Notes under the pieces: generated by a model
The model's database searches: none
Told to the model about the DNA's origin: nothing
The model's input: only the letters and a program-made list of their open reading frames with translations
Program-made: the position numbers and the translations under genes
Assembly: GCA_002256395.1 (NCBI GenBank)
Contig: NKJG01000004.1
Coordinates: 1-64,000, forward strand
DNA from: Bacteroidetes bacterium B1(2017)
GTDB lineage: Bacteria > Bacteroidota > Bacteroidia > UKL13-3
DNA length: 64,000 bases
Direction of reading: 5' to 3'
Shown: positions 1-64,000 of the stretch, piece after piece
Layout: the number at the start of each line of letters is the position of its first letter
How positions within the stretch are numbered: the stretch's first letter is position 1

Positions 1-112
1 TGGTGACTTTAGCGATGGTGTCCACCTCTTCCCTTTCCGAACAGAGTAGTTAAGCCCATCAGCGCAGATGATACTTGGGTAATACCTGGGAAAGTATGTC
101 GTTGCCAGATTC
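1..112 (+). rRNA. rrf: 5S ribosomal RNA, 5' end cut by a few bases
   Basis: The sequence carries the conserved 5S core: the word CCGAACAGAGTAGTTAAGCCC near 38-58 and a closing helix in which bases 1-7 pair with GTTGCCA at about 101-107. The helix would extend outward to GATTC on the 3' side, so about four or five 5' bases lie before the window. It should be the last gene of a 16S-23S-5S operon. The exact 3' end is uncertain by a few bases. Confidence 0.92.
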
Positions 113-117
113 TTAAA

Positions 118-148
118 AGCCTTCACGTTAGTGAGGGCTTTTTTTTTG
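118..148 (+). terminator. Rho-independent terminator of the rRNA operon
   Basis: A nine-pair stem (AGCCTTCAC / GTGAGGGCT, one G-U pair) with a GTTA loop is followed by a run of eight or nine T. It lies a few bases after the 5S rRNA. Confidence 0.9.
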
Positions 149-445
149 CCCTATTTTGTGACACTTAGGCAATTGTCATTTCCCTTTTTTCTATATAGAT
201 TTGCCGATATAAGGTGATAGAACATACGTTTTGATCTAACAATTTTTGTTGATTTTTCCTTATTAAATTGAATTTAATCCTAAAACTGATTGTTTTGGCT
301 CATATTGGGAATTGTGAATAGTATTTATGCTTTTTTGTTTAATATATAAGTAATTGAAAAATAGTTTGTTGTATTTGTTTTGGTCCCATTTTCAACTTTG
401 GCAAAAACATTGAAACTATACTATCAAACTAACTAGAACAAACAA
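149..445. other. Intergenic stretch between the rRNA operon and the first gene
   Basis: About 300 bases with no supported gene. It is very AT-rich and carries one good Bacteroidota-type promoter (173-203). A weaker one may sit near 369-400 (TTG at 369-371, then CAACTTTG at 393-400). I see no tRNA, repeat array or conserved RNA fold here. Confidence 0.6.
173..203 (+). promoter_or_regulatory. Bacteroidota-type promoter (TTG-N20-TAGATTTG)
   Basis: TTG at 173-175 and TAGATTTG at 196-203 are separated by 20 bases, a full match to the known -33/-7 pattern of Bacteroidota housekeeping promoters (TTG, 19-21 bases, TAnnTTTG). Transcription would begin near 210, giving the gene at 446 a leader of about 235 bases unless the weaker promoter near 369-400 is the one used. 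Confidence 0.5.
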
Positions 446-853
446 ATGAAAACTCTAACTATTGTATCAGCACTTCTTGTTTTTGGATTGACTTCATGCA
501 AAAAGGACATCCTAGAAAAAGCTACCCCTACAAGTAATATTGTACCAGTTTCTAATTTTAAAGAAATAAAAGCCAGCGAGAATTTTGATTGGAAGACCAG
601 CAAAGAGATAAACTTAAAAATATTTGGATTTAAAACTGCTTCACCTATTTCAAGAACTTTAATTGTAAGTTCTATTGATGACAAGATTGTTTTTTATCAA
701 GGTCTTCAAGTTATGGAACAAGATGGTTTAATTAAGTTAACTATTCCTTCTCATATTAAAGATATCAAAGTGACTTATGGTAGTATTCAAAAAACATTAT
801 CTGTTAGTCAATCTGAACTACAATTTGATTATTTAACTCCTATTGCGGAATAA
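446..853 (+). CDS. Small predicted lipoprotein, function unknown
   Basis: 135 residues. The N-terminus is a lipoprotein signal peptide with a lipobox (LTSC, Cys18) followed by Lys-Lys-Asp, so the mature protein should be lipid-anchored. The rest is a short beta-rich segment with no motif I recognise. It lies 33 bases upstream of the LruC-domain gene on the same strand, which suggests a two-gene unit; pairs of a small lipoprotein and an LruC surface protein fit a cell-surface role, but that is inference. The ATG at 446 gives a complete signal peptide and is the natural start. Confidence 0.75.
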   Translation: MKTLTIVSALLVFGLTSCKKDILEKATPTSNIVPVSNFKEIKASENFDWKTSKEINLKIFGFKTASPISRTLIVSSIDDKIVFYQGLQVMEQDGLIKLTIPSHIKDIKVTYGSIQKTLSVSQSELQFDYLTPIAE

Positions 854-886
854 TCATTACCTTTAAGATACATACAAACTAATTTT

Positions 887-2389
887 ATGAAATTGAATAA
901 ATTGTTTTTAATAGTATTTGTGCTTTTGAGTATTACGAATACCATGGCTCAAACAGTAACAGTTAATTGTGAAACGGCAGCTCCTTATGCTCCTCTAAGG
1001 CCAGAAAATACCCAGCAATACGACAGGACTAATTGTTGGGGATTTGGTGCTATTGCATATACCACAACATTATCACAAAGAATTACAGGAAATTTTGCCA
1101 TGCGCTCAAATTCTCCAACCAGTTTAAGTCCTGATGCTTGTTGGCTAAAATCTCCTTGGTTAAAGCCTGGTTCAGGTAATATTACTTTTAAAATGAAATT
1201 TGAGGCGGCATCAGCAGCTACCATTAGAAGAATTATTATTTCATATTGTGCCTATGACGCAGGTTCAGTATCTGCCTCAAAGGAAGGTGCAATGGTTTTG
1301 TTTGATTCAATAAGTTATACTCCAAATCTTCCAACAACAGCTCAAACCATTTCGTTTGCCATTCCTTCTGCTATTGCAAATTCTGGTCAACGATATAAAT
1401 TTAGAATATCATTTGTTGGTACTGGTGGAACAACGCGTTTTAATATGGATGATTTTGTTATTCCTGGAACATATTGGTCAGATCCTTCTAACAGTTGCCT
1501 TCCATTGGCTTTAATTGTGGATGCCGATTTAGATGGAGTAGCAGATGCAGATGATGCTTATCCAAATGATGCCACAAGAGCCTATAATAATATGTACCCT
1601 GCTTCAGGTTTTGGTACATTAATGTTTGAAGACCTTTGGCCTTCTACAGGTGATTATGATTTTAACGATCTAGTGGTAGATTATCAATATAATTTGGTTA
1701 CAAATGCGAGCAATAAGGTAGTAGAAATGAAGGGTAAATTTGTTACTCGCGCTATTGGTGCTACTTTACATAATGGATTTGCCTTTCAATTAAATGGAAT
1801 GGCTACGTCCAAAATTACCGCCACCACAGGAGCAAAATATCATGCTGCAAGCTGGTTAAGCATTGGGGCAAACGGCACAGAAAATGATCAAACAAGTGTG
1901 AATATTATTGTATTTGATGATGCGCAAAAGGTTCTTCCATCGGCAGGTGGTAGCGGAACGAATACAAATCCAGATAATCCAAGAGTTGCACCTGATACAA
2001 CTTCCTTAAACATTACATTTACCAATACTATTGGTCAAATGATTGGCTTAGCTGATGTTGTGTTTAATCCTTATATTATTGTTGACCAAACGAGAGGGAA
2101 AGAGGTTCATTTGCCAAATTATGTGCCTAGCTCAAAGGCAAATACAGCCTTATTTGGAACAGGTGATGATGACACAAAACCTGGTTCTAATAAATATTAT
2201 AAATCTGCCAACAACCTACCTTGGGCTTTAAATGTTACTACTTCTATTCCATATATGACTGAAAAAACAGACTTCTTATCAGGATATTTAAAGTTTGCAG
2301 ATTGGGCTCAAAGTAATGGAACATTATTTACAGATTGGTATCTAAATAATTCAGGATATAGAAACTCTAATAAATTATTTGTCCCTTAA
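887..2389 (+). CDS. LruC domain-containing surface protein
   Basis: 500 residues with a signal peptide of about 22 residues ending in MAQ. Residues about 25-200 form a beta-sandwich-like region. At about 210-230 there is an Asp-rich thrombospondin type 3-like calcium motif (DADLDGVADADDAYPND), then the LruC domain (DUF4842 family), recognisable by FEDLWPSTGDYDFNDLVVDY and running to the C-terminus. LruC proteins are Bacteroidota surface proteins of unknown biochemical role. No sorting domain follows. Together with the lipoprotein upstream it probably forms one transcript ending at the hairpin at 2407-2447. Confidence 0.88.
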   Translation: MKLNKLFLIVFVLLSITNTMAQTVTVNCETAAPYAPLRPENTQQYDRTNCWGFGAIAYTTTLSQRITGNFAMRSNSPTSLSPDACWLKSPWLKPGSGNITFKMKFEAASAATIRRIIISYCAYDAGSVSASKEGAMVLFDSISYTPNLPTTAQTISFAIPSAIANSGQRYKFRISFVGTGGTTRFNMDDFVIPGTYWSDPSNSCLPLALIVDADLDGVADADDAYPNDATRAYNNMYPASGFGTLMFEDLWPSTGDYDFNDLVVDYQYNLVTNASNKVVEMKGKFVTRAIGATLHNGFAFQLNGMATSKITATTGAKYHAASWLSIGANGTENDQTSVNIIVFDDAQKVLPSAGGSGTNTNPDNPRVAPDTTSLNITFTNTIGQMIGLADVVFNPYIIVDQTRGKEVHLPNYVPSSKANTALFGTGDDDTKPGSNKYYKSANNLPWALNVTTSIPYMTEKTDFLSGYLKFADWAQSNGTLFTDWYLNNSGYRNSNKLFVP

Positions 2390-2406
2390 AAATTTATTTC
2401 AATTAA

Positions 2407-2447
2407 CAAAAAAGCCTCAGAGTATTGAATACTTTGGAGCTTTTTTG
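2407..2447 (+). terminator. Terminator after the LruC gene
   Basis: An imperfect hairpin, AAAAAGCCTCAGAGTATT pairing with AATACTTTGGAGCTTTTT, is followed by T residues. The A-tract on the 5' side means it could also serve the converging minus-strand gene ending at 2490. Confidence 0.8.
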
Positions 2448-2489
2448 TTGTATGCATACTGCTCAAAAAATTATGAGGTACACACTATG

Positions 2490-3395
2490 TTATTTTCTTC
2501 TTTTCTTAATAAACGGCATCAAAACTTGGTTGAAATTATTTTCTACAATTGCCTCATTGTAATCTATTTTATATTGAAGGCATTTTAGTTTTAATGCCTC
2601 TTGATGTGTCTTGTAATTTTGTAGGTACATTTCCTTCACCGCATTAGGATGAAGTTTTAATTCTTCGCCTGTTTCACTGTCTTTGAAAATATAGGGTCTA
2701 TGGCCAAATTCAAATTCTAATTCTAATTCCTCACGCTTATCATGCACATCAAAAATTATAATCTCATGGTTTTTGTATTTCAAATGTTGTAAGGCAGAAA
2801 ATAAATCATCAGCTCCACTTTGAAACATATCGCTAAAGATAATAACCATGGAGCGCTTGTGAAGGCCTTCGGCAAGGGTATGCAAGGTTTTACTTATTTC
2901 ACTTCCCTTGCCTTTAATTGGTTCGGCCAAACAACTTTGTAGTTTTGAAAACAATAATTTCTGATGTGTTAAGCCCAATTTAGAGGCGCTATGGAACCAA
3001 AGCTCTTCATTAAATAAAGAGATTCCAGAAGCATCTCTCTGCTTTTTCATTAGTTGAATTAAAGATGCTGCAGCAATGACACTAAATTTAATTTTGTTTA
3101 AACCATCTACAGGGAAATACATAGAACTGGAGGTATCAATAACAATTTGGCAGCGTAGGTTGGTTTCTTCCTCAAAGCGTTTGACAAATAATTTGTCGGT
3201 GCGGCCAAATAATTTCCAATCTATGTTACGCGTGCTTTCGCCTGTATTGTATTGCCTATGTTCGGCAAATTCAACAGAAAAACCGTGGTATGGACTTTTA
3301 TGCAATCCTGTTAGGAAGCCTTCTACCACTTGCCTTGCGAGCAATTCTAGGTTCGAAATTTGTAATAAATCGCTTTCTTTAATTGTATAGGCCAT
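2490..3395 (-). CDS. DUF58 domain-containing protein (von Willebrand A-like)
   Basis: About 301 residues. The DUF58 signature is visible: a conserved GxxHKSPYHGFSVEF segment near residue 30, EHRQYNTGESTRNIDWK near 50, and a vWA-like metal site (DTSSSM) near 90, with a second FSDMFQSG segment near 190. Family members are usually found with MoxR AAA ATPases and transglutaminase-like proteins, but no MoxR gene is adjacent here. I choose the ATG at 3395. A TTG six bases upstream is possible, but it sits directly against the T-run of the preceding gene's terminator, so this start is unusually crowded. Confidence 0.85.
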   Translation of the reverse strand: MAYTIKESDLLQISNLELLARQVVEGFLTGLHKSPYHGFSVEFAEHRQYNTGESTRNIDWKLFGRTDKLFVKRFEEETNLRCQIVIDTSSSMYFPVDGLNKIKFSVIAAASLIQLMKKQRDASGISLFNEELWFHSASKLGLTHQKLLFSKLQSCLAEPIKGKGSEISKTLHTLAEGLHKRSMVIIFSDMFQSGADDLFSALQHLKYKNHEIIIFDVHDKREELELEFEFGHRPYIFKDSETGEELKLHPNAVKEMYLQNYKTHQEALKLKCLQYKIDYNEAIVENNFNQVLMPFIKKRRK

Positions 3396-3399
3396 GGTC

Positions 3400-3434
3400 A
3401 AAAAAAAACAGTCGGCTCAATGCTGAACCGACTG
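3400..3434 (-). terminator. Terminator of trxA, abutting the next start codon
   Basis: Stem CAGTCGG (3409-3415) / CCGACTG (3428-3434), with an inner TCA/TGA pairing, followed on the minus strand by nine T (3400-3408). Only four bases separate the end of the T-run from the ATG of the DUF58 gene at 3395. Confidence 0.85.
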
Positions 3435-3462
3435 TTGCAAAATAAGATTTTATCTGAATAAA

Positions 3463-3783
3463 TTATGCCATTTGGGCTTCTAATTTTTTTGATAAGATAT
3501 GTTTTGGCACTGCACCAACTTGTTTGTCTACTACTTTACCATCTTTAAAATAAAGTAAAGCAGGAATGCTCATGATGCCAAATTCAGTAGCAACTTTTGG
3601 ATTATGATCAACATTTAATTTTCCAATAACGGCTTTTCCATCAAACTCTTTAGCCATTTCTTCTACCAATGGACCAACCATTCTACAAGGGCCACACCAT
3701 TCAGCCCAAAAGTCTACCAATACAGGTAATTTTGATTTTAGCACCACTTCCTCGAAGTTGCTATCTGTTATTTCTAATGCCAT
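3463..3783 (-). CDS. trxA: Thioredoxin
   Basis: 106 residues, normal length for a cytoplasmic thioredoxin, with no signal peptide. The active site WCGPC is at residues 29-33 (Cys30, Cys33), and the cis-proline segment (GIMSIPALLYF) and terminal helix are present. It reduces protein disulfides, receiving electrons from thioredoxin reductase. It lies 70 bases downstream of dnaE on the same strand, so it may share its transcript, and it ends at a strong terminator. Confidence 0.96.
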   Translation of the reverse strand: MALEITDSNFEEVVLKSKLPVLVDFWAEWCGPCRMVGPLVEEMAKEFDGKAVIGKLNVDHNPKVATEFGIMSIPALLYFKDGKVVDKQVGAVPKHILSKKLEAQMA

Positions 3784-3853
3784 ATTTTTTATATTAAGGT
3801 TTTATTTACTTGCAAGATAAATGCCATTGAGTAAAATGCAACATTTTGTCAGG

Positions 3854-6800
3854 TTAATTTAATCGATAATTAAATCCGTTTTCTTCCAACCAGTGTATTA
3901 CCTCGTTTTGTGGGCTAAATTTAATTTTGGTTGATAGCATTCTTAGCGATGCGTTTTCTTGTGTGTCAATGATATCGAAATTAAGTACACAATTACCTGG
4001 ATTGGCCTTTGAAAGGTTTTGGAATTGAGCTAACAAATCTTTGCTAACTCTTTCTAATTCTAGGTTTACAGTTATTTTATTAAAGTATTTATCTCTAATA
4101 TCATTGAGCATTTCCATGCCTTGAACTTTTAGTTCAAAATCATTTTCACGCTGCCATCTATTTTCAACGCGTCCTTTAATATAAATAAAGTACCCAACCT
4201 CCATAAATCGTCGGTGGTTTATATACGAATCTTGAAAGAGTACCATTTGAAAGGTTCCTGAATAATCTTCAATGGTTATGCTTCCAAAGTTTTTGCCGTT
4301 TTTAGTCACTTTATGGTCGGCCGCAGTAACAATACCAGCAATTTTAACTTCCTTGCCTTTAAGAGGGCCTAAATCGTTTAATTCGCCAAGTTTATGAGTG
4401 GTTAATTTATCGATTTCAATTTTATATGGATCCAATGGATGCCCTGAAAGATACATGCCAATTATTTCTTTCTCTGCATTCAATTGTTGCATTAAACTCC
4501 AAGGTTCGGCAACAGGTAGGGGTGGTTCTGGTAAAATTACACCAGATACAGCGCCAAATAAACTCATAGCATTACTAGATGCGTTGGCCTGAACCGAATT
4601 GCCGTATCGAATTGCTTTTTCGATGGTATTTATTTCATCGCTGCCATTGGCAAAATATTGGGCACGAGTGGTATTTTCAAAACAGTCAAAACCACCCGCT
4701 AGAGCCAAGGCTTCAATAGTTTTTTTATTTACAGCTCTTAGGTTTACACGTTTTGTTAAATCAAAAATGCTTTTATATGGGCCGTTTTCTCTTTCTAGAA
4801 TAAGTGCCTCCACAGCTGCTTCACCCACACCTTTTATTGCGTTCAAACCGAACCTAATTTGCCCTGCTTTATTTACAGAAAAAGAGGCATAGGATTCATT
4901 CACATCTGGCCCAAGAACAGGTACACCCATTCTTCTGCATTCTTCCATAAAGAAAGAAACTTTTTCTATGTTTCCTAAGTTAGTAGTAAGTACAGCCGAC
5001 ATATATTCTGCCGGGTAATGGGTTTTTAAATAGGCTGTATGAAATGCAACATACGCATAGCAAGTTGAATGTGATTTGTTAAATGCATATTGAGCAAAAG
5101 CTTCCCAGTCTGTCCAAATTTTTTCTAAGGTTTCTGGTAAAAATCCTTTGGCACTGGCGCCTTCCATAAATTTACCCTTCATTTTGTCGAGGGTATATTT
5201 ATCTTTTTTACCCATTGCTTTACGCAGGGTATCGGCATCACCTTTTGTAAAATCGGCAATTTTTTGTGAGAGAAGCATTACCTGCTCTTGGTAAACTGTA
5301 ATACCATAAGTAGGTTCAAGGTATTCCTTCATTTCTTCTAAATCGTAAGAAATGGCTTCTCTACCGTGTTTACGGGCAATGAAATTTGGAATATATTGAA
5401 TTGGCCCTGGACGATATAAAGCATTCATAGCAATTAAATCGTCGAATTTATCTGGCTTAAGATCTTTTAAATGCTTTTGCATTCCAGCACTTTCAAACTG
5501 GAAAGTACCATTGGTTTCGCCCCTTTGATAGAGCTCATATGTTTTAACATCATCTAATGGAATGTCTTCTAATACTATTTCTATTCCATGATTTTGTTTA
5601 ATTAACGCAAGTGCATCTTTTAGGATAGTTAAGTTTTTTAAACCTAAAAAGTCCATCTTAATTACACCTGCATCTTCAATAACTTTCCCTTGAAATTGTG
5701 TTACTAATAAATCAGAATCCTTGGCAACCGCTACAGGAATTAAATCGGTTAAATCTGTTGGGGCAATAATAATACCTGCCGCATGCACTCCTGTTCCGCG
5801 CACAGAACCCTCTAAAATTTCAGCTTCCTTTAAAACCCTAGAAACAAGGTCTGAACCAGCGTATAATTCTCTAAGTTTTTTTACATTCTCAAGCTCCTCC
5901 GATTGTAAACCTTCTTTATCTTTTAATCCTTTATCGCCATCAATAGGTGCTGTTAGCAAGCGACCTAAATCAATACCAGGTTTGTCTGGAACCAATTTAA
6001 CCAAGGCATTTGCTTCTTGAAGAGGAAGGTCTAAAACTCGAGCAACATCTTTAATACTCATTTTGGCAGCCATAGTGCCATAGGTAACAATTTGAGCTAC
6101 TTGATTTCTGCCATATTTTTTGACAACATAATCAATTACTTTTTGTCGTCCAGCATCATCAAAGTCCGTATCAATATCGGGCATTGATTTACGATCTGGA
6201 TTTAAGAAACGTTCGAAAAGTAAATCGTATTTAATAGGGTCAATATTGGTAATACCTATACAATAAGCAACTGCCGAGCCTGCTGCAGAACCACGACCAG
6301 GGCCAACAAATACACCTAATTCCCTACCTGCTTTAATGAAATCGGCAACAATTAAAAAGTAACCTGCAAACCCCATGGTACGAATGGTATGCAATTCAAA
6401 ATTTAAACGTTCCTCAACATCTGGTGTAATGTCTTTGTATCGCTCTTTAGCACCTGTATAGGTAAGATGATGTAAATAATCATCTTGAGTTAAAAAGGTT
6501 TCTGGTATTACGTAGTTTGGTAATAAAATATCGCGTTTAAGATCCAAGGTTTGAATCTTATCAATAACCATATTTGTATTGTCAATTGCCTGAGGAATAT
6601 CGCTAAATAGGGTCGACATTTCCTGAGTGGTTTTGAAATAGAATTGATCGTTATAAAAAGCAAAGCGTTTTCCTTTTATACTCACCTCGTCATCTATTTC
6701 TTTAACAGTGGGTGTACTTTGTTTTTCGCCTGTATTTATACAAAGCAAAATATCATGTGCATTTGCATCTTTTTGATCCACGTAATGCGAATCGTTTGAG

Positions 6801-7429
6801 GCAATTATGGGAACATTATACTTTTCTGCAAAGCGAAGTAAAACTTCATTTACCTTGTTTTGATCAGGAATATCATGGCGTTGAAGTTCTATGTAATAAT
6901 CTTCACCAAACAAATCGAGCCACCATTTAAATTCTATTTCTCCGGCTTCTTCACCTTTCTTTAAAATGGCTTTGGGAACAGATGCGCCTAGGCAACAGGT
7001 AGTGGCAATTAATCCTTTATGATATTTAAGAATAAGGTTCTTATCAATACGAGGGTATTTGCCATACATGCCTTCCATGTACCCAAGAGAGCAAAGTTTG
7101 ATAAGGTTTCTGTAGCCTTCATCGTTCTTTGCTAGCATAAGTTGATGGTAGCGAATGTCTTTATCTTCTTTCGTAAACGAAAGTTTAGTTCTATCAGCAA
7201 CTACATAAAACTCACATCCAACAATGGGTTTAACTTTCAGGCTTCCATCGGCATTTTTATGTTTATGGGCTTGAGCAACAAACTCAAAAGCTCCAAACAT
7301 ATTTCCATGGTCGGTAATAGCCAAAGCTGGCATATTATCATCCATGGCTTTTTTATAAAGTTTGCCTATGTCGGCAGCGCCATCTAGGAGAGAAAATTGG
7401 GTGTGTACGTGTAAGTGTGAGAAGTTCAT
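3854..7429 (-). CDS. dnaE: DNA polymerase III subunit alpha
   Basis: 1191 residues, close to E. coli DnaE. The N-terminal PHP domain begins with HLHVHTQFSLLDGA. The catalytic palm carries GPGRGSAAGS and PDIDTDFDD near residue 400, with the third acidic region and the finger domain after it. A helix-hairpin-helix region lies near 850-900 and an OB-fold (KIAGIVTAADHK...) near 1020-1060, followed by a short C-terminal domain. It is the replicative polymerase of the chromosome. The protein is full length and I see no frameshift. The start is ATG with little leader sequence. Confidence 0.97.
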   Translation of the reverse strand: MNFSHLHVHTQFSLLDGAADIGKLYKKAMDDNMPALAITDHGNMFGAFEFVAQAHKHKNADGSLKVKPIVGCEFYVVADRTKLSFTKEDKDIRYHQLMLAKNDEGYRNLIKLCSLGYMEGMYGKYPRIDKNLILKYHKGLIATTCCLGASVPKAILKKGEEAGEIEFKWWLDLFGEDYYIELQRHDIPDQNKVNEVLLRFAEKYNVPIIASNDSHYVDQKDANAHDILLCINTGEKQSTPTVKEIDDEVSIKGKRFAFYNDQFYFKTTQEMSTLFSDIPQAIDNTNMVIDKIQTLDLKRDILLPNYVIPETFLTQDDYLHHLTYTGAKERYKDITPDVEERLNFELHTIRTMGFAGYFLIVADFIKAGRELGVFVGPGRGSAAGSAVAYCIGITNIDPIKYDLLFERFLNPDRKSMPDIDTDFDDAGRQKVIDYVVKKYGRNQVAQIVTYGTMAAKMSIKDVARVLDLPLQEANALVKLVPDKPGIDLGRLLTAPIDGDKGLKDKEGLQSEELENVKKLRELYAGSDLVSRVLKEAEILEGSVRGTGVHAAGIIIAPTDLTDLIPVAVAKDSDLLVTQFQGKVIEDAGVIKMDFLGLKNLTILKDALALIKQNHGIEIVLEDIPLDDVKTYELYQRGETNGTFQFESAGMQKHLKDLKPDKFDDLIAMNALYRPGPIQYIPNFIARKHGREAISYDLEEMKEYLEPTYGITVYQEQVMLLSQKIADFTKGDADTLRKAMGKKDKYTLDKMKGKFMEGASAKGFLPETLEKIWTDWEAFAQYAFNKSHSTCYAYVAFHTAYLKTHYPAEYMSAVLTTNLGNIEKVSFFMEECRRMGVPVLGPDVNESYASFSVNKAGQIRFGLNAIKGVGEAAVEALILERENGPYKSIFDLTKRVNLRAVNKKTIEALALAGGFDCFENTTRAQYFANGSDEINTIEKAIRYGNSVQANASSNAMSLFGAVSGVILPEPPLPVAEPWSLMQQLNAEKEIIGMYLSGHPLDPYKIEIDKLTTHKLGELNDLGPLKGKEVKIAGIVTAADHKVTKNGKNFGSITIEDYSGTFQMVLFQDSYINHRRFMEVGYFIYIKGRVENRWQRENDFELKVQGMEMLNDIRDKYFNKITVNLELERVSKDLLAQFQNLSKANPGNCVLNFDIIDTQENASLRMLSTKIKFSPQNEVIHWLEENGFNYRLN

Positions 7430-7626
7430 TTTTTATAACAGACTTCGAATGTAAGCTAAGTAAAAAACAATGAGGAGGTGTGTTGAAAAAATGAATAGCT
7501 TATGCTGATAAATAAGGGGCTAATAAAAAGTTTTCAACTATTTGAAAAAAAATAGGAAAATGTAACAATTAATAATTCAATTAAACCATTTGCCTAGAAT
7601 TAAATCGAATAGTTTTAAATTGCTTT

Positions 7627-8934
7627 ATGAAAAAAGGATACTACCTAATTTTTTTGTTTCTAAGTACTTTTCACCTAAGTGCGCAGAGCCTGTATTTTCC
7701 TCCCTTAATTGGCAAAACTTGGGACACTCTATCGCCAAGCAATTTAGGCTGGTGTGTGTCAAAAACGGATAGCCTTTATTCATATCTTGAAAGTAAAAAT
7801 ACCAAAGGCTTTTTAGTATTACAGGATGGCAAAATTGTTTTGGAAAAATACTTTGGAACGTTTACTCAAGATAGTTTTTGGTATTGGGCATCGGCAGGTA
7901 AAACCATGAGCGCGTTAATGATTGGTATTGCGCAACAAAAAGGCCTATTATCCATTAACGATACCAGTTCTACTTATTTAGGAAAGGGATGGACAAGTTT
8001 AAGTCAGGCTCAGGAGGATAAAATTAAAATTAGGCACCAACTTACCATGACAAGTGGATTGGATGATACTGGCGTAAACAAAGATTGCACCTTTGATTCG
8101 TGTTTAGTTTATAAAGCAGATGCAGGGACACGTTGGGCATACCATAATGCTCCATACACCTTGTTGGATAAGGTTTTAGAGGCAGCAAGTTCTGTTACTT
8201 GGCAGCAGTTTTTTAATGTCGAGGTTAGAAATAAAACAGGAATTGGAGGGCTATGGATAAAAAGTGATTTTAATAATGTGCTCTATAGCAATACAAGAAG
8301 TATGGCACGATACGGCTTGTTGTTATTAAACCAAGGTAAATGGGATCAAACCACCATATTAAATGATACGGCTTATTTTAGGCAAATGACGCATGCTTCA
8401 CAAACATTAAATCCTGCCTATGGATACCTTACATGGTTAAATGGTTCTCCTAAATTTATGGCTCCTGGATCGCAATTGGTTTTTAATGGAATGTTGGCAC
8501 CAAATGCTCCATCCGATATGTTTGCAGCAATGGGTAAAAATGGTCAATTAATCAATGTTGTTCCATCGTTAAATTTAGTGCTGGTTAGAATTGGCGACGC
8601 CCCAGGTGATAATGGCGAAGTACCCATTTCTTTTAATAATGATATTTGGTTTTACTTAAATAAAGTTATGTGCAAAGGAGTAAGCGGTTTGAACCAACTA
8701 AAGGACCTGAAAGGTGTTTCAATTTATCCAAATCCTGCTCAAACAAGTATAGAAATTCAAGGTCTGAACCAAGGGCAAAATTGCACTCTTAAAATAATGG
8801 ATTTGAGAGGGAATATCCTTTCAGTTGTTACAAATGAAATGAACTTAAATATTAGCGACCTAAGTGCTGGTTGTTATATCCTAAGCCTAGAAACTCAAAC
8901 AGGAGTAGTATATAAGAAGTTTGTTAAGAACTAA
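7627..8934 (+). CDS. Secreted beta-lactamase-family serine hydrolase with type A sorting domain
   Basis: 435 residues. Signal peptide to about residue 20 (HLSAQ). The penicillin-binding/class C beta-lactamase fold is shown by the nucleophile motif SAGK (Ser89-Lys92) and a YHN motif (172-174). Members act as esterases, peptidases or amidases, so beta-lactam hydrolysis cannot be assumed. Residues about 360-435 form a type A C-terminal sorting domain (GVSIYPNPAQ... to KKFVKN), which predicts export by the type IX secretion system. It stands alone between dnaE, which diverges, and the ORF6N gene. Confidence 0.9.
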   Translation: MKKGYYLIFLFLSTFHLSAQSLYFPPLIGKTWDTLSPSNLGWCVSKTDSLYSYLESKNTKGFLVLQDGKIVLEKYFGTFTQDSFWYWASAGKTMSALMIGIAQQKGLLSINDTSSTYLGKGWTSLSQAQEDKIKIRHQLTMTSGLDDTGVNKDCTFDSCLVYKADAGTRWAYHNAPYTLLDKVLEAASSVTWQQFFNVEVRNKTGIGGLWIKSDFNNVLYSNTRSMARYGLLLLNQGKWDQTTILNDTAYFRQMTHASQTLNPAYGYLTWLNGSPKFMAPGSQLVFNGMLAPNAPSDMFAAMGKNGQLINVVPSLNLVLVRIGDAPGDNGEVPISFNNDIWFYLNKVMCKGVSGLNQLKDLKGVSIYPNPAQTSIEIQGLNQGQNCTLKIMDLRGNILSVVTNEMNLNISDLSAGCYILSLETQTGVVYKKFVKN

Positions 8935-9019
8935 ATCCAATATCTAGGATTTAAGTGGTGGTTGCTGCTATTTATTTAATTTTATTGCTTATATTTTTGA
9001 AGCTCATAATTTTAAATAT

Positions 9020-9574
9020 ATGGGTAGCTCAATTCAACTAAGTGATGAATCTGTAATAAGCAAAATTTATTTTATACGAGGTAAAAAGGTAATGCTTGAT
9101 AGAGACTTGGCAGAAATGTATGGGGTAGAAACAAAGCGATTAAATGAACAGGTAAAAAGAAACGCCAAACGATTTCCGAAAGACTTTATGTTCCAATTAA
9201 ATACCAAAGAATTGGAAAATTGGAAGTCGCAATTTGCGACTTCCAATTCCTTAACTAAGGGTTTACGAAAACTCCCATTTGCCTTCACAGAGCAAGGAGT
9301 AGCAATGCTTTCGAGTGTTTTAAATACAGATACATCCATTGAGGTAAACATTCAAATTATTAGAATATTTACAAAAATTAGAGACATTTTAAATGCAAAT
9401 AAGGATGCCTTACTTAAAATTGAACAACTTGAAAAGAAGGTTCTCAAACAAAATCATCGAGTTAGTAAACAGGAAAAAGATATTCAATTAATATTTGAAG
9501 CCTTAAAACATTTGCTCAATCCAGTTCAAGCATTACCAAAAGATTCAATTGGATTTAGGAAAAAGCAAACCTAA
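9020..9574 (+). CDS. ORF6N domain-containing DNA-binding protein
   Basis: 184 residues. Residues about 10-95 match the ORF6N domain (IYFIRGKKVMLDRDLAEMYGVETKRLNEQVKRN, later FAFTEQGVAML; shown here in part), a DNA-binding module common in phage and Bacteroidota mobile DNA, often related to KilA-N. The C-terminal 60 residues form a likely coiled coil (IEQLEKKVLKQNHRVSKQEK). No phage genes surround it. It overlaps the converging DUF853 gene by four bases. A 31-base perfect palindrome lies within its coding sequence at 9218-9248. Confidence 0.85.
   Translation: MGSSIQLSDESVISKIYFIRGKKVMLDRDLAEMYGVETKRLNEQVKRNAKRFPKDFMFQLNTKELENWKSQFATSNSLTKGLRKLPFAFTEQGVAMLSSVLNTDTSIEVNIQIIRIFTKIRDILNANKDALLKIEQLEKKVLKQNHRVSKQEKDIQLIFEALKHLLNPVQALPKDSIGFRKKQT
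9218..9248. repeat. 31-base perfect palindrome inside the ORF6N gene
   Basis: Arms AATTGGAAGTCGCAA (9218-9232) and TTGCGACTTCCAATT (9234-9248) are perfect inverted repeats around a single T at 9233. It encodes part of the segment NWKSQFATSN. Confidence 0.9.
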
Positions 9575-11136
9575 AACCAAGAACTATTCTTTTTACTTCT
9601 GCTAGACCCTGTAATGCCCAAAGCACCTAATAAAGATCTGGTTATTACATTGGCTGCGGTTCTGGCTACTTGCTTGGTTACAGGGCTGCTTAAAATTTCA
9701 TCCAAAGTAGATTTCTCGTTCCTAGATAATTTCCTCTCACTTGACTCTGTTTCCCTTTCTCTTTCTCCTTCATGTGCCGCTTCACTGGCCTTTTGAAGTT
9801 TGCCATTTAATATTTCATACGCACTTATGCTATCTAAATCTTTGTTGTATTTAGAGGCAATTTTAGATTGGCTTACAATTGCTTTTAGTTCATCATCAGT
9901 TAATACATCCATTCGGCTAGAAGGTGCACATAATAAAGTTGCAGCAAGAGGGGTAGGGATTCCTTTTTCATTTAAGCCAGTTACTAAAGCTTCTCCCATT
10001 CCCAATTGTGTTAAGAGTTCATCAACCTTATAAAATTCGCTTAAAGGAAAATTCTCAGCAGATTGTTTAATACTTTTTCTATCGGCAGCGGTAAAAGCAC
10101 GCAAGGCATGTTGTACTTTTAAGCCAAGCTGACTTAATACAGCAGCAGGCACATCTGTTGGGTTTTGCGTTACAAAAAATATTCCTACCCCTTTCGATCG
10201 TATTAGTTTAATAATGGTTTCAATTTGGTTCAGCAAAGCATCACTAGCATCATTAAAAATTAAATGAGCCTCATCTATAAATAATACCAATTTGGGCTGA
10301 TCCAAATCGCCTTCTTCGGGCAGCTTAGCATACAATTCTGCCAATAAACTTAACATAAACGTAGAGAATAGTTTTGGCTTGTCTTGTAAATCTGTTACGC
10401 GTAAAACAGAAACTATTCCTCTTCCATTATCATCTACTCTAATTAAATCCTCTACATCAAAACTTGGTTCGCCAAAAAGCGTATCGGCTCCTTGTTGTTG
10501 CAGTTCAATAACTTTCCTTAGGATTGTTCCAGTACTTGTGGTGCTAATTTTTCCATACTCTTTTTCAATTTCTGATTTGCCTTCATTTGAAATATACTGC
10601 AAAACTTTTATGAAATCTTTTAAGTCTAAAAGTGGCAATTGGTTATCGTCGCAAAATTTAAAAAGTAAAGCAACAAATCCACCTTGCGTATCATTAAGGT
10701 CTAATATCTTACTTAGTAAAACAGGCCCAAATTCTGTCACAGTAGCTTTTAATTGAGTTCCATTGCCTTTGTTTAATGTTAAGAATTCCACAGGCGAAGA
10801 ATCTATTTGGTAGCTCATTCCAAGCTGATTATAGCGTTCAATTATTCGGTCATTTGAACTTCCTTTTGCCGCTATACCACTCAAATCTCCCTTGATATCC
10901 ATAACCAAAACGGGCACACTTTTTTTGCTAAGTGATTCTGCAATTAATTGTAGTGTTTTTGTTTTTCCAGTACCAGTGGCGCCTGCAATTAATCCATGTC
11001 TATTAAATGTTTTTAGGGGTAAACTTATGATACATTCTTTATCTGCAATTCCATTTTGCATAGCTGCACCTAAAACAATACTTTCACCTTTATGAGTATA
11101 TCCGTTTTGGATAGTTTCTTTAAAACTCGTTACCAT
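9571..11136 (-). CDS. DUF853 (HerA-like C-terminal) ATPase
   Basis: 521 residues. A P-loop ATPase of the DUF853/YjgR family in the HerA-FtsK group: Walker A AGATGTGKTKTL near residue 52, Walker B VLFIDEAH near 290, and the following IRSKGVGIFFVTQ sensor segment. Residues about 440-480 are charged and low-complexity, followed by the family's hydrophobic, basic tail ending in SSWF. The cellular role is not established; a DNA-related motor or a membrane-linked ATPase have both been considered. It is probably co-transcribed with the upstream DUF481 gene, from which it is separated by only 20 bases made of TTTAA repeats. Confidence 0.88.
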   Translation of the reverse strand: MVTSFKETIQNGYTHKGESIVLGAAMQNGIADKECIISLPLKTFNRHGLIAGATGTGKTKTLQLIAESLSKKSVPVLVMDIKGDLSGIAAKGSSNDRIIERYNQLGMSYQIDSSPVEFLTLNKGNGTQLKATVTEFGPVLLSKILDLNDTQGGFVALLFKFCDDNQLPLLDLKDFIKVLQYISNEGKSEIEKEYGKISTTSTGTILRKVIELQQQGADTLFGEPSFDVEDLIRVDDNGRGIVSVLRVTDLQDKPKLFSTFMLSLLAELYAKLPEEGDLDQPKLVLFIDEAHLIFNDASDALLNQIETIIKLIRSKGVGIFFVTQNPTDVPAAVLSQLGLKVQHALRAFTAADRKSIKQSAENFPLSEFYKVDELLTQLGMGEALVTGLNEKGIPTPLAATLLCAPSSRMDVLTDDELKAIVSQSKIASKYNKDLDSISAYEILNGKLQKASEAAHEGERERETESSERKLSRNEKSTLDEILSSPVTKQVARTAANVITRSLLGALGITGSSRSKKNSSWF

Positions 11137-11140
11137 TTTT

Positions 11141-11160
11141 TTTAATTTAATTTAATTTAA
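11141..11160. repeat. Four tandem TTTAA pentanucleotide repeats
   Basis: Four exact copies of TTTAA (TTAAA on the minus strand) fill the space between the DUF481 gene's stop codon and the DUF853 start. The last copy contains the stop codon itself, and the repeats occupy the place where a ribosome-binding region for DUF853 would lie. Confidence 0.9.
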
Positions 11161-12242
11161 TTGAAGGAATATCCTAAGCCAAACACAATTCCATAATCTA
11201 TTTTGTTTGCTTTAGCGCTGGGAGGTTTGCTATCATAGGAACTGTATGTTTTTAGGTCAACTGAAAAATCGCTAATAATTTCCCAACTTATTTTAAGTTC
11301 GTTTTCTTGCCTTTTCCGTCCATTTTGATTTAGACTATAATAAAATCCAGAACCAGCTATTATGGTAATTTCTGGACTATTTAGTCTAAAGAAATCGTAT
11401 TGAAGTAACAATGGAATTTCTAAGTGATTCGTTTCATTACCCTCTATACTTCTTTCTTGGTTTACCAAAATACCTGTTCCTATAAAGCCATCCATTTCGC
11501 TTGTGCTAAAGGCATTGTAAGCAATAGCATATCCTTCCTGAAAACGTCTGCTTAATCCTAGTTCTAAGTTTCTTTGATAATTAGCAATACCAAGTCCTCT
11601 AAAGGTTGGAGAATAAAAGGTTTGTGATAAAAATTTAAGATTCTCTCTGTCTCTATTCCATGTGCCTTTGCTTTGGGTACTAATTGTGTTTGCTGCCAAG
11701 GCAAAGTCACTTTTTTTCATTAAATATTTTAACTGTCCATCAATATTATAACGACCAACATCGCTTGATTTGGTATAGGTAAATCCAACTGAAATGTTTC
11801 CCTCTAAATTTCTTAAACTATCCTTTTCAAAAAAGTAGGAGATGGAACTAATTTTAGTTAAAGGAATTTCTTTTAATGTAGAGTCAACTTTAAATACCAA
11901 TACTCCAGCCTCATTGCTTTTATATATTTTAGAAAAAATAATTTCTTTCGAAGTTGTATTAATTCTATAAAGTTGAGTATTTGCTACTAAATAATCTATG
12001 GCATTTGTTTTTAAATTAAATAAACCGATGTCCTCAGCATCAAAGTAAACTCTCCCAAGGCTTATTTTCTTAAACTCTCCATGAACAATGATGCCATTGT
12101 GCAAAAACAAGGTGTCTTTATTTTCTTGGGCAAGTATTTTTGTTATTGAGCCAATAAAGAAAAGAATAACTAAGATGATTGCTTGAGGCTTATAACCCAA
12201 TACCAATTTTGGTTTTAATAAATAGGTTGTAAGTCTTTGCAT
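11157..12242 (-). CDS. DUF481 domain outer-membrane protein
   Basis: 361 residues. A long N-region precedes a hydrophobic signal segment (about 21-38, ending ILAQ). The sequence then shows a short N-terminal domain (DTLFLHNGIIVHGEFKKIS...) and a C-terminal set of alternating strands ending GIVFGLGYSFN, as in DUF481 proteins (YdiY-like beta-barrels). The ending in an aromatic residue fits an outer-membrane barrel. Function unknown. It follows lysA by five bases, so it is probably in the same transcript. Confidence 0.75.
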   Translation of the reverse strand: MQRLTTYLLKPKLVLGYKPQAIILVILFFIGSITKILAQENKDTLFLHNGIIVHGEFKKISLGRVYFDAEDIGLFNLKTNAIDYLVANTQLYRINTTSKEIIFSKIYKSNEAGVLVFKVDSTLKEIPLTKISSISYFFEKDSLRNLEGNISVGFTYTKSSDVGRYNIDGQLKYLMKKSDFALAANTISTQSKGTWNRDRENLKFLSQTFYSPTFRGLGIANYQRNLELGLSRRFQEGYAIAYNAFSTSEMDGFIGTGILVNQERSIEGNETNHLEIPLLLQYDFFRLNSPEITIIAGSGFYYSLNQNGRKRQENELKISWEIISDFSVDLKTYSSYDSKPPSAKANKIDYGIVFGLGYSFN

Positions 12243-12247
12243 CTTTT

Positions 12248-13480
12248 TTATAATTCAACTTCAACCTCATTTCTCAATAAATCCTCAAACTCTTCGCGCT
12301 TTCTAATTAATTGAGCTTTATTATTCCAAACCAAAACTTCAGCGGGTCTGAACCTGGCATTGTAATTACTACTCATTGTAAATCCATATGCACCTGCATT
12401 TTTAAAGCATAAAATATCTCCTTCATGCACCTCACTTAATTTCCTATCCCAACCAAAAGTGTCGGTTTCACAGATATATCCAACAACAGTGTAAATACGT
12501 TGCTTACCTTCAGGGTTACTCAGGTTTACAATTGAGTGGTATGAATCATACAGCATGGGTCTAATTAAGTGGTTCAAACCGCTATCAACTCCCACAAATA
12601 CAGTAGCTGTAGTTTGTTTTAATACATTTACTTTCACCAAAAAGTATCCAGATTCACTAACCAAATATTTACCGGGTTCGAACCAAAGTTCCAACTCTTT
12701 TCCATACTCTTTGCAAAACTCCATAAAGCGAGAAGATATAGCTGCTCCTAATTCTTCTATATCTGTAGTAATATCACCTTCTTTATAGGCAACTTTAAAT
12801 CCTGAACCAAAATCAACAAACTCTAAATCTGGGAAATCTTTGGCAGAATCAAAAAGAATTTCTGCTCCTTGTAAAAATACTCCTGCATCTAATATGTCGG
12901 AACCAGTATGCATATGAAGACCATTAACTCTAATATTACTAGATTTAACAACTCGAGCAACATGCCTTAATTGATAAACAGAAATGCCAAACTTTGAGTC
13001 GATATGTCCTGTAGAAATTTTGGTATTACCGCCTGCTAAAATATGGGGGTTAATTCTTATACAACAAGGAACACTATTGCCATATAAATGACCAAATTGT
13101 TCAAGGATAGAAATGTTGTCAATATTTATGTGAACTCCAAGTTTTACAGCTGCCTGAATCTCTTCAATACTTACACAGTTTGGTGTGAAAATTATATCTT
13201 TAGGTTCAAATCCTGCCTTTAAACCTAAATGAACTTCATTAATAGAAACAGTATCTAAACCACTACCTTGGTTTTTTAATAACTTAAGAATAGATGAATT
13301 ATTTAAAGCTTTACAAGCGTATTTTACCTTAATGTTTATTGGTTTAAAGGCATTTAACAATCGTTGGTATTGTTCTACAATTTTGTTCCCATCATACACA
13401 TAAACTGGGGCGCCAAACTCATTGGCAATTTCAATTAAATCACTACCCGAAGTAGTATATTGTCCATTCACTAATTCCAT
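12248..13480 (-). CDS. lysA: Diaminopimelate decarboxylase
   Basis: About 410 residues. PLP-dependent fold III enzyme of the alanine racemase/ornithine decarboxylase group: the PLP lysine is in KYACKALNN near residue 40, HMHTGSD near 190 and GSGFK follow, and CETDTFG is near 340. It makes L-lysine from meso-diaminopimelate, the last step of the pathway that also supplies peptidoglycan; dapF lies about 2.6 kb away on the other strand. I choose the ATG at 13480 (MELVNGQY). A promoter-like TATTTTTG only six bases upstream of this ATG implies a very short leader or none. Confidence 0.94.
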   Translation of the reverse strand: MELVNGQYTTSGSDLIEIANEFGAPVYVYDGNKIVEQYQRLLNAFKPINIKVKYACKALNNSSILKLLKNQGSGLDTVSINEVHLGLKAGFEPKDIIFTPNCVSIEEIQAAVKLGVHINIDNISILEQFGHLYGNSVPCCIRINPHILAGGNTKISTGHIDSKFGISVYQLRHVARVVKSSNIRVNGLHMHTGSDILDAGVFLQGAEILFDSAKDFPDLEFVDFGSGFKVAYKEGDITTDIEELGAAISSRFMEFCKEYGKELELWFEPGKYLVSESGYFLVKVNVLKQTTATVFVGVDSGLNHLIRPMLYDSYHSIVNLSNPEGKQRIYTVVGYICETDTFGWDRKLSEVHEGDILCFKNAGAYGFTMSSNYNARFRPAEVLVWNNKAQLIRKREEFEDLLRNEVEVEL

Positions 13481-13486
13481 ATGTGG

Positions 13487-13518
13487 CAAAAATAGCAAAT
13501 TTTGTCAATTAGCCTCAA
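13487..13518 (-). promoter_or_regulatory. Candidate lysA promoter with almost no leader
   Basis: On the minus strand, TTG (13518-13516) is followed after 21 bases by TATTTTTG (13494-13487), matching the Bacteroidota TTG / TAnnTTTG pattern. The lysA ATG starts six bases later. Confidence 0.45.
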
Positions 13519-13547
13519 ATGCCATTTTCGGGGTGTTTAAGAAATTT

Positions 13548-13584
13548 AAAAAAAAGGAGAACGTAAATCAACGTTCTCCTTTTT
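13548..13584 (-). terminator. Terminator of the HtrA gene
   Basis: Perfect stem GGAGAACGT / ACGTTCTCC with an AAATCA loop, flanked by A- and T-runs. It can act in both directions; the minus-strand htrA gene ends 20 bases before it. Confidence 0.9.
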
Positions 13585-13603
13585 ATAGATTAGATGGAAT
13601 AGA

Positions 13604-15046
13604 TTACAATCCAAAACCATAATAACCTTTGCTACCATCAGGGTTTATTCCTTCTATTAGCACACCACCCTTATGGTCTTCCAAGCCAAGTTTAATATCA
13701 TTTATAGTGCCAACAGGGTTTTTGTCGATACTTGTTACCACAAAGCCATTTGGTATTCCTGCTTTTTTAAGCGGACTTTTTTCGCCAACTTTTTTTATTC
13801 TAACGCCATTTGCAATTTTTAATTTTAGACGTTCCTCTCTTGGAATCGTTTCAAACTCACAATCTAATACCTTATTACTTTCAATTTTCTCAACTTTAGT
13901 AACGGTTGTTTTTCCATCTTTTCCTTTAAGAGTGGCAGTAAGATCCATTCTACTTCCTTTTCTTAAAAGTCCAACCATTACTTTATCTCCAGGACTTTTC
14001 TTTCCAACTTTTTCTTGTAACTCATTGCTTGTATTTACATTTTCTCCATCAATGGCAACAATTACATCGCCATCTTTAATACCTGCAGATTCGGCGGCAG
14101 AGTTTTCATTTACCTTTGCAACATAAACGCCTTTTACATCTTTCAATCCTTCCTTCTCGGCAAGTTGGTTGTTTACATCTTGAATTTGAACGCCTAATAA
14201 ACCTCTTTGAACCTCACCATATTTCATTAAATCATCTACCACTTTTTTCATAAGGTTTGAAGGAATGGCAAAGGCATATCCAGCATAGTTACCAGTTTCG
14301 CTTGCTATGGCAGTATTAATACCAACAAGTTTGCCATCGGTAGAAACCAATGCACCTCCACTATTACCTGGGTTAACTGCAGCATCTGTTTGAATAAATG
14401 CTTCAATAGCATATTGAGTTTCTTGATTTCTTGGATCACGAATTAGGTTCAAACCGCGACCTTTTGCACTTACAATACCGGCTGTAACTGTTGATGTTAA
14501 GTTAAATGGATTACCTACTGCTAATACCCATTGACCAACTTTTACTTCATCCGAGTTTCCTAATACAGCAAATGGAAGGTTCTTTTCAACTATCCTCAAA
14601 AGTGCCAAATCTGTATTTTTGTCTTTACCCAAAAGTTCTGCATCGTATTCTCTTTTGTCGTTTAAGATTACTTTTATTTTGCTGGCACCTTCAATTACGT
14701 GATTGTTAGTAACTATGTAACCGTCAGAAGAAATAATTACTCCAGAACCGGATGCGCTTCTTGGCATTTGGGGCATGTCAAAACCTTTAAAAAATCCACC
14801 AAAGGGGTCGTTGCCTTGCTCTTGACCCGAGCTTGTAACAGTTGTAATAATATGAACAACAGTAGGTGTAACTAATTCAGCAACAGCTACAAAATCTGGA
14901 TGACTGCCATCTTGAATACTCGCATATTTTGCTAAGTAATTTGCAGTAAATTGTTGTTCATTGTCGTGTGAAATTAATTTGTTTAGTCCTATAGCAACCA
15001 AACCTCCAAGGCTGGCAACTACAATCATTCCTAGATACTTTTTCAT
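13604..15046 (-). CDS. degP: HtrA/DegP-family periplasmic serine protease
   Basis: 480 residues. The N-terminal hydrophobic segment (about 5-22) is a signal peptide or membrane anchor. A trypsin-like domain carries the triad His116 (TNNHVIEG), Asp146 (NTDLALL) and Ser229 (GNSGGAL). PDZ1 is at about 285-370 and a second PDZ-like domain at about 395-475. It degrades or chaperones misfolded envelope proteins. The arrangement fits DegP/DegQ more than DegS, because two PDZ domains are present. It is transcribed alone and ends at a strong hairpin. Confidence 0.94.
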   Translation of the reverse strand: MKKYLGMIVVASLGGLVAIGLNKLISHDNEQQFTANYLAKYASIQDGSHPDFVAVAELVTPTVVHIITTVTSSGQEQGNDPFGGFFKGFDMPQMPRSASGSGVIISSDGYIVTNNHVIEGASKIKVILNDKREYDAELLGKDKNTDLALLRIVEKNLPFAVLGNSDEVKVGQWVLAVGNPFNLTSTVTAGIVSAKGRGLNLIRDPRNQETQYAIEAFIQTDAAVNPGNSGGALVSTDGKLVGINTAIASETGNYAGYAFAIPSNLMKKVVDDLMKYGEVQRGLLGVQIQDVNNQLAEKEGLKDVKGVYVAKVNENSAAESAGIKDGDVIVAIDGENVNTSNELQEKVGKKSPGDKVMVGLLRKGSRMDLTATLKGKDGKTTVTKVEKIESNKVLDCEFETIPREERLKLKIANGVRIKKVGEKSPLKKAGIPNGFVVTSIDKNPVGTINDIKLGLEDHKGGVLIEGINPDGSKGYYGFGL

Positions 15047-15198
15047 ATTTTGTCCTTAAGTTTTTTTTTTATTTTCAAAAATTGTTCCAGTGTACAAATT
15101 GACAGATTTTTAAATTTATATTTGATAAACGCTTAAAAGAAGTGACAAATTTTACCAATTAATTAACGAAATTTGCCGCTGCTGTAAGAAACGTAAAT

Positions 15199-16089
15199 AT
15201 GCATATTTCCCACGACAAGCACCAATATTTTTTTGAAAAGTATCTCAGAAACGAGATGACAGGGGAGGAGCTTGCATCTTTTGAAAAACGTTTAAGGGAG
15301 AACGAAAGTTTTAAAAATGATTTCGAATACTATTCAAAAAATAGAAAAGAAATTGTTGAGGGTGGATTAGCAGAATATGACCAGCCAGAACTTTTGTTAC
15401 CTAAACCTCAAAAATGGGGATGGGCCTATGCGAGTATTTCAATTTTATGTTTGGTGTTAATTATTGATTATTTTATTACGGCTAATTATAATGGGAGTTT
15501 ACAAAGCCAAGTAAAGCGCAGACCATTAATTGATAAGATAAATATTTTTAAACCAAGCGCTAGGCCAAAGGAGGCGTCTGAACCAATTAAGGACAAGTCA
15601 AGCCGAAGTAAAACGGATATAATTCCGGATGTTTATCCAGAAGATACTTCCCAGTTATTGGCTCAAATAGATGAACAATTAATTGAATACATGGAAGGAA
15701 ATAGGCTCGCAATTCAAGGAGATTATTATGTTTCTGATTCTTTGTATAAAGTTGTAGACCAGACCGTTTTGATAGAGCGAACCAAGGCCTTACGAGTTCA
15801 AACAGATAGTTTATTAGATGATAGCACCTTGAATTTATTAGTTGTTAAGAGTTTATTTAAGGCTCCTCAATCAATCAGTCATCAATTATTAGTTGAGTTT
15901 TGGGAGTCGCCAATACATTTTAGAGGGTATTTATTTGATGGAAAGAAATTATTGATTTATGGATTTGACTCAAAGGTGCCTATGTATTTGAGCAGAAATG
16001 AACAGAATAATACTTATCATGTGTTTTTATTAAATAAAGAGTTTCACTTATTTCCTGATAGTCAATTCCATAAACTTGCAGAAGAATGA
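15199..16089 (+). CDS. Single-pass membrane protein, function unknown
   Basis: 296 residues. The N-terminal 50 residues (HISHDKHQYFFEKYLRNEM...EELASFEKRL) resemble the cytosolic helical part of Bacteroidota anti-sigma-like and membrane regulator proteins. One transmembrane helix follows at about residues 75-93 (ASISILCLVLIIDYFI), then a basic linker and a periplasmic domain of about 150 residues with no recognised motif. It overlaps dapF by four bases (ATGA), so the two are co-translated. No sigma factor gene is adjacent, so an anti-sigma role is only a resemblance. Confidence 0.7.
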   Translation: MHISHDKHQYFFEKYLRNEMTGEELASFEKRLRENESFKNDFEYYSKNRKEIVEGGLAEYDQPELLLPKPQKWGWAYASISILCLVLIIDYFITANYNGSLQSQVKRRPLIDKINIFKPSARPKEASEPIKDKSSRSKTDIIPDVYPEDTSQLLAQIDEQLIEYMEGNRLAIQGDYYVSDSLYKVVDQTVLIERTKALRVQTDSLLDDSTLNLLVVKSLFKAPQSISHQLLVEFWESPIHFRGYLFDGKKLLIYGFDSKVPMYLSRNEQNNTYHVFLLNKEFHLFPDSQFHKLAEE

Positions 16090-16895
16090 TAACTTTTACC
16101 AAATACCAAGGTACAGGCAACGATTTTATTTTAATAGATGACAGGGAAAAGGTTTTTCCTTCTGAAAATATTGAACTGATAAATACACTTTGCGACAGAC
16201 GATTTGGGATAGGCGCCGATGGATTAATTTTGTTGCAACATACAGAGGATGGACACTTTTACATGCAATACTTTAATAGAGATGGCAGAGAAAGCAGCAT
16301 GTGTGGTAATGGGGGAAGATGTTTTGCAAGGTTTATTTTAGATCAAGGATTAGCTCAAAAAGAGATAAAGTTCTTAGCTGTAGATGGATGGCATCAAGCT
16401 AATTTATGTTACGATTCAAGTCATAAGGAGGAAATTGCTCTTCAAATGATACAAGTTACTGGCGTAAGTCTTATCGATGCCAATACGTTTGAATTAAACA
16501 CTGGCTCTCCTCACTATGTTAGGTTTATTGAAAGTTCTGTTACAGATTTTGACTTAATAAATGAGGCAAAAAAAATCCGCTATAATCCTCCCTATGTTTT
16601 AAAAGGAATTAATGTAAATTATCTTAATCTTTTGGGAATTAAGGAAATAAAACTCCGAACCTATGAAAGAGGAGTAGAAGATGAAACTTTGTCATGTGGC
16701 ACTGGAGCAACTGCCGCCGCTATGAGTACCGCAATTTTTAATAATCTTCCTGCAGGCAAACACCAATTAAAAGTAGAGGTTATGGGAGGCGTATTAAATG
16801 TTAAATTTCATTTCTTTCCTTTAGAAAATAGGTTCGAAGATGTTTGGTTGATTGGCCCCGCAAAAAAGGTTTTTGAAGGAGTGGTTTCTGTGTAA
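16086..16895 (+). CDS. dapF: Diaminopimelate epimerase
   Basis: 269 residues, normal length. The two catalytic cysteines are visible: Cys73 in MCGNGGRCF and Cys204 in SCGTGATA. It converts LL-diaminopimelate to the meso form for peptidoglycan and, via LysA, for lysine. Its start overlaps the end of the preceding membrane protein gene by four bases. A highly AT-rich 70-base gap follows before the helicase gene. Confidence 0.96.
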   Translation: MITFTKYQGTGNDFILIDDREKVFPSENIELINTLCDRRFGIGADGLILLQHTEDGHFYMQYFNRDGRESSMCGNGGRCFARFILDQGLAQKEIKFLAVDGWHQANLCYDSSHKEEIALQMIQVTGVSLIDANTFELNTGSPHYVRFIESSVTDFDLINEAKKIRYNPPYVLKGINVNYLNLLGIKEIKLRTYERGVEDETLSCGTGATAAAMSTAIFNNLPAGKHQLKVEVMGGVLNVKFHFFPLENRFEDVWLIGPAKKVFEGVVSV

Positions 16896-16965
16896 AAAAT
16901 CTTAATATTTAATACCCAATTTTTTTTATTTTATTCTATCTTGCCTACCTTAATGTGTAGTGTAA

Positions 16966-19900
16966 TTGATAGTCGTTAACACCCAACCGTTCGCTTTAAT
17001 ATATTCTTTGTTTCAACACCCGTATTTGGGCGTTGTGCTAGAACCGCATGTGGTTCAGGTAAATAGCAAGGGAGCATATACGCTTACACATCAGCGGGTG
17101 TTTTCAAAAACCGCCGATTATTTTGCCAAAAATATTTCTGAAGAAGATTTAAAACTCATAAAGATTTTAGATGAGGTGGATGACGATTATATTTTCAAAC
17201 GTTTTAATACCGAAGTAAAACGTAAAATTAGAACCGCCGAGTTTTTTGCGAAGTATTGTCCGAAAGAATTAATGGAAGACTCCATTCGACCATTTGTAGA
17301 GGAACGAATGAATAAGGTGTTTAATATTTTACGAGGGAAAACGATTTATAAAAACGGAAATGATAATAACCCAAGCTCGGTTAAAATTACCATTGGTGAG
17401 GAGCAAGCCAATATTTGGTTTCATTTCAAAAATAGTCCAGAAGGCATTCGATATTATCCAACCCTGCGATATCAAAATCAAAAGGTAGAGTTTATGTATA
17501 AAGGTGCCCATATTGTTTCGCAAACACCTGCTTGGCTTTTGGTAGACAATATGCTTTATGATTTTGAGAAAAATGTAGATGGTAAAAAATTGTTGCCATT
17601 TATGAGCAAACGGTATATTCAAATACCAAAAAAATCGGAGGAAACTTATTTAAGTAAATTTGTTCTTCAATTGGTTGAAAAGTATGATGTTAAAGCCGAT
17701 TGTTTTAAGATTAATAATCTTCCTTCTTTTGGTAGGCCTGTTTTAAATATGCAAAATTTATTTGAGGATGAGGTAGCACTTCGACTTCAATTTAATTACG
17801 CAGACATTATTTTCGATTACCAATCGGATCAAGAGATACATGCCCAACTTTTAAAAGTTGGAGAGGAATATGTATTTAACCGTGTTGCCCGCAATAGAAA
17901 GTGGGAAGATGGCAGAATGAAAGCCTTGGAGAAAATGGGATTAAATCATTCTCATGGTCCCTATTTTATTTTGCCAGCGCTTAAATCATCCAAAAAACAG
18001 GATGATTTTTTAGGCATTGGTTCTTCTGATAAATATGTTTTCTTGGATTGGCTCAACCAATATTTCGAAGAATTAAAAGAGCAAGGAATTGATGTTGAAC
18101 AAGACAGCGAACATTCTAAATTTTATATTGGTCCACGTGAGCTCAAAATAGAAGTAAAAGAACAAAGAGATTGGTTTGATGTTCAAGCTATCGCTCGTTT
18201 TGGAGAGTATTCTTTTTCGTTTATGGCTCTTCGTGAATACATCTTAAAAGGAAAGCGAGAGTTTATTTTACCCAATGGCTTAATTGCAATAATACCTGAA
18301 GAATGGTTTGGTAACCTAACAGGCATTTTTGAATTTAGCACCAGTGAAGATGAAATTAAAATAGAAAAACATCATATTGGATTGTTAGAGGAGCTTACCT
18401 TAAATAATAATAGATACCTAAAAATAAGCGATAAACTTCAGAAAATGTTAAGTTATGGGCAGTTGCGCGAAATGGAGATGCCCAAAGACTTCAAAGGAAC
18501 TTTAAGACCATATCAAAAGGCTGGATTTGATTGGTTTTATTTTTTAAAAGATAATCAATTTGGTGGATGTTTAGCAGATGATATGGGTTTGGGGAAAACC
18601 ATTCAAACCTTAGCCTTATTGCAAAAGGAACGCGAACTTTATTTGGCGCATTTAGAGGAAGATAAAATTCAAAAGCCTAGTAATTTTGCTCCGTTTGAAC
18701 CTCTTGAAAATTCTGGTGCTCAAGGGCAGTTAAGTATTTTTGATCAGTCGGCTTTGGCTACTCCCCAACAGAATAATTTATTGTATTTGCAAACAGGTGG
18801 AGTTGCTCATCATAGCTTTAGCAAACCTGCTGAGCTTGGTTCAGAAAAAGGAAAGAATACCGTTATAAAAACGAGCTTAATTATTGTACCAAACTCTCTT
18901 GTATTTAATTGGTATAATGAGGCAAGGAAGTTTACTCCAGGAATAAAAATTTTAGTTTATACCGGAATTAATAGAATAAAAAATGCCAAATATTTTGTAA
19001 AATATGATTTGGTAATAAGTACATACGGAACGGTTCGGGTTGACATAGATATCTTCAAAGAATTTATGTTTAATTACATTATTTTGGATGAGAGTCAGGC
19101 AATAAAAAATGCACAGTCTCAAGTTTCAAAAGCGGTAAAATTATTGCATGCTAGCCGTAGGTTGGTACTAACCGGAACCCCAATAGAAAATAGTGTTCAG
19201 GAATTGTGGAGCCAGTTGTCATTTGTAAATCCAGGTTTGTTGGGAAGCTTACAATCCTTTTCAGAACGGTTTGTTTTACCCATTGAAAGGCAAAAGGACG
19301 TGATGAAAATGCAACAGTTGAAAGCCATCATTAGTCCGTTTATTTTACGCCGAACCAAGGATCAAGTTGCAACTGATTTGCCTGCTAAAATGGAGCAGGT
19401 TGTATATTGCCAAATGAGCGAAGAGCAGAACGAGGCTTATGAGAAAGTGAAGTCGTATTATAGAAATGAAATCATTAAAGCCATTCGCGATTTGGGTGTA
19501 AATAGATCCCAATTTACCTTGCTGCAAGGCTTAACTAAGTTGCGTCAAATTGCGAATCATCCGCTTTTAATAAACCCGGATTTTGTGGGTGAGAGTGGCA
19601 AGTTTAAAGAAGTTACTTATATGGCTCAAACTGCCTTGGCCGAAGGTCACAAGGTATTAATGTTTTCACAATTTGTGAGTCAGCTAGAGATATATAGAAA
19701 ATGGTTTGAAACCCAACATATACCGTATTGCTACCTCGACGGTTCGATGACCAACGAGGCAAGGCAAAATATGGTTAACAAATTTCAACAAGGAAATACA
19801 CCCTTTTTTCTAATCTCTTTAAAGGCGGGTGGGTTCGGCCTGAACCTAACCTCGGCCGATTATGTATTTTTGATAGATCCTTGGTGGAACCCTGCTGTTG

Positions 19901-20103
19901 AACGCCAAGCAATTGATAGAGCGCATAGAATTGGACAAACGCAGAATGTGTTTATCTATAAATTTATTACCAAAGATTCCGTTGAAGAAAAGATATTAGC
20001 ACTTCAGGAAAAAAAGAAATTACTTGCAGACAATATTATTGAAACGGATGAATCTATTATTAAGCAAATTGATGTAGACGAAATAATGGAATTATTGAAT
20101 TAA
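16966..20103 (+). CDS. SNF2-family DEAD/DEAH box helicase
   Basis: 1045 residues. The C-terminal half is a Swi2/Snf2 ATPase: motif I DDMGLGKTIQT near residue 540, motif II DESQ near 705, SLKAGGFGLNL and DPWWNPAVERQAIDRAHRIGQ near 980-1010. The N-terminal 480 residues are the Bacteroidota-type region found in this group, without a clear SWIM zinc finger. It is a DNA translocase rather than a strand-separating helicase. The start is a TTG at 16966 (MIVVNTQPF), chosen because the conserved N-terminal region begins there and no ATG is available. The gene is 12 bases upstream of the carboxylase gene. Confidence 0.9.
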   Translation: MIVVNTQPFALIYSLFQHPYLGVVLEPHVVQVNSKGAYTLTHQRVFSKTADYFAKNISEEDLKLIKILDEVDDDYIFKRFNTEVKRKIRTAEFFAKYCPKELMEDSIRPFVEERMNKVFNILRGKTIYKNGNDNNPSSVKITIGEEQANIWFHFKNSPEGIRYYPTLRYQNQKVEFMYKGAHIVSQTPAWLLVDNMLYDFEKNVDGKKLLPFMSKRYIQIPKKSEETYLSKFVLQLVEKYDVKADCFKINNLPSFGRPVLNMQNLFEDEVALRLQFNYADIIFDYQSDQEIHAQLLKVGEEYVFNRVARNRKWEDGRMKALEKMGLNHSHGPYFILPALKSSKKQDDFLGIGSSDKYVFLDWLNQYFEELKEQGIDVEQDSEHSKFYIGPRELKIEVKEQRDWFDVQAIARFGEYSFSFMALREYILKGKREFILPNGLIAIIPEEWFGNLTGIFEFSTSEDEIKIEKHHIGLLEELTLNNNRYLKISDKLQKMLSYGQLREMEMPKDFKGTLRPYQKAGFDWFYFLKDNQFGGCLADDMGLGKTIQTLALLQKERELYLAHLEEDKIQKPSNFAPFEPLENSGAQGQLSIFDQSALATPQQNNLLYLQTGGVAHHSFSKPAELGSEKGKNTVIKTSLIIVPNSLVFNWYNEARKFTPGIKILVYTGINRIKNAKYFVKYDLVISTYGTVRVDIDIFKEFMFNYIILDESQAIKNAQSQVSKAVKLLHASRRLVLTGTPIENSVQELWSQLSFVNPGLLGSLQSFSERFVLPIERQKDVMKMQQLKAIISPFILRRTKDQVATDLPAKMEQVVYCQMSEEQNEAYEKVKSYYRNEIIKAIRDLGVNRSQFTLLQGLTKLRQIANHPLLINPDFVGESGKFKEVTYMAQTALAEGHKVLMFSQFVSQLEIYRKWFETQHIPYCYLDGSMTNEARQNMVNKFQQGNTPFFLISLKAGGFGLNLTSADYVFLIDPWWNPAVERQAIDRAHRIGQTQNVFIYKFITKDSVEEKILALQEKKKLLADNIIETDESIIKQIDVDEIMELLN

Positions 20104-20115
20104 GAATTTTCACGA

Positions 20116-21654
20116 ATGAAAAAGAGAGAACAACTTTTAAAGCTTAGAGATGAAGCTCAATTAGGTGGTGGCGCAGATAGAATTGCCTCACAACACAAAA
20201 AGGGAAAATTAACAGCTCGCGAACGCATTCATTTTTTAATGGATGAAGGCAGCTTCGAAGAAATAGGGGCCTTTGTTCAACACCGCAGCTCTGATTTTGG
20301 AATGGAAAAACAGAAGTTTCTTGGAGATGGAGTTGTTACCGGTTATGGAACTATAAATGGGAGATTAACCTATGTGTTTTCTCAAGACTTTACCATTTTT
20401 GGTGGGTCCTTATCTGAAACTCATGCAGAGAAAATTTGTAAGTTAATGGATTTAGCCATGAAAAATGGCGCTCCATTAATTGGCTTAAATGATAGTGGAG
20501 GCGCACGTATTCAAGAAGGTGTGGTAAGCTTAGGAGGGTACGCAGATATCTTCTATAGAAACACCCTTGCTTCGGGTGTAATTCCTCAGTTATCGGCTAT
20601 TATGGGCCCCTGCGCTGGCGGTGCTGTTTATAGTCCTGCCATTACCGACTATATTTTAATGGTTGAAAATTCGAGCTATATGTTTGTTACGGGGCCAAAT
20701 GTGGTAAAAACTGTAACGCATGAAGAAGTTAGTAGCGAAGATTTAGGTGGTGCGTCGGTGCATTCAAGCAAAAGTGGTGTAGCGCATTTTACTGCAGCAA
20801 ATGAAATTGAAGCAATCCAACAACTTAAAAAATTATTGAGTTATGTGCCTCAAAATTGCGAAGAAAAAGTTCCTTCCTTGCCATATGAAAAGGCTGATGA
20901 AACACGAATGAAATTGGCAGATATTATTCCTGAAAGTGCTAATCAACCTTACGATATTAGAGAGGTTATTGATGAAGTTGCAGATGAAGGAAGTTTCTAT
21001 GAAGTACATAAGAATTTTGCTGAAAATATTGTCGTTGGATTTGCTCGCTTAGCGGGTAAAAGTATTGGTATTGTTGCTAATCAGCCAGCTTTCTTGGCGG
21101 GAGTGTTGGATATACATTCTTCGCAAAAAGCTGCTCGTTTTGTAAGATTCTGCGATTGTTTTAATATTCCCTTATTAGTGTTTGAAGATGTTCCAGGATT
21201 TTTGCCTGGTACCGATCAAGAATGGAATGCGATAATTACCAATGGTGCAAAATTATTGTATGCATTTTGTGAGGCAACGGTTCCAAGAGTTACTGTTATT
21301 ACACGTAAAGCATACGGTGGAGCGTATGATGTAATGAATAGCAAACACATTGGTGCCGATATGAACTTTGCTTGGCCTAGTGCTGAGATTGCTGTTATGG
21401 GAGCCAAAGGTGCTGCCGAAATTATTTTCAAACGCCAAATAGATGCTGCCGAAAATAAAGAGGAAGCTTTAAAAGCAAAGGAAACAGAATATGCCGAGTT
21501 GTTTGCCAATCCTTACCGTGCAGCCGAGCGTGGATTTATTGATGATGTAATTTTGCCAGAGGAAACAAGAGCTAAATTAATAAAGGCATTTTCTATGCTT
21601 GAAAATAAAGTAGCCACTTTGCCTCGCAAAAAACATGGCAATATTCCATTATAA
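20116..21654 (+). CDS. Acyl-CoA carboxylase beta subunit (propionyl-CoA carboxylase type)
   Basis: 512 residues, a complete carboxyltransferase of the PccB/MmdA family. The oxyanion-hole segments are present: [11 protein letters not shown] near 130, [13 protein letters not shown] near 175, and the second-half GPSQ-like region around GGAYDVMN near 400. It transfers carboxyl from biotin to propionyl- or acetyl-CoA, or works in methylmalonyl-CoA decarboxylation. No biotin carboxylase or biotin carrier gene is adjacent, so substrate and partners cannot be fixed from this window. The upstream helicase gene is 12 bases away, which may only reflect compact packing. Confidence 0.92.
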
Positions 21655-21706
21655 GAAATAATCTATTTTATCGTTTGGCCAATGATACTAAGTTAATTTA
21701 TCAGGT

Positions 21707-23308
21707 ATGAAAAAGTATATCTTTCAAACTAAACTAATACTCGCTTCTCTTATGCTGCTACCCATTTTTTCTTGGGCGCAACAAGAAAGAGTATGCAGTT
21801 CAAAAGTTACTTCGGTAAATGTATTCTTGAACCAAGCTCAGGTACATAGAGAAGGGAAATTGGCATTGGAGGAAGGTGTTAACTTAGTTGTTTTTGATAA
21901 GATATCTCCGCAGTTAATTCAAGGCTCAATTGAAGTAGAGGCAGTAGAGGGAGTTGAAATACTTTCGGTAGGGGTGCAGACCGATTATTTTTCAAAAAAT
22001 AATAAGCCAACATTCATTCTTAATTTAGAAGATTCATTACGCACAATTACAGAACATTTAGCCGAAATAAAAGCGGATAAAGAAGCATTGGTTTTGCAAA
22101 AGGAATTGTTGCTAGCTAATAAAAATTTGGGCGGGAGCACTCAAGGAGTAAAGGCTGATGAATTGGAAGATGTATTGCTAATTTATCAGAAAAAGCTACA
22201 GGAGTTTAAGTTCGAGAATATTCGTTTAAACCGACTTGAACGCACCTATTTGGATCAAAAAGTTTTGGTAGAAAATCAATTGCAAGAGTATACCAATGGT
22301 ACACTTTCATTGATAAATCAAATAGTGGTTCAGGTTAGGTGCAGTAAACCTTTAGCAGAAGCAAAATTTGGACTAAAGTATTTGGTAAATGGAGTTAGTT
22401 GGCAAGCCTTTTATGATGTGAGAGTAAAGGATACTAAAAACCCAATGCAATTTGTGTTGAAAGCCAACCTTACGCAAAATACTGGTGAGGTTTGGGAGAA
22501 TGTAAAACTAAAACTCACTACTGCCAATCCAATGGATATAGGTGTTAAGCCTATTCTTGAACCAACCAGATTGTATTTGGTAAACAATAGTATTACAGAA
22601 AAAGATGCCGATGGCATTTCGGAAAAGATGGATGCGCCAGCTGCTTATAGGGCACTAAACGGTAATGAAGCATATACTCCAATCTCCCAACCCACTCAAA
22701 CCTTATTGAACCTTGAATTTGATGTGGCAGGTTTAAGCACCATCCCATCCGATTCGAAAACTCATTTGGTTGAATTGTATCGCTTTTCATTACCTGCCAG
22801 CTATGGGTATGCTTGTGTGCCTAAATTAAATTCGGAAGTGTTTGTGACTGCCAAGGTTCAAACCAATGAATTAATTAGCCAATTAAACGGGGAGGCAAAT
22901 GTGTATCTAAATGGCACTTATACTGGTAAAACTTTCTTGTCTGATAAAGGGCAAGATTCATTAACCATAACCTTGGGAAAAGAACATAGAGTAATTGTTA
23001 AAAGAGAAAAAGTAAAAGAGATGTGCAGTAAATCTTTGTTTGGGTCAACCAAAAAAGAGGCAAGCACAATTGAAATTACCTTAACCAATAGTAGTAACGA
23101 AACCATTGAAGTTGCTTTGGAGGATCAAATTCCTGTGCCAAGCAATAAAGAAATTGAGGTTAAATTGGGTGATATTGGAGACGCCAAACTTGCTGTAGAA
23201 ACTGGCCAATTGAGTTGGACAAAAAAGCTTGCTCCAAAGCAAACTATCAAAGTTAGGTTCTCATTTGAAATAAGTTATCCATCTAATAAAATAATAACAG
23301 GCTATTAA
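21707..23308 (+). CDS. DUF4139 / mucoidy inhibitor MuiA family protein
   Basis: 533 residues with a signal peptide ending SWAQ (about residue 25). The N-terminal DUF4140-like region (VTSVNVFLNQAQVHREGKLAL...) is followed by a coiled coil (about 105-185) and the C-terminal DUF4139 domain, with SWQAFYDVRV near 230 and PVPSNKEIEVKL near 480. These proteins are exported and their molecular role is unknown; the name comes from a mucoidy phenotype, not from a known activity. The protein is full length. Confidence 0.88.
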   Translation: MKKYIFQTKLILASLMLLPIFSWAQQERVCSSKVTSVNVFLNQAQVHREGKLALEEGVNLVVFDKISPQLIQGSIEVEAVEGVEILSVGVQTDYFSKNNKPTFILNLEDSLRTITEHLAEIKADKEALVLQKELLLANKNLGGSTQGVKADELEDVLLIYQKKLQEFKFENIRLNRLERTYLDQKVLVENQLQEYTNGTLSLINQIVVQVRCSKPLAEAKFGLKYLVNGVSWQAFYDVRVKDTKNPMQFVLKANLTQNTGEVWENVKLKLTTANPMDIGVKPILEPTRLYLVNNSITEKDADGISEKMDAPAAYRALNGNEAYTPISQPTQTLLNLEFDVAGLSTIPSDSKTHLVELYRFSLPASYGYACVPKLNSEVFVTAKVQTNELISQLNGEANVYLNGTYTGKTFLSDKGQDSLTITLGKEHRVIVKREKVKEMCSKSLFGSTKKEASTIEITLTNSSNETIEVALEDQIPVPSNKEIEVKLGDIGDAKLAVETGQLSWTKKLAPKQTIKVRFSFEISYPSNKIITGY

Positions 23309-23371
23309 TTTAAGGCATGTTTATTGTTATTGATAAAATCTAATTATTTTCCCACCATTAAATAGAACATT

Positions 23372-23803
23372 ATGAAAAAACTAATTCTTTTACTTTTAGT
23401 AGCTTTTGCTATTCAATCAAATTCTGCATTTGCCCAATTGGGTGGCGCTATGGATAAACTTGCAAAACAAGGCTCTGCCGCTGCAACCGATGCAAAAAAC
23501 TCTTCTACTTCAACCATTTTAGGTAACTTAGATAAATCTTTAAAAGATCAATTTAAATTGGATGGTGTTAAGTCGCAAATTATGGGCGATGTATTAAAAA
23601 TTAAGGTTGCCGACACAGATTTTACTAAATTATCAGCTGCTTCAAAAACCAAGCAAGGTAATCAAATTGCAGATGCTGCCTCAAGTATTTTGGGTGGTAG
23701 CGGTTTGAACCTACAAGGATTAGGTTTAAAAAACATTATTGTTGAAATGTTTAAGAGTATGAGTTTGAATGATATTCTTGCTACTATTAAAAAACCAATT
23801 TAA
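23372..23803 (+). CDS. Small secreted protein, function unknown
   Basis: 143 residues. A clear signal peptide (to about residue 22, AFAQ) precedes a small domain rich in Ser, Ala, Lys and Asp, with a glycine-rich stretch (SILGGSGLNLQGLGLKN) near 110 and a hydrophobic C-terminus. No family is recognised. It lies 63 bases after the MuiA-family gene and is followed directly by a terminator hairpin. Confidence 0.7.
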   Translation: MKKLILLLLVAFAIQSNSAFAQLGGAMDKLAKQGSAAATDAKNSSTSTILGNLDKSLKDQFKLDGVKSQIMGDVLKIKVADTDFTKLSAASKTKQGNQIADAASSILGGSGLNLQGLGLKNIIVEMFKSMSLNDILATIKKPI

Positions 23804-23826
23804 TACTACAATAAACTTTTTTTAAG

Positions 23827-23862
23827 AGCCATATTGCCATAGGTAATGTGGCTTTTCTTTTT
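23827..23862 (+). terminator. Terminator after the small secreted protein gene
   Basis: Stem AGCCATATT / AATGTGGCT (one G-U pair) with a nine-base loop is followed by a T-rich run (TTTTCTTTTT). Confidence 0.8.
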
Positions 23863-23910
23863 ATAAAATTGGCTGTTTGATACCTGCTATTTTTTTTGCA
23901 TTTTTGATCC

Positions 23911-25398
23911 ATGGGTATAAAAGCAATATTAGCTAAACCCTTTGCCAAGTATATAGCTGGTAAAGTAAAAAAGGAAAGTGAAAATGCCCTTGAATGGCAA
24001 AGCACTTGGATGAACAAAATTCTTGGCTCAGCTCAAAATACGGCTTTTGGTAAGGACCATTCTTTTTCAAAAATTAATTCCTATGAGCTTTTCAAAGCGA
24101 ATATTCCCATTCGCGATTATGAAGCGCTAAAGCCCTATGTAGATAGAATGGTAGCAGGAGAGGTTGATATTTTATGGCCTGGTAAACCACTTTATTTTGC
24201 AAAGACTTCTGGCACAACTAGTGGCGTAAAATATATTCCTATTTCTAAAGAATCCATTTCATTTCATATTAACTCGGCTCGCAATGCATTGCTTTGTTAT
24301 ATTGCAGAAACCGGGAATTCTGAATTTGTGGATGGGAAGCTAATTTTTCTTTCTGGTAGCCCTGAAATGGATACAAAAAACGGTATTTTCACTGGCCGAT
24401 TAAGTGGTATTGTTAACCATCATGTTCCCCAATATTTGCGAACTAACCAAATGCCATCTTATGCTACTAATTGCATTGAAGATTGGGAGCAAAAAGTAGA
24501 GAAAATTACGGAGGAAACCTTGTCAGCAGACATGACTCTCATAAGTGGAATTCCACCTTGGGTTCAAATGTATTTTGATAAGCTTAAAGAGAAAACAGGC
24601 AAACAAATAAAAGACCTATTTCCAAATTTTAATTTGTTTGTTTATGGTGGGGTAAATTTTGAACCCTACAGAGCAAAAATTGAAGAAAGTATTGGTAAGA
24701 AAGTAGATACCATAGAAACCTATCCCGCCTCAGAAGGATTTATTGCCTACCAAGATTCTCAAGAGGCAAATGGCTTATTATTATTGGTTAATAATGGGAT
24801 ATTTTATGAGTTTATTCCTGTTGATGAATTCTTTCATGAGAACCCAACAAGGTTGTCACTTGCCCAGGTGGAGCTAGGAGTTAATTACGCTATTATTTTA
24901 AATACCAATGCTGGTCTTTATGGTTATAATATTGGCGACACAGTAAAATTTGTTTCTTTAAATCCATATCGAATAAAAGTAACAGGTAGAATAAAACATT
25001 ATATTTCGGCATTTGGCGAGCATGTAATTGGTGAGGAGGTTGAATTTGCCATTTTATCTGTTGCCAAAAAGTATGGCGTCAGCATTATTGAATTTACGGT
25101 TGCCCCACAGGTTAATCCGCCCGAAGGAGGTTTGCCCTACCACGAATGGTTTGTTTCATTTGAGAATGAACCAACAGATTTGGCAGGTTTTTCGGCAGAG
25201 GTAGATATAGCTTTGCAAACCAAGAATATTTATTACCAAGATTTAATTAAGGGAAGCATTTTGCAAGCATTGAAAATTAGAACCTTGGCTCCAGATGCAT
25301 TTATTCATTACATGAAATCGCAAGGGAAATTAGGCGGTCAAAACAAGGTGCCTCGTTTAAGCAATGACCGTAAAATTGCGGATTTGTTGTCTGCATAG
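23911..25398 (+). CDS. GH3-family acyl-acid-amido synthetase homolog
   Basis: 495 residues. The family is recognised by the AMP-binding motif KTSGTTSGVKYIPIS near residues 95-110, YPASEGFIAYQ near 272 and NIGDTVKFV near 345, which are the GH3 versions of the adenylating (ANL) motifs. Plant GH3 enzymes conjugate auxin or jasmonate to amino acids; in Bacteroidota the homologs are common but their substrates are unknown, so no hormone role should be assumed. It is a single gene with no signal peptide, so it should be cytoplasmic. Confidence 0.9.
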   Translation: MGIKAILAKPFAKYIAGKVKKESENALEWQSTWMNKILGSAQNTAFGKDHSFSKINSYELFKANIPIRDYEALKPYVDRMVAGEVDILWPGKPLYFAKTSGTTSGVKYIPISKESISFHINSARNALLCYIAETGNSEFVDGKLIFLSGSPEMDTKNGIFTGRLSGIVNHHVPQYLRTNQMPSYATNCIEDWEQKVEKITEETLSADMTLISGIPPWVQMYFDKLKEKTGKQIKDLFPNFNLFVYGGVNFEPYRAKIEESIGKKVDTIETYPASEGFIAYQDSQEANGLLLLVNNGIFYEFIPVDEFFHENPTRLSLAQVELGVNYAIILNTNAGLYGYNIGDTVKFVSLNPYRIKVTGRIKHYISAFGEHVIGEEVEFAILSVAKKYGVSIIEFTVAPQVNPPEGGLPYHEWFVSFENEPTDLAGFSAEVDIALQTKNIYYQDLIKGSILQALKIRTLAPDAFIHYMKSQGKLGGQNKVPRLSNDRKIADLLSA

Positions 25399-25481
25399 AG
25401 TTGAATTTCAAATGATGTTCAACAGAGGGAATTTCAGCACCCATTCTTAATTAATTTGCTTTATTTTGCAGTTCGTTTTTT

Positions 25482-26642
25482 ATGGAAAATCAAAAGAAGA
25501 AAATTGCTATTTTAGGTAGCACTGGAAGTATAGGAACTCAAGCTCTTGAAGTTATTAGTGAGCAAAATGCATTCCTTGAGGTGGAAGTTTTAACCGCCAA
25601 TAGCAATGCCGATTTGCTTATAAAACAAGCATTACATTACAAGCCAAATCATGTTGTAATTGCCGATGAATCTAAATACCTAGAGGTAAAGGATGCATTA
25701 GACCCACATGACATAAAAGTTTTTGCAGGTAATAAAGCCATTGAGGAGCTAATGGAAATTACCGAAGCCGATATGGTTTTAACGGCTATGGTTGGATATA
25801 GTGGTTTGAAACCTACTATTAAAGCGATAGAAAATAAGAAACGTATTGCCCTTGCAAACAAAGAAACTTTGGTGGTGGCAGGAGAGTTAATAACTCAATT
25901 ATGTGCTCAAAATAGAGTTGATTTAATACCTGTCGACTCCGAGCATTCGGCCATTTTTCAATGTTTGGTTGGAGAGAATTTGGATACCATTGATAAAGTA
26001 ATATTAACAGCCTCAGGTGGTCCCTTTAGAGGAAAAAAGAGAGAGGATCTTTTACATGTAACCAAGGCCCAAGCTCTTAAGCATCCTAATTGGAGCATGG
26101 GTGCAAAAATAACCATCGATTCGGCCTCCATGATGAATAAAGGCTTGGAGGTAATAGAGGCCAAATGGCTATTTGGTTTACAAAAAAATCAAATTGATGT
26201 AGTGGTACATCCTCAATCTATTGTGCACAGCATGGTTGAGTTTAATGATGGAAGTATAAAGGCCCAAATGGGTTTGCCAGACATGAAACTCCCAATTCAT
26301 TATGCCTTTTTCTTTCCGCAAAGGGTTCAAACCGACTTTAAGCGATTGAGTTTTAAAGATTATAACACACTTACATTTGAGGAGCCAGATCCAATTACTT
26401 TCAGAAATTTGGGTCTTGCCTTTGAAGCCATGGATAAGGGAGGAAATATGGCATGTATTTTAAATGCGGCCAACGAAATTGCCGTGGATGCTTTTCTTAA
26501 GGACAAGATAAAGTTTTTAGAAATTGCCGAATTAAATGAGAAATGTATGAATTTGGTTTCCTTTATTGAAAGGCCTAGTCTGGAGGATTATGTTAATACA
26601 GATGAAGAAACGAGAAGAATTGCCCTCAGTTTATTGAGTTAA
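25482..26642 (+). CDS. dxr: 1-deoxy-D-xylulose 5-phosphate reductoisomerase
   Basis: 386 residues, full length. The NADPH-binding motif GSTGSIG is at residues 11-17, the metal and substrate segments are PVDSEHSAIFQ near 150 and ASGGPFRG near 185, and the catalytic loop HPNWSMG is near 207. It converts DXP to methylerythritol phosphate, the second step of the non-mevalonate isoprenoid pathway. The gene is followed 41 bases later by rseP; the neighbouring order dxr-rseP is widely conserved in bacteria. Confidence 0.97.
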   Translation: MENQKKKIAILGSTGSIGTQALEVISEQNAFLEVEVLTANSNADLLIKQALHYKPNHVVIADESKYLEVKDALDPHDIKVFAGNKAIEELMEITEADMVLTAMVGYSGLKPTIKAIENKKRIALANKETLVVAGELITQLCAQNRVDLIPVDSEHSAIFQCLVGENLDTIDKVILTASGGPFRGKKREDLLHVTKAQALKHPNWSMGAKITIDSASMMNKGLEVIEAKWLFGLQKNQIDVVVHPQSIVHSMVEFNDGSIKAQMGLPDMKLPIHYAFFFPQRVQTDFKRLSFKDYNTLTFEEPDPITFRNLGLAFEAMDKGGNMACILNAANEIAVDAFLKDKIKFLEIAELNEKCMNLVSFIERPSLEDYVNTDEETRRIALSLLS

Positions 26643-26683
26643 TTGGTTATTATTGCAAATATTTATAGGAATTAAACAAACAC

Positions 26684-28003
26684 ATGCAAGCACTTATCAT
26701 GGCGGCCCAGCTTATTTTGGGCATATCTATATTAGTTATTTTACACGAATTTGGGCATTATTTAGCTGCTAGAGCTTTTGGAATTAAAGTAGAGAAATTC
26801 TATTTATTCTTTGATGCTTGGGGTGTTAAATTATTCTCCATAAAAATAGGCGAAACTGAATGGGGTATTGGTTGGTTGCCTCTTGGTGGATATGTGAAAA
26901 TTGCAGGTATGATTGACGAAAGCATGGATAAAGAAGCCATGAAACAGCCTGCTCAACCTTGGGAATTTAGAAGTAAACCAGCTTGGCAACGACTAATTGT
27001 AATGATTGGTGGGGTAGTGGTAAATATAGTAACTGGGGTGGTAATTTTTGCCATGATGAGCTACTATTATGGAGAAAAGTATATTCAAAATTCTTCTGTT
27101 ACCAATGGTATTGTGCCTTCTGAATTGGCTAGAGGATATGGATTTCAAACTGGTGATAAATTGGTTTCTGTTAATGGAACTAAATTGATGCGTTTTGAAG
27201 ATGCGCTTAAAATTAAGGATATTCTTGGAAACGGAGTTACCTATGATGTTGAGCGAAATGGCCAATTAATGCAAGTTAGTTTGCCTTCTGATTTTGTAAA
27301 GAAATTTAGCGAAGCCAAAGCCGATTTCTTTTTGCCTCGTATGCACTTTTACGTGGCCGAATTAACTCCTGGCTATCCTGCAGAAAAAGCTGGTTTAAAG
27401 GTAAATGATGTAATTACTAAAGTAGATACTTCTACCTTTGAATTCTTCGACGAGTTCCAATCTATGTTGAAGGCAAGTGCTGGTAAAGAAGTTGCCTTAT
27501 CCATCTTAAGAGATACTCAAACTGTAATCATGAAGGTTATGGTGGATGAAAAAGGTAGAGTTGGCTTTAAACCCGATTCAAAAGACTTTGCCTATGAGGT
27601 TGTTGAATTTGGCTTCTTTGAATCTTTCCCTGCTGGTTGGAACAAAGCAGTAGAAACAATTGATGCACAAATTCGTGGATGGGGTAAGATTTTTAAAGGC
27701 GATATTGCCGTAAATAAAGCCGTGCAAGGTCCAATTGGAATAGCCAAGTTTTATGGTGGCGAATGGATTTGGAGCAGATTTTGGTTATTCACCGCCTTAA
27801 TTTCACTAGGTCTTGCCTTTATGAATATATTGCCAATTCCAGCATTAGATGGTGGTCACGTAATATTCTTACTAGTAGAAATGATCTTGGGTCGCCCATT
27901 AAGCGAGAAGTTTTTGGAACGCGCTCAATATGCTGGTATGATAATTTTGCTTAGCTTAATGGTGCTAATTTTCGGAAACGATATTTGGGGTTTATTCAAA
28001 TAA
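26684..28003 (+). CDS. rseP: RIP metalloprotease RseP (site-2 protease)
   Basis: 439 residues. The zinc site HEFGH is at residues 21-25 in the first transmembrane helix, and the second metal motif NILPIPALDGGH is near 385. Two PDZ-like domains lie between them (about 125-210 and 215-300). It cleaves transmembrane anti-sigma factors or signal-peptide remnants within the membrane. The stop codon abuts the converging tag gene with no spacer. Confidence 0.95.
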   Translation: MQALIMAAQLILGISILVILHEFGHYLAARAFGIKVEKFYLFFDAWGVKLFSIKIGETEWGIGWLPLGGYVKIAGMIDESMDKEAMKQPAQPWEFRSKPAWQRLIVMIGGVVVNIVTGVVIFAMMSYYYGEKYIQNSSVTNGIVPSELARGYGFQTGDKLVSVNGTKLMRFEDALKIKDILGNGVTYDVERNGQLMQVSLPSDFVKKFSEAKADFFLPRMHFYVAELTPGYPAEKAGLKVNDVITKVDTSTFEFFDEFQSMLKASAGKEVALSILRDTQTVIMKVMVDEKGRVGFKPDSKDFAYEVVEFGFFESFPAGWNKAVETIDAQIRGWGKIFKGDIAVNKAVQGPIGIAKFYGGEWIWSRFWLFTALISLGLAFMNILPIPALDGGHVIFLLVEMILGRPLSEKFLERAQYAGMIILLSLMVLIFGNDIWGLFK

Positions 28004-28570
28004 TTACTTCCCATTCTTTCGGCAATAACAATCCACTAGATGGTCGTTTACCATGCCAGCTGCTTGCATAAAAGCATAGCAAATGGTTGAACCTACGAAG
28101 GTAAAGCCGCGCTTTTTCAGGTCTTTGCTCATGGCATCGCTTTCTTTGGTTTTAGCAGGTATTTGACCTCCAGTAGTCCAATTGTTGGTAATGGTTTTGT
28201 GCCTGGTAAATTGCCAGATATAGGCATCAAAAGTTCCAAATTCTTTTTGAACTTCTAAAAAGGCCTTGGCATTTTTTACAGTGCCATAAATTTTTAAGCG
28301 ATTACGAATAATTCCTGCATCCAACATCAATGTTTCTAGTTTTTTGTCGCTGAATTTTACAATTTTGTTTGGGTCGAACCCAGCAAAAGCCTTCTCAAAG
28401 TTTTTGCGTTTATGTAAAATTGTCTTCCAACTTAAGCCAGCTTGAAAGGCATCCAAGACTAAAAATTCAAATAGTTTTTGGTCGTCGTGCAAGGGAACTC
28501 CCCATTCTTCCTCATGGTAGGCCATCATTAATGGGTCGTTTTGTGGCCAAGGGCAGCTTGTTTTTTTCAT
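28004..28570 (-). CDS. tag: DNA-3-methyladenine glycosylase I
   Basis: 188 residues, normal length. The N-terminal CPWPQNDPLMMAYHEEEWGVP segment and C-terminal MVNDHLVDCYC carry the Cys/His zinc site (Cys6, His19 and the C-terminal His and Cys). It excises 3-methyladenine from alkylated DNA. It converges on rseP and ends directly against its stop codon. Confidence 0.95.
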   Translation of the reverse strand: MKKTSCPWPQNDPLMMAYHEEEWGVPLHDDQKLFEFLVLDAFQAGLSWKTILHKRKNFEKAFAGFDPNKIVKFSDKKLETLMLDAGIIRNRLKIYGTVKNAKAFLEVQKEFGTFDAYIWQFTRHKTITNNWTTGGQIPAKTKESDAMSKDLKKRGFTFVGSTICYAFMQAAGMVNDHLVDCYCRKNGK

Positions 28571-28628
28571 AGGCGGTAAACTAATTCAATCTATTCAGAT
28601 ACACAAGTGGAGAAATAGTTTTTATTTA

Positions 28629-28638
28629 GGTTCGAACC
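28629..28638. repeat. GGTTCGAACC palindrome, intergenic copy (one of 15 in the window)
   Basis: A perfect ten-base palindrome in the tag-purB divergent spacer, just upstream of the purB -7-like box at 28643-28650. All 15 copies of GGTTYRAACC start at 8686, 12571, 12675, 14446, 22855, 23702, 26334, 28629, 29374, 38266, 39998, 41781, 43777, 47899 and 57664. I checked this copy for a surrounding tRNA, since it resembles a T-arm, and found none. Confidence 0.85.
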
Positions 28639-28642
28639 CAAT

Positions 28643-28650
28643 TATTTTTG
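28643..28650 (+). promoter_or_regulatory. Candidate purB -7 element (TATTTTTG)
   Basis: A full match to TAnnTTTG lies 15 bases before the purB ATG at 28666. There is no good TTG at the expected -33 position (around 28620 the sequence is GTTTTTA), so it is a half-supported promoter. Confidence 0.35.
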
Positions 28651-28665
28651 TCGAAATTTACACGC

Positions 28666-30009
28666 ATGCAATTAGAGGCACTTACCGCTATTTCACCAAT
28701 TGATGGGAGATATAGAAAACAAACCGAAACGCTAGGAAATTATTTTAGTGAATACGCACTTATTAAATACCGTGTTTGGGTAGAAATGGAGTATTTTATT
28801 GCTCTAGCCGAATTGCCTTTGCCTCAATTAGCCGGTAAAGTTAGTGAGAACCAAAAACAACAAATTAGGGCCATTTATCAGAACCTAAGTTTGGATCAGG
28901 CAAAGCAAATAAAGGAAATTGAACGCACCACAAATCATGATGTGAAGGCAGTGGAATATTTTATTAAGGCCGAATTTGAAAAACTTGGATTGAAAGACGC
29001 TTCAGAGTTTGTTCATTTTGGATTAACCTCTCAGGATATTAATAATACGGCCATTCCTATGAGTTTGCGATTGGCCATTCAGGAAGAAATGCTTCCAATG
29101 TTGCATTCTGTTCTTGCTAGTATGGATCAACAAGCACATGCTTGGGCTCATATCCCAATGTTGGCTAGAACACACGGACAGCCAGCTTCTCCAACTCGTT
29201 TGGGGAAAGAATGGGAGGTTTTTATTTCAAGAATTAAGGTTCAATTAGCACAATTAGAACAGTTAAGTTTTCCTGCTAAATTTGGTGGCGCAACCGGTAA
29301 TTTTAATGCGCATGTGGTGGCATACCCTGCTATTGATTGGTTGCAATTTGGCACTCAATTTTGTTCCCATTTAGGTTTGAACCGTTCTCACCCTACTACG
29401 CAAATTGAGCATTATGATAATTTAGCTGCAATTTTTGATGTGTTTAAGCGTATAAACACCATTTTACTTGATTTTTCTAAAGATGTATGGCAATATGTGG
29501 CAATGGATTATTTTAAGCAAAAACTAAAAGAGGGCGAGGTTGGATCAAGTGCCATGCCTCATAAAGTGAACCCTATTGATTTTGAAAATGCAGAAGGAAA
29601 TCTAGGAATAGCAAACGCTTTGTTTGAACATTTATCGGCAAAATTACCCATCTCTAGATTGCAAAGAGATTTAACAGATAGTACGGTGTTGCGTAATGTG
29701 GGTGTGCCTTTTGGCCATATGTTAATTGCATTTAAATCATTAGAGAAAGGCTTAGGAAAATTGTTATTGAACGAACCTAAATTGCATTTGGATTTAGAAA
29801 ATAATTGGGCAGTTGTGGCAGAAGCTATTCAAACCATATTGCGTAGAGAAGGGTTTGATAAACCCTATGAAGCCCTAAAAGCATTAACTAGAACCAATGA
29901 AGCAATAACGCAACAATCTATTCAAGAATTTATAAGTACCTTGGCTGTTACCGAGGATGTAAGAGCCGAATTATTTACTATCACTCCTCATAATTACACT
30001 GGAATATGA
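28666..30009 (+). CDS. purB: Adenylosuccinate lyase
   Basis: 447 residues from the ATG at 28666 (MQLEALTAISPIDGRY). The fumarase/aspartase superfamily signature GSSAMPHKVNPIDFENAEGN is near residue 290, with the catalytic TSQDINNTA segment near 120 and TRTHGQPASP-like segment near 165. It acts twice in purine synthesis, cleaving SAICAR and adenylosuccinate. A TTG start 18 bases upstream is possible but less likely. The stop overlaps the next gene's ATG by four bases. Confidence 0.95.
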   Translation: MQLEALTAISPIDGRYRKQTETLGNYFSEYALIKYRVWVEMEYFIALAELPLPQLAGKVSENQKQQIRAIYQNLSLDQAKQIKEIERTTNHDVKAVEYFIKAEFEKLGLKDASEFVHFGLTSQDINNTAIPMSLRLAIQEEMLPMLHSVLASMDQQAHAWAHIPMLARTHGQPASPTRLGKEWEVFISRIKVQLAQLEQLSFPAKFGGATGNFNAHVVAYPAIDWLQFGTQFCSHLGLNRSHPTTQIEHYDNLAAIFDVFKRINTILLDFSKDVWQYVAMDYFKQKLKEGEVGSSAMPHKVNPIDFENAEGNLGIANALFEHLSAKLPISRLQRDLTDSTVLRNVGVPFGHMLIAFKSLEKGLGKLLLNEPKLHLDLENNWAVVAEAIQTILRREGFDKPYEALKALTRTNEAITQQSIQEFISTLAVTEDVRAELFTITPHNYTGI

Positions 30010-30560
30010 AACAAGTTTTTACGGCATTAGTAGCCATTGTATTAGTATCTGTTGCATGCGATGATCCAATTCCTCATGTTTTGTTTGATGAGTCGGATAC
30101 CATACCAAAGGTAGTTGCAACAAATAAATCAACAGATAATTACGATGGAACAATTCCAGGAATGGACGCCAAAGTTATTGATTATACCTTGCCAAACCCA
30201 TACCAACATAAGGCGCAATTGTTTAGAGATAGTTCCATTGCAACAAGTTGGGATGAGGCAGGATTTCCAAATGCCAAAGACTTTATTATTTTTTATAAAA
30301 AATTCCAGTGGGATGTAATGGACAGAAATAAAGAGAAAATTGCTTCTAATATTGATTTTCCTTTACGTGACTATAAGGATAAGAAATCCTTCTTTAAAAA
30401 CTTCGATTCCATTTTTGCTCCAGATTTTGTGGAGGAAATTTTGGATCAAGATCCAATGGAAATATACCGCGATAAAAAGGGTGCTATGATTGGAGAAGAT
30501 GGCCAATTATGGTTTAAAATGAAGGGCGGCAAATACAAGATAATTGAAATAAATCCATAA
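30006..30560 (+). CDS. Predicted lipoprotein, function unknown
   Basis: 184 residues. The N-terminal signal ends in a lipobox-like VSVAC (Cys18), followed by Asp-Asp-Pro. The mature part is rich in charged and aromatic residues with no motif I recognise. The start overlaps purB by four bases (ATGA), and the next gene begins two bases after its stop, so it is in a tight purB-led run. Confidence 0.7.
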   Translation: MKQVFTALVAIVLVSVACDDPIPHVLFDESDTIPKVVATNKSTDNYDGTIPGMDAKVIDYTLPNPYQHKAQLFRDSSIATSWDEAGFPNAKDFIIFYKKFQWDVMDRNKEKIASNIDFPLRDYKDKKSFFKNFDSIFAPDFVEEILDQDPMEIYRDKKGAMIGEDGQLWFKMKGGKYKIIEINP

Positions 30561-30561
30561 T

Positions 30562-31023
30562 ATGGCAGCATTTATTGAGTTTCCTGGACCAATTGTCTTC
30601 GAAAAGGTTGAGCAATTAAAAGAAGATACTCCAGCTTTATGGGGCACTATGACTGCCCAACATATGTTGGAGCATTTGCTACTGCCATTAGAATTTTCGA
30701 GAGGATTGTTTGAAGTACCATTGGTAAGCCCAATTGACAAAGTTGAAAAAATAAAAAGGATAATGCTCCTGAGTGATGCACCTTTAAAGAGAGATTTTCC
30801 AGCTCCATTTTTAAGTCCAGGATTGCAGCCTTTGAAATTTGGTAGTTTAAATGAAAGCAAATTAGCTTTATTTACAGAAATTGAGACCTTTCTGAGCTTT
30901 TGGAAAGAGAATCCAAGCTCAATTTTTACGCATCCTATTTTTGGTCCATTAAATGAGAAGGAGTGGTATGTGTTTCATAGTAAGCATTTTACTCATCATT
31001 TAAGTCAGTTTGGATTAGTTTGA
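30562..31023 (+). CDS. DUF1569 / DinB-like four-helix protein
   Basis: 153 residues. The first helix has TAQHMLEHLL, and the C-terminus HPIFGPLNEKEWYVFHSKHF with HHLSQFGL carries the spaced histidines typical of the DUF1569 branch of the DinB/YfiT metal-binding superfamily. Members are probably metal-dependent enzymes, but the substrate is unknown. It follows the lipoprotein gene by one base, so they are co-transcribed. Confidence 0.8.
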   Translation: MAAFIEFPGPIVFEKVEQLKEDTPALWGTMTAQHMLEHLLLPLEFSRGLFEVPLVSPIDKVEKIKRIMLLSDAPLKRDFPAPFLSPGLQPLKFGSLNESKLALFTEIETFLSFWKENPSSIFTHPIFGPLNEKEWYVFHSKHFTHHLSQFGLV

Positions 31024-31066
31024 TGCTAGAAATGGTGCAAAGCTTTTGTTTTTCAAAAAAATAGCT

Positions 31067-31074
31067 GATATTTG
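31067..31074 (+). promoter_or_regulatory. Candidate rpsP -7 element (GATATTTG)
   Basis: Seven of eight positions match TAnnTTTG. A TTG at 31046-31048 lies 18 bases upstream. Initiation would fall close to 31080, at the base of the GC-rich leader hairpin. Confidence 0.35.
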
Positions 31075-31077
31075 CCA

Positions 31078-31099
31078 CCCCGGAAAAGGAGACCCGGGG
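31078..31099 (+). promoter_or_regulatory. GC-rich hairpin in the rpsP leader
   Basis: CCCCGG (31078-31083) pairs with CCGGGG (31094-31099) around a loop that holds AAAAGGAGAC. It is an outlier in base composition here and lies about 20 bases before the rpsP ATG. It could be a ribosomal-protein feedback leader; I cannot compare it with described leaders. Confidence 0.4.
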
Positions 31100-31119
31100 A
31101 TTAAAAACAAAAATTAGAT

Positions 31120-31671
31120 ATGTCAGTAAAAATCAGATTACAACGTCATGGACGTTCTAAATCACCTTTTTACCACGTAGTGGTGGCGGATTCGCGTGCT
31201 CCGAGAGATGGTAAGTTTATCGAGAAAATTGGTTCTTATCTTCCTCAGACACAGCCTGCAACCATTGAGTTGGATGTAGATCGCGCAACCTACTGGTTAG
31301 AAAATGGTGCTCAACCTACCGACACTTGTCGTGCAATCCTTTCATACAAAGGTGCATTGATGAAAAGCCATTTGGCAGTTGGTGTAAAGAAAGGTGCTTT
31401 TACCCAAGAGCAAGCCGATGAGAAATTTACTAAATGGATTAGCGAAAAAGAAAGCAAAGTTAAATCACATGTTGACCGTGTGAAAATGACTGCTTCTGAA
31501 AAAGTAGCTGCTAAATTAGCTGAAGAAGCTAAAGTGAACAAAGCTCGTTTGGAGAAATTAGCTGCTAAAGCTGCTGCTGCAGAAGCTGCTGCTAATGCAA
31601 CTGAAGAAGTTCCTACAGAAGAAACTCCTGGAGTTCCTGCTGAAGAAGCTACTGAAACACCAGCCGAATAA
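31120..31671 (+). CDS. rpsP: 30S ribosomal protein bS16 with a long C-terminal extension
   Basis: 183 residues. The first 80 residues are the bS16 core ([23 protein letters not shown]..., shown in part). The rest is an extension: a conserved-looking basic and helical part (about 80-125), then a low-complexity tail of Ala, Glu, Thr and Pro (about 125-183). Bacterial bS16 is often only 80-90 residues, but long tails are known in Bacteroidota. The tail is acidic at its end. It is followed after nine bases by rimM, the usual rpsP-rimM order. Confidence 0.96.
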
Positions 31672-31680
31672 TTAGTACCA

Positions 31681-32193
31681 TTGAAAACCATCCAACGAAA
31701 AGACTTCGTAGAAGTTGGCTCTGTGGTTAAGGTTCATGGCACCAAGGGTGAGCTTAGATGTATGCTTACTCGTGAAATAGATTTAAAAGAATGGGCTTTT
31801 CTCGAATTTCGGGGAAAGCCCGTTCCTTTTTATATAGAAGGAACTAAAGCCGAATCTTATGAAGAGATAATTCTTAAACTAAGAGATATTGATTCAATAG
31901 AAATTGCTAAAGGTTTTATTGGCAAGGTTTTGATGTTGCCAAAGAAACAAGTCAAAAAGGATACAAGCTTTGATGAATTTGATATTTTGGGCTACCAAAT
32001 AATTGATTCAGTTTTGGGTAATTTGGGAGAGGTGGAAGAAATTGTAGAGTATCCTTATCAAACTTTAGCAAAAATAAGTCGAGGCGAAATGCCTGTTTTA
32101 ATTCCCTTAGTTGACGGAATTGTATTAGAAATAAACGATCGCAAAAAAACTGTTTTGGTTAAATTACCTGATGGTTTATTAGAAATAAATTAA
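31681..32193 (+). CDS. rimM: Ribosome maturation factor RimM
   Basis: 170 residues. An N-terminal RimM beta-barrel (FVEVGSVVKVHGTKGELRC) is followed by a PRC-barrel domain (about 90-168, LGNLGEVEEIVEYPYQTLAKI). It acts in 30S subunit maturation and binds uS19. The start is a TTG at 31681; the next in-frame ATG would remove the conserved GxxxxxHGxxGE region, so TTG is favoured. It overlaps the converging MFS gene by four bases. Confidence 0.93.
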   Translation: MKTIQRKDFVEVGSVVKVHGTKGELRCMLTREIDLKEWAFLEFRGKPVPFYIEGTKAESYEEIILKLRDIDSIEIAKGFIGKVLMLPKKQVKKDTSFDEFDILGYQIIDSVLGNLGEVEEIVEYPYQTLAKISRGEMPVLIPLVDGIVLEINDRKKTVLVKLPDGLLEIN

Positions 32194-33422
32194 TCGTTTT
32201 GAAAGCGCAGTTCTTTAAGTTCTTTTGCCTTGGAGTTTGTAAAGGCAACAATTCCTAAAGTCATTAATCCCCCAAAAATAACTGAATTAGCTGTGCCAAT
32301 TAATTTTGCTGCTAATCCACTTTCAAATGCGCCAATTTCATTTGATGAACCAATAAATATTGTGTTCACGGCACTTACTCTTCCTCTCATATCATCTGGT
32401 GTATGTATTTGCAAAATGTTAGATCTTACCACCACACTTATGCTATCAAAGGCTCCGCTTAAAAAAAGTAAAATGAGCGATAGAATAAAGTTTTGGGAAA
32501 GCCCAAATCCAAGCATACATAGTCCAAAAGCTCCTACAGCCAGAATAAGAGTTTTGCCTGGTTCGCTCAAATTTTTTCGCATCGATAAGTAAGTCATCAT
32601 AAGCACAGCTCCAAAGGAAGGGGCAGCCCTGAGTAATCCTAAACCTTCGGCTCCAGTATGCAAAATTTCATTTGCAAAAATTGGTAACAAGGCGGTTGCA
32701 CCTCCAAAAAGCACAGAAAATAAATCTAGGGATAAAGCAGAAAGGATTATTTTATGGTTGTAAACAAAGCTAATTCCAACTTTTAATCGGCTCAGAATTT
32801 TTTCATTAGTGGGAGGCTTTTTTTCGAACGTAATTTGAATTTGGTTCAGGGCAAAAAACGCAATACATGAAAGAATAATAATACTTGTAAAGCTAGTTTC
32901 TAAGCCAAGATATGCATAACAAAACCCTCCCAAGGCGGGGCCAATTACCGAGGCAAATTGCCAAATTGTACTGTTTAAGGTACCCGCGTAGGTGAGCAAA
33001 TTTCTTGGTACTAATTGTGATATGGTTGCAAAAGATGCAGGAGCATAAAACCCTCTAGCAAATCCGCTTAAACAAATAAATGAATAAATAGCATACAATT
33101 GTATTTTGCCAACTAAGGGGCCGCCAAAAGCAAAGAAAAGTCCACAGCTACTCACAATCATAGCTAAAAGACTAATTAGAAGAATGGTTTTTCTATTATG
33201 AATGTCGGCCATATGACCAGCATATAGCGCAATAGAAATAGCAGGAATTGCTTCGGCCAAGCCAACTAAACCAAGAGAAAAAGGATCGTTTGTGAGTTTA
33301 TAGATTTGCCAGCCAATTATAACAGCTTGCATTTGCAAGGCTAATGTTAGAAATAGGCGAGTGGCTAAAAAAAATCTAAATGATGGGATTTTTAAAACCT
33401 GAATGGTGGTTTGGTTGCTCAT
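32190..33422 (-). CDS. MFS transporter
   Basis: 410 residues with about 12 hydrophobic segments. The loop after helix 2 has the MFS signature region GHMADIHNRKTILL (near 70), and a GFARGFYAPASFATISQ segment lies in helix 4-5. It resembles the Bacteroidota/enterobactin-exporter type (EntS-like) of MFS carriers; substrate unknown. It overlaps the upstream ABC permease gene by one base (TAATG), so the three genes 35646 to 32190 are one transcript. Confidence 0.85.
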   Translation of the reverse strand: MSNQTTIQVLKIPSFRFFLATRLFLTLALQMQAVIIGWQIYKLTNDPFSLGLVGLAEAIPAISIALYAGHMADIHNRKTILLISLLAMIVSSCGLFFAFGGPLVGKIQLYAIYSFICLSGFARGFYAPASFATISQLVPRNLLTYAGTLNSTIWQFASVIGPALGGFCYAYLGLETSFTSIIILSCIAFFALNQIQITFEKKPPTNEKILSRLKVGISFVYNHKIILSALSLDLFSVLFGGATALLPIFANEILHTGAEGLGLLRAAPSFGAVLMMTYLSMRKNLSEPGKTLILAVGAFGLCMLGFGLSQNFILSLILLFLSGAFDSISVVVRSNILQIHTPDDMRGRVSAVNTIFIGSSNEIGAFESGLAAKLIGTANSVIFGGLMTLGIVAFTNSKAKELKELRFQND

Positions 33423-34729
33423 TAATTTTTACGAAATAGCCATTTGAAAAGTTCTTTATAGGTTGGTTTTTTTCCATAGGTTAAAATACCAATTCTATAA
33501 ATCCTTCCTGCAAACCATACGGTAGATAAAAATCCTAGAATCATACAAACCATAGAGGCAATAATTTGATAGGTTGGAATTCCAAATGGAAGTCGAACCA
33601 TCATGATTACTGGAGAGCTAAATGGTATCATAGAAAGCCAAACCGATAAAGAACTGTTTGGAGAATTAATAACTGTTTGAGCCAAAGCAATTGAGAAAAT
33701 GAGTGGTAAGGTAATTGGCATCATAAATTGCTGGGTGTCTGTTTCGTTATCTACGGCTGAGCCAACTGCAGCAAACAATGCCCCGTAGAATAGGTACCCA
33801 CCAATAAAATAAAATACAAATAGGCCTAAAATAAGTGGGAAATTAAAGTTTCCAAGGGCATCCAAAAACTCCCCACTACTTGGGGCAGGTGTTTGAACTC
33901 CTGCTGTATTAATTTGTTCTGTTACTACGCTTGGTTCAATATGCATTAAATCTTTTACTAACATAGTAACTGGGCCACTAAGCAAGGTAACTAGGGCTAC
34001 CCAAATTACAAACTGAGTAAAACCTACCATGGCAATTCCCATAATTTTCCCCATCATTAATTGGAATGGTTTCACAGAAGAAATAATTACCTCAACAATG
34101 CGGTTTGTTTTTTCTTCAATCACACCTTTCATAACTTGAACACCATAGAGAAAAATGAAAAAATAAATAAGGAAGGCGCCTAGAAAACCAATCATTGTAG
34201 TGGCACCAGAATTGCCTTTTTCAAAGCCATCTGCAGTGTTTTTTCTAGTATTAAGATTGACATCAATTTGGTCAATTTCGCTGAGTATTTTATTGTCAAT
34301 ACCTTTGGCTCTTAGTTGTTGGTTTTTGAGTGATTTTTCTAATTGAGATTCAATGGTTGTAAGTGTGTTAATGCCGGGTTGTTCATTTGCTAACAAGTCA
34401 TAAGAATAGCTTTCCTCTTTTTTACTAATTGTTAAAATGCCATAGGTTCCAGTTTCATCCAACAATAATTTGGGTTCATCTTTGGAAAGGGTTTTATATT
34501 GAAAGTTTATTGTTTTTGTATCCTCCAAGGTATTATTAAAGATACCCGTTTCATCGTTTACCAAGATGATTTTTTTATCCTCGGCAAGATCTTTATTGAA
34601 GGATAAATAGAAAATTATCCCATAAAACAGTACTATTAAAAGGGGAGAAAGAAGGGTCATTATTAAGAACGATTTTTTCTTAACCCTTGTTAAATATTCG
34701 CGTTTGCAGATAAGCCAGATTTTATACAT
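33422..34729 (-). CDS. ABC-2 type transporter permease (NatB-like)
   Basis: 435 residues. A first transmembrane helix (about 20-42) is followed by a large extracytoplasmic domain of about 140 residues, then five or six helices from residue 180. The FLYGVQVMKGVIEEKTNRI segment near 195-212 is typical of the NatB/YhaP export permease family. Its ATPase partner is the next gene upstream, two bases away. Substrate unknown; NatAB exports sodium in Bacillus but this cannot be assumed here. Confidence 0.88.
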   Translation of the reverse strand: MYKIWLICKREYLTRVKKKSFLIMTLLSPLLIVLFYGIIFYLSFNKDLAEDKKIILVNDETGIFNNTLEDTKTINFQYKTLSKDEPKLLLDETGTYGILTISKKEESYSYDLLANEQPGINTLTTIESQLEKSLKNQQLRAKGIDNKILSEIDQIDVNLNTRKNTADGFEKGNSGATTMIGFLGAFLIYFFIFLYGVQVMKGVIEEKTNRIVEVIISSVKPFQLMMGKIMGIAMVGFTQFVIWVALVTLLSGPVTMLVKDLMHIEPSVVTEQINTAGVQTPAPSSGEFLDALGNFNFPLILGLFVFYFIGGYLFYGALFAAVGSAVDNETDTQQFMMPITLPLIFSIALAQTVINSPNSSLSVWLSMIPFSSPVIMMVRLPFGIPTYQIIASMVCMILGFLSTVWFAGRIYRIGILTYGKKPTYKELFKWLFRKN

Positions 34730-34731
34730 AA

Positions 34732-35646
34732 TTATAGCGATTGTGATTTTTGTTGAACAGCTTGAATAAAAATTTCTTCCATGCTTGGAAGGCTTTCACC
34801 AAATGAATGAATAGAAATTTGTTGGTTTAATAAATGTGCTATAAGGTCATTATTTGAGGCTATTGAGTTTAATTCGAGCAGGCAATTTGTTTCGCCATTT
34901 TTTGATTCTTCTTTTGAAACGTTAATGAATGAATCACTTAAAAGCCTTTGACCTGAATAAGTGAGTGCAAATTGGTTTTTCTTAAATTGTTGTTTAATGG
35001 TGTTTACTTCTCCATCTAGAATTTTTTCGGCCTTATTAATTAGGGCAATATGATCGCATAATAGTTCAACAGAATCCATTCTATGCGTTGAGAAAATTAT
35101 GGTTGCTCCATTTTGTTTTAATTGCAAAATTTCGTCCACCAATAATTGGGCATTAATAGGGTCAAAACCAGAAAATGGTTCATCTAAAATTATCAATTCT
35201 GGTTCATGCAAAACGGTTGCAATAAATTGAACCTTTTGTTGCATTCCCTTTGAAAGTTCTTCTACTTTTTTACCAAGCCAGTTTTTTATTTCAAATTTAT
35301 CTACCCAATATTTTAGCTTTTCTTTAGCCATTGAATTGGATAATCCTTTTAACTCAGCAAAATATAATAGTTGATCCTTAACGGTCATTTTCTTGTATAA
35401 GCCTCTTTCTTCTGGTAAGTATCCCATTTTATAGATATGGTTTTCTTGCAGAGGATTTCCGTTAAAAAGAATGGTGCCAGAATCAGCTTCTGTAATATGA
35501 GTTAAAATTCTGATTAGGCTTGTTTTACCAGCACCATTCGGCCCAAGTAAACCAAAAATGGAGCCTTTTTTTATCCCTAAACTAATATTTTTTAGGGCGA
35601 TATGGTTTTGATAACTTTTGTTTAGAGAGTTAATTTCAATAATCAT
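34732..35646 (-). CDS. ABC transporter ATP-binding protein (NatA-like)
   Basis: 304 residues. Walker A is GPNGAGKT near residue 36, the signature LSKGMQQKVQ near 135 and Walker B LIILDEPFSG near 157, with the switch His in STHRM near 190. A C-terminal extension of about 85 residues follows, as in NatA/CcmA-type exporters. It pairs with the permease gene immediately downstream. Confidence 0.93.
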   Translation of the reverse strand: MIIEINSLNKSYQNHIALKNISLGIKKGSIFGLLGPNGAGKTSLIRILTHITEADSGTILFNGNPLQENHIYKMGYLPEERGLYKKMTVKDQLLYFAELKGLSNSMAKEKLKYWVDKFEIKNWLGKKVEELSKGMQQKVQFIATVLHEPELIILDEPFSGFDPINAQLLVDEILQLKQNGATIIFSTHRMDSVELLCDHIALINKAEKILDGEVNTIKQQFKKNQFALTYSGQRLLSDSFINVSKEESKNGETNCLLELNSIASNNDLIAHLLNQQISIHSFGESLPSMEEIFIQAVQQKSQSL

Positions 35647-35781
35647 AGATGCAAGTAAATCAATTTAAATAAAGGGAAAAGGTAAAAGATGGTGGAATGA
35701 ATATTTTTTATTTAAGCGGTATAAATTGAAAATTTTGAATAGATAAAATATTTGTAAGTAGATTTTTATCTATTAATTTGC

Positions 35782-35789
35782 TATTTTTG
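35782..35789 (+). promoter_or_regulatory. Candidate -7 element (TATTTTTG) for the barrel paralogs
   Basis: A full TAnnTTTG match 32 bases before the GTG start at 35822. No TTG is found at the usual -33 distance, so the support is partial. Confidence 0.3.
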
Positions 35790-35821
35790 GATAGAATAAA
35801 TACTATAATTAATAGGAAGCA

Positions 35822-36622
35822 GTGAAAGTAATCAAATTTTATTTAGTGTTGGTTTTTGGGCTAATTTCCCAGGTTTGGGCATCCGATTTCACCAAATTGA
35901 CTGTAATGGGTTCAATACCAAATGCAAAGCCAATGGCCATGGATGGATGGAGATTAGGTGGAGGATTAGGTTATGCCTTTTATGTTGGAGATCAAATGGA
36001 TTATACTCTTACTCGCCACTATGGCGATTTTAATGAGTTGCGTACAAACCTTACCTTGAGTGCATTTCATCAATTGGATGAATTAAAGGAATGGGGATTA
36101 GTAATGAAATTTGGATCTTTTCAGACCTTGAAATCATCAAATATGCAAGGTATACAATGTAATTACCAAGAAATTCAATCGGTTTGGCAAAGGAGCTTAA
36201 ATGATAATATTGGCCTAAATGGCGGTCCGGTTACAGTTAATTTTCAATACGGAATTGGTATAATGTATTACAAAAGCAAATATTTTGCTGTTAATCCTAA
36301 TTTTAAAACGGAAGATTATGTTATCTCAAGTGTTGGATACGGTTATGCTAATAGAACCGATTGGAAAGGCGCAGCTTTTACCGATATAGCAAAAAAGAAA
36401 CTTACTTTTTTAGGGAATTTAGGTTTGAATATTGGGTTTAGAATGGGCCGAAATATGAGCCTTTATTATGAAACAAGCCTTCAAGTTTCTACTAGTAATA
36501 AACTTTCCGGAAATTTGTCTAAAACCTCAGCCATACCTCCTGATTGTTATTTGTATACTGGGCTAAGTTTTTATTATAGATTTGGCAAGGCTGGCGGACG
36601 TTTAGGATGTCCTAAATTCTAG
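35822..36622 (+). CDS. Outer-membrane beta-barrel-like protein, paralog 1
   Basis: 266 residues. Signal peptide to about residue 20 (VWASD). The rest alternates hydrophobic and polar residues and aromatics, as in small barrels (GGGLGYAFYVGDQMDYTLTRHYGDFNEL near 40, NLGLNIGFRMGRNMSLYYET near 200). It shares with the next gene the order of these segments and the terminal motif LGCPKF. The start is GTG; no upstream ATG in frame is visible and the signal peptide begins right there. Function unknown. Confidence 0.75.
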   Translation: MKVIKFYLVLVFGLISQVWASDFTKLTVMGSIPNAKPMAMDGWRLGGGLGYAFYVGDQMDYTLTRHYGDFNELRTNLTLSAFHQLDELKEWGLVMKFGSFQTLKSSNMQGIQCNYQEIQSVWQRSLNDNIGLNGGPVTVNFQYGIGIMYYKSKYFAVNPNFKTEDYVISSVGYGYANRTDWKGAAFTDIAKKKLTFLGNLGLNIGFRMGRNMSLYYETSLQVSTSNKLSGNLSKTSAIPPDCYLYTGLSFYYRFGKAGGRLGCPKF

Positions 36623-36634
36623 AATATTCTAGGA
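36609..36634. repeat. Nested palindromes at the end of paralog 1
   Basis: CTAGAATATTCTAG (36619-36632) is a perfect 14-base palindrome. It partly overlaps an interrupted inverted repeat TTTAGGA-TG-TCCTAAA at about 36601-36616, and TCCTA also pairs with TAGGA at 36630-36634. A T-rich stretch follows, so one fold may act as a weak terminator. Confidence 0.55.
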
Positions 36635-36710
36635 TAATTTTTAACAATATTTTCTTTTTCTATTGTTTTTATCATTAACTTCGTTTTAATGCAAGTTAAA
36701 GAATAAATCA

Positions 36711-37493
36711 GTGCCAATTATTAGGCTTCAAATAGCTTTATTTGTGCTTTTGATGGCATTTTGTTCGTCAAAAGTTTTGGGGGGGTCAACAAATCCAATT
36801 GGCCAAATTGCCATTAATAAGGGAGGAATTGAAATGTATAGGTTTGGCGGTGGAATGGGATATGGTTTTTATTTAACGAACCAAATGGATTACCAAATTA
36901 CCACGAATTATGGTTCCTTTAATGAGTTAATTCCTAGTTATTTATTGGGTTTTCATAAGGCATTAAATTCTGATTTTGAAATTGGAGTTGAAGCTCGAAA
37001 TGGACATTTGCTTACACTTAAATCAGAAAACACACAAGGGTCGACTTGCGACTTTAACGACGCCTATTTTATGGTTGATTACAGCCTTAACCATAATGCT
37101 GATTTGAGTAATCAACGATTTACAATTAATGCTCAGATGGGTTTAGGACTAACCTATTTTAGATCAAAATATTTTACGGTTAATACAAAGACCAAAGAAA
37201 TAGATAAAATTTGGGCTACTTTAGGGTATAATGGCGAGCTAACATCTATAAAGGATCAGGCCAATAAGCAGGCAGCAATTATTGGATCCATTGGATTTAA
37301 TTTTGGGTATAGACTTAGTAATACTATAAATATTTATTGGGAGACAACTACCAATATCAGTACATCCAATAAAATGTCGGGTAATCTCTTTAAAAGGAGT
37401 TGGATTCCACCTGATAGCTACTTTATGAGTAGCTTAGGAATATATTTTAGATTAGGATCAAGAAAAGGACAGCTAGGCTGCCCTAAGTTTTAA
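36711..37493 (+). CDS. Outer-membrane beta-barrel-like protein, paralog 2
   Basis: 260 residues, a diverged tandem copy of the preceding gene: signal peptide (to about 24), [20 protein letters not shown] near 45, [19 protein letters not shown] near 195, [10 protein letters not shown] near 220 and the shared end LGCPKF. It also starts with GTG. It converges on dnaJ and overlaps it by four bases. Function unknown. The two copies are diverged enough to look like an old duplication. Confidence 0.75.
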
Positions 37494-38650
37494 TTAAAAA
37501 ATTCTTTCATTCTATCAAAGAAGCCATGGTCGTTTTTATCTGGCTTTGGCATAAAGTTTTCGGAAGTACGCAATTTTTCTAAAAGTGCTTTTTCTTCAGA
37601 GCTCATCTTTTTTGGGGTCCAAACATTAACCTGAACCAATTGATCACCATGGTAGCCAGAGTTAAGTTCTGGTAATCCTTTTCCTCTTAATCTTAATATT
37701 TTACCTGCTTGAGTTCCTGCATCAATTTTTAGTTTAACCTTTCCGTTTACGGTAGGAATTTCTACTTGGGTGCCAAGAGCAGCATCTGCAAAATTTAGGT
37801 ATAAATCAAAAATGATATTATTACCATCTCTTTTAAGAACAGGGTCTTCAATTTCTTCTATTAAGATAATTAAATCACCAGGAATTCCACCTCTCTCAGG
37901 AGCGTTACCTTTTCCACTCATTGAGAGCTGCATTCCATCTGCAACCCCAGCTGGAATGTTAACTGTAATCACCTCTTCGCCTTCCATTCTTCCAGAACCA
38001 CGACATGAACCACAGCTAGAGGTTACAACCGTTCCTTCACCGTTACAACTAGGGCAGGTTGAGGTGGTAGCCATTTGTCCAAGGAAGGTTTGTGTTACTT
38101 TTCTAACCTGACCAGAACCACCGCAAGTACCACAAGTTTTAAAGGATGCTTTATCTTTTGCTCCATTTCCACCACACGTATTACAAGCTATTTGCTTGGT
38201 AACTTTCAATTTCTTTTCTACACCCGTAGCAATTTCTTGAAGGGTTAGTTTAACTTTAATTCTTAGGTTCGAACCAACTCGTTGTCTTCTTCCTCCATTT
38301 CCACCTCTGCGCTGGCCACCGCCACCGAAGAAGGATTCGAACGGATTACCATCGCCAAAAACATCCCCAAATTGACTAAAGATATCGTCCATATTCATTC
38401 CACCACCTTGATGGCCGCCACCGGCTCCCATTCCTTGGTGTCCAAATCTATCGTAACGAGCCTTTTTATCAGCATCACTTAATACCTCATAGGCTTCTGC
38501 TGCTTCTTTAAATTTGTCCTCGGCTTCTTTATTGCCTGGATTTTTATCAGGATGAAATTTGATGGCCATTTGTCTATAGGCCTTTTTAATTTCATCGGCG
38601 GCAGCATTTCTACCTACACCTAGTATTTCGTAATAATCTCTTTTAGCCAT
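37490..38650 (-). CDS. dnaJ: Chaperone protein DnaJ
   Basis: 386 residues. J domain at 1-70 with HPD in [10 protein letters not shown], a Gly-rich region (about 75-125), four CxxCxGxG zinc repeats ([32 protein letters not shown]; about 150-220) and the C-terminal substrate-binding domain. It is the full type I co-chaperone of DnaK. It follows grpE by eight bases, so the two form an operon; dnaK is not in the window. Confidence 0.97.
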
Positions 38651-38658
38651 CTTATTTT

Positions 38659-39243
38659 TTATTCGCCAATTACAACTTTTGCAAACCTAATAACCTTATC
38701 ATGCAGGAAGTACCCTTTTTCTAAAACATCCACAATTTTATCTTTCAACTCTAATGTTGGGGCAGGTATTTTAGTAATTGCTTCATGAAAATCTGGATCA
38801 AATGATTTTCCATTAGCGTCCATTTCTTTTAGCCCTTTTTGGGTCATAGTGTTTTTAAGCTTATTATAAATAAGTTCAACACCTTCTCTCACCTTGGCCG
38901 TTTCATCAGTGCTTGGCATATTGGCCATGGCTCTTTCAAAATCATCAAGCACCGGCAGCATAGCTAATAATGATTCTTGGTTTGCCGTTTTAAATAAATC
39001 TGAACGCTCTTTGGTGGTACGTCTTTTATAATTTTCGAACTCAGAATAAAGCCTTAAATATTTATCCTGAACCGATGCCAATTCTGCCTTAATTTTGTCT
39101 TCTTCACTGACAATTTCATCTGTATTGGCAGTTGGTTGATGTTGGTTAATTTCTTCAGCAACTTCTCTTAACTCTGCGTCAATATTGGTGTCGTCGGATT
39201 TAAATTCAATTTCTTCCTTAGTATTTTCTTGCTCTTTGTTCAT
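38659..39243 (-). CDS. grpE: Nucleotide exchange factor GrpE
   Basis: 194 residues. An acidic, probably disordered N-terminus (1-50) is followed by the long dimer helix ([20 protein letters not shown] and onwards) and the C-terminal beta-domain ([15 protein letters not shown]). It exchanges ADP for ATP on DnaK. A possible -7 word, AAGATTTG, lies upstream in the 66-base gap to the next gene, with a TTG about 22 bases further up; I see no CIRCE element. Confidence 0.94.
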
Positions 39244-39309
39244 GCCATTACTATTTGCCTGCTAGTGTTCAAATCTTTTGCCACCTAGCTGTTTGGTGAC
39301 AATCTGACA

Positions 39310-39813
39310 CTAAAACCCACTTAATAACTGCTCAAGCTCATCTTTCTTAATGTTTTTGGCAATAATCCTTCCGTTTGGATCGAGCAAATAATTTGAAGGA
39401 ATAGTTTTGATGGCACTTTTTTGAATGATGGGTGAATTCCATCCCATAAAATCGCAAACATGGCTGCGCCATGGAAGATTATCTTTTTTTAGGCTAAGGT
39501 CCCAGATTTTTGGACTTTCATCTAGGCTAATACTTACGATATAAAACTTTCTTCCTTTCTTAAATTTTCTGTCTTTATATCGAGCAAATGGTTCCGTAAA
39601 ATCTTGCTGCATTTTTCTGCTTTCTTCATTCCACGATGCCCAATAATGAACCAAAACATAAGAACCTTTAAGGTCTTTTAAACTGTATGGTTTAGCAAAT
39701 TGACCTTGGTAGGAAAAATTGGGTAGGGTATCGCCAATGGAAAGTCCATTGGTTTGACATTTAAGCAAGCCAATGGAACTAAAGAAAATTAGAATAAAGA
39801 GTTTTACTCTCAT
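39310..39813 (-). CDS. Thioredoxin-fold protein lacking the CxxC motif
   Basis: 167 residues. A signal peptide (to about 19) is followed by a TlpA/redoxin-like fold: IGDTLPNFSYQGQFAK near 25, LKGSYVLVHYWASW near 48, and the cis-proline segment KTIPSNYLLDPNGRIIAKN near 135. In active members the segment reads WASWCxxC; here it is WASWNEES, so both catalytic cysteines are gone. A redox role is therefore unlikely; it may be a scaffold or binding protein. It overlaps the murA stop codon by four bases. Confidence 0.8.
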   Translation of the reverse strand: MRVKLFILIFFSSIGLLKCQTNGLSIGDTLPNFSYQGQFAKPYSLKDLKGSYVLVHYWASWNEESRKMQQDFTEPFARYKDRKFKKGRKFYIVSISLDESPKIWDLSLKKDNLPWRSHVCDFMGWNSPIIQKSAIKTIPSNYLLDPNGRIIAKNIKKDELEQLLSGF

Positions 39814-41117
39814 GAAATACGAGTAATATCTGCCCCAATGGCTCTTAAACGCTCATCGATATTTTGGTAGCCACGATCAATTTGTTCAATATTGTTTATT
39901 GTGCTTGTACCTTGTGCGGCAAGTGCGGCTATAAGCATAGAAACACCAGCTCTAATATCTGGCGACGACATGTTTATACCTCTTAATTTTGTTTCACGGT
40001 TTGAACCTATAACTACGGCGCGGTGTGGGTCACACAAAATAATTTTTGCGCCCATATCAATAAGATTATCTACAAAGAATAGGCGGCTTTCGAACATCCA
40101 TTGATGAATAAGAACACTGCCTTTGGCTTGAGTGGCAGTTACTAATGCAACTGAAATTAAATCGGGGGTAAATGCTGGCCAAATACCATCTTTAATGGTT
40201 AATATAGATCCATCAATTAGGGTGTCAATTTTATACGAGTCTTGATTTGGAATACGAATATCATCTCCAATTATCTCTAATTTAATTCCCATTCTTTGAA
40301 ACATTTTTGGGATCAACCCGAGACTTGGAATGGCACAATTTTTAATTGTTATATCTGAATTTGTTGCTGCGGCAAGACCTATAAAACTTCCTATTTCAAT
40401 CATATCAGGAAGCATTCTATGTTTACATCCTCCAAGTGAATCTACTCCATCAATATGTAATAGATTTGAGCCAACACCTGTAATTTTTGCTCCCATGCTA
40501 ATGAGCATTTTACATAGTTGTTGAATATAGGGTTCACTAGCAGCGTTATATATGCTGGTTCGACCTTTAGCCAAAGTAGCGGCCATTAATATATTTGCAG
40601 TTCCAGTTACAGATGCTTCATCTAAAAGCATGTATGCACCTTTTAATTCTTTTCCATTTATTTTATAAAAACGCTCCTGGTGCATATGCTCAAAAGTTGC
40701 ACCTAGGTTTTCAAATCCGCGCAAATGTGTATCTACAGGGCGTCTACCAATTTTATCGCCACCGGGTTCAGGAATATATGCCAAGCCAAATCGAGCTAAG
40801 AGTGGGCCAATAATCATTATTGAGCCTCTAAGACTTGCACCTTTTAATTTAAACTCATCGCTCAATAAATAATCGAGGTTAACATTTTTAGCTTTAAAGG
40901 TATAGGTGTCTTCGCTAATTTTTGTAACCTCAACACCCATGTCGCCCAGCAACTCTATAAGCTTCATTACATCTCTAATGGCAGGGATATTAGAGATTTC
41001 AATTAGTTCTTCTGATAAAAGAACGGCAGATAAAATTTGGAGCGCTTCGTTTTTGGCTCCTTGAGGAACCAGTTCCCCTTTTAATTGTTTTCCGCCTACA
41101 ACTTTAAATGATCCCAT
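39810..41117 (-). CDS. murA: UDP-N-acetylglucosamine 1-carboxyvinyltransferase
   Basis: 435 residues from the ATG at 41117 (MGSFKVVGGK). The EPT/RTPC fold is clear, with the active-site Lys in GAKNEALQ (Lys22) and GTANILMAAT further on. It makes the first committed peptidoglycan precursor from PEP and UDP-GlcNAc. The loop residue that is Cys115 in E. coli is Asp121 here (GGDKIGRRPVD), the variant known to be insensitive to fosfomycin. It is separated from the upstream barrel gene by ten bases. An upstream TTG in frame would add 12 unconserved residues and is less likely. Confidence 0.95.
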   Translation of the reverse strand: MGSFKVVGGKQLKGELVPQGAKNEALQILSAVLLSEELIEISNIPAIRDVMKLIELLGDMGVEVTKISEDTYTFKAKNVNLDYLLSDEFKLKGASLRGSIMIIGPLLARFGLAYIPEPGGDKIGRRPVDTHLRGFENLGATFEHMHQERFYKINGKELKGAYMLLDEASVTGTANILMAATLAKGRTSIYNAASEPYIQQLCKMLISMGAKITGVGSNLLHIDGVDSLGGCKHRMLPDMIEIGSFIGLAAATNSDITIKNCAIPSLGLIPKMFQRMGIKLEIIGDDIRIPNQDSYKIDTLIDGSILTIKDGIWPAFTPDLISVALVTATQAKGSVLIHQWMFESRLFFVDNLIDMGAKIILCDPHRAVVIGSNRETKLRGINMSSPDIRAGVSMLIAALAAQGTSTINNIEQIDRGYQNIDERLRAIGADITRIS

Positions 41118-41127
41118 GGTGTTTGTA

Positions 41128-42804
41128 TTAAAATGTAAAGGTAAAGCCTCCAAGAATATTTATGCCATAAACAGGAAGTGCATAATATCTTTGGTAGCGA
41201 TTATTTGCTATGTTATTGAAGTTTAAGAAGGCCGATAAATTTTTGCTATATCTATAATCAATTCCAAAGTTTAAGTCAACAAATGGATTCATTTTATAAT
41301 CGGTGCTAACAAAGGTGCCGTCTGTTCTCTTTGAGTCAACTCTTCCTGTTCTTTCGCCCCAATAAATTAGGTCTAATTTTAGCAAAAATTTATCGCCAAT
41401 ATTATAGGTGCTGTTCAATTTTGTTTCGAACTGAGGTAAAGAATATGCTTTAGCCAAAGATTTTAACTGATAGCCAAAAACGTTGGTTATAATACCTATT
41501 CTAAATTTTTCATTCCATTGATGTTGTATGGCTAAAGAAAGGGTTGTAAGTTTAGCACTACCATTCAAATCATACAAGGCAATTTGATGTCCGCTTGAAG
41601 AATCTTTTGAAAAGCAAAGTAAATTTTCTACTGCAGCTGAGCTTGCAGTGATTTGGAAGTTAGTTTGTGGCCCAAGTTCACCTTTAAGTCCGCCGTATAC
41701 TTCTACTCTTTGGATTGTATTGAGTAATGAAAATTCGTTAACAAATGGGTTTTCTGTGGTAATGCTGCGGTAAGTATTGGGGTTTAAACCGCCTTTTAAC
41801 CCAGCATAAACAACTAACTTATTGTTTATGATAGAATAACCGCCTTCTGCTTTAGGGAAGAAATGAAATTTAGCCCCAGCAGAATCGCTACTTATGGTTG
41901 AATTAAATCCTCCTTTTAGGTAAAAATCTGTTCCAGTCATAAACACTTGAGGATTTAAATCAAAGAAAATTCGTTGGTAATTTAGCCATATATCAGAAGT
42001 AGAAGAATGGATTGAATTATTGTTTAATCTAAGGCCAGTTACAAGCTCAAATGGAATGCTGCTCGTTTGTTTGGCTATTCTTGCTTTTAATGCCACATCA
42101 TTTTCATTGAAGCTTCCATTACTAGTATAGTTGTAGTAATTGGCATCCAATTTATAAACCAAACCGTTACTATCTGTTTGATAGTTTTGATAATTAGTTT
42201 TTAGGTCGTACAAGAAATAAACTAAACTTGGGTCCTTACTCAATTTTAATTGATCGTTTGGTGAGCCATATAAATTTACGGAATTTCTATAGAAAAACGC
42301 ATCCACTCCAACTGCACCCTTGGCTAAAAATTTCTTTACATACCCATATGCTAAATTGTTTGAGAATTTATTGTAATCAGCGTCGCCAATGGCCGAAAGA
42401 TGTTTTACAAATAAACCGGCTTGATATTGTTTGTTGCGAACGGAGTTTAAGTAAAATTCAACTAATGGAGTATTGTAATTGCCATATCCAATTTTTGCAT
42501 AGTTGTTTTTTAATTTAGGCAAAAGCATGGTTCCAACACTTAGAGGTTTAATAGTATAAATGGTAGGTTGAACCGAGTATTGTTGATTAGGAATATCGTA
42601 ATTAAATACAGGCTTTACGAATTCAGGTTTTTCGGGATTTGGGTTTACAGGAATACGAATGGCTTCAGACAGTTGTGGTTTAAAAACTTTGGTAACAAGT
42701 ACATTATTGTTTTCTATTGTGGTGTCTTTTTGCTGTGCATTTAGGTTGTCTAAACAAAGCAATGTTCCAACAAGGAGTAAGAATTTATGAAGAATATTTT
42801 TCAT
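41128..42804 (-). CDS. Outer-membrane beta-barrel protein (TonB-receptor-like barrel)
   Basis: 558 residues. Signal peptide to about residue 24 (NLNAQ), then an N-terminal region with prolines (VNPNPEKPEFVKPVFNYDIP) and a long series of alternating strands to the C-terminus (GINILGGFTFTF, ending in Phe). It has the look of a TonB-dependent receptor barrel, but no plug domain is visible. It follows the large TPR gene by six bases, so they probably work together. Function unknown. Confidence 0.7.
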   Translation of the reverse strand: MKNILHKFLLLVGTLLCLDNLNAQQKDTTIENNNVLVTKVFKPQLSEAIRIPVNPNPEKPEFVKPVFNYDIPNQQYSVQPTIYTIKPLSVGTMLLPKLKNNYAKIGYGNYNTPLVEFYLNSVRNKQYQAGLFVKHLSAIGDADYNKFSNNLAYGYVKKFLAKGAVGVDAFFYRNSVNLYGSPNDQLKLSKDPSLVYFLYDLKTNYQNYQTDSNGLVYKLDANYYNYTSNGSFNENDVALKARIAKQTSSIPFELVTGLRLNNNSIHSSTSDIWLNYQRIFFDLNPQVFMTGTDFYLKGGFNSTISSDSAGAKFHFFPKAEGGYSIINNKLVVYAGLKGGLNPNTYRSITTENPFVNEFSLLNTIQRVEVYGGLKGELGPQTNFQITASSAAVENLLCFSKDSSSGHQIALYDLNGSAKLTTLSLAIQHQWNEKFRIGIITNVFGYQLKSLAKAYSLPQFETKLNSTYNIGDKFLLKLDLIYWGERTGRVDSKRTDGTFVSTDYKMNPFVDLNFGIDYRYSKNLSAFLNFNNIANNRYQRYYALPVYGINILGGFTFTF

Positions 42805-42810
42805 GATCTA

Positions 42811-45800
42811 TTACTTTTCGCTTTGTTTAATACGTTGTTCAATTTGTTTTTGACTTTCTTGTTTTTGCGATTTTTCCATATCCGCAATTTCGTTTAGTTT
42901 TGCCTTGCATTGGCTAAGGATATCTTGTCCGTCATAGTTATCGATAATACTTTGAAGGGTTGCTTTTGCTTGAAACAAATCGTTTTGTTTAATATAGGTA
43001 TCAGCCAATAATACAAAGCCTTTAGCAACCCAAGAATCGAATGCACTAAATTTATCATTGAGTTCGAAAATGGTTTTTTGAGCCGCTTTATATTCTTTTC
43101 TGTTGTATTGAATGAGGGCAATAGTATATTTTGCTTCGGCGCCATAAATATTTTTGGTTTCTTTTAATACGGCATTAAATGCTGTCAATGCCGAATCTTG
43201 TTTACCATGAAGCATATAATATCTTCCTAAATAGGTTTGAGCTTCAATAATTCCATCTTTTTGAGCAATACCTGAGTTTAAATATTTGGTAGAAGCTAAG
43301 GCTGCTGTATCAATTTTATTCATATAGGCAGCCGTTCTCATTTGCCCTAAAATAGAAACTTGTAGGTTGTCTTTATTACTTGCAATTCGTTCAAGAATTG
43401 AGAAATATTCATAGGCTTTTTCATAGTTCTTTCTCATGTTTAATAATACGGCGCTCTGCCTGGCACTTTTCTCTGAATATTCGCTTCTAAGTTGGTTGGC
43501 AACATATTCATAGCAAACTAATGCGTCGTCGTATTTCTTTAATTTATAATCGCATTCGGCTTTGTAATAATTTGCTTTTAAAATAAAGAACCCACCTGGG
43601 AAGCGAGTAATATAATTTCCGAAAGCTTTGCTAGCTTTATCCGTTTTTTCATCAGAGTATAATTTAAAAGCCGATTCATAGCCGATGGAATCTTGGGTAG
43701 AAGCTGAAATTAATACATTAGGTAAAACCTTAATAAAATCAAGGTAAACTTCTCCTTTACCTTGATTTACCAATATGGTTTGAACCAAAGGAAGTGCTGC
43801 TCTAGCTTCATCGCTACTAGGGTAATTGGTAATTAACTTTTTAATATCATCCAAAGCTTCCTCGTCTTTTTGAAGGTTAAATAAAGCTAGTGCTTTGTTT
43901 AATATTGATTTGCGCAAATAGATTGATCGTGGGTAATTGCTGATAATATTTTGGAAAGCAGTAATTGCAGTTGAATAGTTTTCTGTTTTCAAATAAATAT
44001 CTGCCAATTCAAATACAGCATCGTCTATATAAGGTGATTTGGGGTAGTTTTTTTCGATGGTTTTAAGTGCAGTAATTTTTTCTTCATCCCTGCCTAATAC
44101 ACCCAAAATCATTGCTTTTTGGTATAGAGCATAATCAGCCCCAGTTAAGTTTTTCTGAACCAAAATGGAATAATATTCAATGGCTTTAGAATAGTTTTTA
44201 TCCGCAAAATAACAATCGGCTATTCTTATGGCAGCATCGGTGTATACTTCTGGATTAGTAGCATTTTTATCTTTGTCTTCATACGCAATAAATGCCTCAA
44301 TTGCATTGCTATATTGTTCTTGCTTTAGGTAGGCATAGCCTAAATTATAAAATGACTGATTATAGAATCGGGTTTCTTTTACCTCGCTTGTTGCCTGAAA
44401 TTTTTGAATATTTTGAACACATGATTTAAAGTTAAGGTCTCTATAATCTTGCTCGGCAATCCAAAAATAGGCGAGGCCTTTCATTTTTAGGTCGTATGAA
44501 TCGGCGCTAACTTTTTTAAATAATTCGTTGGCTTCAGAATAATTGTTATTTAAGTAAAGCTCCTCGGCTCGGTAATAACTTACACGTTGCAAATTGGTTA
44601 GGTCTTGTTTAGTTGGTTTCTTTAAGCCCTCCAAAATTCGGATTGCTTCTTTATAGTTTTTCGCATGTAATAAAATGTTGCCCAAATTGGCTCTTGCTTC
44701 TTCTGTAAATGCCCCGTCGGGATATTGGTCTATCAATTTTACATAGCGGTTCATAGCAATACCTTGAAGGTTTAATTCATCAGAAACCTTTGCAGAAAAA
44801 AACAAACTAGGTTCGGCCAAAGACCCTGTTGAATCTGCGTTGTAGCTACTTTCAAAGGCGGCTCTTGCTGCTGTTTTATTGTTTAAAGCTAGGTAACTAT
44901 TTCCAAGGTTATATAAAACGTAAGGACCAATGGTATCGTTATTGGCATCCACTTTTAAAAATTGAGTAATAGCTTTTTCATGTTGTTTGTTTTGAGCGTA
45001 GCAGTATCCAAGCATATAATAATCGTTGTTACTTGGAACAACAGGAGCTGCACTCATAAACTTTTCAAGATTAGGGATTGCCTCTGGGTAATGTTGTAAT
45101 TGATAATGCGATTGTCCAACAATTCCTGCCACATCATTGGCAACATCGGCATTGCTTATGGTATCGCAGAAGGTAATTACTTGGGCGTATTGTTTTCTTA
45201 CAAAATATACTTGGGCAATATATACGCTTGATAAGGGGCCAAATGTTTTATGGTATTTTACTCTTCCAAAATGCTCCAGCGCCTCATCGTATGCGGCCGA
45301 TTTGTAGCAGACGTACCCATAATAATAATTAGATGCATCATAGTACTTACTCTTTTCGTCTTTAATAGGTTTAAAGGCTTTTTTTGCATCTTCAAAACGT
45401 TCTACTTTAAATAATGAATACCCATAAATAAAATAGTATTCTTTTAGTTCTGGTCCAGTAAGGTATTTTGTTTCTACTCCATCCAGGGTTGCAACAGCCT
45501 GCTTGTTGTTTTTATTTCTATAATAAAGTTTACCTAATTGAAATTTAGCTAATTTGGCTTTGGTGTTTTCAGGGTATAGGGTATTAATTTGTTTTAATTT
45601 CCATTCTGCATCGCCATTAAATAATTCCATGGCACAAACGGCAGAATAATAAATTGCATTAATTTGATTTTGTGCCTGATGGTTTATTTGAATATACTCA
45701 TCAAATTGTTTTTGAGCCGCGGCATACTTTTCCTTTTCAAAGAGTTCAATTCCTTTGTTGTACAGTCTTATTTCATCGGTGTATATGGCCGTTTGCTGAG

Positions 45801-45930
45801 CTTTAAGCCTGCTATGGCAAAGAAGCAAAAATAAAGTTACAGCCAAAACTCTTCCAATAATTAGAAGGATGTTTTGCATCCAAGATCCCTCTGTAGGAAG
45901 CTTGATTTTTTGTATTTGAAAATTTCGCAT
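42811..45930 (-). CDS. Large secreted TPR-repeat protein
   Basis: 1039 residues. A signal peptide begins at Met18 (MQNILLIIGRVLAVTLFLLLC, shown in part), so translation may start at 45879 instead of 45930. The rest consists of many tetratricopeptide repeats of about 34 residues (for example SALYYKAECDYKLKKYDDAL-like units near 800), making a long solenoid that ends in a charged tail (KQESQKQIEQRIKQSEK). Such proteins bind partner proteins in the periplasm or outer membrane. It is the first gene of a run with the barrel protein, murA and the Trx-fold protein. Confidence 0.85.
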   Translation of the reverse strand: MRNFQIQKIKLPTEGSWMQNILLIIGRVLAVTLFLLLCHSRLKAQQTAIYTDEIRLYNKGIELFEKEKYAAAQKQFDEYIQINHQAQNQINAIYYSAVCAMELFNGDAEWKLKQINTLYPENTKAKLAKFQLGKLYYRNKNNKQAVATLDGVETKYLTGPELKEYYFIYGYSLFKVERFEDAKKAFKPIKDEKSKYYDASNYYYGYVCYKSAAYDEALEHFGRVKYHKTFGPLSSVYIAQVYFVRKQYAQVITFCDTISNADVANDVAGIVGQSHYQLQHYPEAIPNLEKFMSAAPVVPSNNDYYMLGYCYAQNKQHEKAITQFLKVDANNDTIGPYVLYNLGNSYLALNNKTAARAAFESSYNADSTGSLAEPSLFFSAKVSDELNLQGIAMNRYVKLIDQYPDGAFTEEARANLGNILLHAKNYKEAIRILEGLKKPTKQDLTNLQRVSYYRAEELYLNNNYSEANELFKKVSADSYDLKMKGLAYFWIAEQDYRDLNFKSCVQNIQKFQATSEVKETRFYNQSFYNLGYAYLKQEQYSNAIEAFIAYEDKDKNATNPEVYTDAAIRIADCYFADKNYSKAIEYYSILVQKNLTGADYALYQKAMILGVLGRDEEKITALKTIEKNYPKSPYIDDAVFELADIYLKTENYSTAITAFQNIISNYPRSIYLRKSILNKALALFNLQKDEEALDDIKKLITNYPSSDEARAALPLVQTILVNQGKGEVYLDFIKVLPNVLISASTQDSIGYESAFKLYSDEKTDKASKAFGNYITRFPGGFFILKANYYKAECDYKLKKYDDALVCYEYVANQLRSEYSEKSARQSAVLLNMRKNYEKAYEYFSILERIASNKDNLQVSILGQMRTAAYMNKIDTAALASTKYLNSGIAQKDGIIEAQTYLGRYYMLHGKQDSALTAFNAVLKETKNIYGAEAKYTIALIQYNRKEYKAAQKTIFELNDKFSAFDSWVAKGFVLLADTYIKQNDLFQAKATLQSIIDNYDGQDILSQCKAKLNEIADMEKSQKQESQKQIEQRIKQSEK

Positions 45931-46038
45931 GGACTAATTACAACTGCTAACGAAACTAGCCATTGACTCAGTGTAATTTAAATGAGATTTATCCCCATTT
46001 GCGCTTCTAGGGTAGGTTGCTGAATGAATGATTGGACA

Positions 46039-46530
46039 CTATTTCTCTTTTTTTTCTTTGGCTTGCTGAACCGAAAGGCCTCTTGTTTTTATTTTATGAA
46101 TCAATTCTAAAGAGCGTTTTATCCGTGTATCTATGGATTTAGCAGAATTTACATAATACACCAAGCTTCTTCTAACACCAATGGTAAATCCTAAAAAAAG
46201 CTCATTTGCTTCCTCATCTTGGTTGAGGCATTCTTGAAATTCTTCAGGAATTTCAAGCAAATCGGCGCTTACCACCTCAAATTTTACATGTATGGGTTCG
46301 CCCACCTTTGCCTTTAAGGATTTTAAAAATGGAGCAGAAATAACAAAAAAGTGGCCTTTATCAAGGGCGTGTAAAATGGCTAAATTAAAGGGCACTCCAT
46401 TTATGGTTCCTTGCGTTCTGAACCGACCCTTTTGAGGAAGTTGAGAGTAAATTTCTTCTGGAATAAATAGTCCGTAATTTCTAAAAATACCCTGGTGTTC
46501 CTCCACACAAGCTGTAAATGAATATTCCAT
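46039..46530 (-). CDS. DUF1905 domain-containing protein (YdeI/OmpD-associated type)
   Basis: 163 residues. The N-terminal 95 residues match DUF1905 (YSFTACVEEHQGIFRNYGLFIPEEI... and KGRFRTQGTINGVPFNLAI, shown in part). The C-terminal part (RSLVYYVNSAKSIDTRIKRSLELI) resembles the YdeI/OmpD-associated tail used in bacteriocin-protection proteins. Function unknown. It follows the ArsC-like gene by five bases on the same strand. Confidence 0.8.
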   Translation of the reverse strand: MEYSFTACVEEHQGIFRNYGLFIPEEIYSQLPQKGRFRTQGTINGVPFNLAILHALDKGHFFVISAPFLKSLKAKVGEPIHVKFEVVSADLLEIPEEFQECLNQDEEANELFLGFTIGVRRSLVYYVNSAKSIDTRIKRSLELIHKIKTRGLSVQQAKEKKEK

Positions 46531-46535
46531 TTGCT

Positions 46536-46889
46536 TTATTTTAGAAATGTTTCTTGATAGAGTTCCGGGTTAAATCCAAGAATAATATCTCCATTAAATT
46601 CAATTAATGGTCGTTTAATTGTGGAGGTAAATTGCATCATAACTGGAAGTGCAGTAGCTGGTTTTTGGCAGGCTAATTTATCTTCTTCACTTAGCTTTTT
46701 ATAAGTAGGACCTTTGCTATTAATTAACAAATCTATTGGTTTTATTTTGAGCCAACTTTTAATGGTGGCTTGATCGATTCCCAGTTTTTTATAATCGTGA
46801 AATGTATAATCAATTCCATGATCTTCAAGCCATGTAAAGGCTTTTTTCATCGTGTCACAATTTTTTATTCCGTAAATTTTAAGGCTCAT
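46536..46889 (-). CDS. ArsC/Spx-family reductase-like protein (YffB type)
   Basis: 117 residues. The thioredoxin-like ArsC fold is shown by the active-site NCDTMKKA (a single Cys at residue 11) and the segment VMMQFTSTIKRPLIEFNGDIILGF near 80-103 that carries the conserved RPL. This single-Cys form is the YffB/Spx-like branch, so arsenate reduction is not implied. It precedes the DUF1905 gene on the minus strand. Confidence 0.85.
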   Translation of the reverse strand: MSLKIYGIKNCDTMKKAFTWLEDHGIDYTFHDYKKLGIDQATIKSWLKIKPIDLLINSKGPTYKKLSEEDKLACQKPATALPVMMQFTSTIKRPLIEFNGDIILGFNPELYQETFLK

Positions 46890-46918
46890 AATGTGTTCTG
46901 TTTTAATTTATAAAAAAG

Positions 46919-46966
46919 AAGGCGCAAAGTTAACAGAATGAGATTTTCTGTTAAACCCTGCGCCTT
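46919..46966 (-). terminator. Terminator of the GH97 gene (long nested hairpin)
   Basis: Outer stem AAGGCGCA (46919-46926) / TGCGCCTT (46959-46966) and inner stem TTAACAGAA (46930-46938) / TTCTGTTAA (46946-46954). On the minus strand a T-rich run (CTTCTTTTTTA) follows, so it ends the GH97 transcript. Confidence 0.85.
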
Positions 46967-46984
46967 AAAATAATCGACTAATTA

Positions 46985-49099
46985 TTATTTTTTAGGGAAT
47001 GCGCTGATGGCAAAACCACCACCACGAGCAACATTAACAGTAAGTTTAGTTTTACTGGTAACAGTCATTTTTTCAATTTTATATGCTTCCGGATTATTAT
47101 CCCAGCTAGCATCCTGGGCATCTTTATAAATGGTAATATCATATTTTTTACCTTTATCTAAGAAGCTAAAATCAATAGTCATTGTTCTTGCATTTTCATC
47201 CGAAATAGCACCAATAAACCAGTTGTTTGTTCCTTTGGCTTTACGCGCAGTAGCTAGGTAATCGCCAGGTTCGGCCAATAATATTTTGGTGTCATCCCAA
47301 TCAACCGCAACATCTTTTATAAATTGAAATGCGTCTAATTTAGCCTTATAGTTTTCTGGTAAATCTGTTACCATTTGAACTGGGCTATATAAGGTAACAT
47401 ATAAAGCTAATTGCTTTGTAAGAGTTGTATGAACTTGTTCTTTAGCACCTGGTATATAATAGCTTTTCTTAATTTTAAAGATACCTGGAGTATAATCCAT
47501 TGGGCCACCCATTATACGAGTAAAAGGTAAAATGGTTTCATGCTCAGGTGGGTTTCCTTCGCTCCAGAAATTAAATTCCTGTCCTCTTGCGGCCTCTGCT
47601 GCCATAAAATTTGGATAGGTTCTATGCAAACCTGTAGGGCGCACTGGCTCATGAGCCACCACCATAATATTATAATCAGATGCCTTTTTAATGGCCCGTA
47701 GGTAATGGTTTACCATCCATTGTCCATCGTGGTATTCGCCTCTTGGAATAATTCTACCCACATAACCCGATTTAAGTGCAGTGCTTCCATACGCATTCAT
47801 TTGACGGTAGGCCGTGTCCATCCATCTTTCATAATTGGTTACACTTCCGCTTGTTTCGTGGTGAGTAATGATGGTTATATTTTTGCTTCTAGCGTATTGG
47901 TTCAAACCTTTTACATCAAAATCTGGGTAGGGGGTAACAAAGTCAAAAACATCTTCTTTCCATTTGCCAAACCAATCTTCCCAGCCAGTATTCCATCCTT
48001 CCACTAGCACACCGCTAAATCCGTTTTCGGCAGCAAAGTCGATGTATTTTTTTGTGTTTTCTGTAGTTGCACCATGTTTTACTTTGGTAGCTTTTTTGGC
48101 TTCTCCACCCGCATCGCTTGCCGATTGTGATCCGGCATAATCCCAGGTAGAAACACCTAAGTGCATTTCAAGCCAAATACCAACATATTTCATTGGTTTA
48201 ATATAGGTGGCATCGGCAATTTTAGATGGTTCGTTCAGATTCAAAATCATTTTTGATGCAATAATTTCTCTAGCATCATCACTCACAACAATTGTTCTCC
48301 AAGGAGTTTGAGCCGGAGCTCTCATATAGGCTTTGTTACCTACTGCATCAGGAGCTAAAGTGGTTGTTGCATTAAAGGTATTTACATCAAATTTTAAATC
48401 CATACACGGATAATTGATAAGGGCTGCCTCATGAATGTTCATATAAATACCTTCGGCCGACTTAATCATAAGAGGTGTTTGCACAAATGAACCTGCAATT
48501 GGTGTGGCTGTAAAAATATTGCCATCACGTTTTTGAGTTTTCTTTTCTACCTCGGTAATTTTAGATGTATAATACGCATATTCATTGGTGTCAAAATCGC
48601 CCGGAATCCACCAAATTTTATGGTCGCCAGTAAGGTTAAACGAAGTTAACTCATCATTAATAATAAAATGCATGAGGTTTTCTTGTTCTGGAAACTCGTA
48701 TCTAAAACCTACGCCATCGTCATATATTTTAAAATTAATTTTAATAATATGAGGCGTTTTAGCATTATCAGTTAGGGTAACAATTAATTGATTATACTTA
48801 TTTTGAATAGTTTTTGTTTCGCCCCAAACAGGCGTCCATGGCTCATCAACAGATTTCTTTTCGATATTTGTTAAGGTATAGCTAAGGCCAAAATCGGCCA
48901 TATCTTTTATGCTGAATCCAAGCGAAGATTCTTCCATTACAGATTTACCTTTATAGCTAAGAGTATAAGTTGGCTTACCATTTTGAAGGTTAAAGCTTAA
49001 GTTAACTTTGCCAGAAGGCGAAGTCATAGGAATTGATTCAGCAAATAGGGCAGAACATGCCATCATAAATGCCCACAGAAACACAACTGATTTTTTCAT
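46985..49099 (-). CDS. Glycoside hydrolase family 97 enzyme (SusB-like alpha-glucosidase)
   Basis: About 704 residues from the ATG at 49099, with a signal peptide ending LFAES. The N-terminal beta-sandwich (about 20-280) and the catalytic barrel are present: WNTGWEDWF near 375, HHETSG near 420, HEPVRPTGLHRTYPN near 490 and ARGQEFN near 520. Glutamates at these places fit the calcium-dependent inverting alpha-glucosidases (SusB) rather than the retaining alpha-galactosidases, which have an Asp nucleophile. It ends at a strong hairpin. It likely releases glucose from oligosaccharides in the periplasm. Confidence 0.9.
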   Translation of the reverse strand: MKKSVVFLWAFMMACSALFAESIPMTSPSGKVNLSFNLQNGKPTYTLSYKGKSVMEESSLGFSIKDMADFGLSYTLTNIEKKSVDEPWTPVWGETKTIQNKYNQLIVTLTDNAKTPHIIKINFKIYDDGVGFRYEFPEQENLMHFIINDELTSFNLTGDHKIWWIPGDFDTNEYAYYTSKITEVEKKTQKRDGNIFTATPIAGSFVQTPLMIKSAEGIYMNIHEAALINYPCMDLKFDVNTFNATTTLAPDAVGNKAYMRAPAQTPWRTIVVSDDAREIIASKMILNLNEPSKIADATYIKPMKYVGIWLEMHLGVSTWDYAGSQSASDAGGEAKKATKVKHGATTENTKKYIDFAAENGFSGVLVEGWNTGWEDWFGKWKEDVFDFVTPYPDFDVKGLNQYARSKNITIITHHETSGSVTNYERWMDTAYRQMNAYGSTALKSGYVGRIIPRGEYHDGQWMVNHYLRAIKKASDYNIMVVAHEPVRPTGLHRTYPNFMAAEAARGQEFNFWSEGNPPEHETILPFTRIMGGPMDYTPGIFKIKKSYYIPGAKEQVHTTLTKQLALYVTLYSPVQMVTDLPENYKAKLDAFQFIKDVAVDWDDTKILLAEPGDYLATARKAKGTNNWFIGAISDENARTMTIDFSFLDKGKKYDITIYKDAQDASWDNNPEAYKIEKMTVTSKTKLTVNVARGGGFAISAFPKK

Positions 49100-49196
49100 G
49101 AGTTGACGATTGTAATTATGGAAAAAATTTAATGCTGAAATATAAGTCAATATTTTAGAAGTTCAAAAAGCCCCTTTTTAAATGTGCCTTTGGGGC

Positions 49197-49237
49197 AAAA
49201 AAAAACTCCGCTCGCCAAAGGCGAACGGAGTTTTTTT
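49197..49237 (-). terminator. Terminator of the multi-module surface protein gene
   Basis: AAAAACTCCG-CTCGCC pairs with GGCGAACGGAGTTTTT around an AAA loop, with one mismatch and long A and T flanks; it can work on either strand. A second short GCCCC/GGGGC hairpin (49170-49196) lies beside it. Confidence 0.9.
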
Positions 49238-49255
49238 ATTTTTATAAATCGATTA

Positions 49256-50971
49256 TTATTCGATGATTAATTTAATCGTTCCGTTTTGGTTGTTTTCGTT
49301 AATTACATTAATGAAATAAACACCAGAAGTTAATTCTTCTCTGTCTATTCTTAAGGTATTATACTTATGGTTGCTATACGTTTTAATAATTCTACCAGTA
49401 ATGTCAACAACTTGAACATTGTGGCTAGTTGCATTATCATTGAACTCAATAACAGTATAAGTGCTAGTTGGGTTAGGATATAATTTTAAGTTAGCTGATA
49501 AACTGCTTACTTCATTCACAGCGTTTGTGCTGTTTTTGCATGAACCATACATTTTGAAGATAGTTAAATCAGTAGCAGTAGTTCTAACTAATTCTCTAGT
49601 GAAACCACCAACACCATTAGGTTTTGTGCAAGCACGGTCAGCAGTATCAGCAAATACTTCAGCATTCGCATCTACGCTGCTATCACCATTTATAAAGTAA
49701 TAGTATAAAGTTCCATTACAAACACCATTCACAGTTGTTTTGTAAACAGCAGGGTTACCAGCTTCAGGAGTTAAACGAATAGCACCTTTTTTTCCACCAA
49801 GGTAATCAACAACTAAATATTGGTTTCCGTTAGGAGTAATTTGGCTAATATCAACTTTGAAAGTAATGTTTTGAACACCTGGTCTAGGAGCGCAATTAGC
49901 AAAAGTGTTAATACAGTTTGAAGGCAAAACAGTGTTTCCTGTGATTTTTACCTCACGGTTACCTGAAGCAGAAGTAATTTGCTCCCAGTTTTGAACACCA
50001 TTTTTGTAGTAACGATATTTGAATTGTAAGGTTGCACCAGAATCAATGTTGTTTTGGCTACCTGTCCAAACATTGGTTGCACCAACTTTAGTCATTTTGT
50101 TACCAGCACCCCAGCTACCATCTAATAATCCACCAGCAACGTCAACTGAATCTACGTTACAGATACTTTCAACATCTACGTTAAAAGTTACATTATATTT
50201 AGGAAGGATTTTGCAAACACCACATTTAGCGTAGCAAACTGCATCTTTAATAGTAGTAGCAGCTGCAACTAAAACTTCACGGTTATTGCTAACAGCACAC
50301 TCAGAAGGTACCGACTCATCTTTACCCCAAGCGTTACCATTTACAAATTTGTAAGCATAGTTACCACTATCTACGTATTGGATAGTTTGGTAAATGGTAG
50401 ATTCATATTTGCCATCGCCAGTATAGTTAACCATACGAGTTTTAGCAGGATCCCATCCTTGTAAGTTACCAGCAACGTGAACGCCATTGGTATCAACCGA
50501 AGCAACTAAACCCATATCTACTTTTAAACGTAGTAAGTATTTACCTGCAGGAGCGTTTCCACCAAATTTGATTGGAGCCATAACAAGGGTATCAGTACCA
50601 TTATCAACCCAAGTCCAACGATTACCATTACCACCACCAACACCATTTTCGGTTGGAATAGTTTCGGCACCTGGCCAATCGCTATCGTTAATAAATTTGA
50701 ATTCGTAGGTAAGGTTACCTTGAAGGTCCATCATAACTGAATAAATGTTTCCAGAACCGCCATTGCTCATAGCGTTTTTAGATGGATCCCAGTTGAATTG
50801 AGAAGGATTTTCGTCAGTAGCATCATAGTTCACATTTTTGAAGTTACCTGCAATGTGAACACCATTTGCACTGATAGTTTGGCCAGTCATATCCACTTGG
50901 AATTTAACTTTTCTTGCAAAAGCACCTGATGTTGCCACCAATGCAGCCGCGATTAGTAATAATTTTTTCAT
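49256..50971 (-). CDS. Multi-module surface protein with type A sorting domain
   Basis: 571 residues. Signal peptide (to about 20), then four related beta modules each opening with an F-x-V-D-M/I-like strand (near 22, 148, 262 and 370; for example VHIAGNFKNVNYD, VHVAGNLQGWDPAK, VDVAGGLLDGSWG). The pattern resembles starch-binding CBM20/CBM48-type or SusE/F-type sandwich modules. Residues about 495-571 are a type A sorting domain (LKLYPNPTSTYTVIEF ... IKLIIE), predicting type IX secretion. Located between GH97 and the divergent susC, it probably binds glycan at the surface. Carbohydrate specificity is not known. Confidence 0.82.
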   Translation of the reverse strand: MKKLLLIAAALVATSGAFARKVKFQVDMTGQTISANGVHIAGNFKNVNYDATDENPSQFNWDPSKNAMSNGGSGNIYSVMMDLQGNLTYEFKFINDSDWPGAETIPTENGVGGGNGNRWTWVDNGTDTLVMAPIKFGGNAPAGKYLLRLKVDMGLVASVDTNGVHVAGNLQGWDPAKTRMVNYTGDGKYESTIYQTIQYVDSGNYAYKFVNGNAWGKDESVPSECAVSNNREVLVAAATTIKDAVCYAKCGVCKILPKYNVTFNVDVESICNVDSVDVAGGLLDGSWGAGNKMTKVGATNVWTGSQNNIDSGATLQFKYRYYKNGVQNWEQITSASGNREVKITGNTVLPSNCINTFANCAPRPGVQNITFKVDISQITPNGNQYLVVDYLGGKKGAIRLTPEAGNPAVYKTTVNGVCNGTLYYYFINGDSSVDANAEVFADTADRACTKPNGVGGFTRELVRTTATDLTIFKMYGSCKNSTNAVNEVSSLSANLKLYPNPTSTYTVIEFNDNATSHNVQVVDITGRIIKTYSNHKYNTLRIDREELTSGVYFINVINENNQNGTIKLIIE

Positions 50972-51161
50972 ATAGTATAAAAAGTAATTGATGGTCGCAA
51001 TTTATATAGTTTTAATGATAAAAGCAGATTGTTTTTCACAAAAAACTGTGTAAAATTTCTATTTGTGCTATTATCGATTAAAAATCAGCAGAAAGTTAAG
51101 CTCATGTAAATTTTTTTGTTTACAAGTTTTTTATATTTCGTTTTAATATTATTTTGCCTGC
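50972..51161. promoter_or_regulatory. Divergent control region between the surface protein gene and susC
   Basis: 190 bases, very AT-rich, from which both sides of the locus are read. Just before susC a TTATTTTG word (seven of eight positions of the TAnnTTTG pattern) lies six bases before the ATG, without a clear TTG. No palindromic operator was found; no regulator gene is adjacent. Confidence 0.35.
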
Positions 51162-54100
51162 ATGAATACACGATTACTAACCATTTATTTATTATTAATT
51201 TTTGCTTCAACGGCATCCGCCCAGAGTATCAAAGGTACTGTTAAGGATGTTGGGAATGATCCAGTTATTGGAGCAACCGTGCAGGTGGAGGGCTCTGGAT
51301 ACGGAGCCGTAACAGATCCACTTGGTTTTTTCGAAATTAAAAAATTGAAACCAGGCAATTACAAGATTAAGGTTTCTTCTATCGGTTTGGCCACAACTTT
51401 TAAGGAAGTAACCTTAGGCGCAAGCGATGTAACAGTTACTGTTATTATGAAGGAAGACCGAAAGCAAATGGATGAGCTTGTGGTAGTAGGGTATGGGGTT
51501 CAGCGTAAAAGAGAGGTTACTGGTGCCATCTCAAAAATTGGCGGTAAAGAGTTAAATGATTTACCTGTTCCAAGTTTTGAAGCAGCTATTCAAGGTAAAG
51601 CACCAGGTGTGCAAGTTACTGTTGGTAGCGGTTTAGCTGGTTCGGCATCCATTATTCGTATTAGAGGTATATCCTCAATTAGTGCGGGTGGTGATCCATT
51701 ATATGTGGTAGATGGTATTCCAATTACTCAAGATTACTTTATTACTGGTAACTCGGGTGGTATGAATAATAACCCTTTGGCAACTATTAACCCAGATGAT
51801 ATTGAAAGTATTGAAATATTAAAGGATGCAGCAGCCAATGCCATTTATGGTTCTAGAGGTGCAAATGGTGTAATATTAATTACAACTAAACGTGGTAAAG
51901 GTAAGGGTTGGAAATTGGGTGCTCAAGTTAAAGGAGGTGTTTCTGTACCAACTGCTCGACCTAAAATGTTGAATAGCCAACAATGGATGCAACTAAACCA
52001 AGAGGCTTGGGAGAATGATGGTCATTCTGGTAGAGCTCCATTGCCAGGTGGTTTAACCTATGAACAAGCAATGGCTAATAATACTAATTGGGTAGATCAA
52101 ACTACACAAACTGGTACCAAGTATGGTATGAATTTCTCGGCTACTAAAGGGGGTGAAAAATTAAATACCTATATTAACTTGTCACATGATTATAATGGAT
52201 CCTACCTAGCGGGAAACTCTTTTATTAGAACAGCTGGTAGAATTAATTTAGATTATAATGCTACTCAATGGTTGAAAATTGGAATTAACTCTTCTATCAG
52301 TAGAGGTTTAAATAATCGTGTAAATGCAGCTTGGTCTGGAGGTTTAGGTGCAGCAATGAGTACGGCTTTGCCAATTTATCCAATTTATAATGCAGATGGT
52401 ACTTGGTATAGAGGAGGAAATAATCCTGTTCGTAACATGGAAAATATGTTATGGAAAACAGAGGAATTGCGTGCCTTAAATGGTCTAAATTTAACTCTAA
52501 CTCCAATTAAGAATTTAGCTGTTCAAGCCCAGGGAAGTTATGATTATATGGATGCGAAAGACGACCAATGGCGTTCGAATGAAATTACAGGAACCACTAA
52601 TGCGGGTGATGCATACAGGGGAATGTCGTTTGTAAAAAACTTCAACTATTATGTAACTGCTAGTTACATGAAGTCGATTAAAGAAAAGCACAATTTTACC
52701 GTGATGGTTGGTAATGAATATCAAAGAGCCAACACACTAAGAAGATCTGCCGATTCAACCAATGTGGGAGGTTTATTTAGAGATAATTATGATAAATATT
52801 TAACTGCTCGCTATTTAGCTCAACCAGGAACTAATTGGTCGTTCTTGAGTTATTTTGCTAGGGCTATGTATAATTATAAGCAAAAATATTTTGTACAAGC
52901 AGTATTCAGAACAGATGCTTCATCGAGGTTTGGTACCAATTACAGATGGGCAAGTTTCCCTTCTTTATCTGGAAGTTGGGTTGTTTCTGAAGAAGATTTT
53001 ATGAAAGGTAATAAAACCTTTAGCTATTTAAAATTACGTGCAGGTTGGGGTAAATCTGGTAATGCGGGTATTCCTGATGATGCTCGTTTTGCTACCTATT
53101 CAAACTCTTCAAATAATATTACATATAATGGTCAACCAACTTTGTTCCCAAATAAATTGGAGAACCAAAATATTCGTTGGGAAACCACTCAGAATTATGA
53201 TGTTGCTGTTGAGGCCGGTTTCTTCAAAGACAGGTTAACTGTTGAATTGGATTATTATAGAAAAGAAACCAAAGATGTTTTAATGTATTTATCTATACCT
53301 GCTTCCATTGGTTTTGCAAATTATTGGGATAATGTAGGTAGCATTTTGAACCAAGGTTTGGAGTTTAGTTTTAAGTCTAGAAATATCATAACAAAAGATT
53401 TTCAATGGACAACAAACTTTAACGTTGCTAGAAACTTTAACGAAATTACTAGTTTAGGTGTTTACACCGAAGATGCTGTTAGTGGCGGTACAAATGATAC
53501 TCGTGTAGTTGTTGGTCATCCAGTAGGAACCAATTATTTAATCCGTTGGTCGCGCGTTGACCCAAGTACTGGTTTGCCAATTTATTTGGATATTAATGGT
53601 AAAGAGACCTCTGTATATAACAATAGTAATAGAACGGCAGTTGGTAAAATTATTCCAGATGCTATTGGTGGTTTAACCAATACTTTCCGTTACAAGCAAT
53701 GGGATATGAGTATGTTAATTGTGTTTAGTATTGGTTCAAACATATACGAATCATCTCAAAAACGCCAAGCATCATTAATAACAGATTGGAATATGGATGA
53801 GCGTGTGTATGATCGTTGGCAAAAGCCTGGCGATATTAGCCATTTCCCTCGCTTAACAAGAGATTACAGAACCTATGGATTACCAGATGAGTGGAGTAAT
53901 ACAACCCTATGGTTGAAAAATGGTAGCTATGCTCGTTTAAGAAACTTAACTGTTGGTTATAACATGACTTCTGCTCGTTGTAGGAAAATGAAAATTACTA
54001 GTATGCGTATTTCTGCCATTGCAACAAACATCTTTACCATTACAAATTATGATGGTTTAGATCCTGAAATTGGCAGAGATTCAGAAGGTAGTGGTCAAGG

Positions 54101-54200
54101 AAACTTGAATAATTCAAGAAATATGGGTTCACAAAACATTACTTATTTAACACCCCCACAGGAGAAAACCTTCAGTGTACAAATAAATATGGAGTTTTAA
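51162..54200 (+). CDS. susC: SusC/RagA family TonB-linked outer membrane protein
   Basis: 1012 residues. Signal peptide to about 21 (TASAQ), a carboxypeptidase-regulatory-like domain (about 22-100, KGTVKDVGNDPVIGATVQV), a TonB-box-like MDELVVVGYG near 108, the plug (GAISKIGG ... RGANGVILITTKRG, about 120-250) and a long beta-barrel ending in MEF with a C-terminal Phe. It imports oligosaccharides with its SusD partner, 13 bases downstream. Substrate unknown, but GH97 beside it suggests alpha-glucans. Confidence 0.94.
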   Translation: MNTRLLTIYLLLIFASTASAQSIKGTVKDVGNDPVIGATVQVEGSGYGAVTDPLGFFEIKKLKPGNYKIKVSSIGLATTFKEVTLGASDVTVTVIMKEDRKQMDELVVVGYGVQRKREVTGAISKIGGKELNDLPVPSFEAAIQGKAPGVQVTVGSGLAGSASIIRIRGISSISAGGDPLYVVDGIPITQDYFITGNSGGMNNNPLATINPDDIESIEILKDAAANAIYGSRGANGVILITTKRGKGKGWKLGAQVKGGVSVPTARPKMLNSQQWMQLNQEAWENDGHSGRAPLPGGLTYEQAMANNTNWVDQTTQTGTKYGMNFSATKGGEKLNTYINLSHDYNGSYLAGNSFIRTAGRINLDYNATQWLKIGINSSISRGLNNRVNAAWSGGLGAAMSTALPIYPIYNADGTWYRGGNNPVRNMENMLWKTEELRALNGLNLTLTPIKNLAVQAQGSYDYMDAKDDQWRSNEITGTTNAGDAYRGMSFVKNFNYYVTASYMKSIKEKHNFTVMVGNEYQRANTLRRSADSTNVGGLFRDNYDKYLTARYLAQPGTNWSFLSYFARAMYNYKQKYFVQAVFRTDASSRFGTNYRWASFPSLSGSWVVSEEDFMKGNKTFSYLKLRAGWGKSGNAGIPDDARFATYSNSSNNITYNGQPTLFPNKLENQNIRWETTQNYDVAVEAGFFKDRLTVELDYYRKETKDVLMYLSIPASIGFANYWDNVGSILNQGLEFSFKSRNIITKDFQWTTNFNVARNFNEITSLGVYTEDAVSGGTNDTRVVVGHPVGTNYLIRWSRVDPSTGLPIYLDINGKETSVYNNSNRTAVGKIIPDAIGGLTNTFRYKQWDMSMLIVFSIGSNIYESSQKRQASLITDWNMDERVYDRWQKPGDISHFPRLTRDYRTYGLPDEWSNTTLWLKNGSYARLRNLTVGYNMTSARCRKMKITSMRISAIATNIFTITNYDGLDPEIGRDSEGSGQGNLNNSRNMGSQNITYLTPPQEKTFSVQINMEF

Positions 54201-54213
54201 TTAAAATAATCAC

Positions 54214-55599
54214 ATGAAGAAATTACTTATACTAAGCTTTGTTTTACTTTCTTTAGGTTCGTGCCGCAAATGGCTTGAAGTATATCCTGAAGGAGTGCAA
54301 TTAGAAGCAGATGCTGTGAAAACACAGAAAGATTTGGCCGATATTTTGAACTCAAGTTACGATGCTATGGCCAATCACTATAATGGCAGAGTTCAGTTTT
54401 TTAATGAACTAATGGGCGATAATTTAGAAAAGCCTCAAAGTGGTTTTACCGTTCCAATTTATCTACGTACCACCAATTTCTTTAATTCAGATGTAGGAGG
54501 TTTATATGGCGATTTATATAATGTGGCTTTTAGATTGAACTACCTTCTTTTGAAAATGGAAGATGGTACAATTGCTGTAGATGGAGCTTTTAAGGCAAGA
54601 GCTACTGGAGAAGCTAAATTTTTACGTGCCATGTTGCATTTTGATATTGTAAGAATTTGGGCTCAACCATATGGAACTTCAGCTGCCAACAACCATTTGG
54701 GAATTGTAATTAGAAATAGCGTTGAAACAAAACCAAAGGCAAGATCAACCGTAGCTGAAGTGTATGATTTTATAATTGGCGATTTAAACGATGCCATCGC
54801 AAATTTGCCAGAAAGCAATGGAAATTACGCTTCTAAAGATGCAGCAAAAGCACTTTTAGCGAAAGTGTATTTTCAAATGAATAATTATGATAAGGTAAAG
54901 GAATTAACCAATGAGTTAATCCCAAAACATGCCTTAAGTCCTAGCTTAAATAGATTTGATGAGGCATTAACTAGCACTGAAAACATATTTAGTTTTGTTA
55001 GTACTGGTGTAGGTGATAATCGTACGGCTAATTATATGGCTAATTTTAAGATTGTAAATCCAAGTAATCCTTCACCAATAAGATTGTCTAAATCGTTGTA
55101 TTACGAAGCAACTGCCGATACAGCTGATAAACGTTCTAAGTTCTATGCTATATTTAATGCAGGTGATGCAGCTGCCGAAACCTATGGAATTACTAAGTTT
55201 AACTCAGATTTTTTAAGTAATCCTATTAGTTATACTACTCAATTAAAGTTAATGCGTGCCGAAGCGTTGGCCATACTTAATTCTGATTTGCCAACAGCCA
55301 TTAGCGATATCAACGATATTTTAACCAGAGCCTATGGTTCTAATGTGGCAAATATTCCAACAAATACCTCGGCCCAAGATGTAATAACCATGGCTCGCAA
55401 ACAACGCAGATTAGAGTTTCCATGTGAAGGTGTTAGGGTTCAAGATTTAAAACGTATTGGCGCTAAAGAAGACCCTAGTGCATCGGGAAGTGTGTTAATT
55501 AGAAATTCGAAATGGAATTGCCCTGGTTTAGCTTTGCAGTTTCCAGTAAACGAAAAAACAAGTTTGTTTGAGTTTAATCCAGAAGGAGGATGTGAATAA
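54214..55599 (+). CDS. susD: SusD/RagB family glycan-binding lipoprotein
   Basis: 461 residues. Lipobox GSC at Cys17 after a short signal (SLGSCRKWLEVYPEG). The SusD fold is shown by the N-terminal QKDLADILNSSYDAMANHY helix, TPR-like repeats near 130-240 (AKFLRAMLHFDIVRIW) and the C-terminal ITMARKQRRLEFPCEGVRVQDLKRIG segment. It caps the SusC barrel from the cell surface and binds glycan. The downstream gene begins two bases after the stop. Confidence 0.93.
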   Translation: MKKLLILSFVLLSLGSCRKWLEVYPEGVQLEADAVKTQKDLADILNSSYDAMANHYNGRVQFFNELMGDNLEKPQSGFTVPIYLRTTNFFNSDVGGLYGDLYNVAFRLNYLLLKMEDGTIAVDGAFKARATGEAKFLRAMLHFDIVRIWAQPYGTSAANNHLGIVIRNSVETKPKARSTVAEVYDFIIGDLNDAIANLPESNGNYASKDAAKALLAKVYFQMNNYDKVKELTNELIPKHALSPSLNRFDEALTSTENIFSFVSTGVGDNRTANYMANFKIVNPSNPSPIRLSKSLYYEATADTADKRSKFYAIFNAGDAAAETYGITKFNSDFLSNPISYTTQLKLMRAEALAILNSDLPTAISDINDILTRAYGSNVANIPTNTSAQDVITMARKQRRLEFPCEGVRVQDLKRIGAKEDPSASGSVLIRNSKWNCPGLALQFPVNEKTSLFEFNPEGGCE

Positions 55600-55600
55600 T

Positions 55601-56083
55601 ATGAAAAAGATTTTAATGATAGCAGTAGCCATTGGATTAACCTTGGGGGCCTGCAAAAAAGATGTAAAAGAAATAGGTGCTCCTGCTAGTAAAATGGAGG
55701 GTATTAAAGCCCATTGGGAGCTTTCAAAAGCTGTGCAGGTAGATGAACTATCGCTTACAAAAGAGGCTGCAAATATTTATGGCTATTTTACAAGCGCTGC
55801 AAAATTGCCAAATATTACCTTTACAGACTCTACCTTTGCTGTTGATACAGCTGGTTTAGGGTATAACTTTTTTGGCGGTACAACAGGTAAGTGGGTATTT
55901 GATGATCCTCAATTTCCTAGCAATATTACCTTTACTCCTGATGGAGCAAGTGCCTTTACCTTAAAATTAAATGGCCCAATTAGACCCGTTGATAATTTAC
56001 GTTTAACCAAAGAAATTCATAAAACTTGCAAGACCAAGCCAACTTGGGTAATGAGTTATAATTTAGAATTTGTAAGAAAATAA
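55601..56083 (+). CDS. SusE-position lipoprotein (DUF5004-like)
   Basis: About 160 residues from the ATG at 55601. Signal with lipobox GAC (Cys18) and following Lys-Lys-Asp. The short beta domain with HWELSKAVQVDELSLTKEA and the end THYTK-like TWVMSYNLEFVRK is like DUF5004 proteins found beside SusC/SusD pairs. It may bind glycan at the surface as SusE/F do. A purine-rich AGGAGG 12 bases before the ATG is unusual here, but it is also coding sequence of susD. Confidence 0.7.
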   Translation: MKKILMIAVAIGLTLGACKKDVKEIGAPASKMEGIKAHWELSKAVQVDELSLTKEAANIYGYFTSAAKLPNITFTDSTFAVDTAGLGYNFFGGTTGKWVFDDPQFPSNITFTPDGASAFTLKLNGPIRPVDNLRLTKEIHKTCKTKPTWVMSYNLEFVRK

Positions 56084-56090
56084 AAATCTC

Positions 56091-56951
56091 ATGAAAAAAA
56101 TTATATCGATACTATTATTTGCCTGCTTAAGCTCATATGCTATGGGCCAGGCCTCTTGGGTTGAACCAGAAAATCCAGATGTTACTCAACCGGTTCGCTT
56201 ATATGTAGATTTATCTAAAACTACCAATACTTCTTGTGCCGATTTAACAGGCCCATTTTATATTTGGACTTGGAAGCCATTTGAGCATCCAGCTGGTTCT
56301 GGTAAAGAAAATGGAACAGGCGATAAGCCTTGGAAGAACTCAAATGATATCTTGGTAATGAAGCAAGATTTAGATAAGGGTGCTAAGGTTTGGTATTATG
56401 AAATGACACCAACAGAATTTTATGGAGTTGCAGCTTCTGAAGTGTATAGCAAAGGAATTTCGTTTCTTGTGAAGCCTAAAGATGGTGGTGGTTATGGCGA
56501 TCCTGATTTGAAAACAGAGGATTTAAATATTGTGATTGCTCCACCAAAATTAACACGTAGCTATATTTATCAAGTTCCTGCTGTTATCTTAAGCAACGAA
56601 ATTACCAATATCTTTTATGATAATCCGGTTGATACAAACGTGGGTATGAAAAACTTGGCTGAAGGGGATGCCTATCTTTGGATTAAATGCTCTGGAACCG
56701 ACACCATTACTGGGGCTCCTGTAGTTTACCAACCTTCAAGTTTCTTTAACGCTGGTAGCAATCCTAGCCTTGAAATGAAAAAAGATTTGGCAACAGGAAG
56801 ATTCTATTTAACTATGATTCCTCAATCGTTCTTTGGGTTTAGCCCAACCTTTAAACCAAAGGAAATAGAATGTACAGTTAGGCGAAAAGTATATACCAGC
56901 ACGGCAGATAGAACAACCGATCAGCCGAAAATTAAAGTTGGTTGTGATTAA
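56091..56951 (+). CDS. Secreted two-repeat protein of the SusCD locus, function unknown
   Basis: 286 residues. Signal peptide to about 20 (AMGQA). Two related halves are visible: the first has FYIWTWKPFEHP, EMTPTEFYGVAASEVYSKGI and LVKPKDGGGYGDPD (about 60-155); the second has AYLWIKCSGTD and MIPQSFFGFSPTFKPKEI (about 190-265). Each half ends in a similar FYGx / FFGx turn. No catalytic motif is seen. As the last gene of the susC-susD unit it is probably a surface glycan-binding protein. It ends at a perfect hairpin terminator. Confidence 0.68.
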   Translation: MKKIISILLFACLSSYAMGQASWVEPENPDVTQPVRLYVDLSKTTNTSCADLTGPFYIWTWKPFEHPAGSGKENGTGDKPWKNSNDILVMKQDLDKGAKVWYYEMTPTEFYGVAASEVYSKGISFLVKPKDGGGYGDPDLKTEDLNIVIAPPKLTRSYIYQVPAVILSNEITNIFYDNPVDTNVGMKNLAEGDAYLWIKCSGTDTITGAPVVYQPSSFFNAGSNPSLEMKKDLATGRFYLTMIPQSFFGFSPTFKPKEIECTVRRKVYTSTADRTTDQPKIKVGCD

Positions 56952-56960
56952 CAATTTATT

Positions 56961-56998
56961 AAAGCAACTTCTCTAACGGGAAGTTGCTTTTTTGTTTT
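56961..56998 (+). terminator. Terminator of the susCD transcript
   Basis: Perfect stem AAAGCAACTTC / GAAGTTGCTTT with a short loop followed by TTTTTGTTTT. Confidence 0.92.
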
Positions 56999-57011
56999 AA
57001 TATTGCCTTGT

Positions 57012-57653
57012 ATGAATATTGGCAAGGATGCTTTTCTGAAATCATATGTAGGCTTATTGTTGGTCTTATTTTGCTACCAATATTTTGTGCCTCAGCTTGC
57101 TATTAGTTTGGCAATAAATTCCCACCACAGCTCCATTTTAGATTTGCTTTGTGTTTATGGAACCTTCTTGGGAGATGGGTGGTTTGTTTGCGCCTCTTGT
57201 ATTGTATTATTCTTCTTTAAACCTCGGTTAGCCCTACTTATTTTGATTAGTTATGCGCTAAGTGCCGGCTTTACTCAATTGCTTAAACATACACTTTTCA
57301 CTAGTATGCACAGGCCTTTATGGCATATTGAAGAGTTAGGAATCACTAGCCATTATTTAGTACCAGGAGCAGAGCATAATTATAATAACTCATTTCCTTC
57401 TGGGCATTCTACTTCGGCCTTTGCGGTATTTGGAATGTTGGCATTGTATGTCAACAAAAATTGGCAAAGAGTGCTGTTCTTTATCCTTGCTTTTTTTACT
57501 GCTTTTACACGCATTTACTTACTTCAACACTTCTTGATTGATACGTGTGTTGGATCTATAATTGGTAGTACAACAGCTAGTCTGATTTATTTCGGCCTAT
57601 ACCAAAAAGGCAGGCTTCAATTTCTATTTGCTAAAATAAAGAAGGAAGTTTAG
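57012..57653 (+). CDS. PAP2-family phosphatase
   Basis: About 213 residues from the ATG at 57012. Several transmembrane helices. The acid phosphatase signature is in three pieces: a basic KHTLFTSMHRP near 95, PSGHSTSAF near 128 and TRIYLLQHFLID near 165, which match the KxxxxxxRP / PSGH / SRxxxxxHxxxD motifs with small changes. It dephosphorylates lipids such as undecaprenyl diphosphate or phosphatidate; exact substrate unknown. It lies after the SusCD terminator and is an independent transcript. Confidence 0.88.
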   Translation: MNIGKDAFLKSYVGLLLVLFCYQYFVPQLAISLAINSHHSSILDLLCVYGTFLGDGWFVCASCIVLFFFKPRLALLILISYALSAGFTQLLKHTLFTSMHRPLWHIEELGITSHYLVPGAEHNYNNSFPSGHSTSAFAVFGMLALYVNKNWQRVLFFILAFFTAFTRIYLLQHFLIDTCVGSIIGSTTASLIYFGLYQKGRLQFLFAKIKKEV

Positions 57654-57663
57654 TTTTTAAATA

Positions 57664-57673
57664 GGTTCGAACC
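57664..57673. repeat. GGTTCGAACC palindrome, intergenic copy
   Basis: Perfect ten-base palindrome, extended to AGGTTCGAACCT, in the 22-base gap between the converging PAP2 and TonB-receptor genes. It is the only copy after 47908. Confidence 0.85.
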
Positions 57674-57675
57674 TG

Positions 57676-59952
57676 TTAAAAAGTGTAGTTAAACCCAAGC
57701 GTTGGCATAATAGGTAATTGGTTTATTCTGCGATAATTTAACCTATCAAAGAAGAAAATATTTTCTCTATTATACACATTCGTTGCAGATAAAATAATAC
57801 TCATTGTTTGATGTTCTTTTACTTGGAATTTCTTCGAAATAGAAGCATCTAAACGGTGGAAGTATGGCAGTCTACCTGTGTTTACGTCGGTGTAATAAAT
57901 TCCTAAGTTTCCATTTTGATTGTTGGTATTGGTTCCAACACCATTGCCAAAATTAAGCATTTCGTAGAAGCCTTGTGTTTGGGTAAAAGGGTAGCCTGAA
58001 CCAAAATTCCAACGCGCATTCACGTTCCAATTTTTTTGTTTGCCCCAGGCATATGTATAAACCAAATTAAAATTATGACGGCGATCGAAATGTGGCGTAT
58101 AATCTCTGCGACCATCGTTACGAGTAACATACGTTAGGGAGTAAACGGCCCATATATACATGTTTTTATGCTCGTATTTAATGCGTGCATCACAACCATA
58201 GGCCTTACCTGTTTCTTTAATTACATCAGCTCTTAAATAGTAAGGGCGCCATTGGTTATAGCTATCGTCGTCGTAAACTTTGTCTCTGTTAATATTCGTA
58301 ATCTGGCTATAGTTTTTCAAGAAACCTTCAATATTAACTTCAATATTTCTACCCAAATCTATTTCTGTTCCCAAAACTAAGTGTTCGGCAGTTTGGCGTC
58401 TAATGCTGCTATTAACTTTATCTGGGCTAGATAGGTAGCCATAAAATAAATTTACCACATCTTGATCGCTTACAGCTGCCATTAAATTTTGAGAGTAAGT
58501 ACCAGCGGCAAATTTTACTCTAATAGAGCTGTTTACATTGTACTTTATTCCAAGTCTTGGTTCAAAACTACCTTCACTTAAAGAAGCATAATAGATAGCT
58601 CTAATTCCAGGCTCAACCACTAGGCGCTTCCATACTTTTCGGTATTTAAGGAAGCCATGAATTTCAGATGAATTATCATCTTGTGATAGTAGTCGTCCAA
58701 CACCATTTGTGTAATTAAAGTTAGTAGCTATGCCAATTGCATCAAAGCCGTATTTAACATCATCTTTTCCAATAAAATTGGTAAAGTTAATGGATGCATT
58801 AAAGCTACTAATGCTACTTTCTCTGGGTAAATTATCGAGGCTATGTTGGCTCATTTTGTAATTTGAATAGCCCACATTTGCATTAATAAGCGTGTTTGAA
58901 CCATCTGGAATTACGAGCATATTTCCACCCGCACCGCTAGATGTCCATCCATATTGATTGCTAGGGAAATTGGTATTATCTGTAAACCTAAAGCCAAATA
59001 AATTAAACCTACTTCCATTAGCAGAAATGTTTGAAATTTTTCCATACAAATCATTAAAGGTATATGGAAGTCCATTCCCTTGATCGGCATAATTGTATAA
59101 GGTTCTGGAGGTTTTATCTAAATACGAAGTTTTATATGAAACAACATAGGACGCGCTTCCGCCATCCTCTGTAAATTTACGAATTGGTCCTTCAAGCATA
59201 ACCTTCGCAGTAATTGGGTTTGCCGACACTTTACCCGAGAAGCGTTTCTTATCCCCCTCACGTGTGCTCACGTCTATTATTCCGCTAATACGACCACCAT
59301 ATTGCGCGTTAAATCCACCTGAACTTACTTCGGCATTTCTAATTAAATCGGCGTCAAATACAGAAAAAAGGCCTATGCTATGAAAAGGATTATAAATAAT
59401 CATTCCATCAATCATAACCTTGTTCATTACAGGCGGGCCTCCTCTAATATAAAGTTGTCCGCCTTGATCGCCACTAAAGTTAACGCCTGGCAAGACTTGT
59501 AAGTACTGAACCAAATCTGGCTCACCACCAAATGTTGGCAATTGTTTTAACTCTTTTTGAGTAATGGTATTCGAGGAAATATTTACGTTTTCTTTAGATT
59601 TTTGCTTGTCGGCTTTAATTTCAATGGTATTGAGTTCAAACTTTTTTGGCTTGAGGTATAAGTTTTGGGTTACAATTCGCCCTGGACCTACGTTTATTTT
59701 TGCACTTGCCGTATCGTAACCAAGACTAAAACAAACTAATGTATAGGATCCTGGAGCAATTTTAGAGAGGGAGTAAAATCCATTTGCATCGGTAGATTTG
59801 CCCAATTGCATTTCTTTGATAATAACATTGGTAAAAATAATGGGTTCTCCATTTTCTTTATCGTATACAAAGCCTCTAATTTCACCAGTTTGCGCGCTTA
59901 GGTTCAGGCATGCAAGAATAAATAGAGGAAGCAGGAATCGTATTTTAGACAT
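57676..59952 (-). CDS. TonB-dependent receptor with carboxypeptidase-like regulatory domain
   Basis: 758 residues from the ATG at 59952 (MSKIRFLLP). Signal peptide to about 21 (NLSAQ), then a carboxypeptidase-regulatory-like domain (GEIRGFVYDKENGEPIIFTN, about 23-105) and a plug (about 130-240, LPTFGGEPDLVQYLQVLPGV) with a barrel ending LGFNYTF. It is a TonB receptor of unknown ligand; no SusD partner is adjacent. An upstream in-frame start would add 20 unconserved residues. Confidence 0.9.
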   Translation of the reverse strand: MSKIRFLLPLFILACLNLSAQTGEIRGFVYDKENGEPIIFTNVIIKEMQLGKSTDANGFYSLSKIAPGSYTLVCFSLGYDTASAKINVGPGRIVTQNLYLKPKKFELNTIEIKADKQKSKENVNISSNTITQKELKQLPTFGGEPDLVQYLQVLPGVNFSGDQGGQLYIRGGPPVMNKVMIDGMIIYNPFHSIGLFSVFDADLIRNAEVSSGGFNAQYGGRISGIIDVSTREGDKKRFSGKVSANPITAKVMLEGPIRKFTEDGGSASYVVSYKTSYLDKTSRTLYNYADQGNGLPYTFNDLYGKISNISANGSRFNLFGFRFTDNTNFPSNQYGWTSSGAGGNMLVIPDGSNTLINANVGYSNYKMSQHSLDNLPRESSISSFNASINFTNFIGKDDVKYGFDAIGIATNFNYTNGVGRLLSQDDNSSEIHGFLKYRKVWKRLVVEPGIRAIYYASLSEGSFEPRLGIKYNVNSSIRVKFAAGTYSQNLMAAVSDQDVVNLFYGYLSSPDKVNSSIRRQTAEHLVLGTEIDLGRNIEVNIEGFLKNYSQITNINRDKVYDDDSYNQWRPYYLRADVIKETGKAYGCDARIKYEHKNMYIWAVYSLTYVTRNDGRRDYTPHFDRRHNFNLVYTYAWGKQKNWNVNARWNFGSGYPFTQTQGFYEMLNFGNGVGTNTNNQNGNLGIYYTDVNTGRLPYFHRLDASISKKFQVKEHQTMSIILSATNVYNRENIFFFDRLNYRRINQLPIMPTLGFNYTF

Positions 59953-60125
59953 TAATTTTTCTGTTTTGTATGCTGCTAGTGAGTTTATCCCAGCAGCTTT
60001 ATAGCGCGGCACGAATATAATCTAAGTGGGTTAAAAATGGAGAAAAGTTGTATGGCCTTAAGAAAATTGAGGAAAAATTGACTGAAATGGCTATTTTGCA
60101 GCACTCTCATCGAAATTAAAACTGA

Positions 60126-62606
60126 ATGAACAGTAAAATTGTGAAGGATTTTCAAGGCCAATCTAATTGGATTTATGCCTTGATGTTGTTGCTTGTTTTT
60201 GTATTAATAGGGTCGAACAAGTCCTATTCTCAAAATTCATTTGCCAATTCCCAAAATTTATCTTCCCTAAGGGTAGATGATTTAAGCGATCAGCAGGTGA
60301 TTACCTTTAAAAAGCAATTTTTGGCAAGTGGTTATTCTGAGGGCCAATTAGAAGAGGAATTGATTAAGCGTAAATTGCCTCCATCAGAGCTTGATAAACT
60401 TCAAAAACGTTTACTTGAGTTAGAGACAAAAGGGAAACTATCTAGCTCTCAAGAAAAAAGTAAAGACACGGAAAAAACAAAGGGTAGAACCACAGAAGGG
60501 GCGCAAAATGAAAACCCATTTGAAGCCTTATCTCCTAAAATTTTTGGCTCAGAACTTTTTAACAACCCTAAATTAAGTTTTGAACCTAATTTGAAAATGG
60601 CAACACCCCTCAATTACCAATTAGGCCCAGATGATGAGTTGCTAATTGATATTTTTGGTTTTTCAGAACAAAGTTTTCAATTGCGTGTAAGTCCTGAAGG
60701 TCATGTTCGAATTCCAAACCTTGGTCCAGTGCAAGTAGCAGGTTTAACAGTAGAGCAGGCTCAAATTAAAATTAGAAGTCAATTGGTTAAGTTGTACCCA
60801 AGAATAGCTAGTGGCGAAACTTCTGTATCGGTAAATCTAGGTAGTATTAGAAATATTAAGGTTATAATTTTAGGAGAAGTAAATTTACCTGGAACCTATT
60901 CTTTACCCTCTTTAGCAACCGTTTTTAATGCTTTATATTCATCAGGTGGCCCCAATTTAAATGGGTCATTTCGTAATATAAAAGTGTATCGTGGCAATAA
61001 ATTAATTGCCAAAATAGATATGTACGACTTTTTGATTAATGGCAATTCGAAAGGAAACATTGCTTTAAAAGATCAAGATGTAATAAAGGTTGAACCTTAT
61101 GAAAATAGGGTGGAAGTAAGTGGTTTTGTTAAGCGTGAAGGCCTTTATGAAGTATTGCCAAAAGATAATTTAAACACCTTGTTAAGTTTTGCAGGAGGTT
61201 TTAAATCGAATGCCTATACCAATAGAATTAAGGTAATACGAAATACTGGAACTCAAAAAAGCGTGGCAGATATTGAGAAAGCTTCTTTTGGTTCATTTAT
61301 TCCCAAAAATGGGGATATGTATACAATAGATAGTGCCTTAAGTAGATTTGAAAATAGAATATCAATTGAAGGGGCCGTTTTTAGACCAGGCTACTATAGT
61401 TTAGAGGGAAATACTAGCCTAAAGAAATTAATTGCCAATGCGGAGGGTTTAAAAGAAGATGCTTTTATGACTCGCGCAACCATTCTTCGTAAAAAGGCAG
61501 ATAATACTATGGAAGTAGTTTCTGTTGATTTAAATGAAGTGGTTAATGGTTCTAAAGACCTTGAATTAAAACGGGAAGATTTGGTAAGCATTGCTTCCAA
61601 AATCTCTATGCAAGAAAAGAATACCATTACCATTAATGGTCCAGTTATGAACCCTGGTGTGTATGCGTTTGCAGATAACATGCGTATTGAAGATTTAATT
61701 GTAATTGCTGGCGGATTAAAGGAATCTGCCTCCTTAATAAATATCCTTGTAGCTCAAAGAAGTTTTAATGTAGATAAAGCAAATCCAACAGGAGAGTTAT
61801 CGAAGGTTTTAACCTTTTCAATAAATAAGGATTTAAAGGATGAAAAAGGTAGTAATTATGTTTTATTGCCAAATGATGTAGTAACTATTTTTACTCAATC
61901 TGGATATCAAGAACAAAAGCAAGTTCAATTAAATGGTGAGGTAATGTTTCCAGGTACCTATGTTTTAAGCAAAGGTCATGAGCGTATTTCAGATGTATTG
62001 AAACGTGCAGGTGGACTTACTGCGAACGGGTTTCCTGGAGGGGCCATATTAATAAGGCCAAGGGGGAATTCATATAGAGATAAGATTGTAAAGGAAAATA
62101 AAATAGAGACCCTTAAGAAATTAAGTAAAGATACCTCCATGGTAACGGATGAAATAGAAAAGGAGTTGCAAAAAACAGCCGATATTGTTGGTATTAATTT
62201 GGATAAGATTTTAAAAAATCCAGGCTCAAAAGAAGACTTATTTCTAAGTGAAAATGATGTATTAGAAATTCCATCCATGCAACAAACGGTTTTAGTTAGT
62301 GGGCAGGTATTATATCCTGTTAGACTGCGTTATAATGGAGGTAGTAGTTTTAGGAATTATGTTTCCATGTCGGGTGGTTTTAGTTCAAGGGCATTGCGTA
62401 AACGCAGTTATATTGTTTATGCTAATGGAACTGCTAAGGATACAAAAAACTTTTTATTCTTTCATTTTTACCCTAAAGTAAAACCTGGCTCAGAGCTAGT
62501 AATTCCTGTTAAAGAAACACATAAAAGTGTTAGTGTCTTAGAAGTGGTAACCATTGCTACCAGCTTAACAAGTATGTTGTTGATTATTTCTACCTTAACA
62601 AAATAA
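60126..62606 (+). CDS. Polysaccharide export protein with SLBB domains (Wza-like)
   Basis: 826 residues. A short N-terminal hydrophobic segment (about 18-33) is followed by a charged linker, then the poly-export domain (LNYQLGPDDELLIDIFG and HVRIPNLGPVQVAGLTVEQA, about 155-235) and a series of SLBB repeats (VIILGEVNLPGTYSLP near 245, VEVSGFVKREGLYEV near 340, ISIEGAVFRPGYYSLEG near 410, ITINGPVMNPGVYAFA near 505, VQLNGEVMFPGTYVLS near 605, VLVSGQVLYPVRLRY near 720). It is longer than E. coli Wza (379 residues). It forms the outer-membrane exit for capsule or exopolysaccharide. The next gene follows four bases after its stop codon. Confidence 0.9.
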   Translation: MNSKIVKDFQGQSNWIYALMLLLVFVLIGSNKSYSQNSFANSQNLSSLRVDDLSDQQVITFKKQFLASGYSEGQLEEELIKRKLPPSELDKLQKRLLELETKGKLSSSQEKSKDTEKTKGRTTEGAQNENPFEALSPKIFGSELFNNPKLSFEPNLKMATPLNYQLGPDDELLIDIFGFSEQSFQLRVSPEGHVRIPNLGPVQVAGLTVEQAQIKIRSQLVKLYPRIASGETSVSVNLGSIRNIKVIILGEVNLPGTYSLPSLATVFNALYSSGGPNLNGSFRNIKVYRGNKLIAKIDMYDFLINGNSKGNIALKDQDVIKVEPYENRVEVSGFVKREGLYEVLPKDNLNTLLSFAGGFKSNAYTNRIKVIRNTGTQKSVADIEKASFGSFIPKNGDMYTIDSALSRFENRISIEGAVFRPGYYSLEGNTSLKKLIANAEGLKEDAFMTRATILRKKADNTMEVVSVDLNEVVNGSKDLELKREDLVSIASKISMQEKNTITINGPVMNPGVYAFADNMRIEDLIVIAGGLKESASLINILVAQRSFNVDKANPTGELSKVLTFSINKDLKDEKGSNYVLLPNDVVTIFTQSGYQEQKQVQLNGEVMFPGTYVLSKGHERISDVLKRAGGLTANGFPGGAILIRPRGNSYRDKIVKENKIETLKKLSKDTSMVTDEIEKELQKTADIVGINLDKILKNPGSKEDLFLSENDVLEIPSMQQTVLVSGQVLYPVRLRYNGGSSFRNYVSMSGGFSSRALRKRSYIVYANGTAKDTKNFLFFHFYPKVKPGSELVIPVKETHKSVSVLEVVTIATSLTSMLLIISTLTK

Positions 62607-62610
62607 TACA

Positions 62611-63675
62611 ATGAAAAGGGGTATTAATATAGATTCACTAGGTCTTTGGGTAAATAAGTATTTGAGTTTTATAAAAAGTAAAACCAAAACAATCCTATTT
62701 ATTGGTGTCATTGGATTAATACTTGGGGTGTACTATTCGGTAAGTTATAAGCCCTATTATGTATCACAATTGAGCTTCATAATAAACGATGGAAAGTCGG
62801 GAAATGTAAGTGCTTTAAGTGCCATTGCAGGACAATTAGGTATTGGTAGTTCTGGCCCTACAGTAACAGATGATCGAATTATGTTTCTGTTGTCGGCAAA
62901 GAAAATATTAGGTACTGTTTTGCTTAAGAAAATGGACGATAAATCGGGTACCATTGGCGATAAAATGATTGAGGCTTATAAGTTAAATGGAGTTCTTGCC
63001 TCAGATACTTTAATGGATAATTTTAAAGGTTTTACGGCCACACGTTTTGATAAAATTAGCAAGCAAGAAAGCTTTGCGATGGATCAAATAATTAATTCCA
63101 TAAAACTGTCGAATAGATTTAAAGTTGAATCTGTAAAAAGAAAAGCAAACTCTTTATATGGAAATCAAAGTAATGGGATAATCTCTATTTCTTATGAAAG
63201 TAGGAACGAAAATTTAGCCAAGGAATTTGTGAATGCAGTGTATCTTGAGTTATCCGAATTCTACTCAGAATCGATGCTTAGAAACTTGCAAAATAATTAT
63301 GAGCTATTAAACTTTCGTGCCGATTCTATAAGTTCCTTATTAAGGGCCACAGAAAATGAAAGTGCTATTGCATCTGATAACTCTTATAATGTGTTTAGAT
63401 ACCGAGGAAAAGTAGATGAATTGAGATTGCGAAAAGAAGTGGAAATGCTAAATGTTTTATATGTGGAAGTTCTTAAAAACAGAGAGTTTGCTAAGTTTTC
63501 ATTAGATCAAGAACGCCCCTTGTTTCAGGTGGTAGATGAGCCTATTTTGCCATTAGAAAAAAAGACCAAATCAGTGCCTGTATTTAGCTTTTTAGGCTTT
63601 ATGGCATTTACCCTTTTTGGCGTGTTTATTATTACTGTAGCCTTTCTTTTAAAAAAGGAAAATAGAATAATTTAA
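62611..63675 (+). CDS. Wzz-like chain-length determinant protein
   Basis: 354 residues. Two transmembrane helices, near 26-46 and 325-350, frame a long coiled-coil periplasmic domain with a helical Wzz region (SLLRATENES..., KVDELRLRKEVEMLNVLYVEVLK, shown in part). The proline region VDEPILPLEKKTKS before the second helix is typical of the family. No Walker motifs or tyrosine tail are present, so it lacks the BY-kinase domain that many Wzc proteins carry; a separate kinase may lie further on. Likely sets polymer length together with the export protein. Confidence 0.85.
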   Translation: MKRGINIDSLGLWVNKYLSFIKSKTKTILFIGVIGLILGVYYSVSYKPYYVSQLSFIINDGKSGNVSALSAIAGQLGIGSSGPTVTDDRIMFLLSAKKILGTVLLKKMDDKSGTIGDKMIEAYKLNGVLASDTLMDNFKGFTATRFDKISKQESFAMDQIINSIKLSNRFKVESVKRKANSLYGNQSNGIISISYESRNENLAKEFVNAVYLELSEFYSESMLRNLQNNYELLNFRADSISSLLRATENESAIASDNSYNVFRYRGKVDELRLRKEVEMLNVLYVEVLKNREFAKFSLDQERPLFQVVDEPILPLEKKTKSVPVFSFLGFMAFTLFGVFIITVAFLLKKENRII

Positions 63676-63706
63676 CGGTTTAATTAAAGGTATTAATCTT
63701 AAAATT

Positions 63707-64000
63707 TTGAAAAAGCGCTTACAGAAAATTGGCATCACTAAACTTCCTATTTTAAGTAAGCAGCATGAAAGAAGTCAGGGTGTAATTAAAAGCATTTTTT
63801 CCTCGGGTTTAATAAAGGTTTTAAATTTAATTTCAGGCTTATATCTAGTTTCTGTTTCCTTGGAAATTTTGGATCGTGAGTCATATGGTATATGGGTAAC
63901 TATTTCATCCATTATTGGCTGGTTATACTTCTTTGATTTAGGAATAGCAAATGGCTTTAGAAACAAGTTTACTCAAGCCATTGCATTGAATGAAAAAGAC
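63707..64000 (+). CDS. Oligosaccharide flippase (Wzx-like), cut by the window edge
   Basis: 98 codons to the window end, no stop reached. TTG start at 63707, since no ATG is in frame after the stop at 63668. Translated N-terminus: KKRLQKIGITKLPILSKQ, then transmembrane-rich GLIKVLNLISGLYLVSVSLE and DRESYGIWVTISSIIG, then FFDLGIANGFRNKFTQAIA. This DLGxxNGxRN pattern is typical of the polysaccharide/O-unit flippases of the MOP superfamily. It should move lipid-linked repeat units across the inner membrane. It follows the Wzz-like gene by 31 bases. Confidence 0.75.
   Translation, partial: MKKRLQKIGITKLPILSKQHERSQGVIKSIFSSGLIKVLNLISGLYLVSVSLEILDRESYGIWVTISSIIGWLYFFDLGIANGFRNKFTQAIALNEKD

Follow-up and report, generated by a model that had tools for sequence, protein, structure and literature searches.

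A word iterated throughout a genome is a rare trace of some process that rewrites the chromosome as a whole. Chi sites are over-represented short genomic words, and parS/ParB, the Noc sites and matS/MatP provide dyad sites of chromosome-organising proteins, which number tens in a defined region. To our knowledge, the well-described uptake sequences are those of Neisseriaceae and Pasteurellaceae, and we know of no palindromic one among the DUS and USS. Studies of the Neisseriaceae DUS (Frye et al. 2013, PMC3630211; Treangen et al. 2008, PMC2397512) describe hundreds to thousands of copies in either orientation (about 1900 per genome for the neisserial DUS, PMC3630211), clade dialects that differ by a few bases and track phylogeny (PMC3630211), retention above background, and more copies in permissive places. 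HIP1 and the alternate HIPs of cyanobacteria are described as short palindromes iterated over whole genomes and clade-specific, with alternate words in relatives (PMC4390886). HIP1 itself is still unexplained.

The window analysed here (the whole stretch of DNA, 64,000 nucleotides of contig NKJG01000004.1 from Bacteroidetes bacterium B1(2017)) contains the decamer GGTTYRAACC exactly 15 times by a full recount, the number claimed in the first-pass annotation, compared with a mean of 0.29 and a maximum of 3 in 100 dinucleotide-preserving shuffles. The strong excess described there is real, at about 50-fold over these shuffles rather than about 80-fold. Its G+C content of 37% is corrected to 35.5%, and one start given as 26334 lies at 26324, the other 14 being right. 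Inside genes, where 13 copies are observed and synonymous-codon shuffles give a mean of 1.2, the excess comes to about 11-fold, because codon usage alone lifts the expected count. The whole assembly contains 398 copies, whereas the reversed pattern occurs 74 times, and the density is 234 per Mb in the window compared with 72 per Mb in the assembly (5.5 Mb, 7.13% contamination); the window is therefore denser than the contaminated assembly as a whole. We regard chance, composition or matches to tRNA T-arms as a negligible explanation. One form of the decamer, GGTTCGAACC, has a sequence that we take to resemble a T-arm, but no tRNA gene lies in the window, this form has 1, 0, 0 and 0 copies in G019, G022, G023 and G024 of sister genera, and the shuffle and reversed-pattern controls fall far below the observed counts, which refutes all three readings.

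The decamer proved to be the core of a longer near-palindromic word of 14–16 bp, TNGGTTYRAACCNA or more broadly TNGGNTYRANCCNA, with the tolerance profile TNGGNTY|RANCCNA. Every one of the 19 genus genomes is enriched for the word, with 24–1081 copies against 1–11 for the reversed control. There are 0–10 copies in 45 genomes of the same order outside the genus and 0–9 in 394 further genomes elsewhere in the phylum Bacteroidota. Among the genomes sampled, the iterated word is restricted to one Bacteroidota genus. Strict-word density spans 28–347 per Mb, an approximately 12-fold spread among congeners, and relaxed-word density reaches 420 per Mb in the G007 stretch and 488 per Mb in the G013 stretch, as against about one copy per 1000 bases for HIPs. 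G013, listed as 100% complete, is the most site-rich genome. The excess over a third-order Markov model reaches about 160-fold in G007 and G013, against 105-fold for G012 and 63-fold for the G000 sample; the last ratio, like the synonymous-shuffle and intergenic-density ratios of G000, leans on twelve stretches picked with knowledge of the match positions, whose density is no estimate for the genome. In G012 the CG-centred word alone occurs 40 times on both strands where the same model expects 0.02. In the genomes tested, in-gene counts exceed synonymous shuffles 5.6- to 10.6-fold, and near-matches to the word are likewise in excess. A free EM motif search returned a low-information pattern only, and word searches of one open-access library gave, among the papers listed, no description of the word as a genomic signal, which does not prove its absence from print. 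Alternate iterated dyads were sought in sister genera (60–120 kb each of G019, G021, G022, G024 and G078) and rejected, the strong ones being AT-rich runs and a hairpin repeat with 6 of 9 copies within one 5-kb stretch in G021, and a repeat-protein gene holding 7 of 8 copies in G022. Motif-dense viruses were also dismissed: 135 viral stretches, retrieved through matches to the word, gave 14 further sites.

The 15 sites of the window, all given on the plus strand, represent four forms of the decamer. The form GGTTTGAACC occurs at 8686..8695 in a gene for a serine hydrolase of the Pfam Beta-lactamase family (PF00144) that ends in a C-terminal sorting tail (PF18962); at 23702..23711, where there is no ORF of at least 150 aa and the G013 alignment has a matching site; at 29374..29383 in the adenylosuccinate lyase gene purB, retained in G008, in G003 and, with centre TA, in G015; at 39998..40007 in a gene of the EPSP-synthase family that is probably murA, with the identical site in G013 and G007; and at 43777..43786 in the gene of a large TPR-repeat protein, not retained in either of these genomes. 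The form GGTTCAAACC lies at 12571..12580 in a minus-strand gene of the pyridoxal-dependent (ornithine/diaminopimelate/arginine) decarboxylase family, not retained in G013 or G007; at 14446..14455 in a trypsin-PDZ (DegP/HtrA-like) protease gene and at 47899..47908 in a GH97 glycoside hydrolase gene, both identical in G013 and G007; at 22855..22864 in a DUF4139/DUF4140 gene, retained, among the genomes covered, in G002; and at 26324..26333 in dxr (DXP reductoisomerase), with exact retention in none of the genomes covered. Copies of GGTTCGAACC are found at 12675..12684 in the same decarboxylase-family gene, the orthologous site being CA-centred in G013 and CG-centred in G007; at 28629..28638 immediately 5' of the listed purB start; at 38266..38275 in dnaJ, not retained in G013 or G007; and at 57664..57673 between the convergent 3' ends of a PAP2 superfamily gene and a TonB-dependent receptor plug gene. 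The rare TA-centred form, GGTTTAAACC, occupies 41781..41790 in a gene without a Pfam match and is not retained in G013 or G007. The absence of copies from 47909–57663 and past 57673 holds within the window but is not significant (P = 0.55 and 0.31 when relaxed sites are considered across 84 kb of the contig).

A split into 13 genic and 2 intergenic sites had been proposed; 13 are genic with a mechanical caller at a 90-aa limit, compared with 12 when ORFs of at least 150 aa are used, which leaves 23702, 28629 and 57664 outside. The sites are mostly genic, in all three frames and on both strands, and intergenic density is 1.5- to 3.4-fold above genic density, most strongly in G013 (867 vs 257 per Mb in genes); the callers behind this figure and the synonymous shuffles are mechanical. 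Sites are sparser in genes, as would be expected where coding constraint limits them. That the word represents ordinary regulator sites or a protein-coding motif is very improbable. The raised intergenic density would suit regulators, and the peptides LVQT and GLNQ do recur, but the sites lie mainly in genes, the peptides encoded in the window differ as had been noted, and their host genes belong to unrelated families by Pfam matches. A shared protein motif fails as the cause, as had been argued from the sequence: synonymous shuffles abolish most in-gene sites.

Spacing is near random, with the closest pairs 20 bp apart. Orientation is balanced in G007 (80 vs 100, neighbours alike in 81 of 179 cases) on a single stretch of 460 kb. 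The word shares over-representation with Chi, differs from it in being near-palindromic, and may also differ in orientation, which shows no preference on the stretch examined. A terminator-like role for close pairs was considered and rejected: pairs less than 160 bp apart number 18 against 12.5 expected in G007 and 8 against 5.8 in G013. Among close pairs with two directional members, 16 of 23 have opposite orientations, a weak lean. Tests for site-free islands gave P = 0.049, 0.001 and 0.078 in G007, the second for an 18-kb stretch of ribosomal-protein genes, and no significant result in G009 or G013; four proteins scanned in the longest G007 gap showed no sign of foreign origin. These islands lend weak support to an uptake role.

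The spelling of the word varies by clade. Dialects, which differ mainly in one central base and cluster with clades on a one-gene tree, are either symmetric with centre CG or directional, TTGGTTCAAACCGAA. The CG-centre share is 0.77–0.81 in G010, G012 and G016 compared with 0.04–0.05 in G004, G007, G009 and G017. Flanks are most often symmetric at the CG-centred sites of G012, G000 and the G002/G010/G016 pieces, and many sites in the G012 and G000 dialects are perfect palindromes. G007, G009 and G013 are directional: CA-centred sites have flanks T..G rather than the mirror C..A in 51 vs 2 cases (G007 and G009 together) and in 20 vs 0 cases in G013. The CA dialect as a decay product of CG-to-CA deamination was rejected, as simple deamination would not yield one-sided flanks. 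The first-pass likening to HIP1 as a highly iterated palindrome therefore stands for the iteration and not for the plain decamer palindrome, since the unit is the 14–16-bp word with its dialects, directional in some genomes.

Two outcomes had been named that would refute the first-pass proposal: a genome-wide count near the codon-shuffled expectation, and no retention of sites in close relatives. In-gene counts exceed that expectation, with the word iterated genome-wide and genus-wide, and in a pooled test 40 of 124 aligned sites (32%) are retained exactly compared with 2284 of 35356 same-composition words (6.5%), counting every pair in both directions with pairs sharing genomes. The proposal thus passed on both counts. 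When only the region near dxr is considered, 15 more congeners retain the site in 4 of 40 site-by-genome cases, no better than the background of 4–10%. Of 13 directed comparisons, 12 give a modestly higher per-base identity inside sites than in flanks, nearly equal in one of these (0.750 vs 0.748), and the remaining one gives a lower identity.

The symmetry of the word looks like that of a site for a dimeric chromosomal protein. It is possible, though rather unlikely, that the word is bound across the chromosome by a dimeric protein, of helix-turn-helix or winged-helix type, serving nucleoid organisation, segregation or intracellular self-marking, with sites kept by selection. The flank symmetry of the CG-centred sites and the pooled retention agree with such a site, as would the dyad profile, whose GG positions may lie about one helical turn apart around a central pyrimidine-purine step. 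Like parS, Noc sites and matS, the word is a 13–16-bp dyad of comparable information; those sites number tens, in contrast to about a hundred to more than 1000 strict sites here. The near-random spread with pairs as close as 20 bp and the 12-fold density spread among congeners also argue against this reading, and the directional CA dialect is ill-suited to a symmetric homodimer. A ParB/Noc-type paralogue dedicated to the word was rejected: each of 14 genus genomes has one full-length ParB_N match and no extra full-length ParB, with one additional partial match in G003.

An origin like that proposed by Elhai for HIP1, as a by-product of a DNA methyltransferase and biased mismatch repair (PMC4390886), appears improbable. 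Iteration far above expectation, palindromic spelling in some dialects, alternates in relatives as in cyanobacteria (PMC4390886) and the excess of near-matches would fit it. The present word differs from HIP1, a GC-rich 8-mer, in its 14–16 bp with A/T-rich flanks, in the directional dialect, and in the lack of a genus-wide methyltransferase in the three families searched. PF01555 scores over cut-off in 5 and PF00145 in 4 of 14 genus genomes, neither in the site-rich G013; PF02086 is found in 7 of 19, two of them marginal, and in G013 as a fragment with two internal stops. None of these three families is genus-wide and none is intact in G013. The alignment columns give an estimated specificity of about 20 bits, and we know of no type II methyltransferase with such specificity; nor does deamination account for the one-sided flanks. 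Of the roles listed in the first-pass annotation, that of methylation target is thereby weakened, and uptake signal and protein-binding site remain candidates.

In copy number, dialects and placement, the word looks most like a DNA uptake sequence. It is very abundant and clade-restricted, its dialects follow phylogeny on a single-gene tree, and pooled retention and intergenic enrichment correspond to conservation and permissive placement. The directional dialect, the balanced orientation in G007 and the near-random spacing also speak for this reading. The clade-varying spelling and the absence from sister genera suggest a recognition tag read by some protein, possibly for telling own DNA from foreign. 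We tentatively favour a self-recognition (uptake-type) tag in natural transformation; that it is the first DNA uptake sequence of Bacteroidota, near-palindromic, dialect-bearing and read by a putative pilus-independent receptor, we propose with greater hesitation. The reader of the word would be a sequence-specific DNA-binding protein of these bacteria, and sites would spread and persist since tagged DNA is favoured. A putative surface or periplasmic receptor would prefer tagged DNA, recombination with tagged relatives would, by molecular drive, carry sites to positions that tolerate them, and a new dialect would arise when the receptor preference changes.

Some observations speak against an uptake role. 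The known apparatus, a type IV pilus with receptor pilin, is missing: its ATPase, PF00437, scores over cut-off in 1 of 23 genomes, with only a 54-residue match in G000. The search for a reader among the three methyltransferase families, ParB and type IV pilus ATPases found none. Strict density is below that of the neisserial DUS, from which the word also differs in being near-palindromic and in occurring in Bacteroidota, and any uptake preference is putative; the perfect palindromes of the G012 and G000 dialects point to a cytoplasmic dimer as reader. The modest rise of per-base identity inside sites and the background-level retention near dxr also weigh against this role. Given the negative search for type IV pilus ATPases, uptake would proceed without pili, as has been reported for Riemerella. 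Two reports describe competence without pilus homologs in Bacteroidota (PMC8459023) and a preference of R. columbina for its own DNA (PMC7965970).

Dialects within one genus are a natural experiment on the reader of the word, for which the 45 sister-genus genomes serve as negative controls, and the dialect switch between the G012 clade and G013 is predicted to lie in the surface through which one protein reads DNA. If the word is an uptake word, it would provide a handle on the outer-membrane DNA uptake machinery of Bacteroidota.

A recount gave 15 copies of the palindromic decamer GGTTYRAACC in the window, as the first-pass annotation had claimed; all but one of its start positions stand, and the remaining one is corrected to 26324. 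Dinucleotide shuffles of the window contain 0.29 copies. In a synonymous-codon control, codons were permuted inside each gene in 60 shuffles. The window genes carry 13 decamers compared to 1.2 in these shuffles, with corresponding values of 100 and 10.3 in 420 kb of the congener G007, 35 and 6.2 in 160 kb of the congener G013, and 37 and 3.6 in pieces, picked by hits, of contig C9 of the window's own assembly (G000). Because the shuffles fall far below the observed counts, the excess is real and is explained neither by codon use nor by protein sequence, although codon use removes part of the 80-fold over-representation originally proposed. Separate from this word, GCCGAT/ATCGGC occurs 45 times in the window against 12 expected. 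No tRNA was found in the window, and an ORF6N-domain protein gene (PF10543; 9020–9574, plus strand), possibly phage-derived, lies amid other genes.

Site alignment in bulk DNA showed that the conserved word extends beyond the decamer. Compared with a third-order Markov model, the 14-mer TNGGTTYRAACCNA occurs 89 times against 0.54 expected in the 420 kb of G007, 39 against 0.25 in G013, 26 against 0.41 in a G000 sample and 22 against 0.21 in G012. Centres other than YR are nearly absent from the 14-mers of these four samples, and none is TA-centred; the TA centre is found three times in G003 and G014, and at one window site as a bare decamer. The word tolerates other bases at positions 4 and 9 (G is 75-fold over expectation in G007), so that the broader word is TNGGNTYRANCCNA. 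Around it lies a halo of near-sites, in which many further single mismatches are several-fold over expectation and a few positions yield zeros. GGTT-2-AACC is the top-ranked dyad in G007, G013, G000 and G003, and the second in G012, where GTTC-GAAC, the core of the same word, ranks first. The strong iterated dyads in sister-genus samples were dismissed as AT-rich runs or as repeats of local extent. In the sister-genus genome G021, one hairpin (arms TCCCGAAT...ATTCGGGA) is repeated six times in about 5 kb (L218:5574-10792) and is local, not genome-wide, within the 100 kb of G021 covered. Three viral contigs (L339, L355, L361) contain 3–4 copies of TTGGTTCGAACCAA, spaced 81, 162 and 477 bases apart; the copies apparently belong to a single repeat that the contigs have in common.

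Among 41 genomes surveyed for the decamer (19 of the genus, 6 of other genera of the family and 16 of the class), all 19 of the genus are enriched, with 109–1424 copies compared to 14–74 for the reversed-pattern control. No such enrichment is seen in the 6 genomes from the family's other genera (6–39, control 14–58). The class genomes contain 3–26 (control 0–51), and 5 of the 16 exceed the control at few copies (22 vs 10, 24 vs 7, 6 vs 4, 15 vs 8, 3 vs 0). The 14-mer separates the genus more cleanly: order-wide, it numbers 24–1081 in the 19 genomes (control 1–11) and 0–10 in 45 others from 13 genera (control 0–6), the highest being three genomes of genus g7 (9–10, control 3–5). A phylum sample of 394 genomes other than G000 gave 0–9. 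The G000 assembly (5.50 Mb, 225 contigs) has 398 decamers against 74 for the control. It may mix genomes, given its 7.13% contamination, its size (5.5 Mb compared to 1.7–4.3 Mb in congeners) and a decamer density of 72 per Mb against 234 per Mb in the window, which is positions 1–64000 of a 390-kb contig (G000:C187).

The spelling of the word differs among species. CG-centred decamers predominate in G012 (300/371), G010 (272/353) and G016 (186/239) and are rare in G013 (92/1424), G007 (34/880), G009 (30/828), G004 (36/699), G017 (9/191), G015 (6/174) and G018 (6/109), with intermediate shares in the remaining genus genomes. These shares group by clade on a single-gene Dxr tree of 25 genomes, several nodes of which have support below 0.5. 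The least enriched members, G015 and G018, fall outside three sister genera on this tree, so that their genus membership or the history of Dxr is uncertain; their 42 and 24 fourteen-mers could possibly represent an early stage or a loss of the system. The flanks of 112 CA-centred 14-mers from G007 and G009 are T..G in 51, T..A in 18 and A..G in 16, with the mirror C..A in 2; the 37 of G013 give T..G 20, T..A 8 and C..A 0. Symmetric flanks are commonest at CG-centred sites of G012, G000 and a small G002/G010/G016 sample, whereas the commonest flanks in G003 and G014 are one-sided (4 of 8 sites). From these counts, some species carry a directional form of the word, and in others it is often perfectly palindromic.

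Sites occupy all three frames and both strands, point in either orientation (80 vs 100 in G007), and are 1.5- to 3.4-fold denser in intergenic than in genic DNA in six sample sets with mechanical gene calls. Spacing is near random in 20-kb bins (variance/mean 1.05 in G007, 0.75 in G013, 0.93 in the window's contig) and clumpier in G009 (1.84). Close pairs (<160 bp) in G007 and G013 lean to opposite orientation, in 16 of 23 with two directional members. The copy-free stretches noted in the window exist, but their lengths are not significant. Among the long site-free spans of G007, one encodes ribosomal proteins S3 and L4 together with EF-G (p = 0.001). The four proteins scanned in the longest span (p = 0.049) are a bestrophin, a secreted monooxygenase-like protein, a CAAX protease and one unknown. 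A span of 12 kb (p = 0.078) has genes for two C5 DNA methylases and for a GmrSD-type nuclease (L127:6398-12817, contig G007:C27) and is likely a restriction-modification island. A span in G009 is a polysaccharide cluster (p = 0.14). A chromosomal binding site of a protein, maintained by selection, would fit the dyad and the symmetric dialects, and does not fit the copy number, the spacing or the directional dialect; we consider it rather unlikely.

Retention at orthologous positions, to which the first-pass annotation had tied its proposal, is evident when six pairs are pooled: 40 of 124 sites are exactly kept (52 as a class), and exact retention among words of the same composition is 2284 of 35356. 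It is not evident near dxr, where 15 other congeners with at most 3 sites covered keep 4 of 40 cases against a background of 4–10%. Aligned over coding sequence, G013 and G007 each retain 4 of 12 window sites, while the share of identical 10-mers overall is 8.8% for G013 and 5.2% for G007; four sister-genus genomes retain 0 of 7 cases. In DNA alignments, all 9 sites are common to G007 and G009 (21 kb at 92.5% identity), one of them with a CA/CG switch, and at 73–79% identity 4/15 to 4/6 sites are kept as a class (identical 10-mers 6–14%). Since sites tend to be whole or lost, per-base identity within them only modestly exceeds that of the flanks (12 of 13 directed comparisons favour the sites, and 1 the flanks). 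Orthologous sites can differ in centre: the one at 12675 has CG in both the window and G007 but CA in G013. Such cases show that a site can persist while the dialect changes.

The word's specificity, estimated from the columns of aligned sites at roughly 20 bits, would imply a dedicated DNA-binding protein that reads it. Searches with ParB_N, PF01555, PF00145, PF02086 and PF00437 did not find such a reader. An extra full-length ParB paralogue was rejected: each of the 14 genus genomes examined has a single full-length ParB_N match, to which G003 adds one that is partial. The methyltransferase families exceed the cut-off in 5 of 14 (PF01555), 4 of 14 (PF00145) and 7 of 19 (PF02086, two marginal) genus genomes, and G013, the site-richest genome, has no intact member of the three. 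The model that Elhai put forward for HIP1 (PMC4390886), in which repair is coupled to methylation, is weakened by this sporadic occurrence and appears improbable; other or unknown roles take up the rest of the probability. Among 23 genomes searched for the type IV pilus ATPase PF00437, the sole match above the cut-off is one of 54 residues in G000. The word behaves like either a HIP or an uptake sequence, but the searches did not bear out the methyltransferase expected of the former or the pilus expected of the latter, and we therefore assign it to neither. Word searches of the literature returned, among the matches listed, no title mentioning the word as a genomic signal in five spellings, and no Bacteroidota uptake sequence.

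Of the three processes that might generate a word of this kind (repair coupled to methylation, biased uptake with molecular drive, and selection for a chromosomal binding site), our tentative preference is for an uptake-type (DUS-like) sequence spread by molecular drive, a reading we hold as possible rather than probable. The missing pilus counts against it. Riemerella, also of the Bacteroidota, is nevertheless reported to be competent, with pilus homologs not detected (PMC8459023). R. columbina prefers its own DNA, although that study established no uptake word and the k-mers abundant in it are rich in A/T (PMC7965970). The copy number, the clade dialects, the about 12-fold density differences among congeners, the near-random spacing, the permissive placement, the near-site halo and the directional dialect all fit an uptake sequence. 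As described for DUS (PMC3630211, PMC2397512), biased uptake of word-bearing DNA together with molecular drive would build up copies in these genomes.
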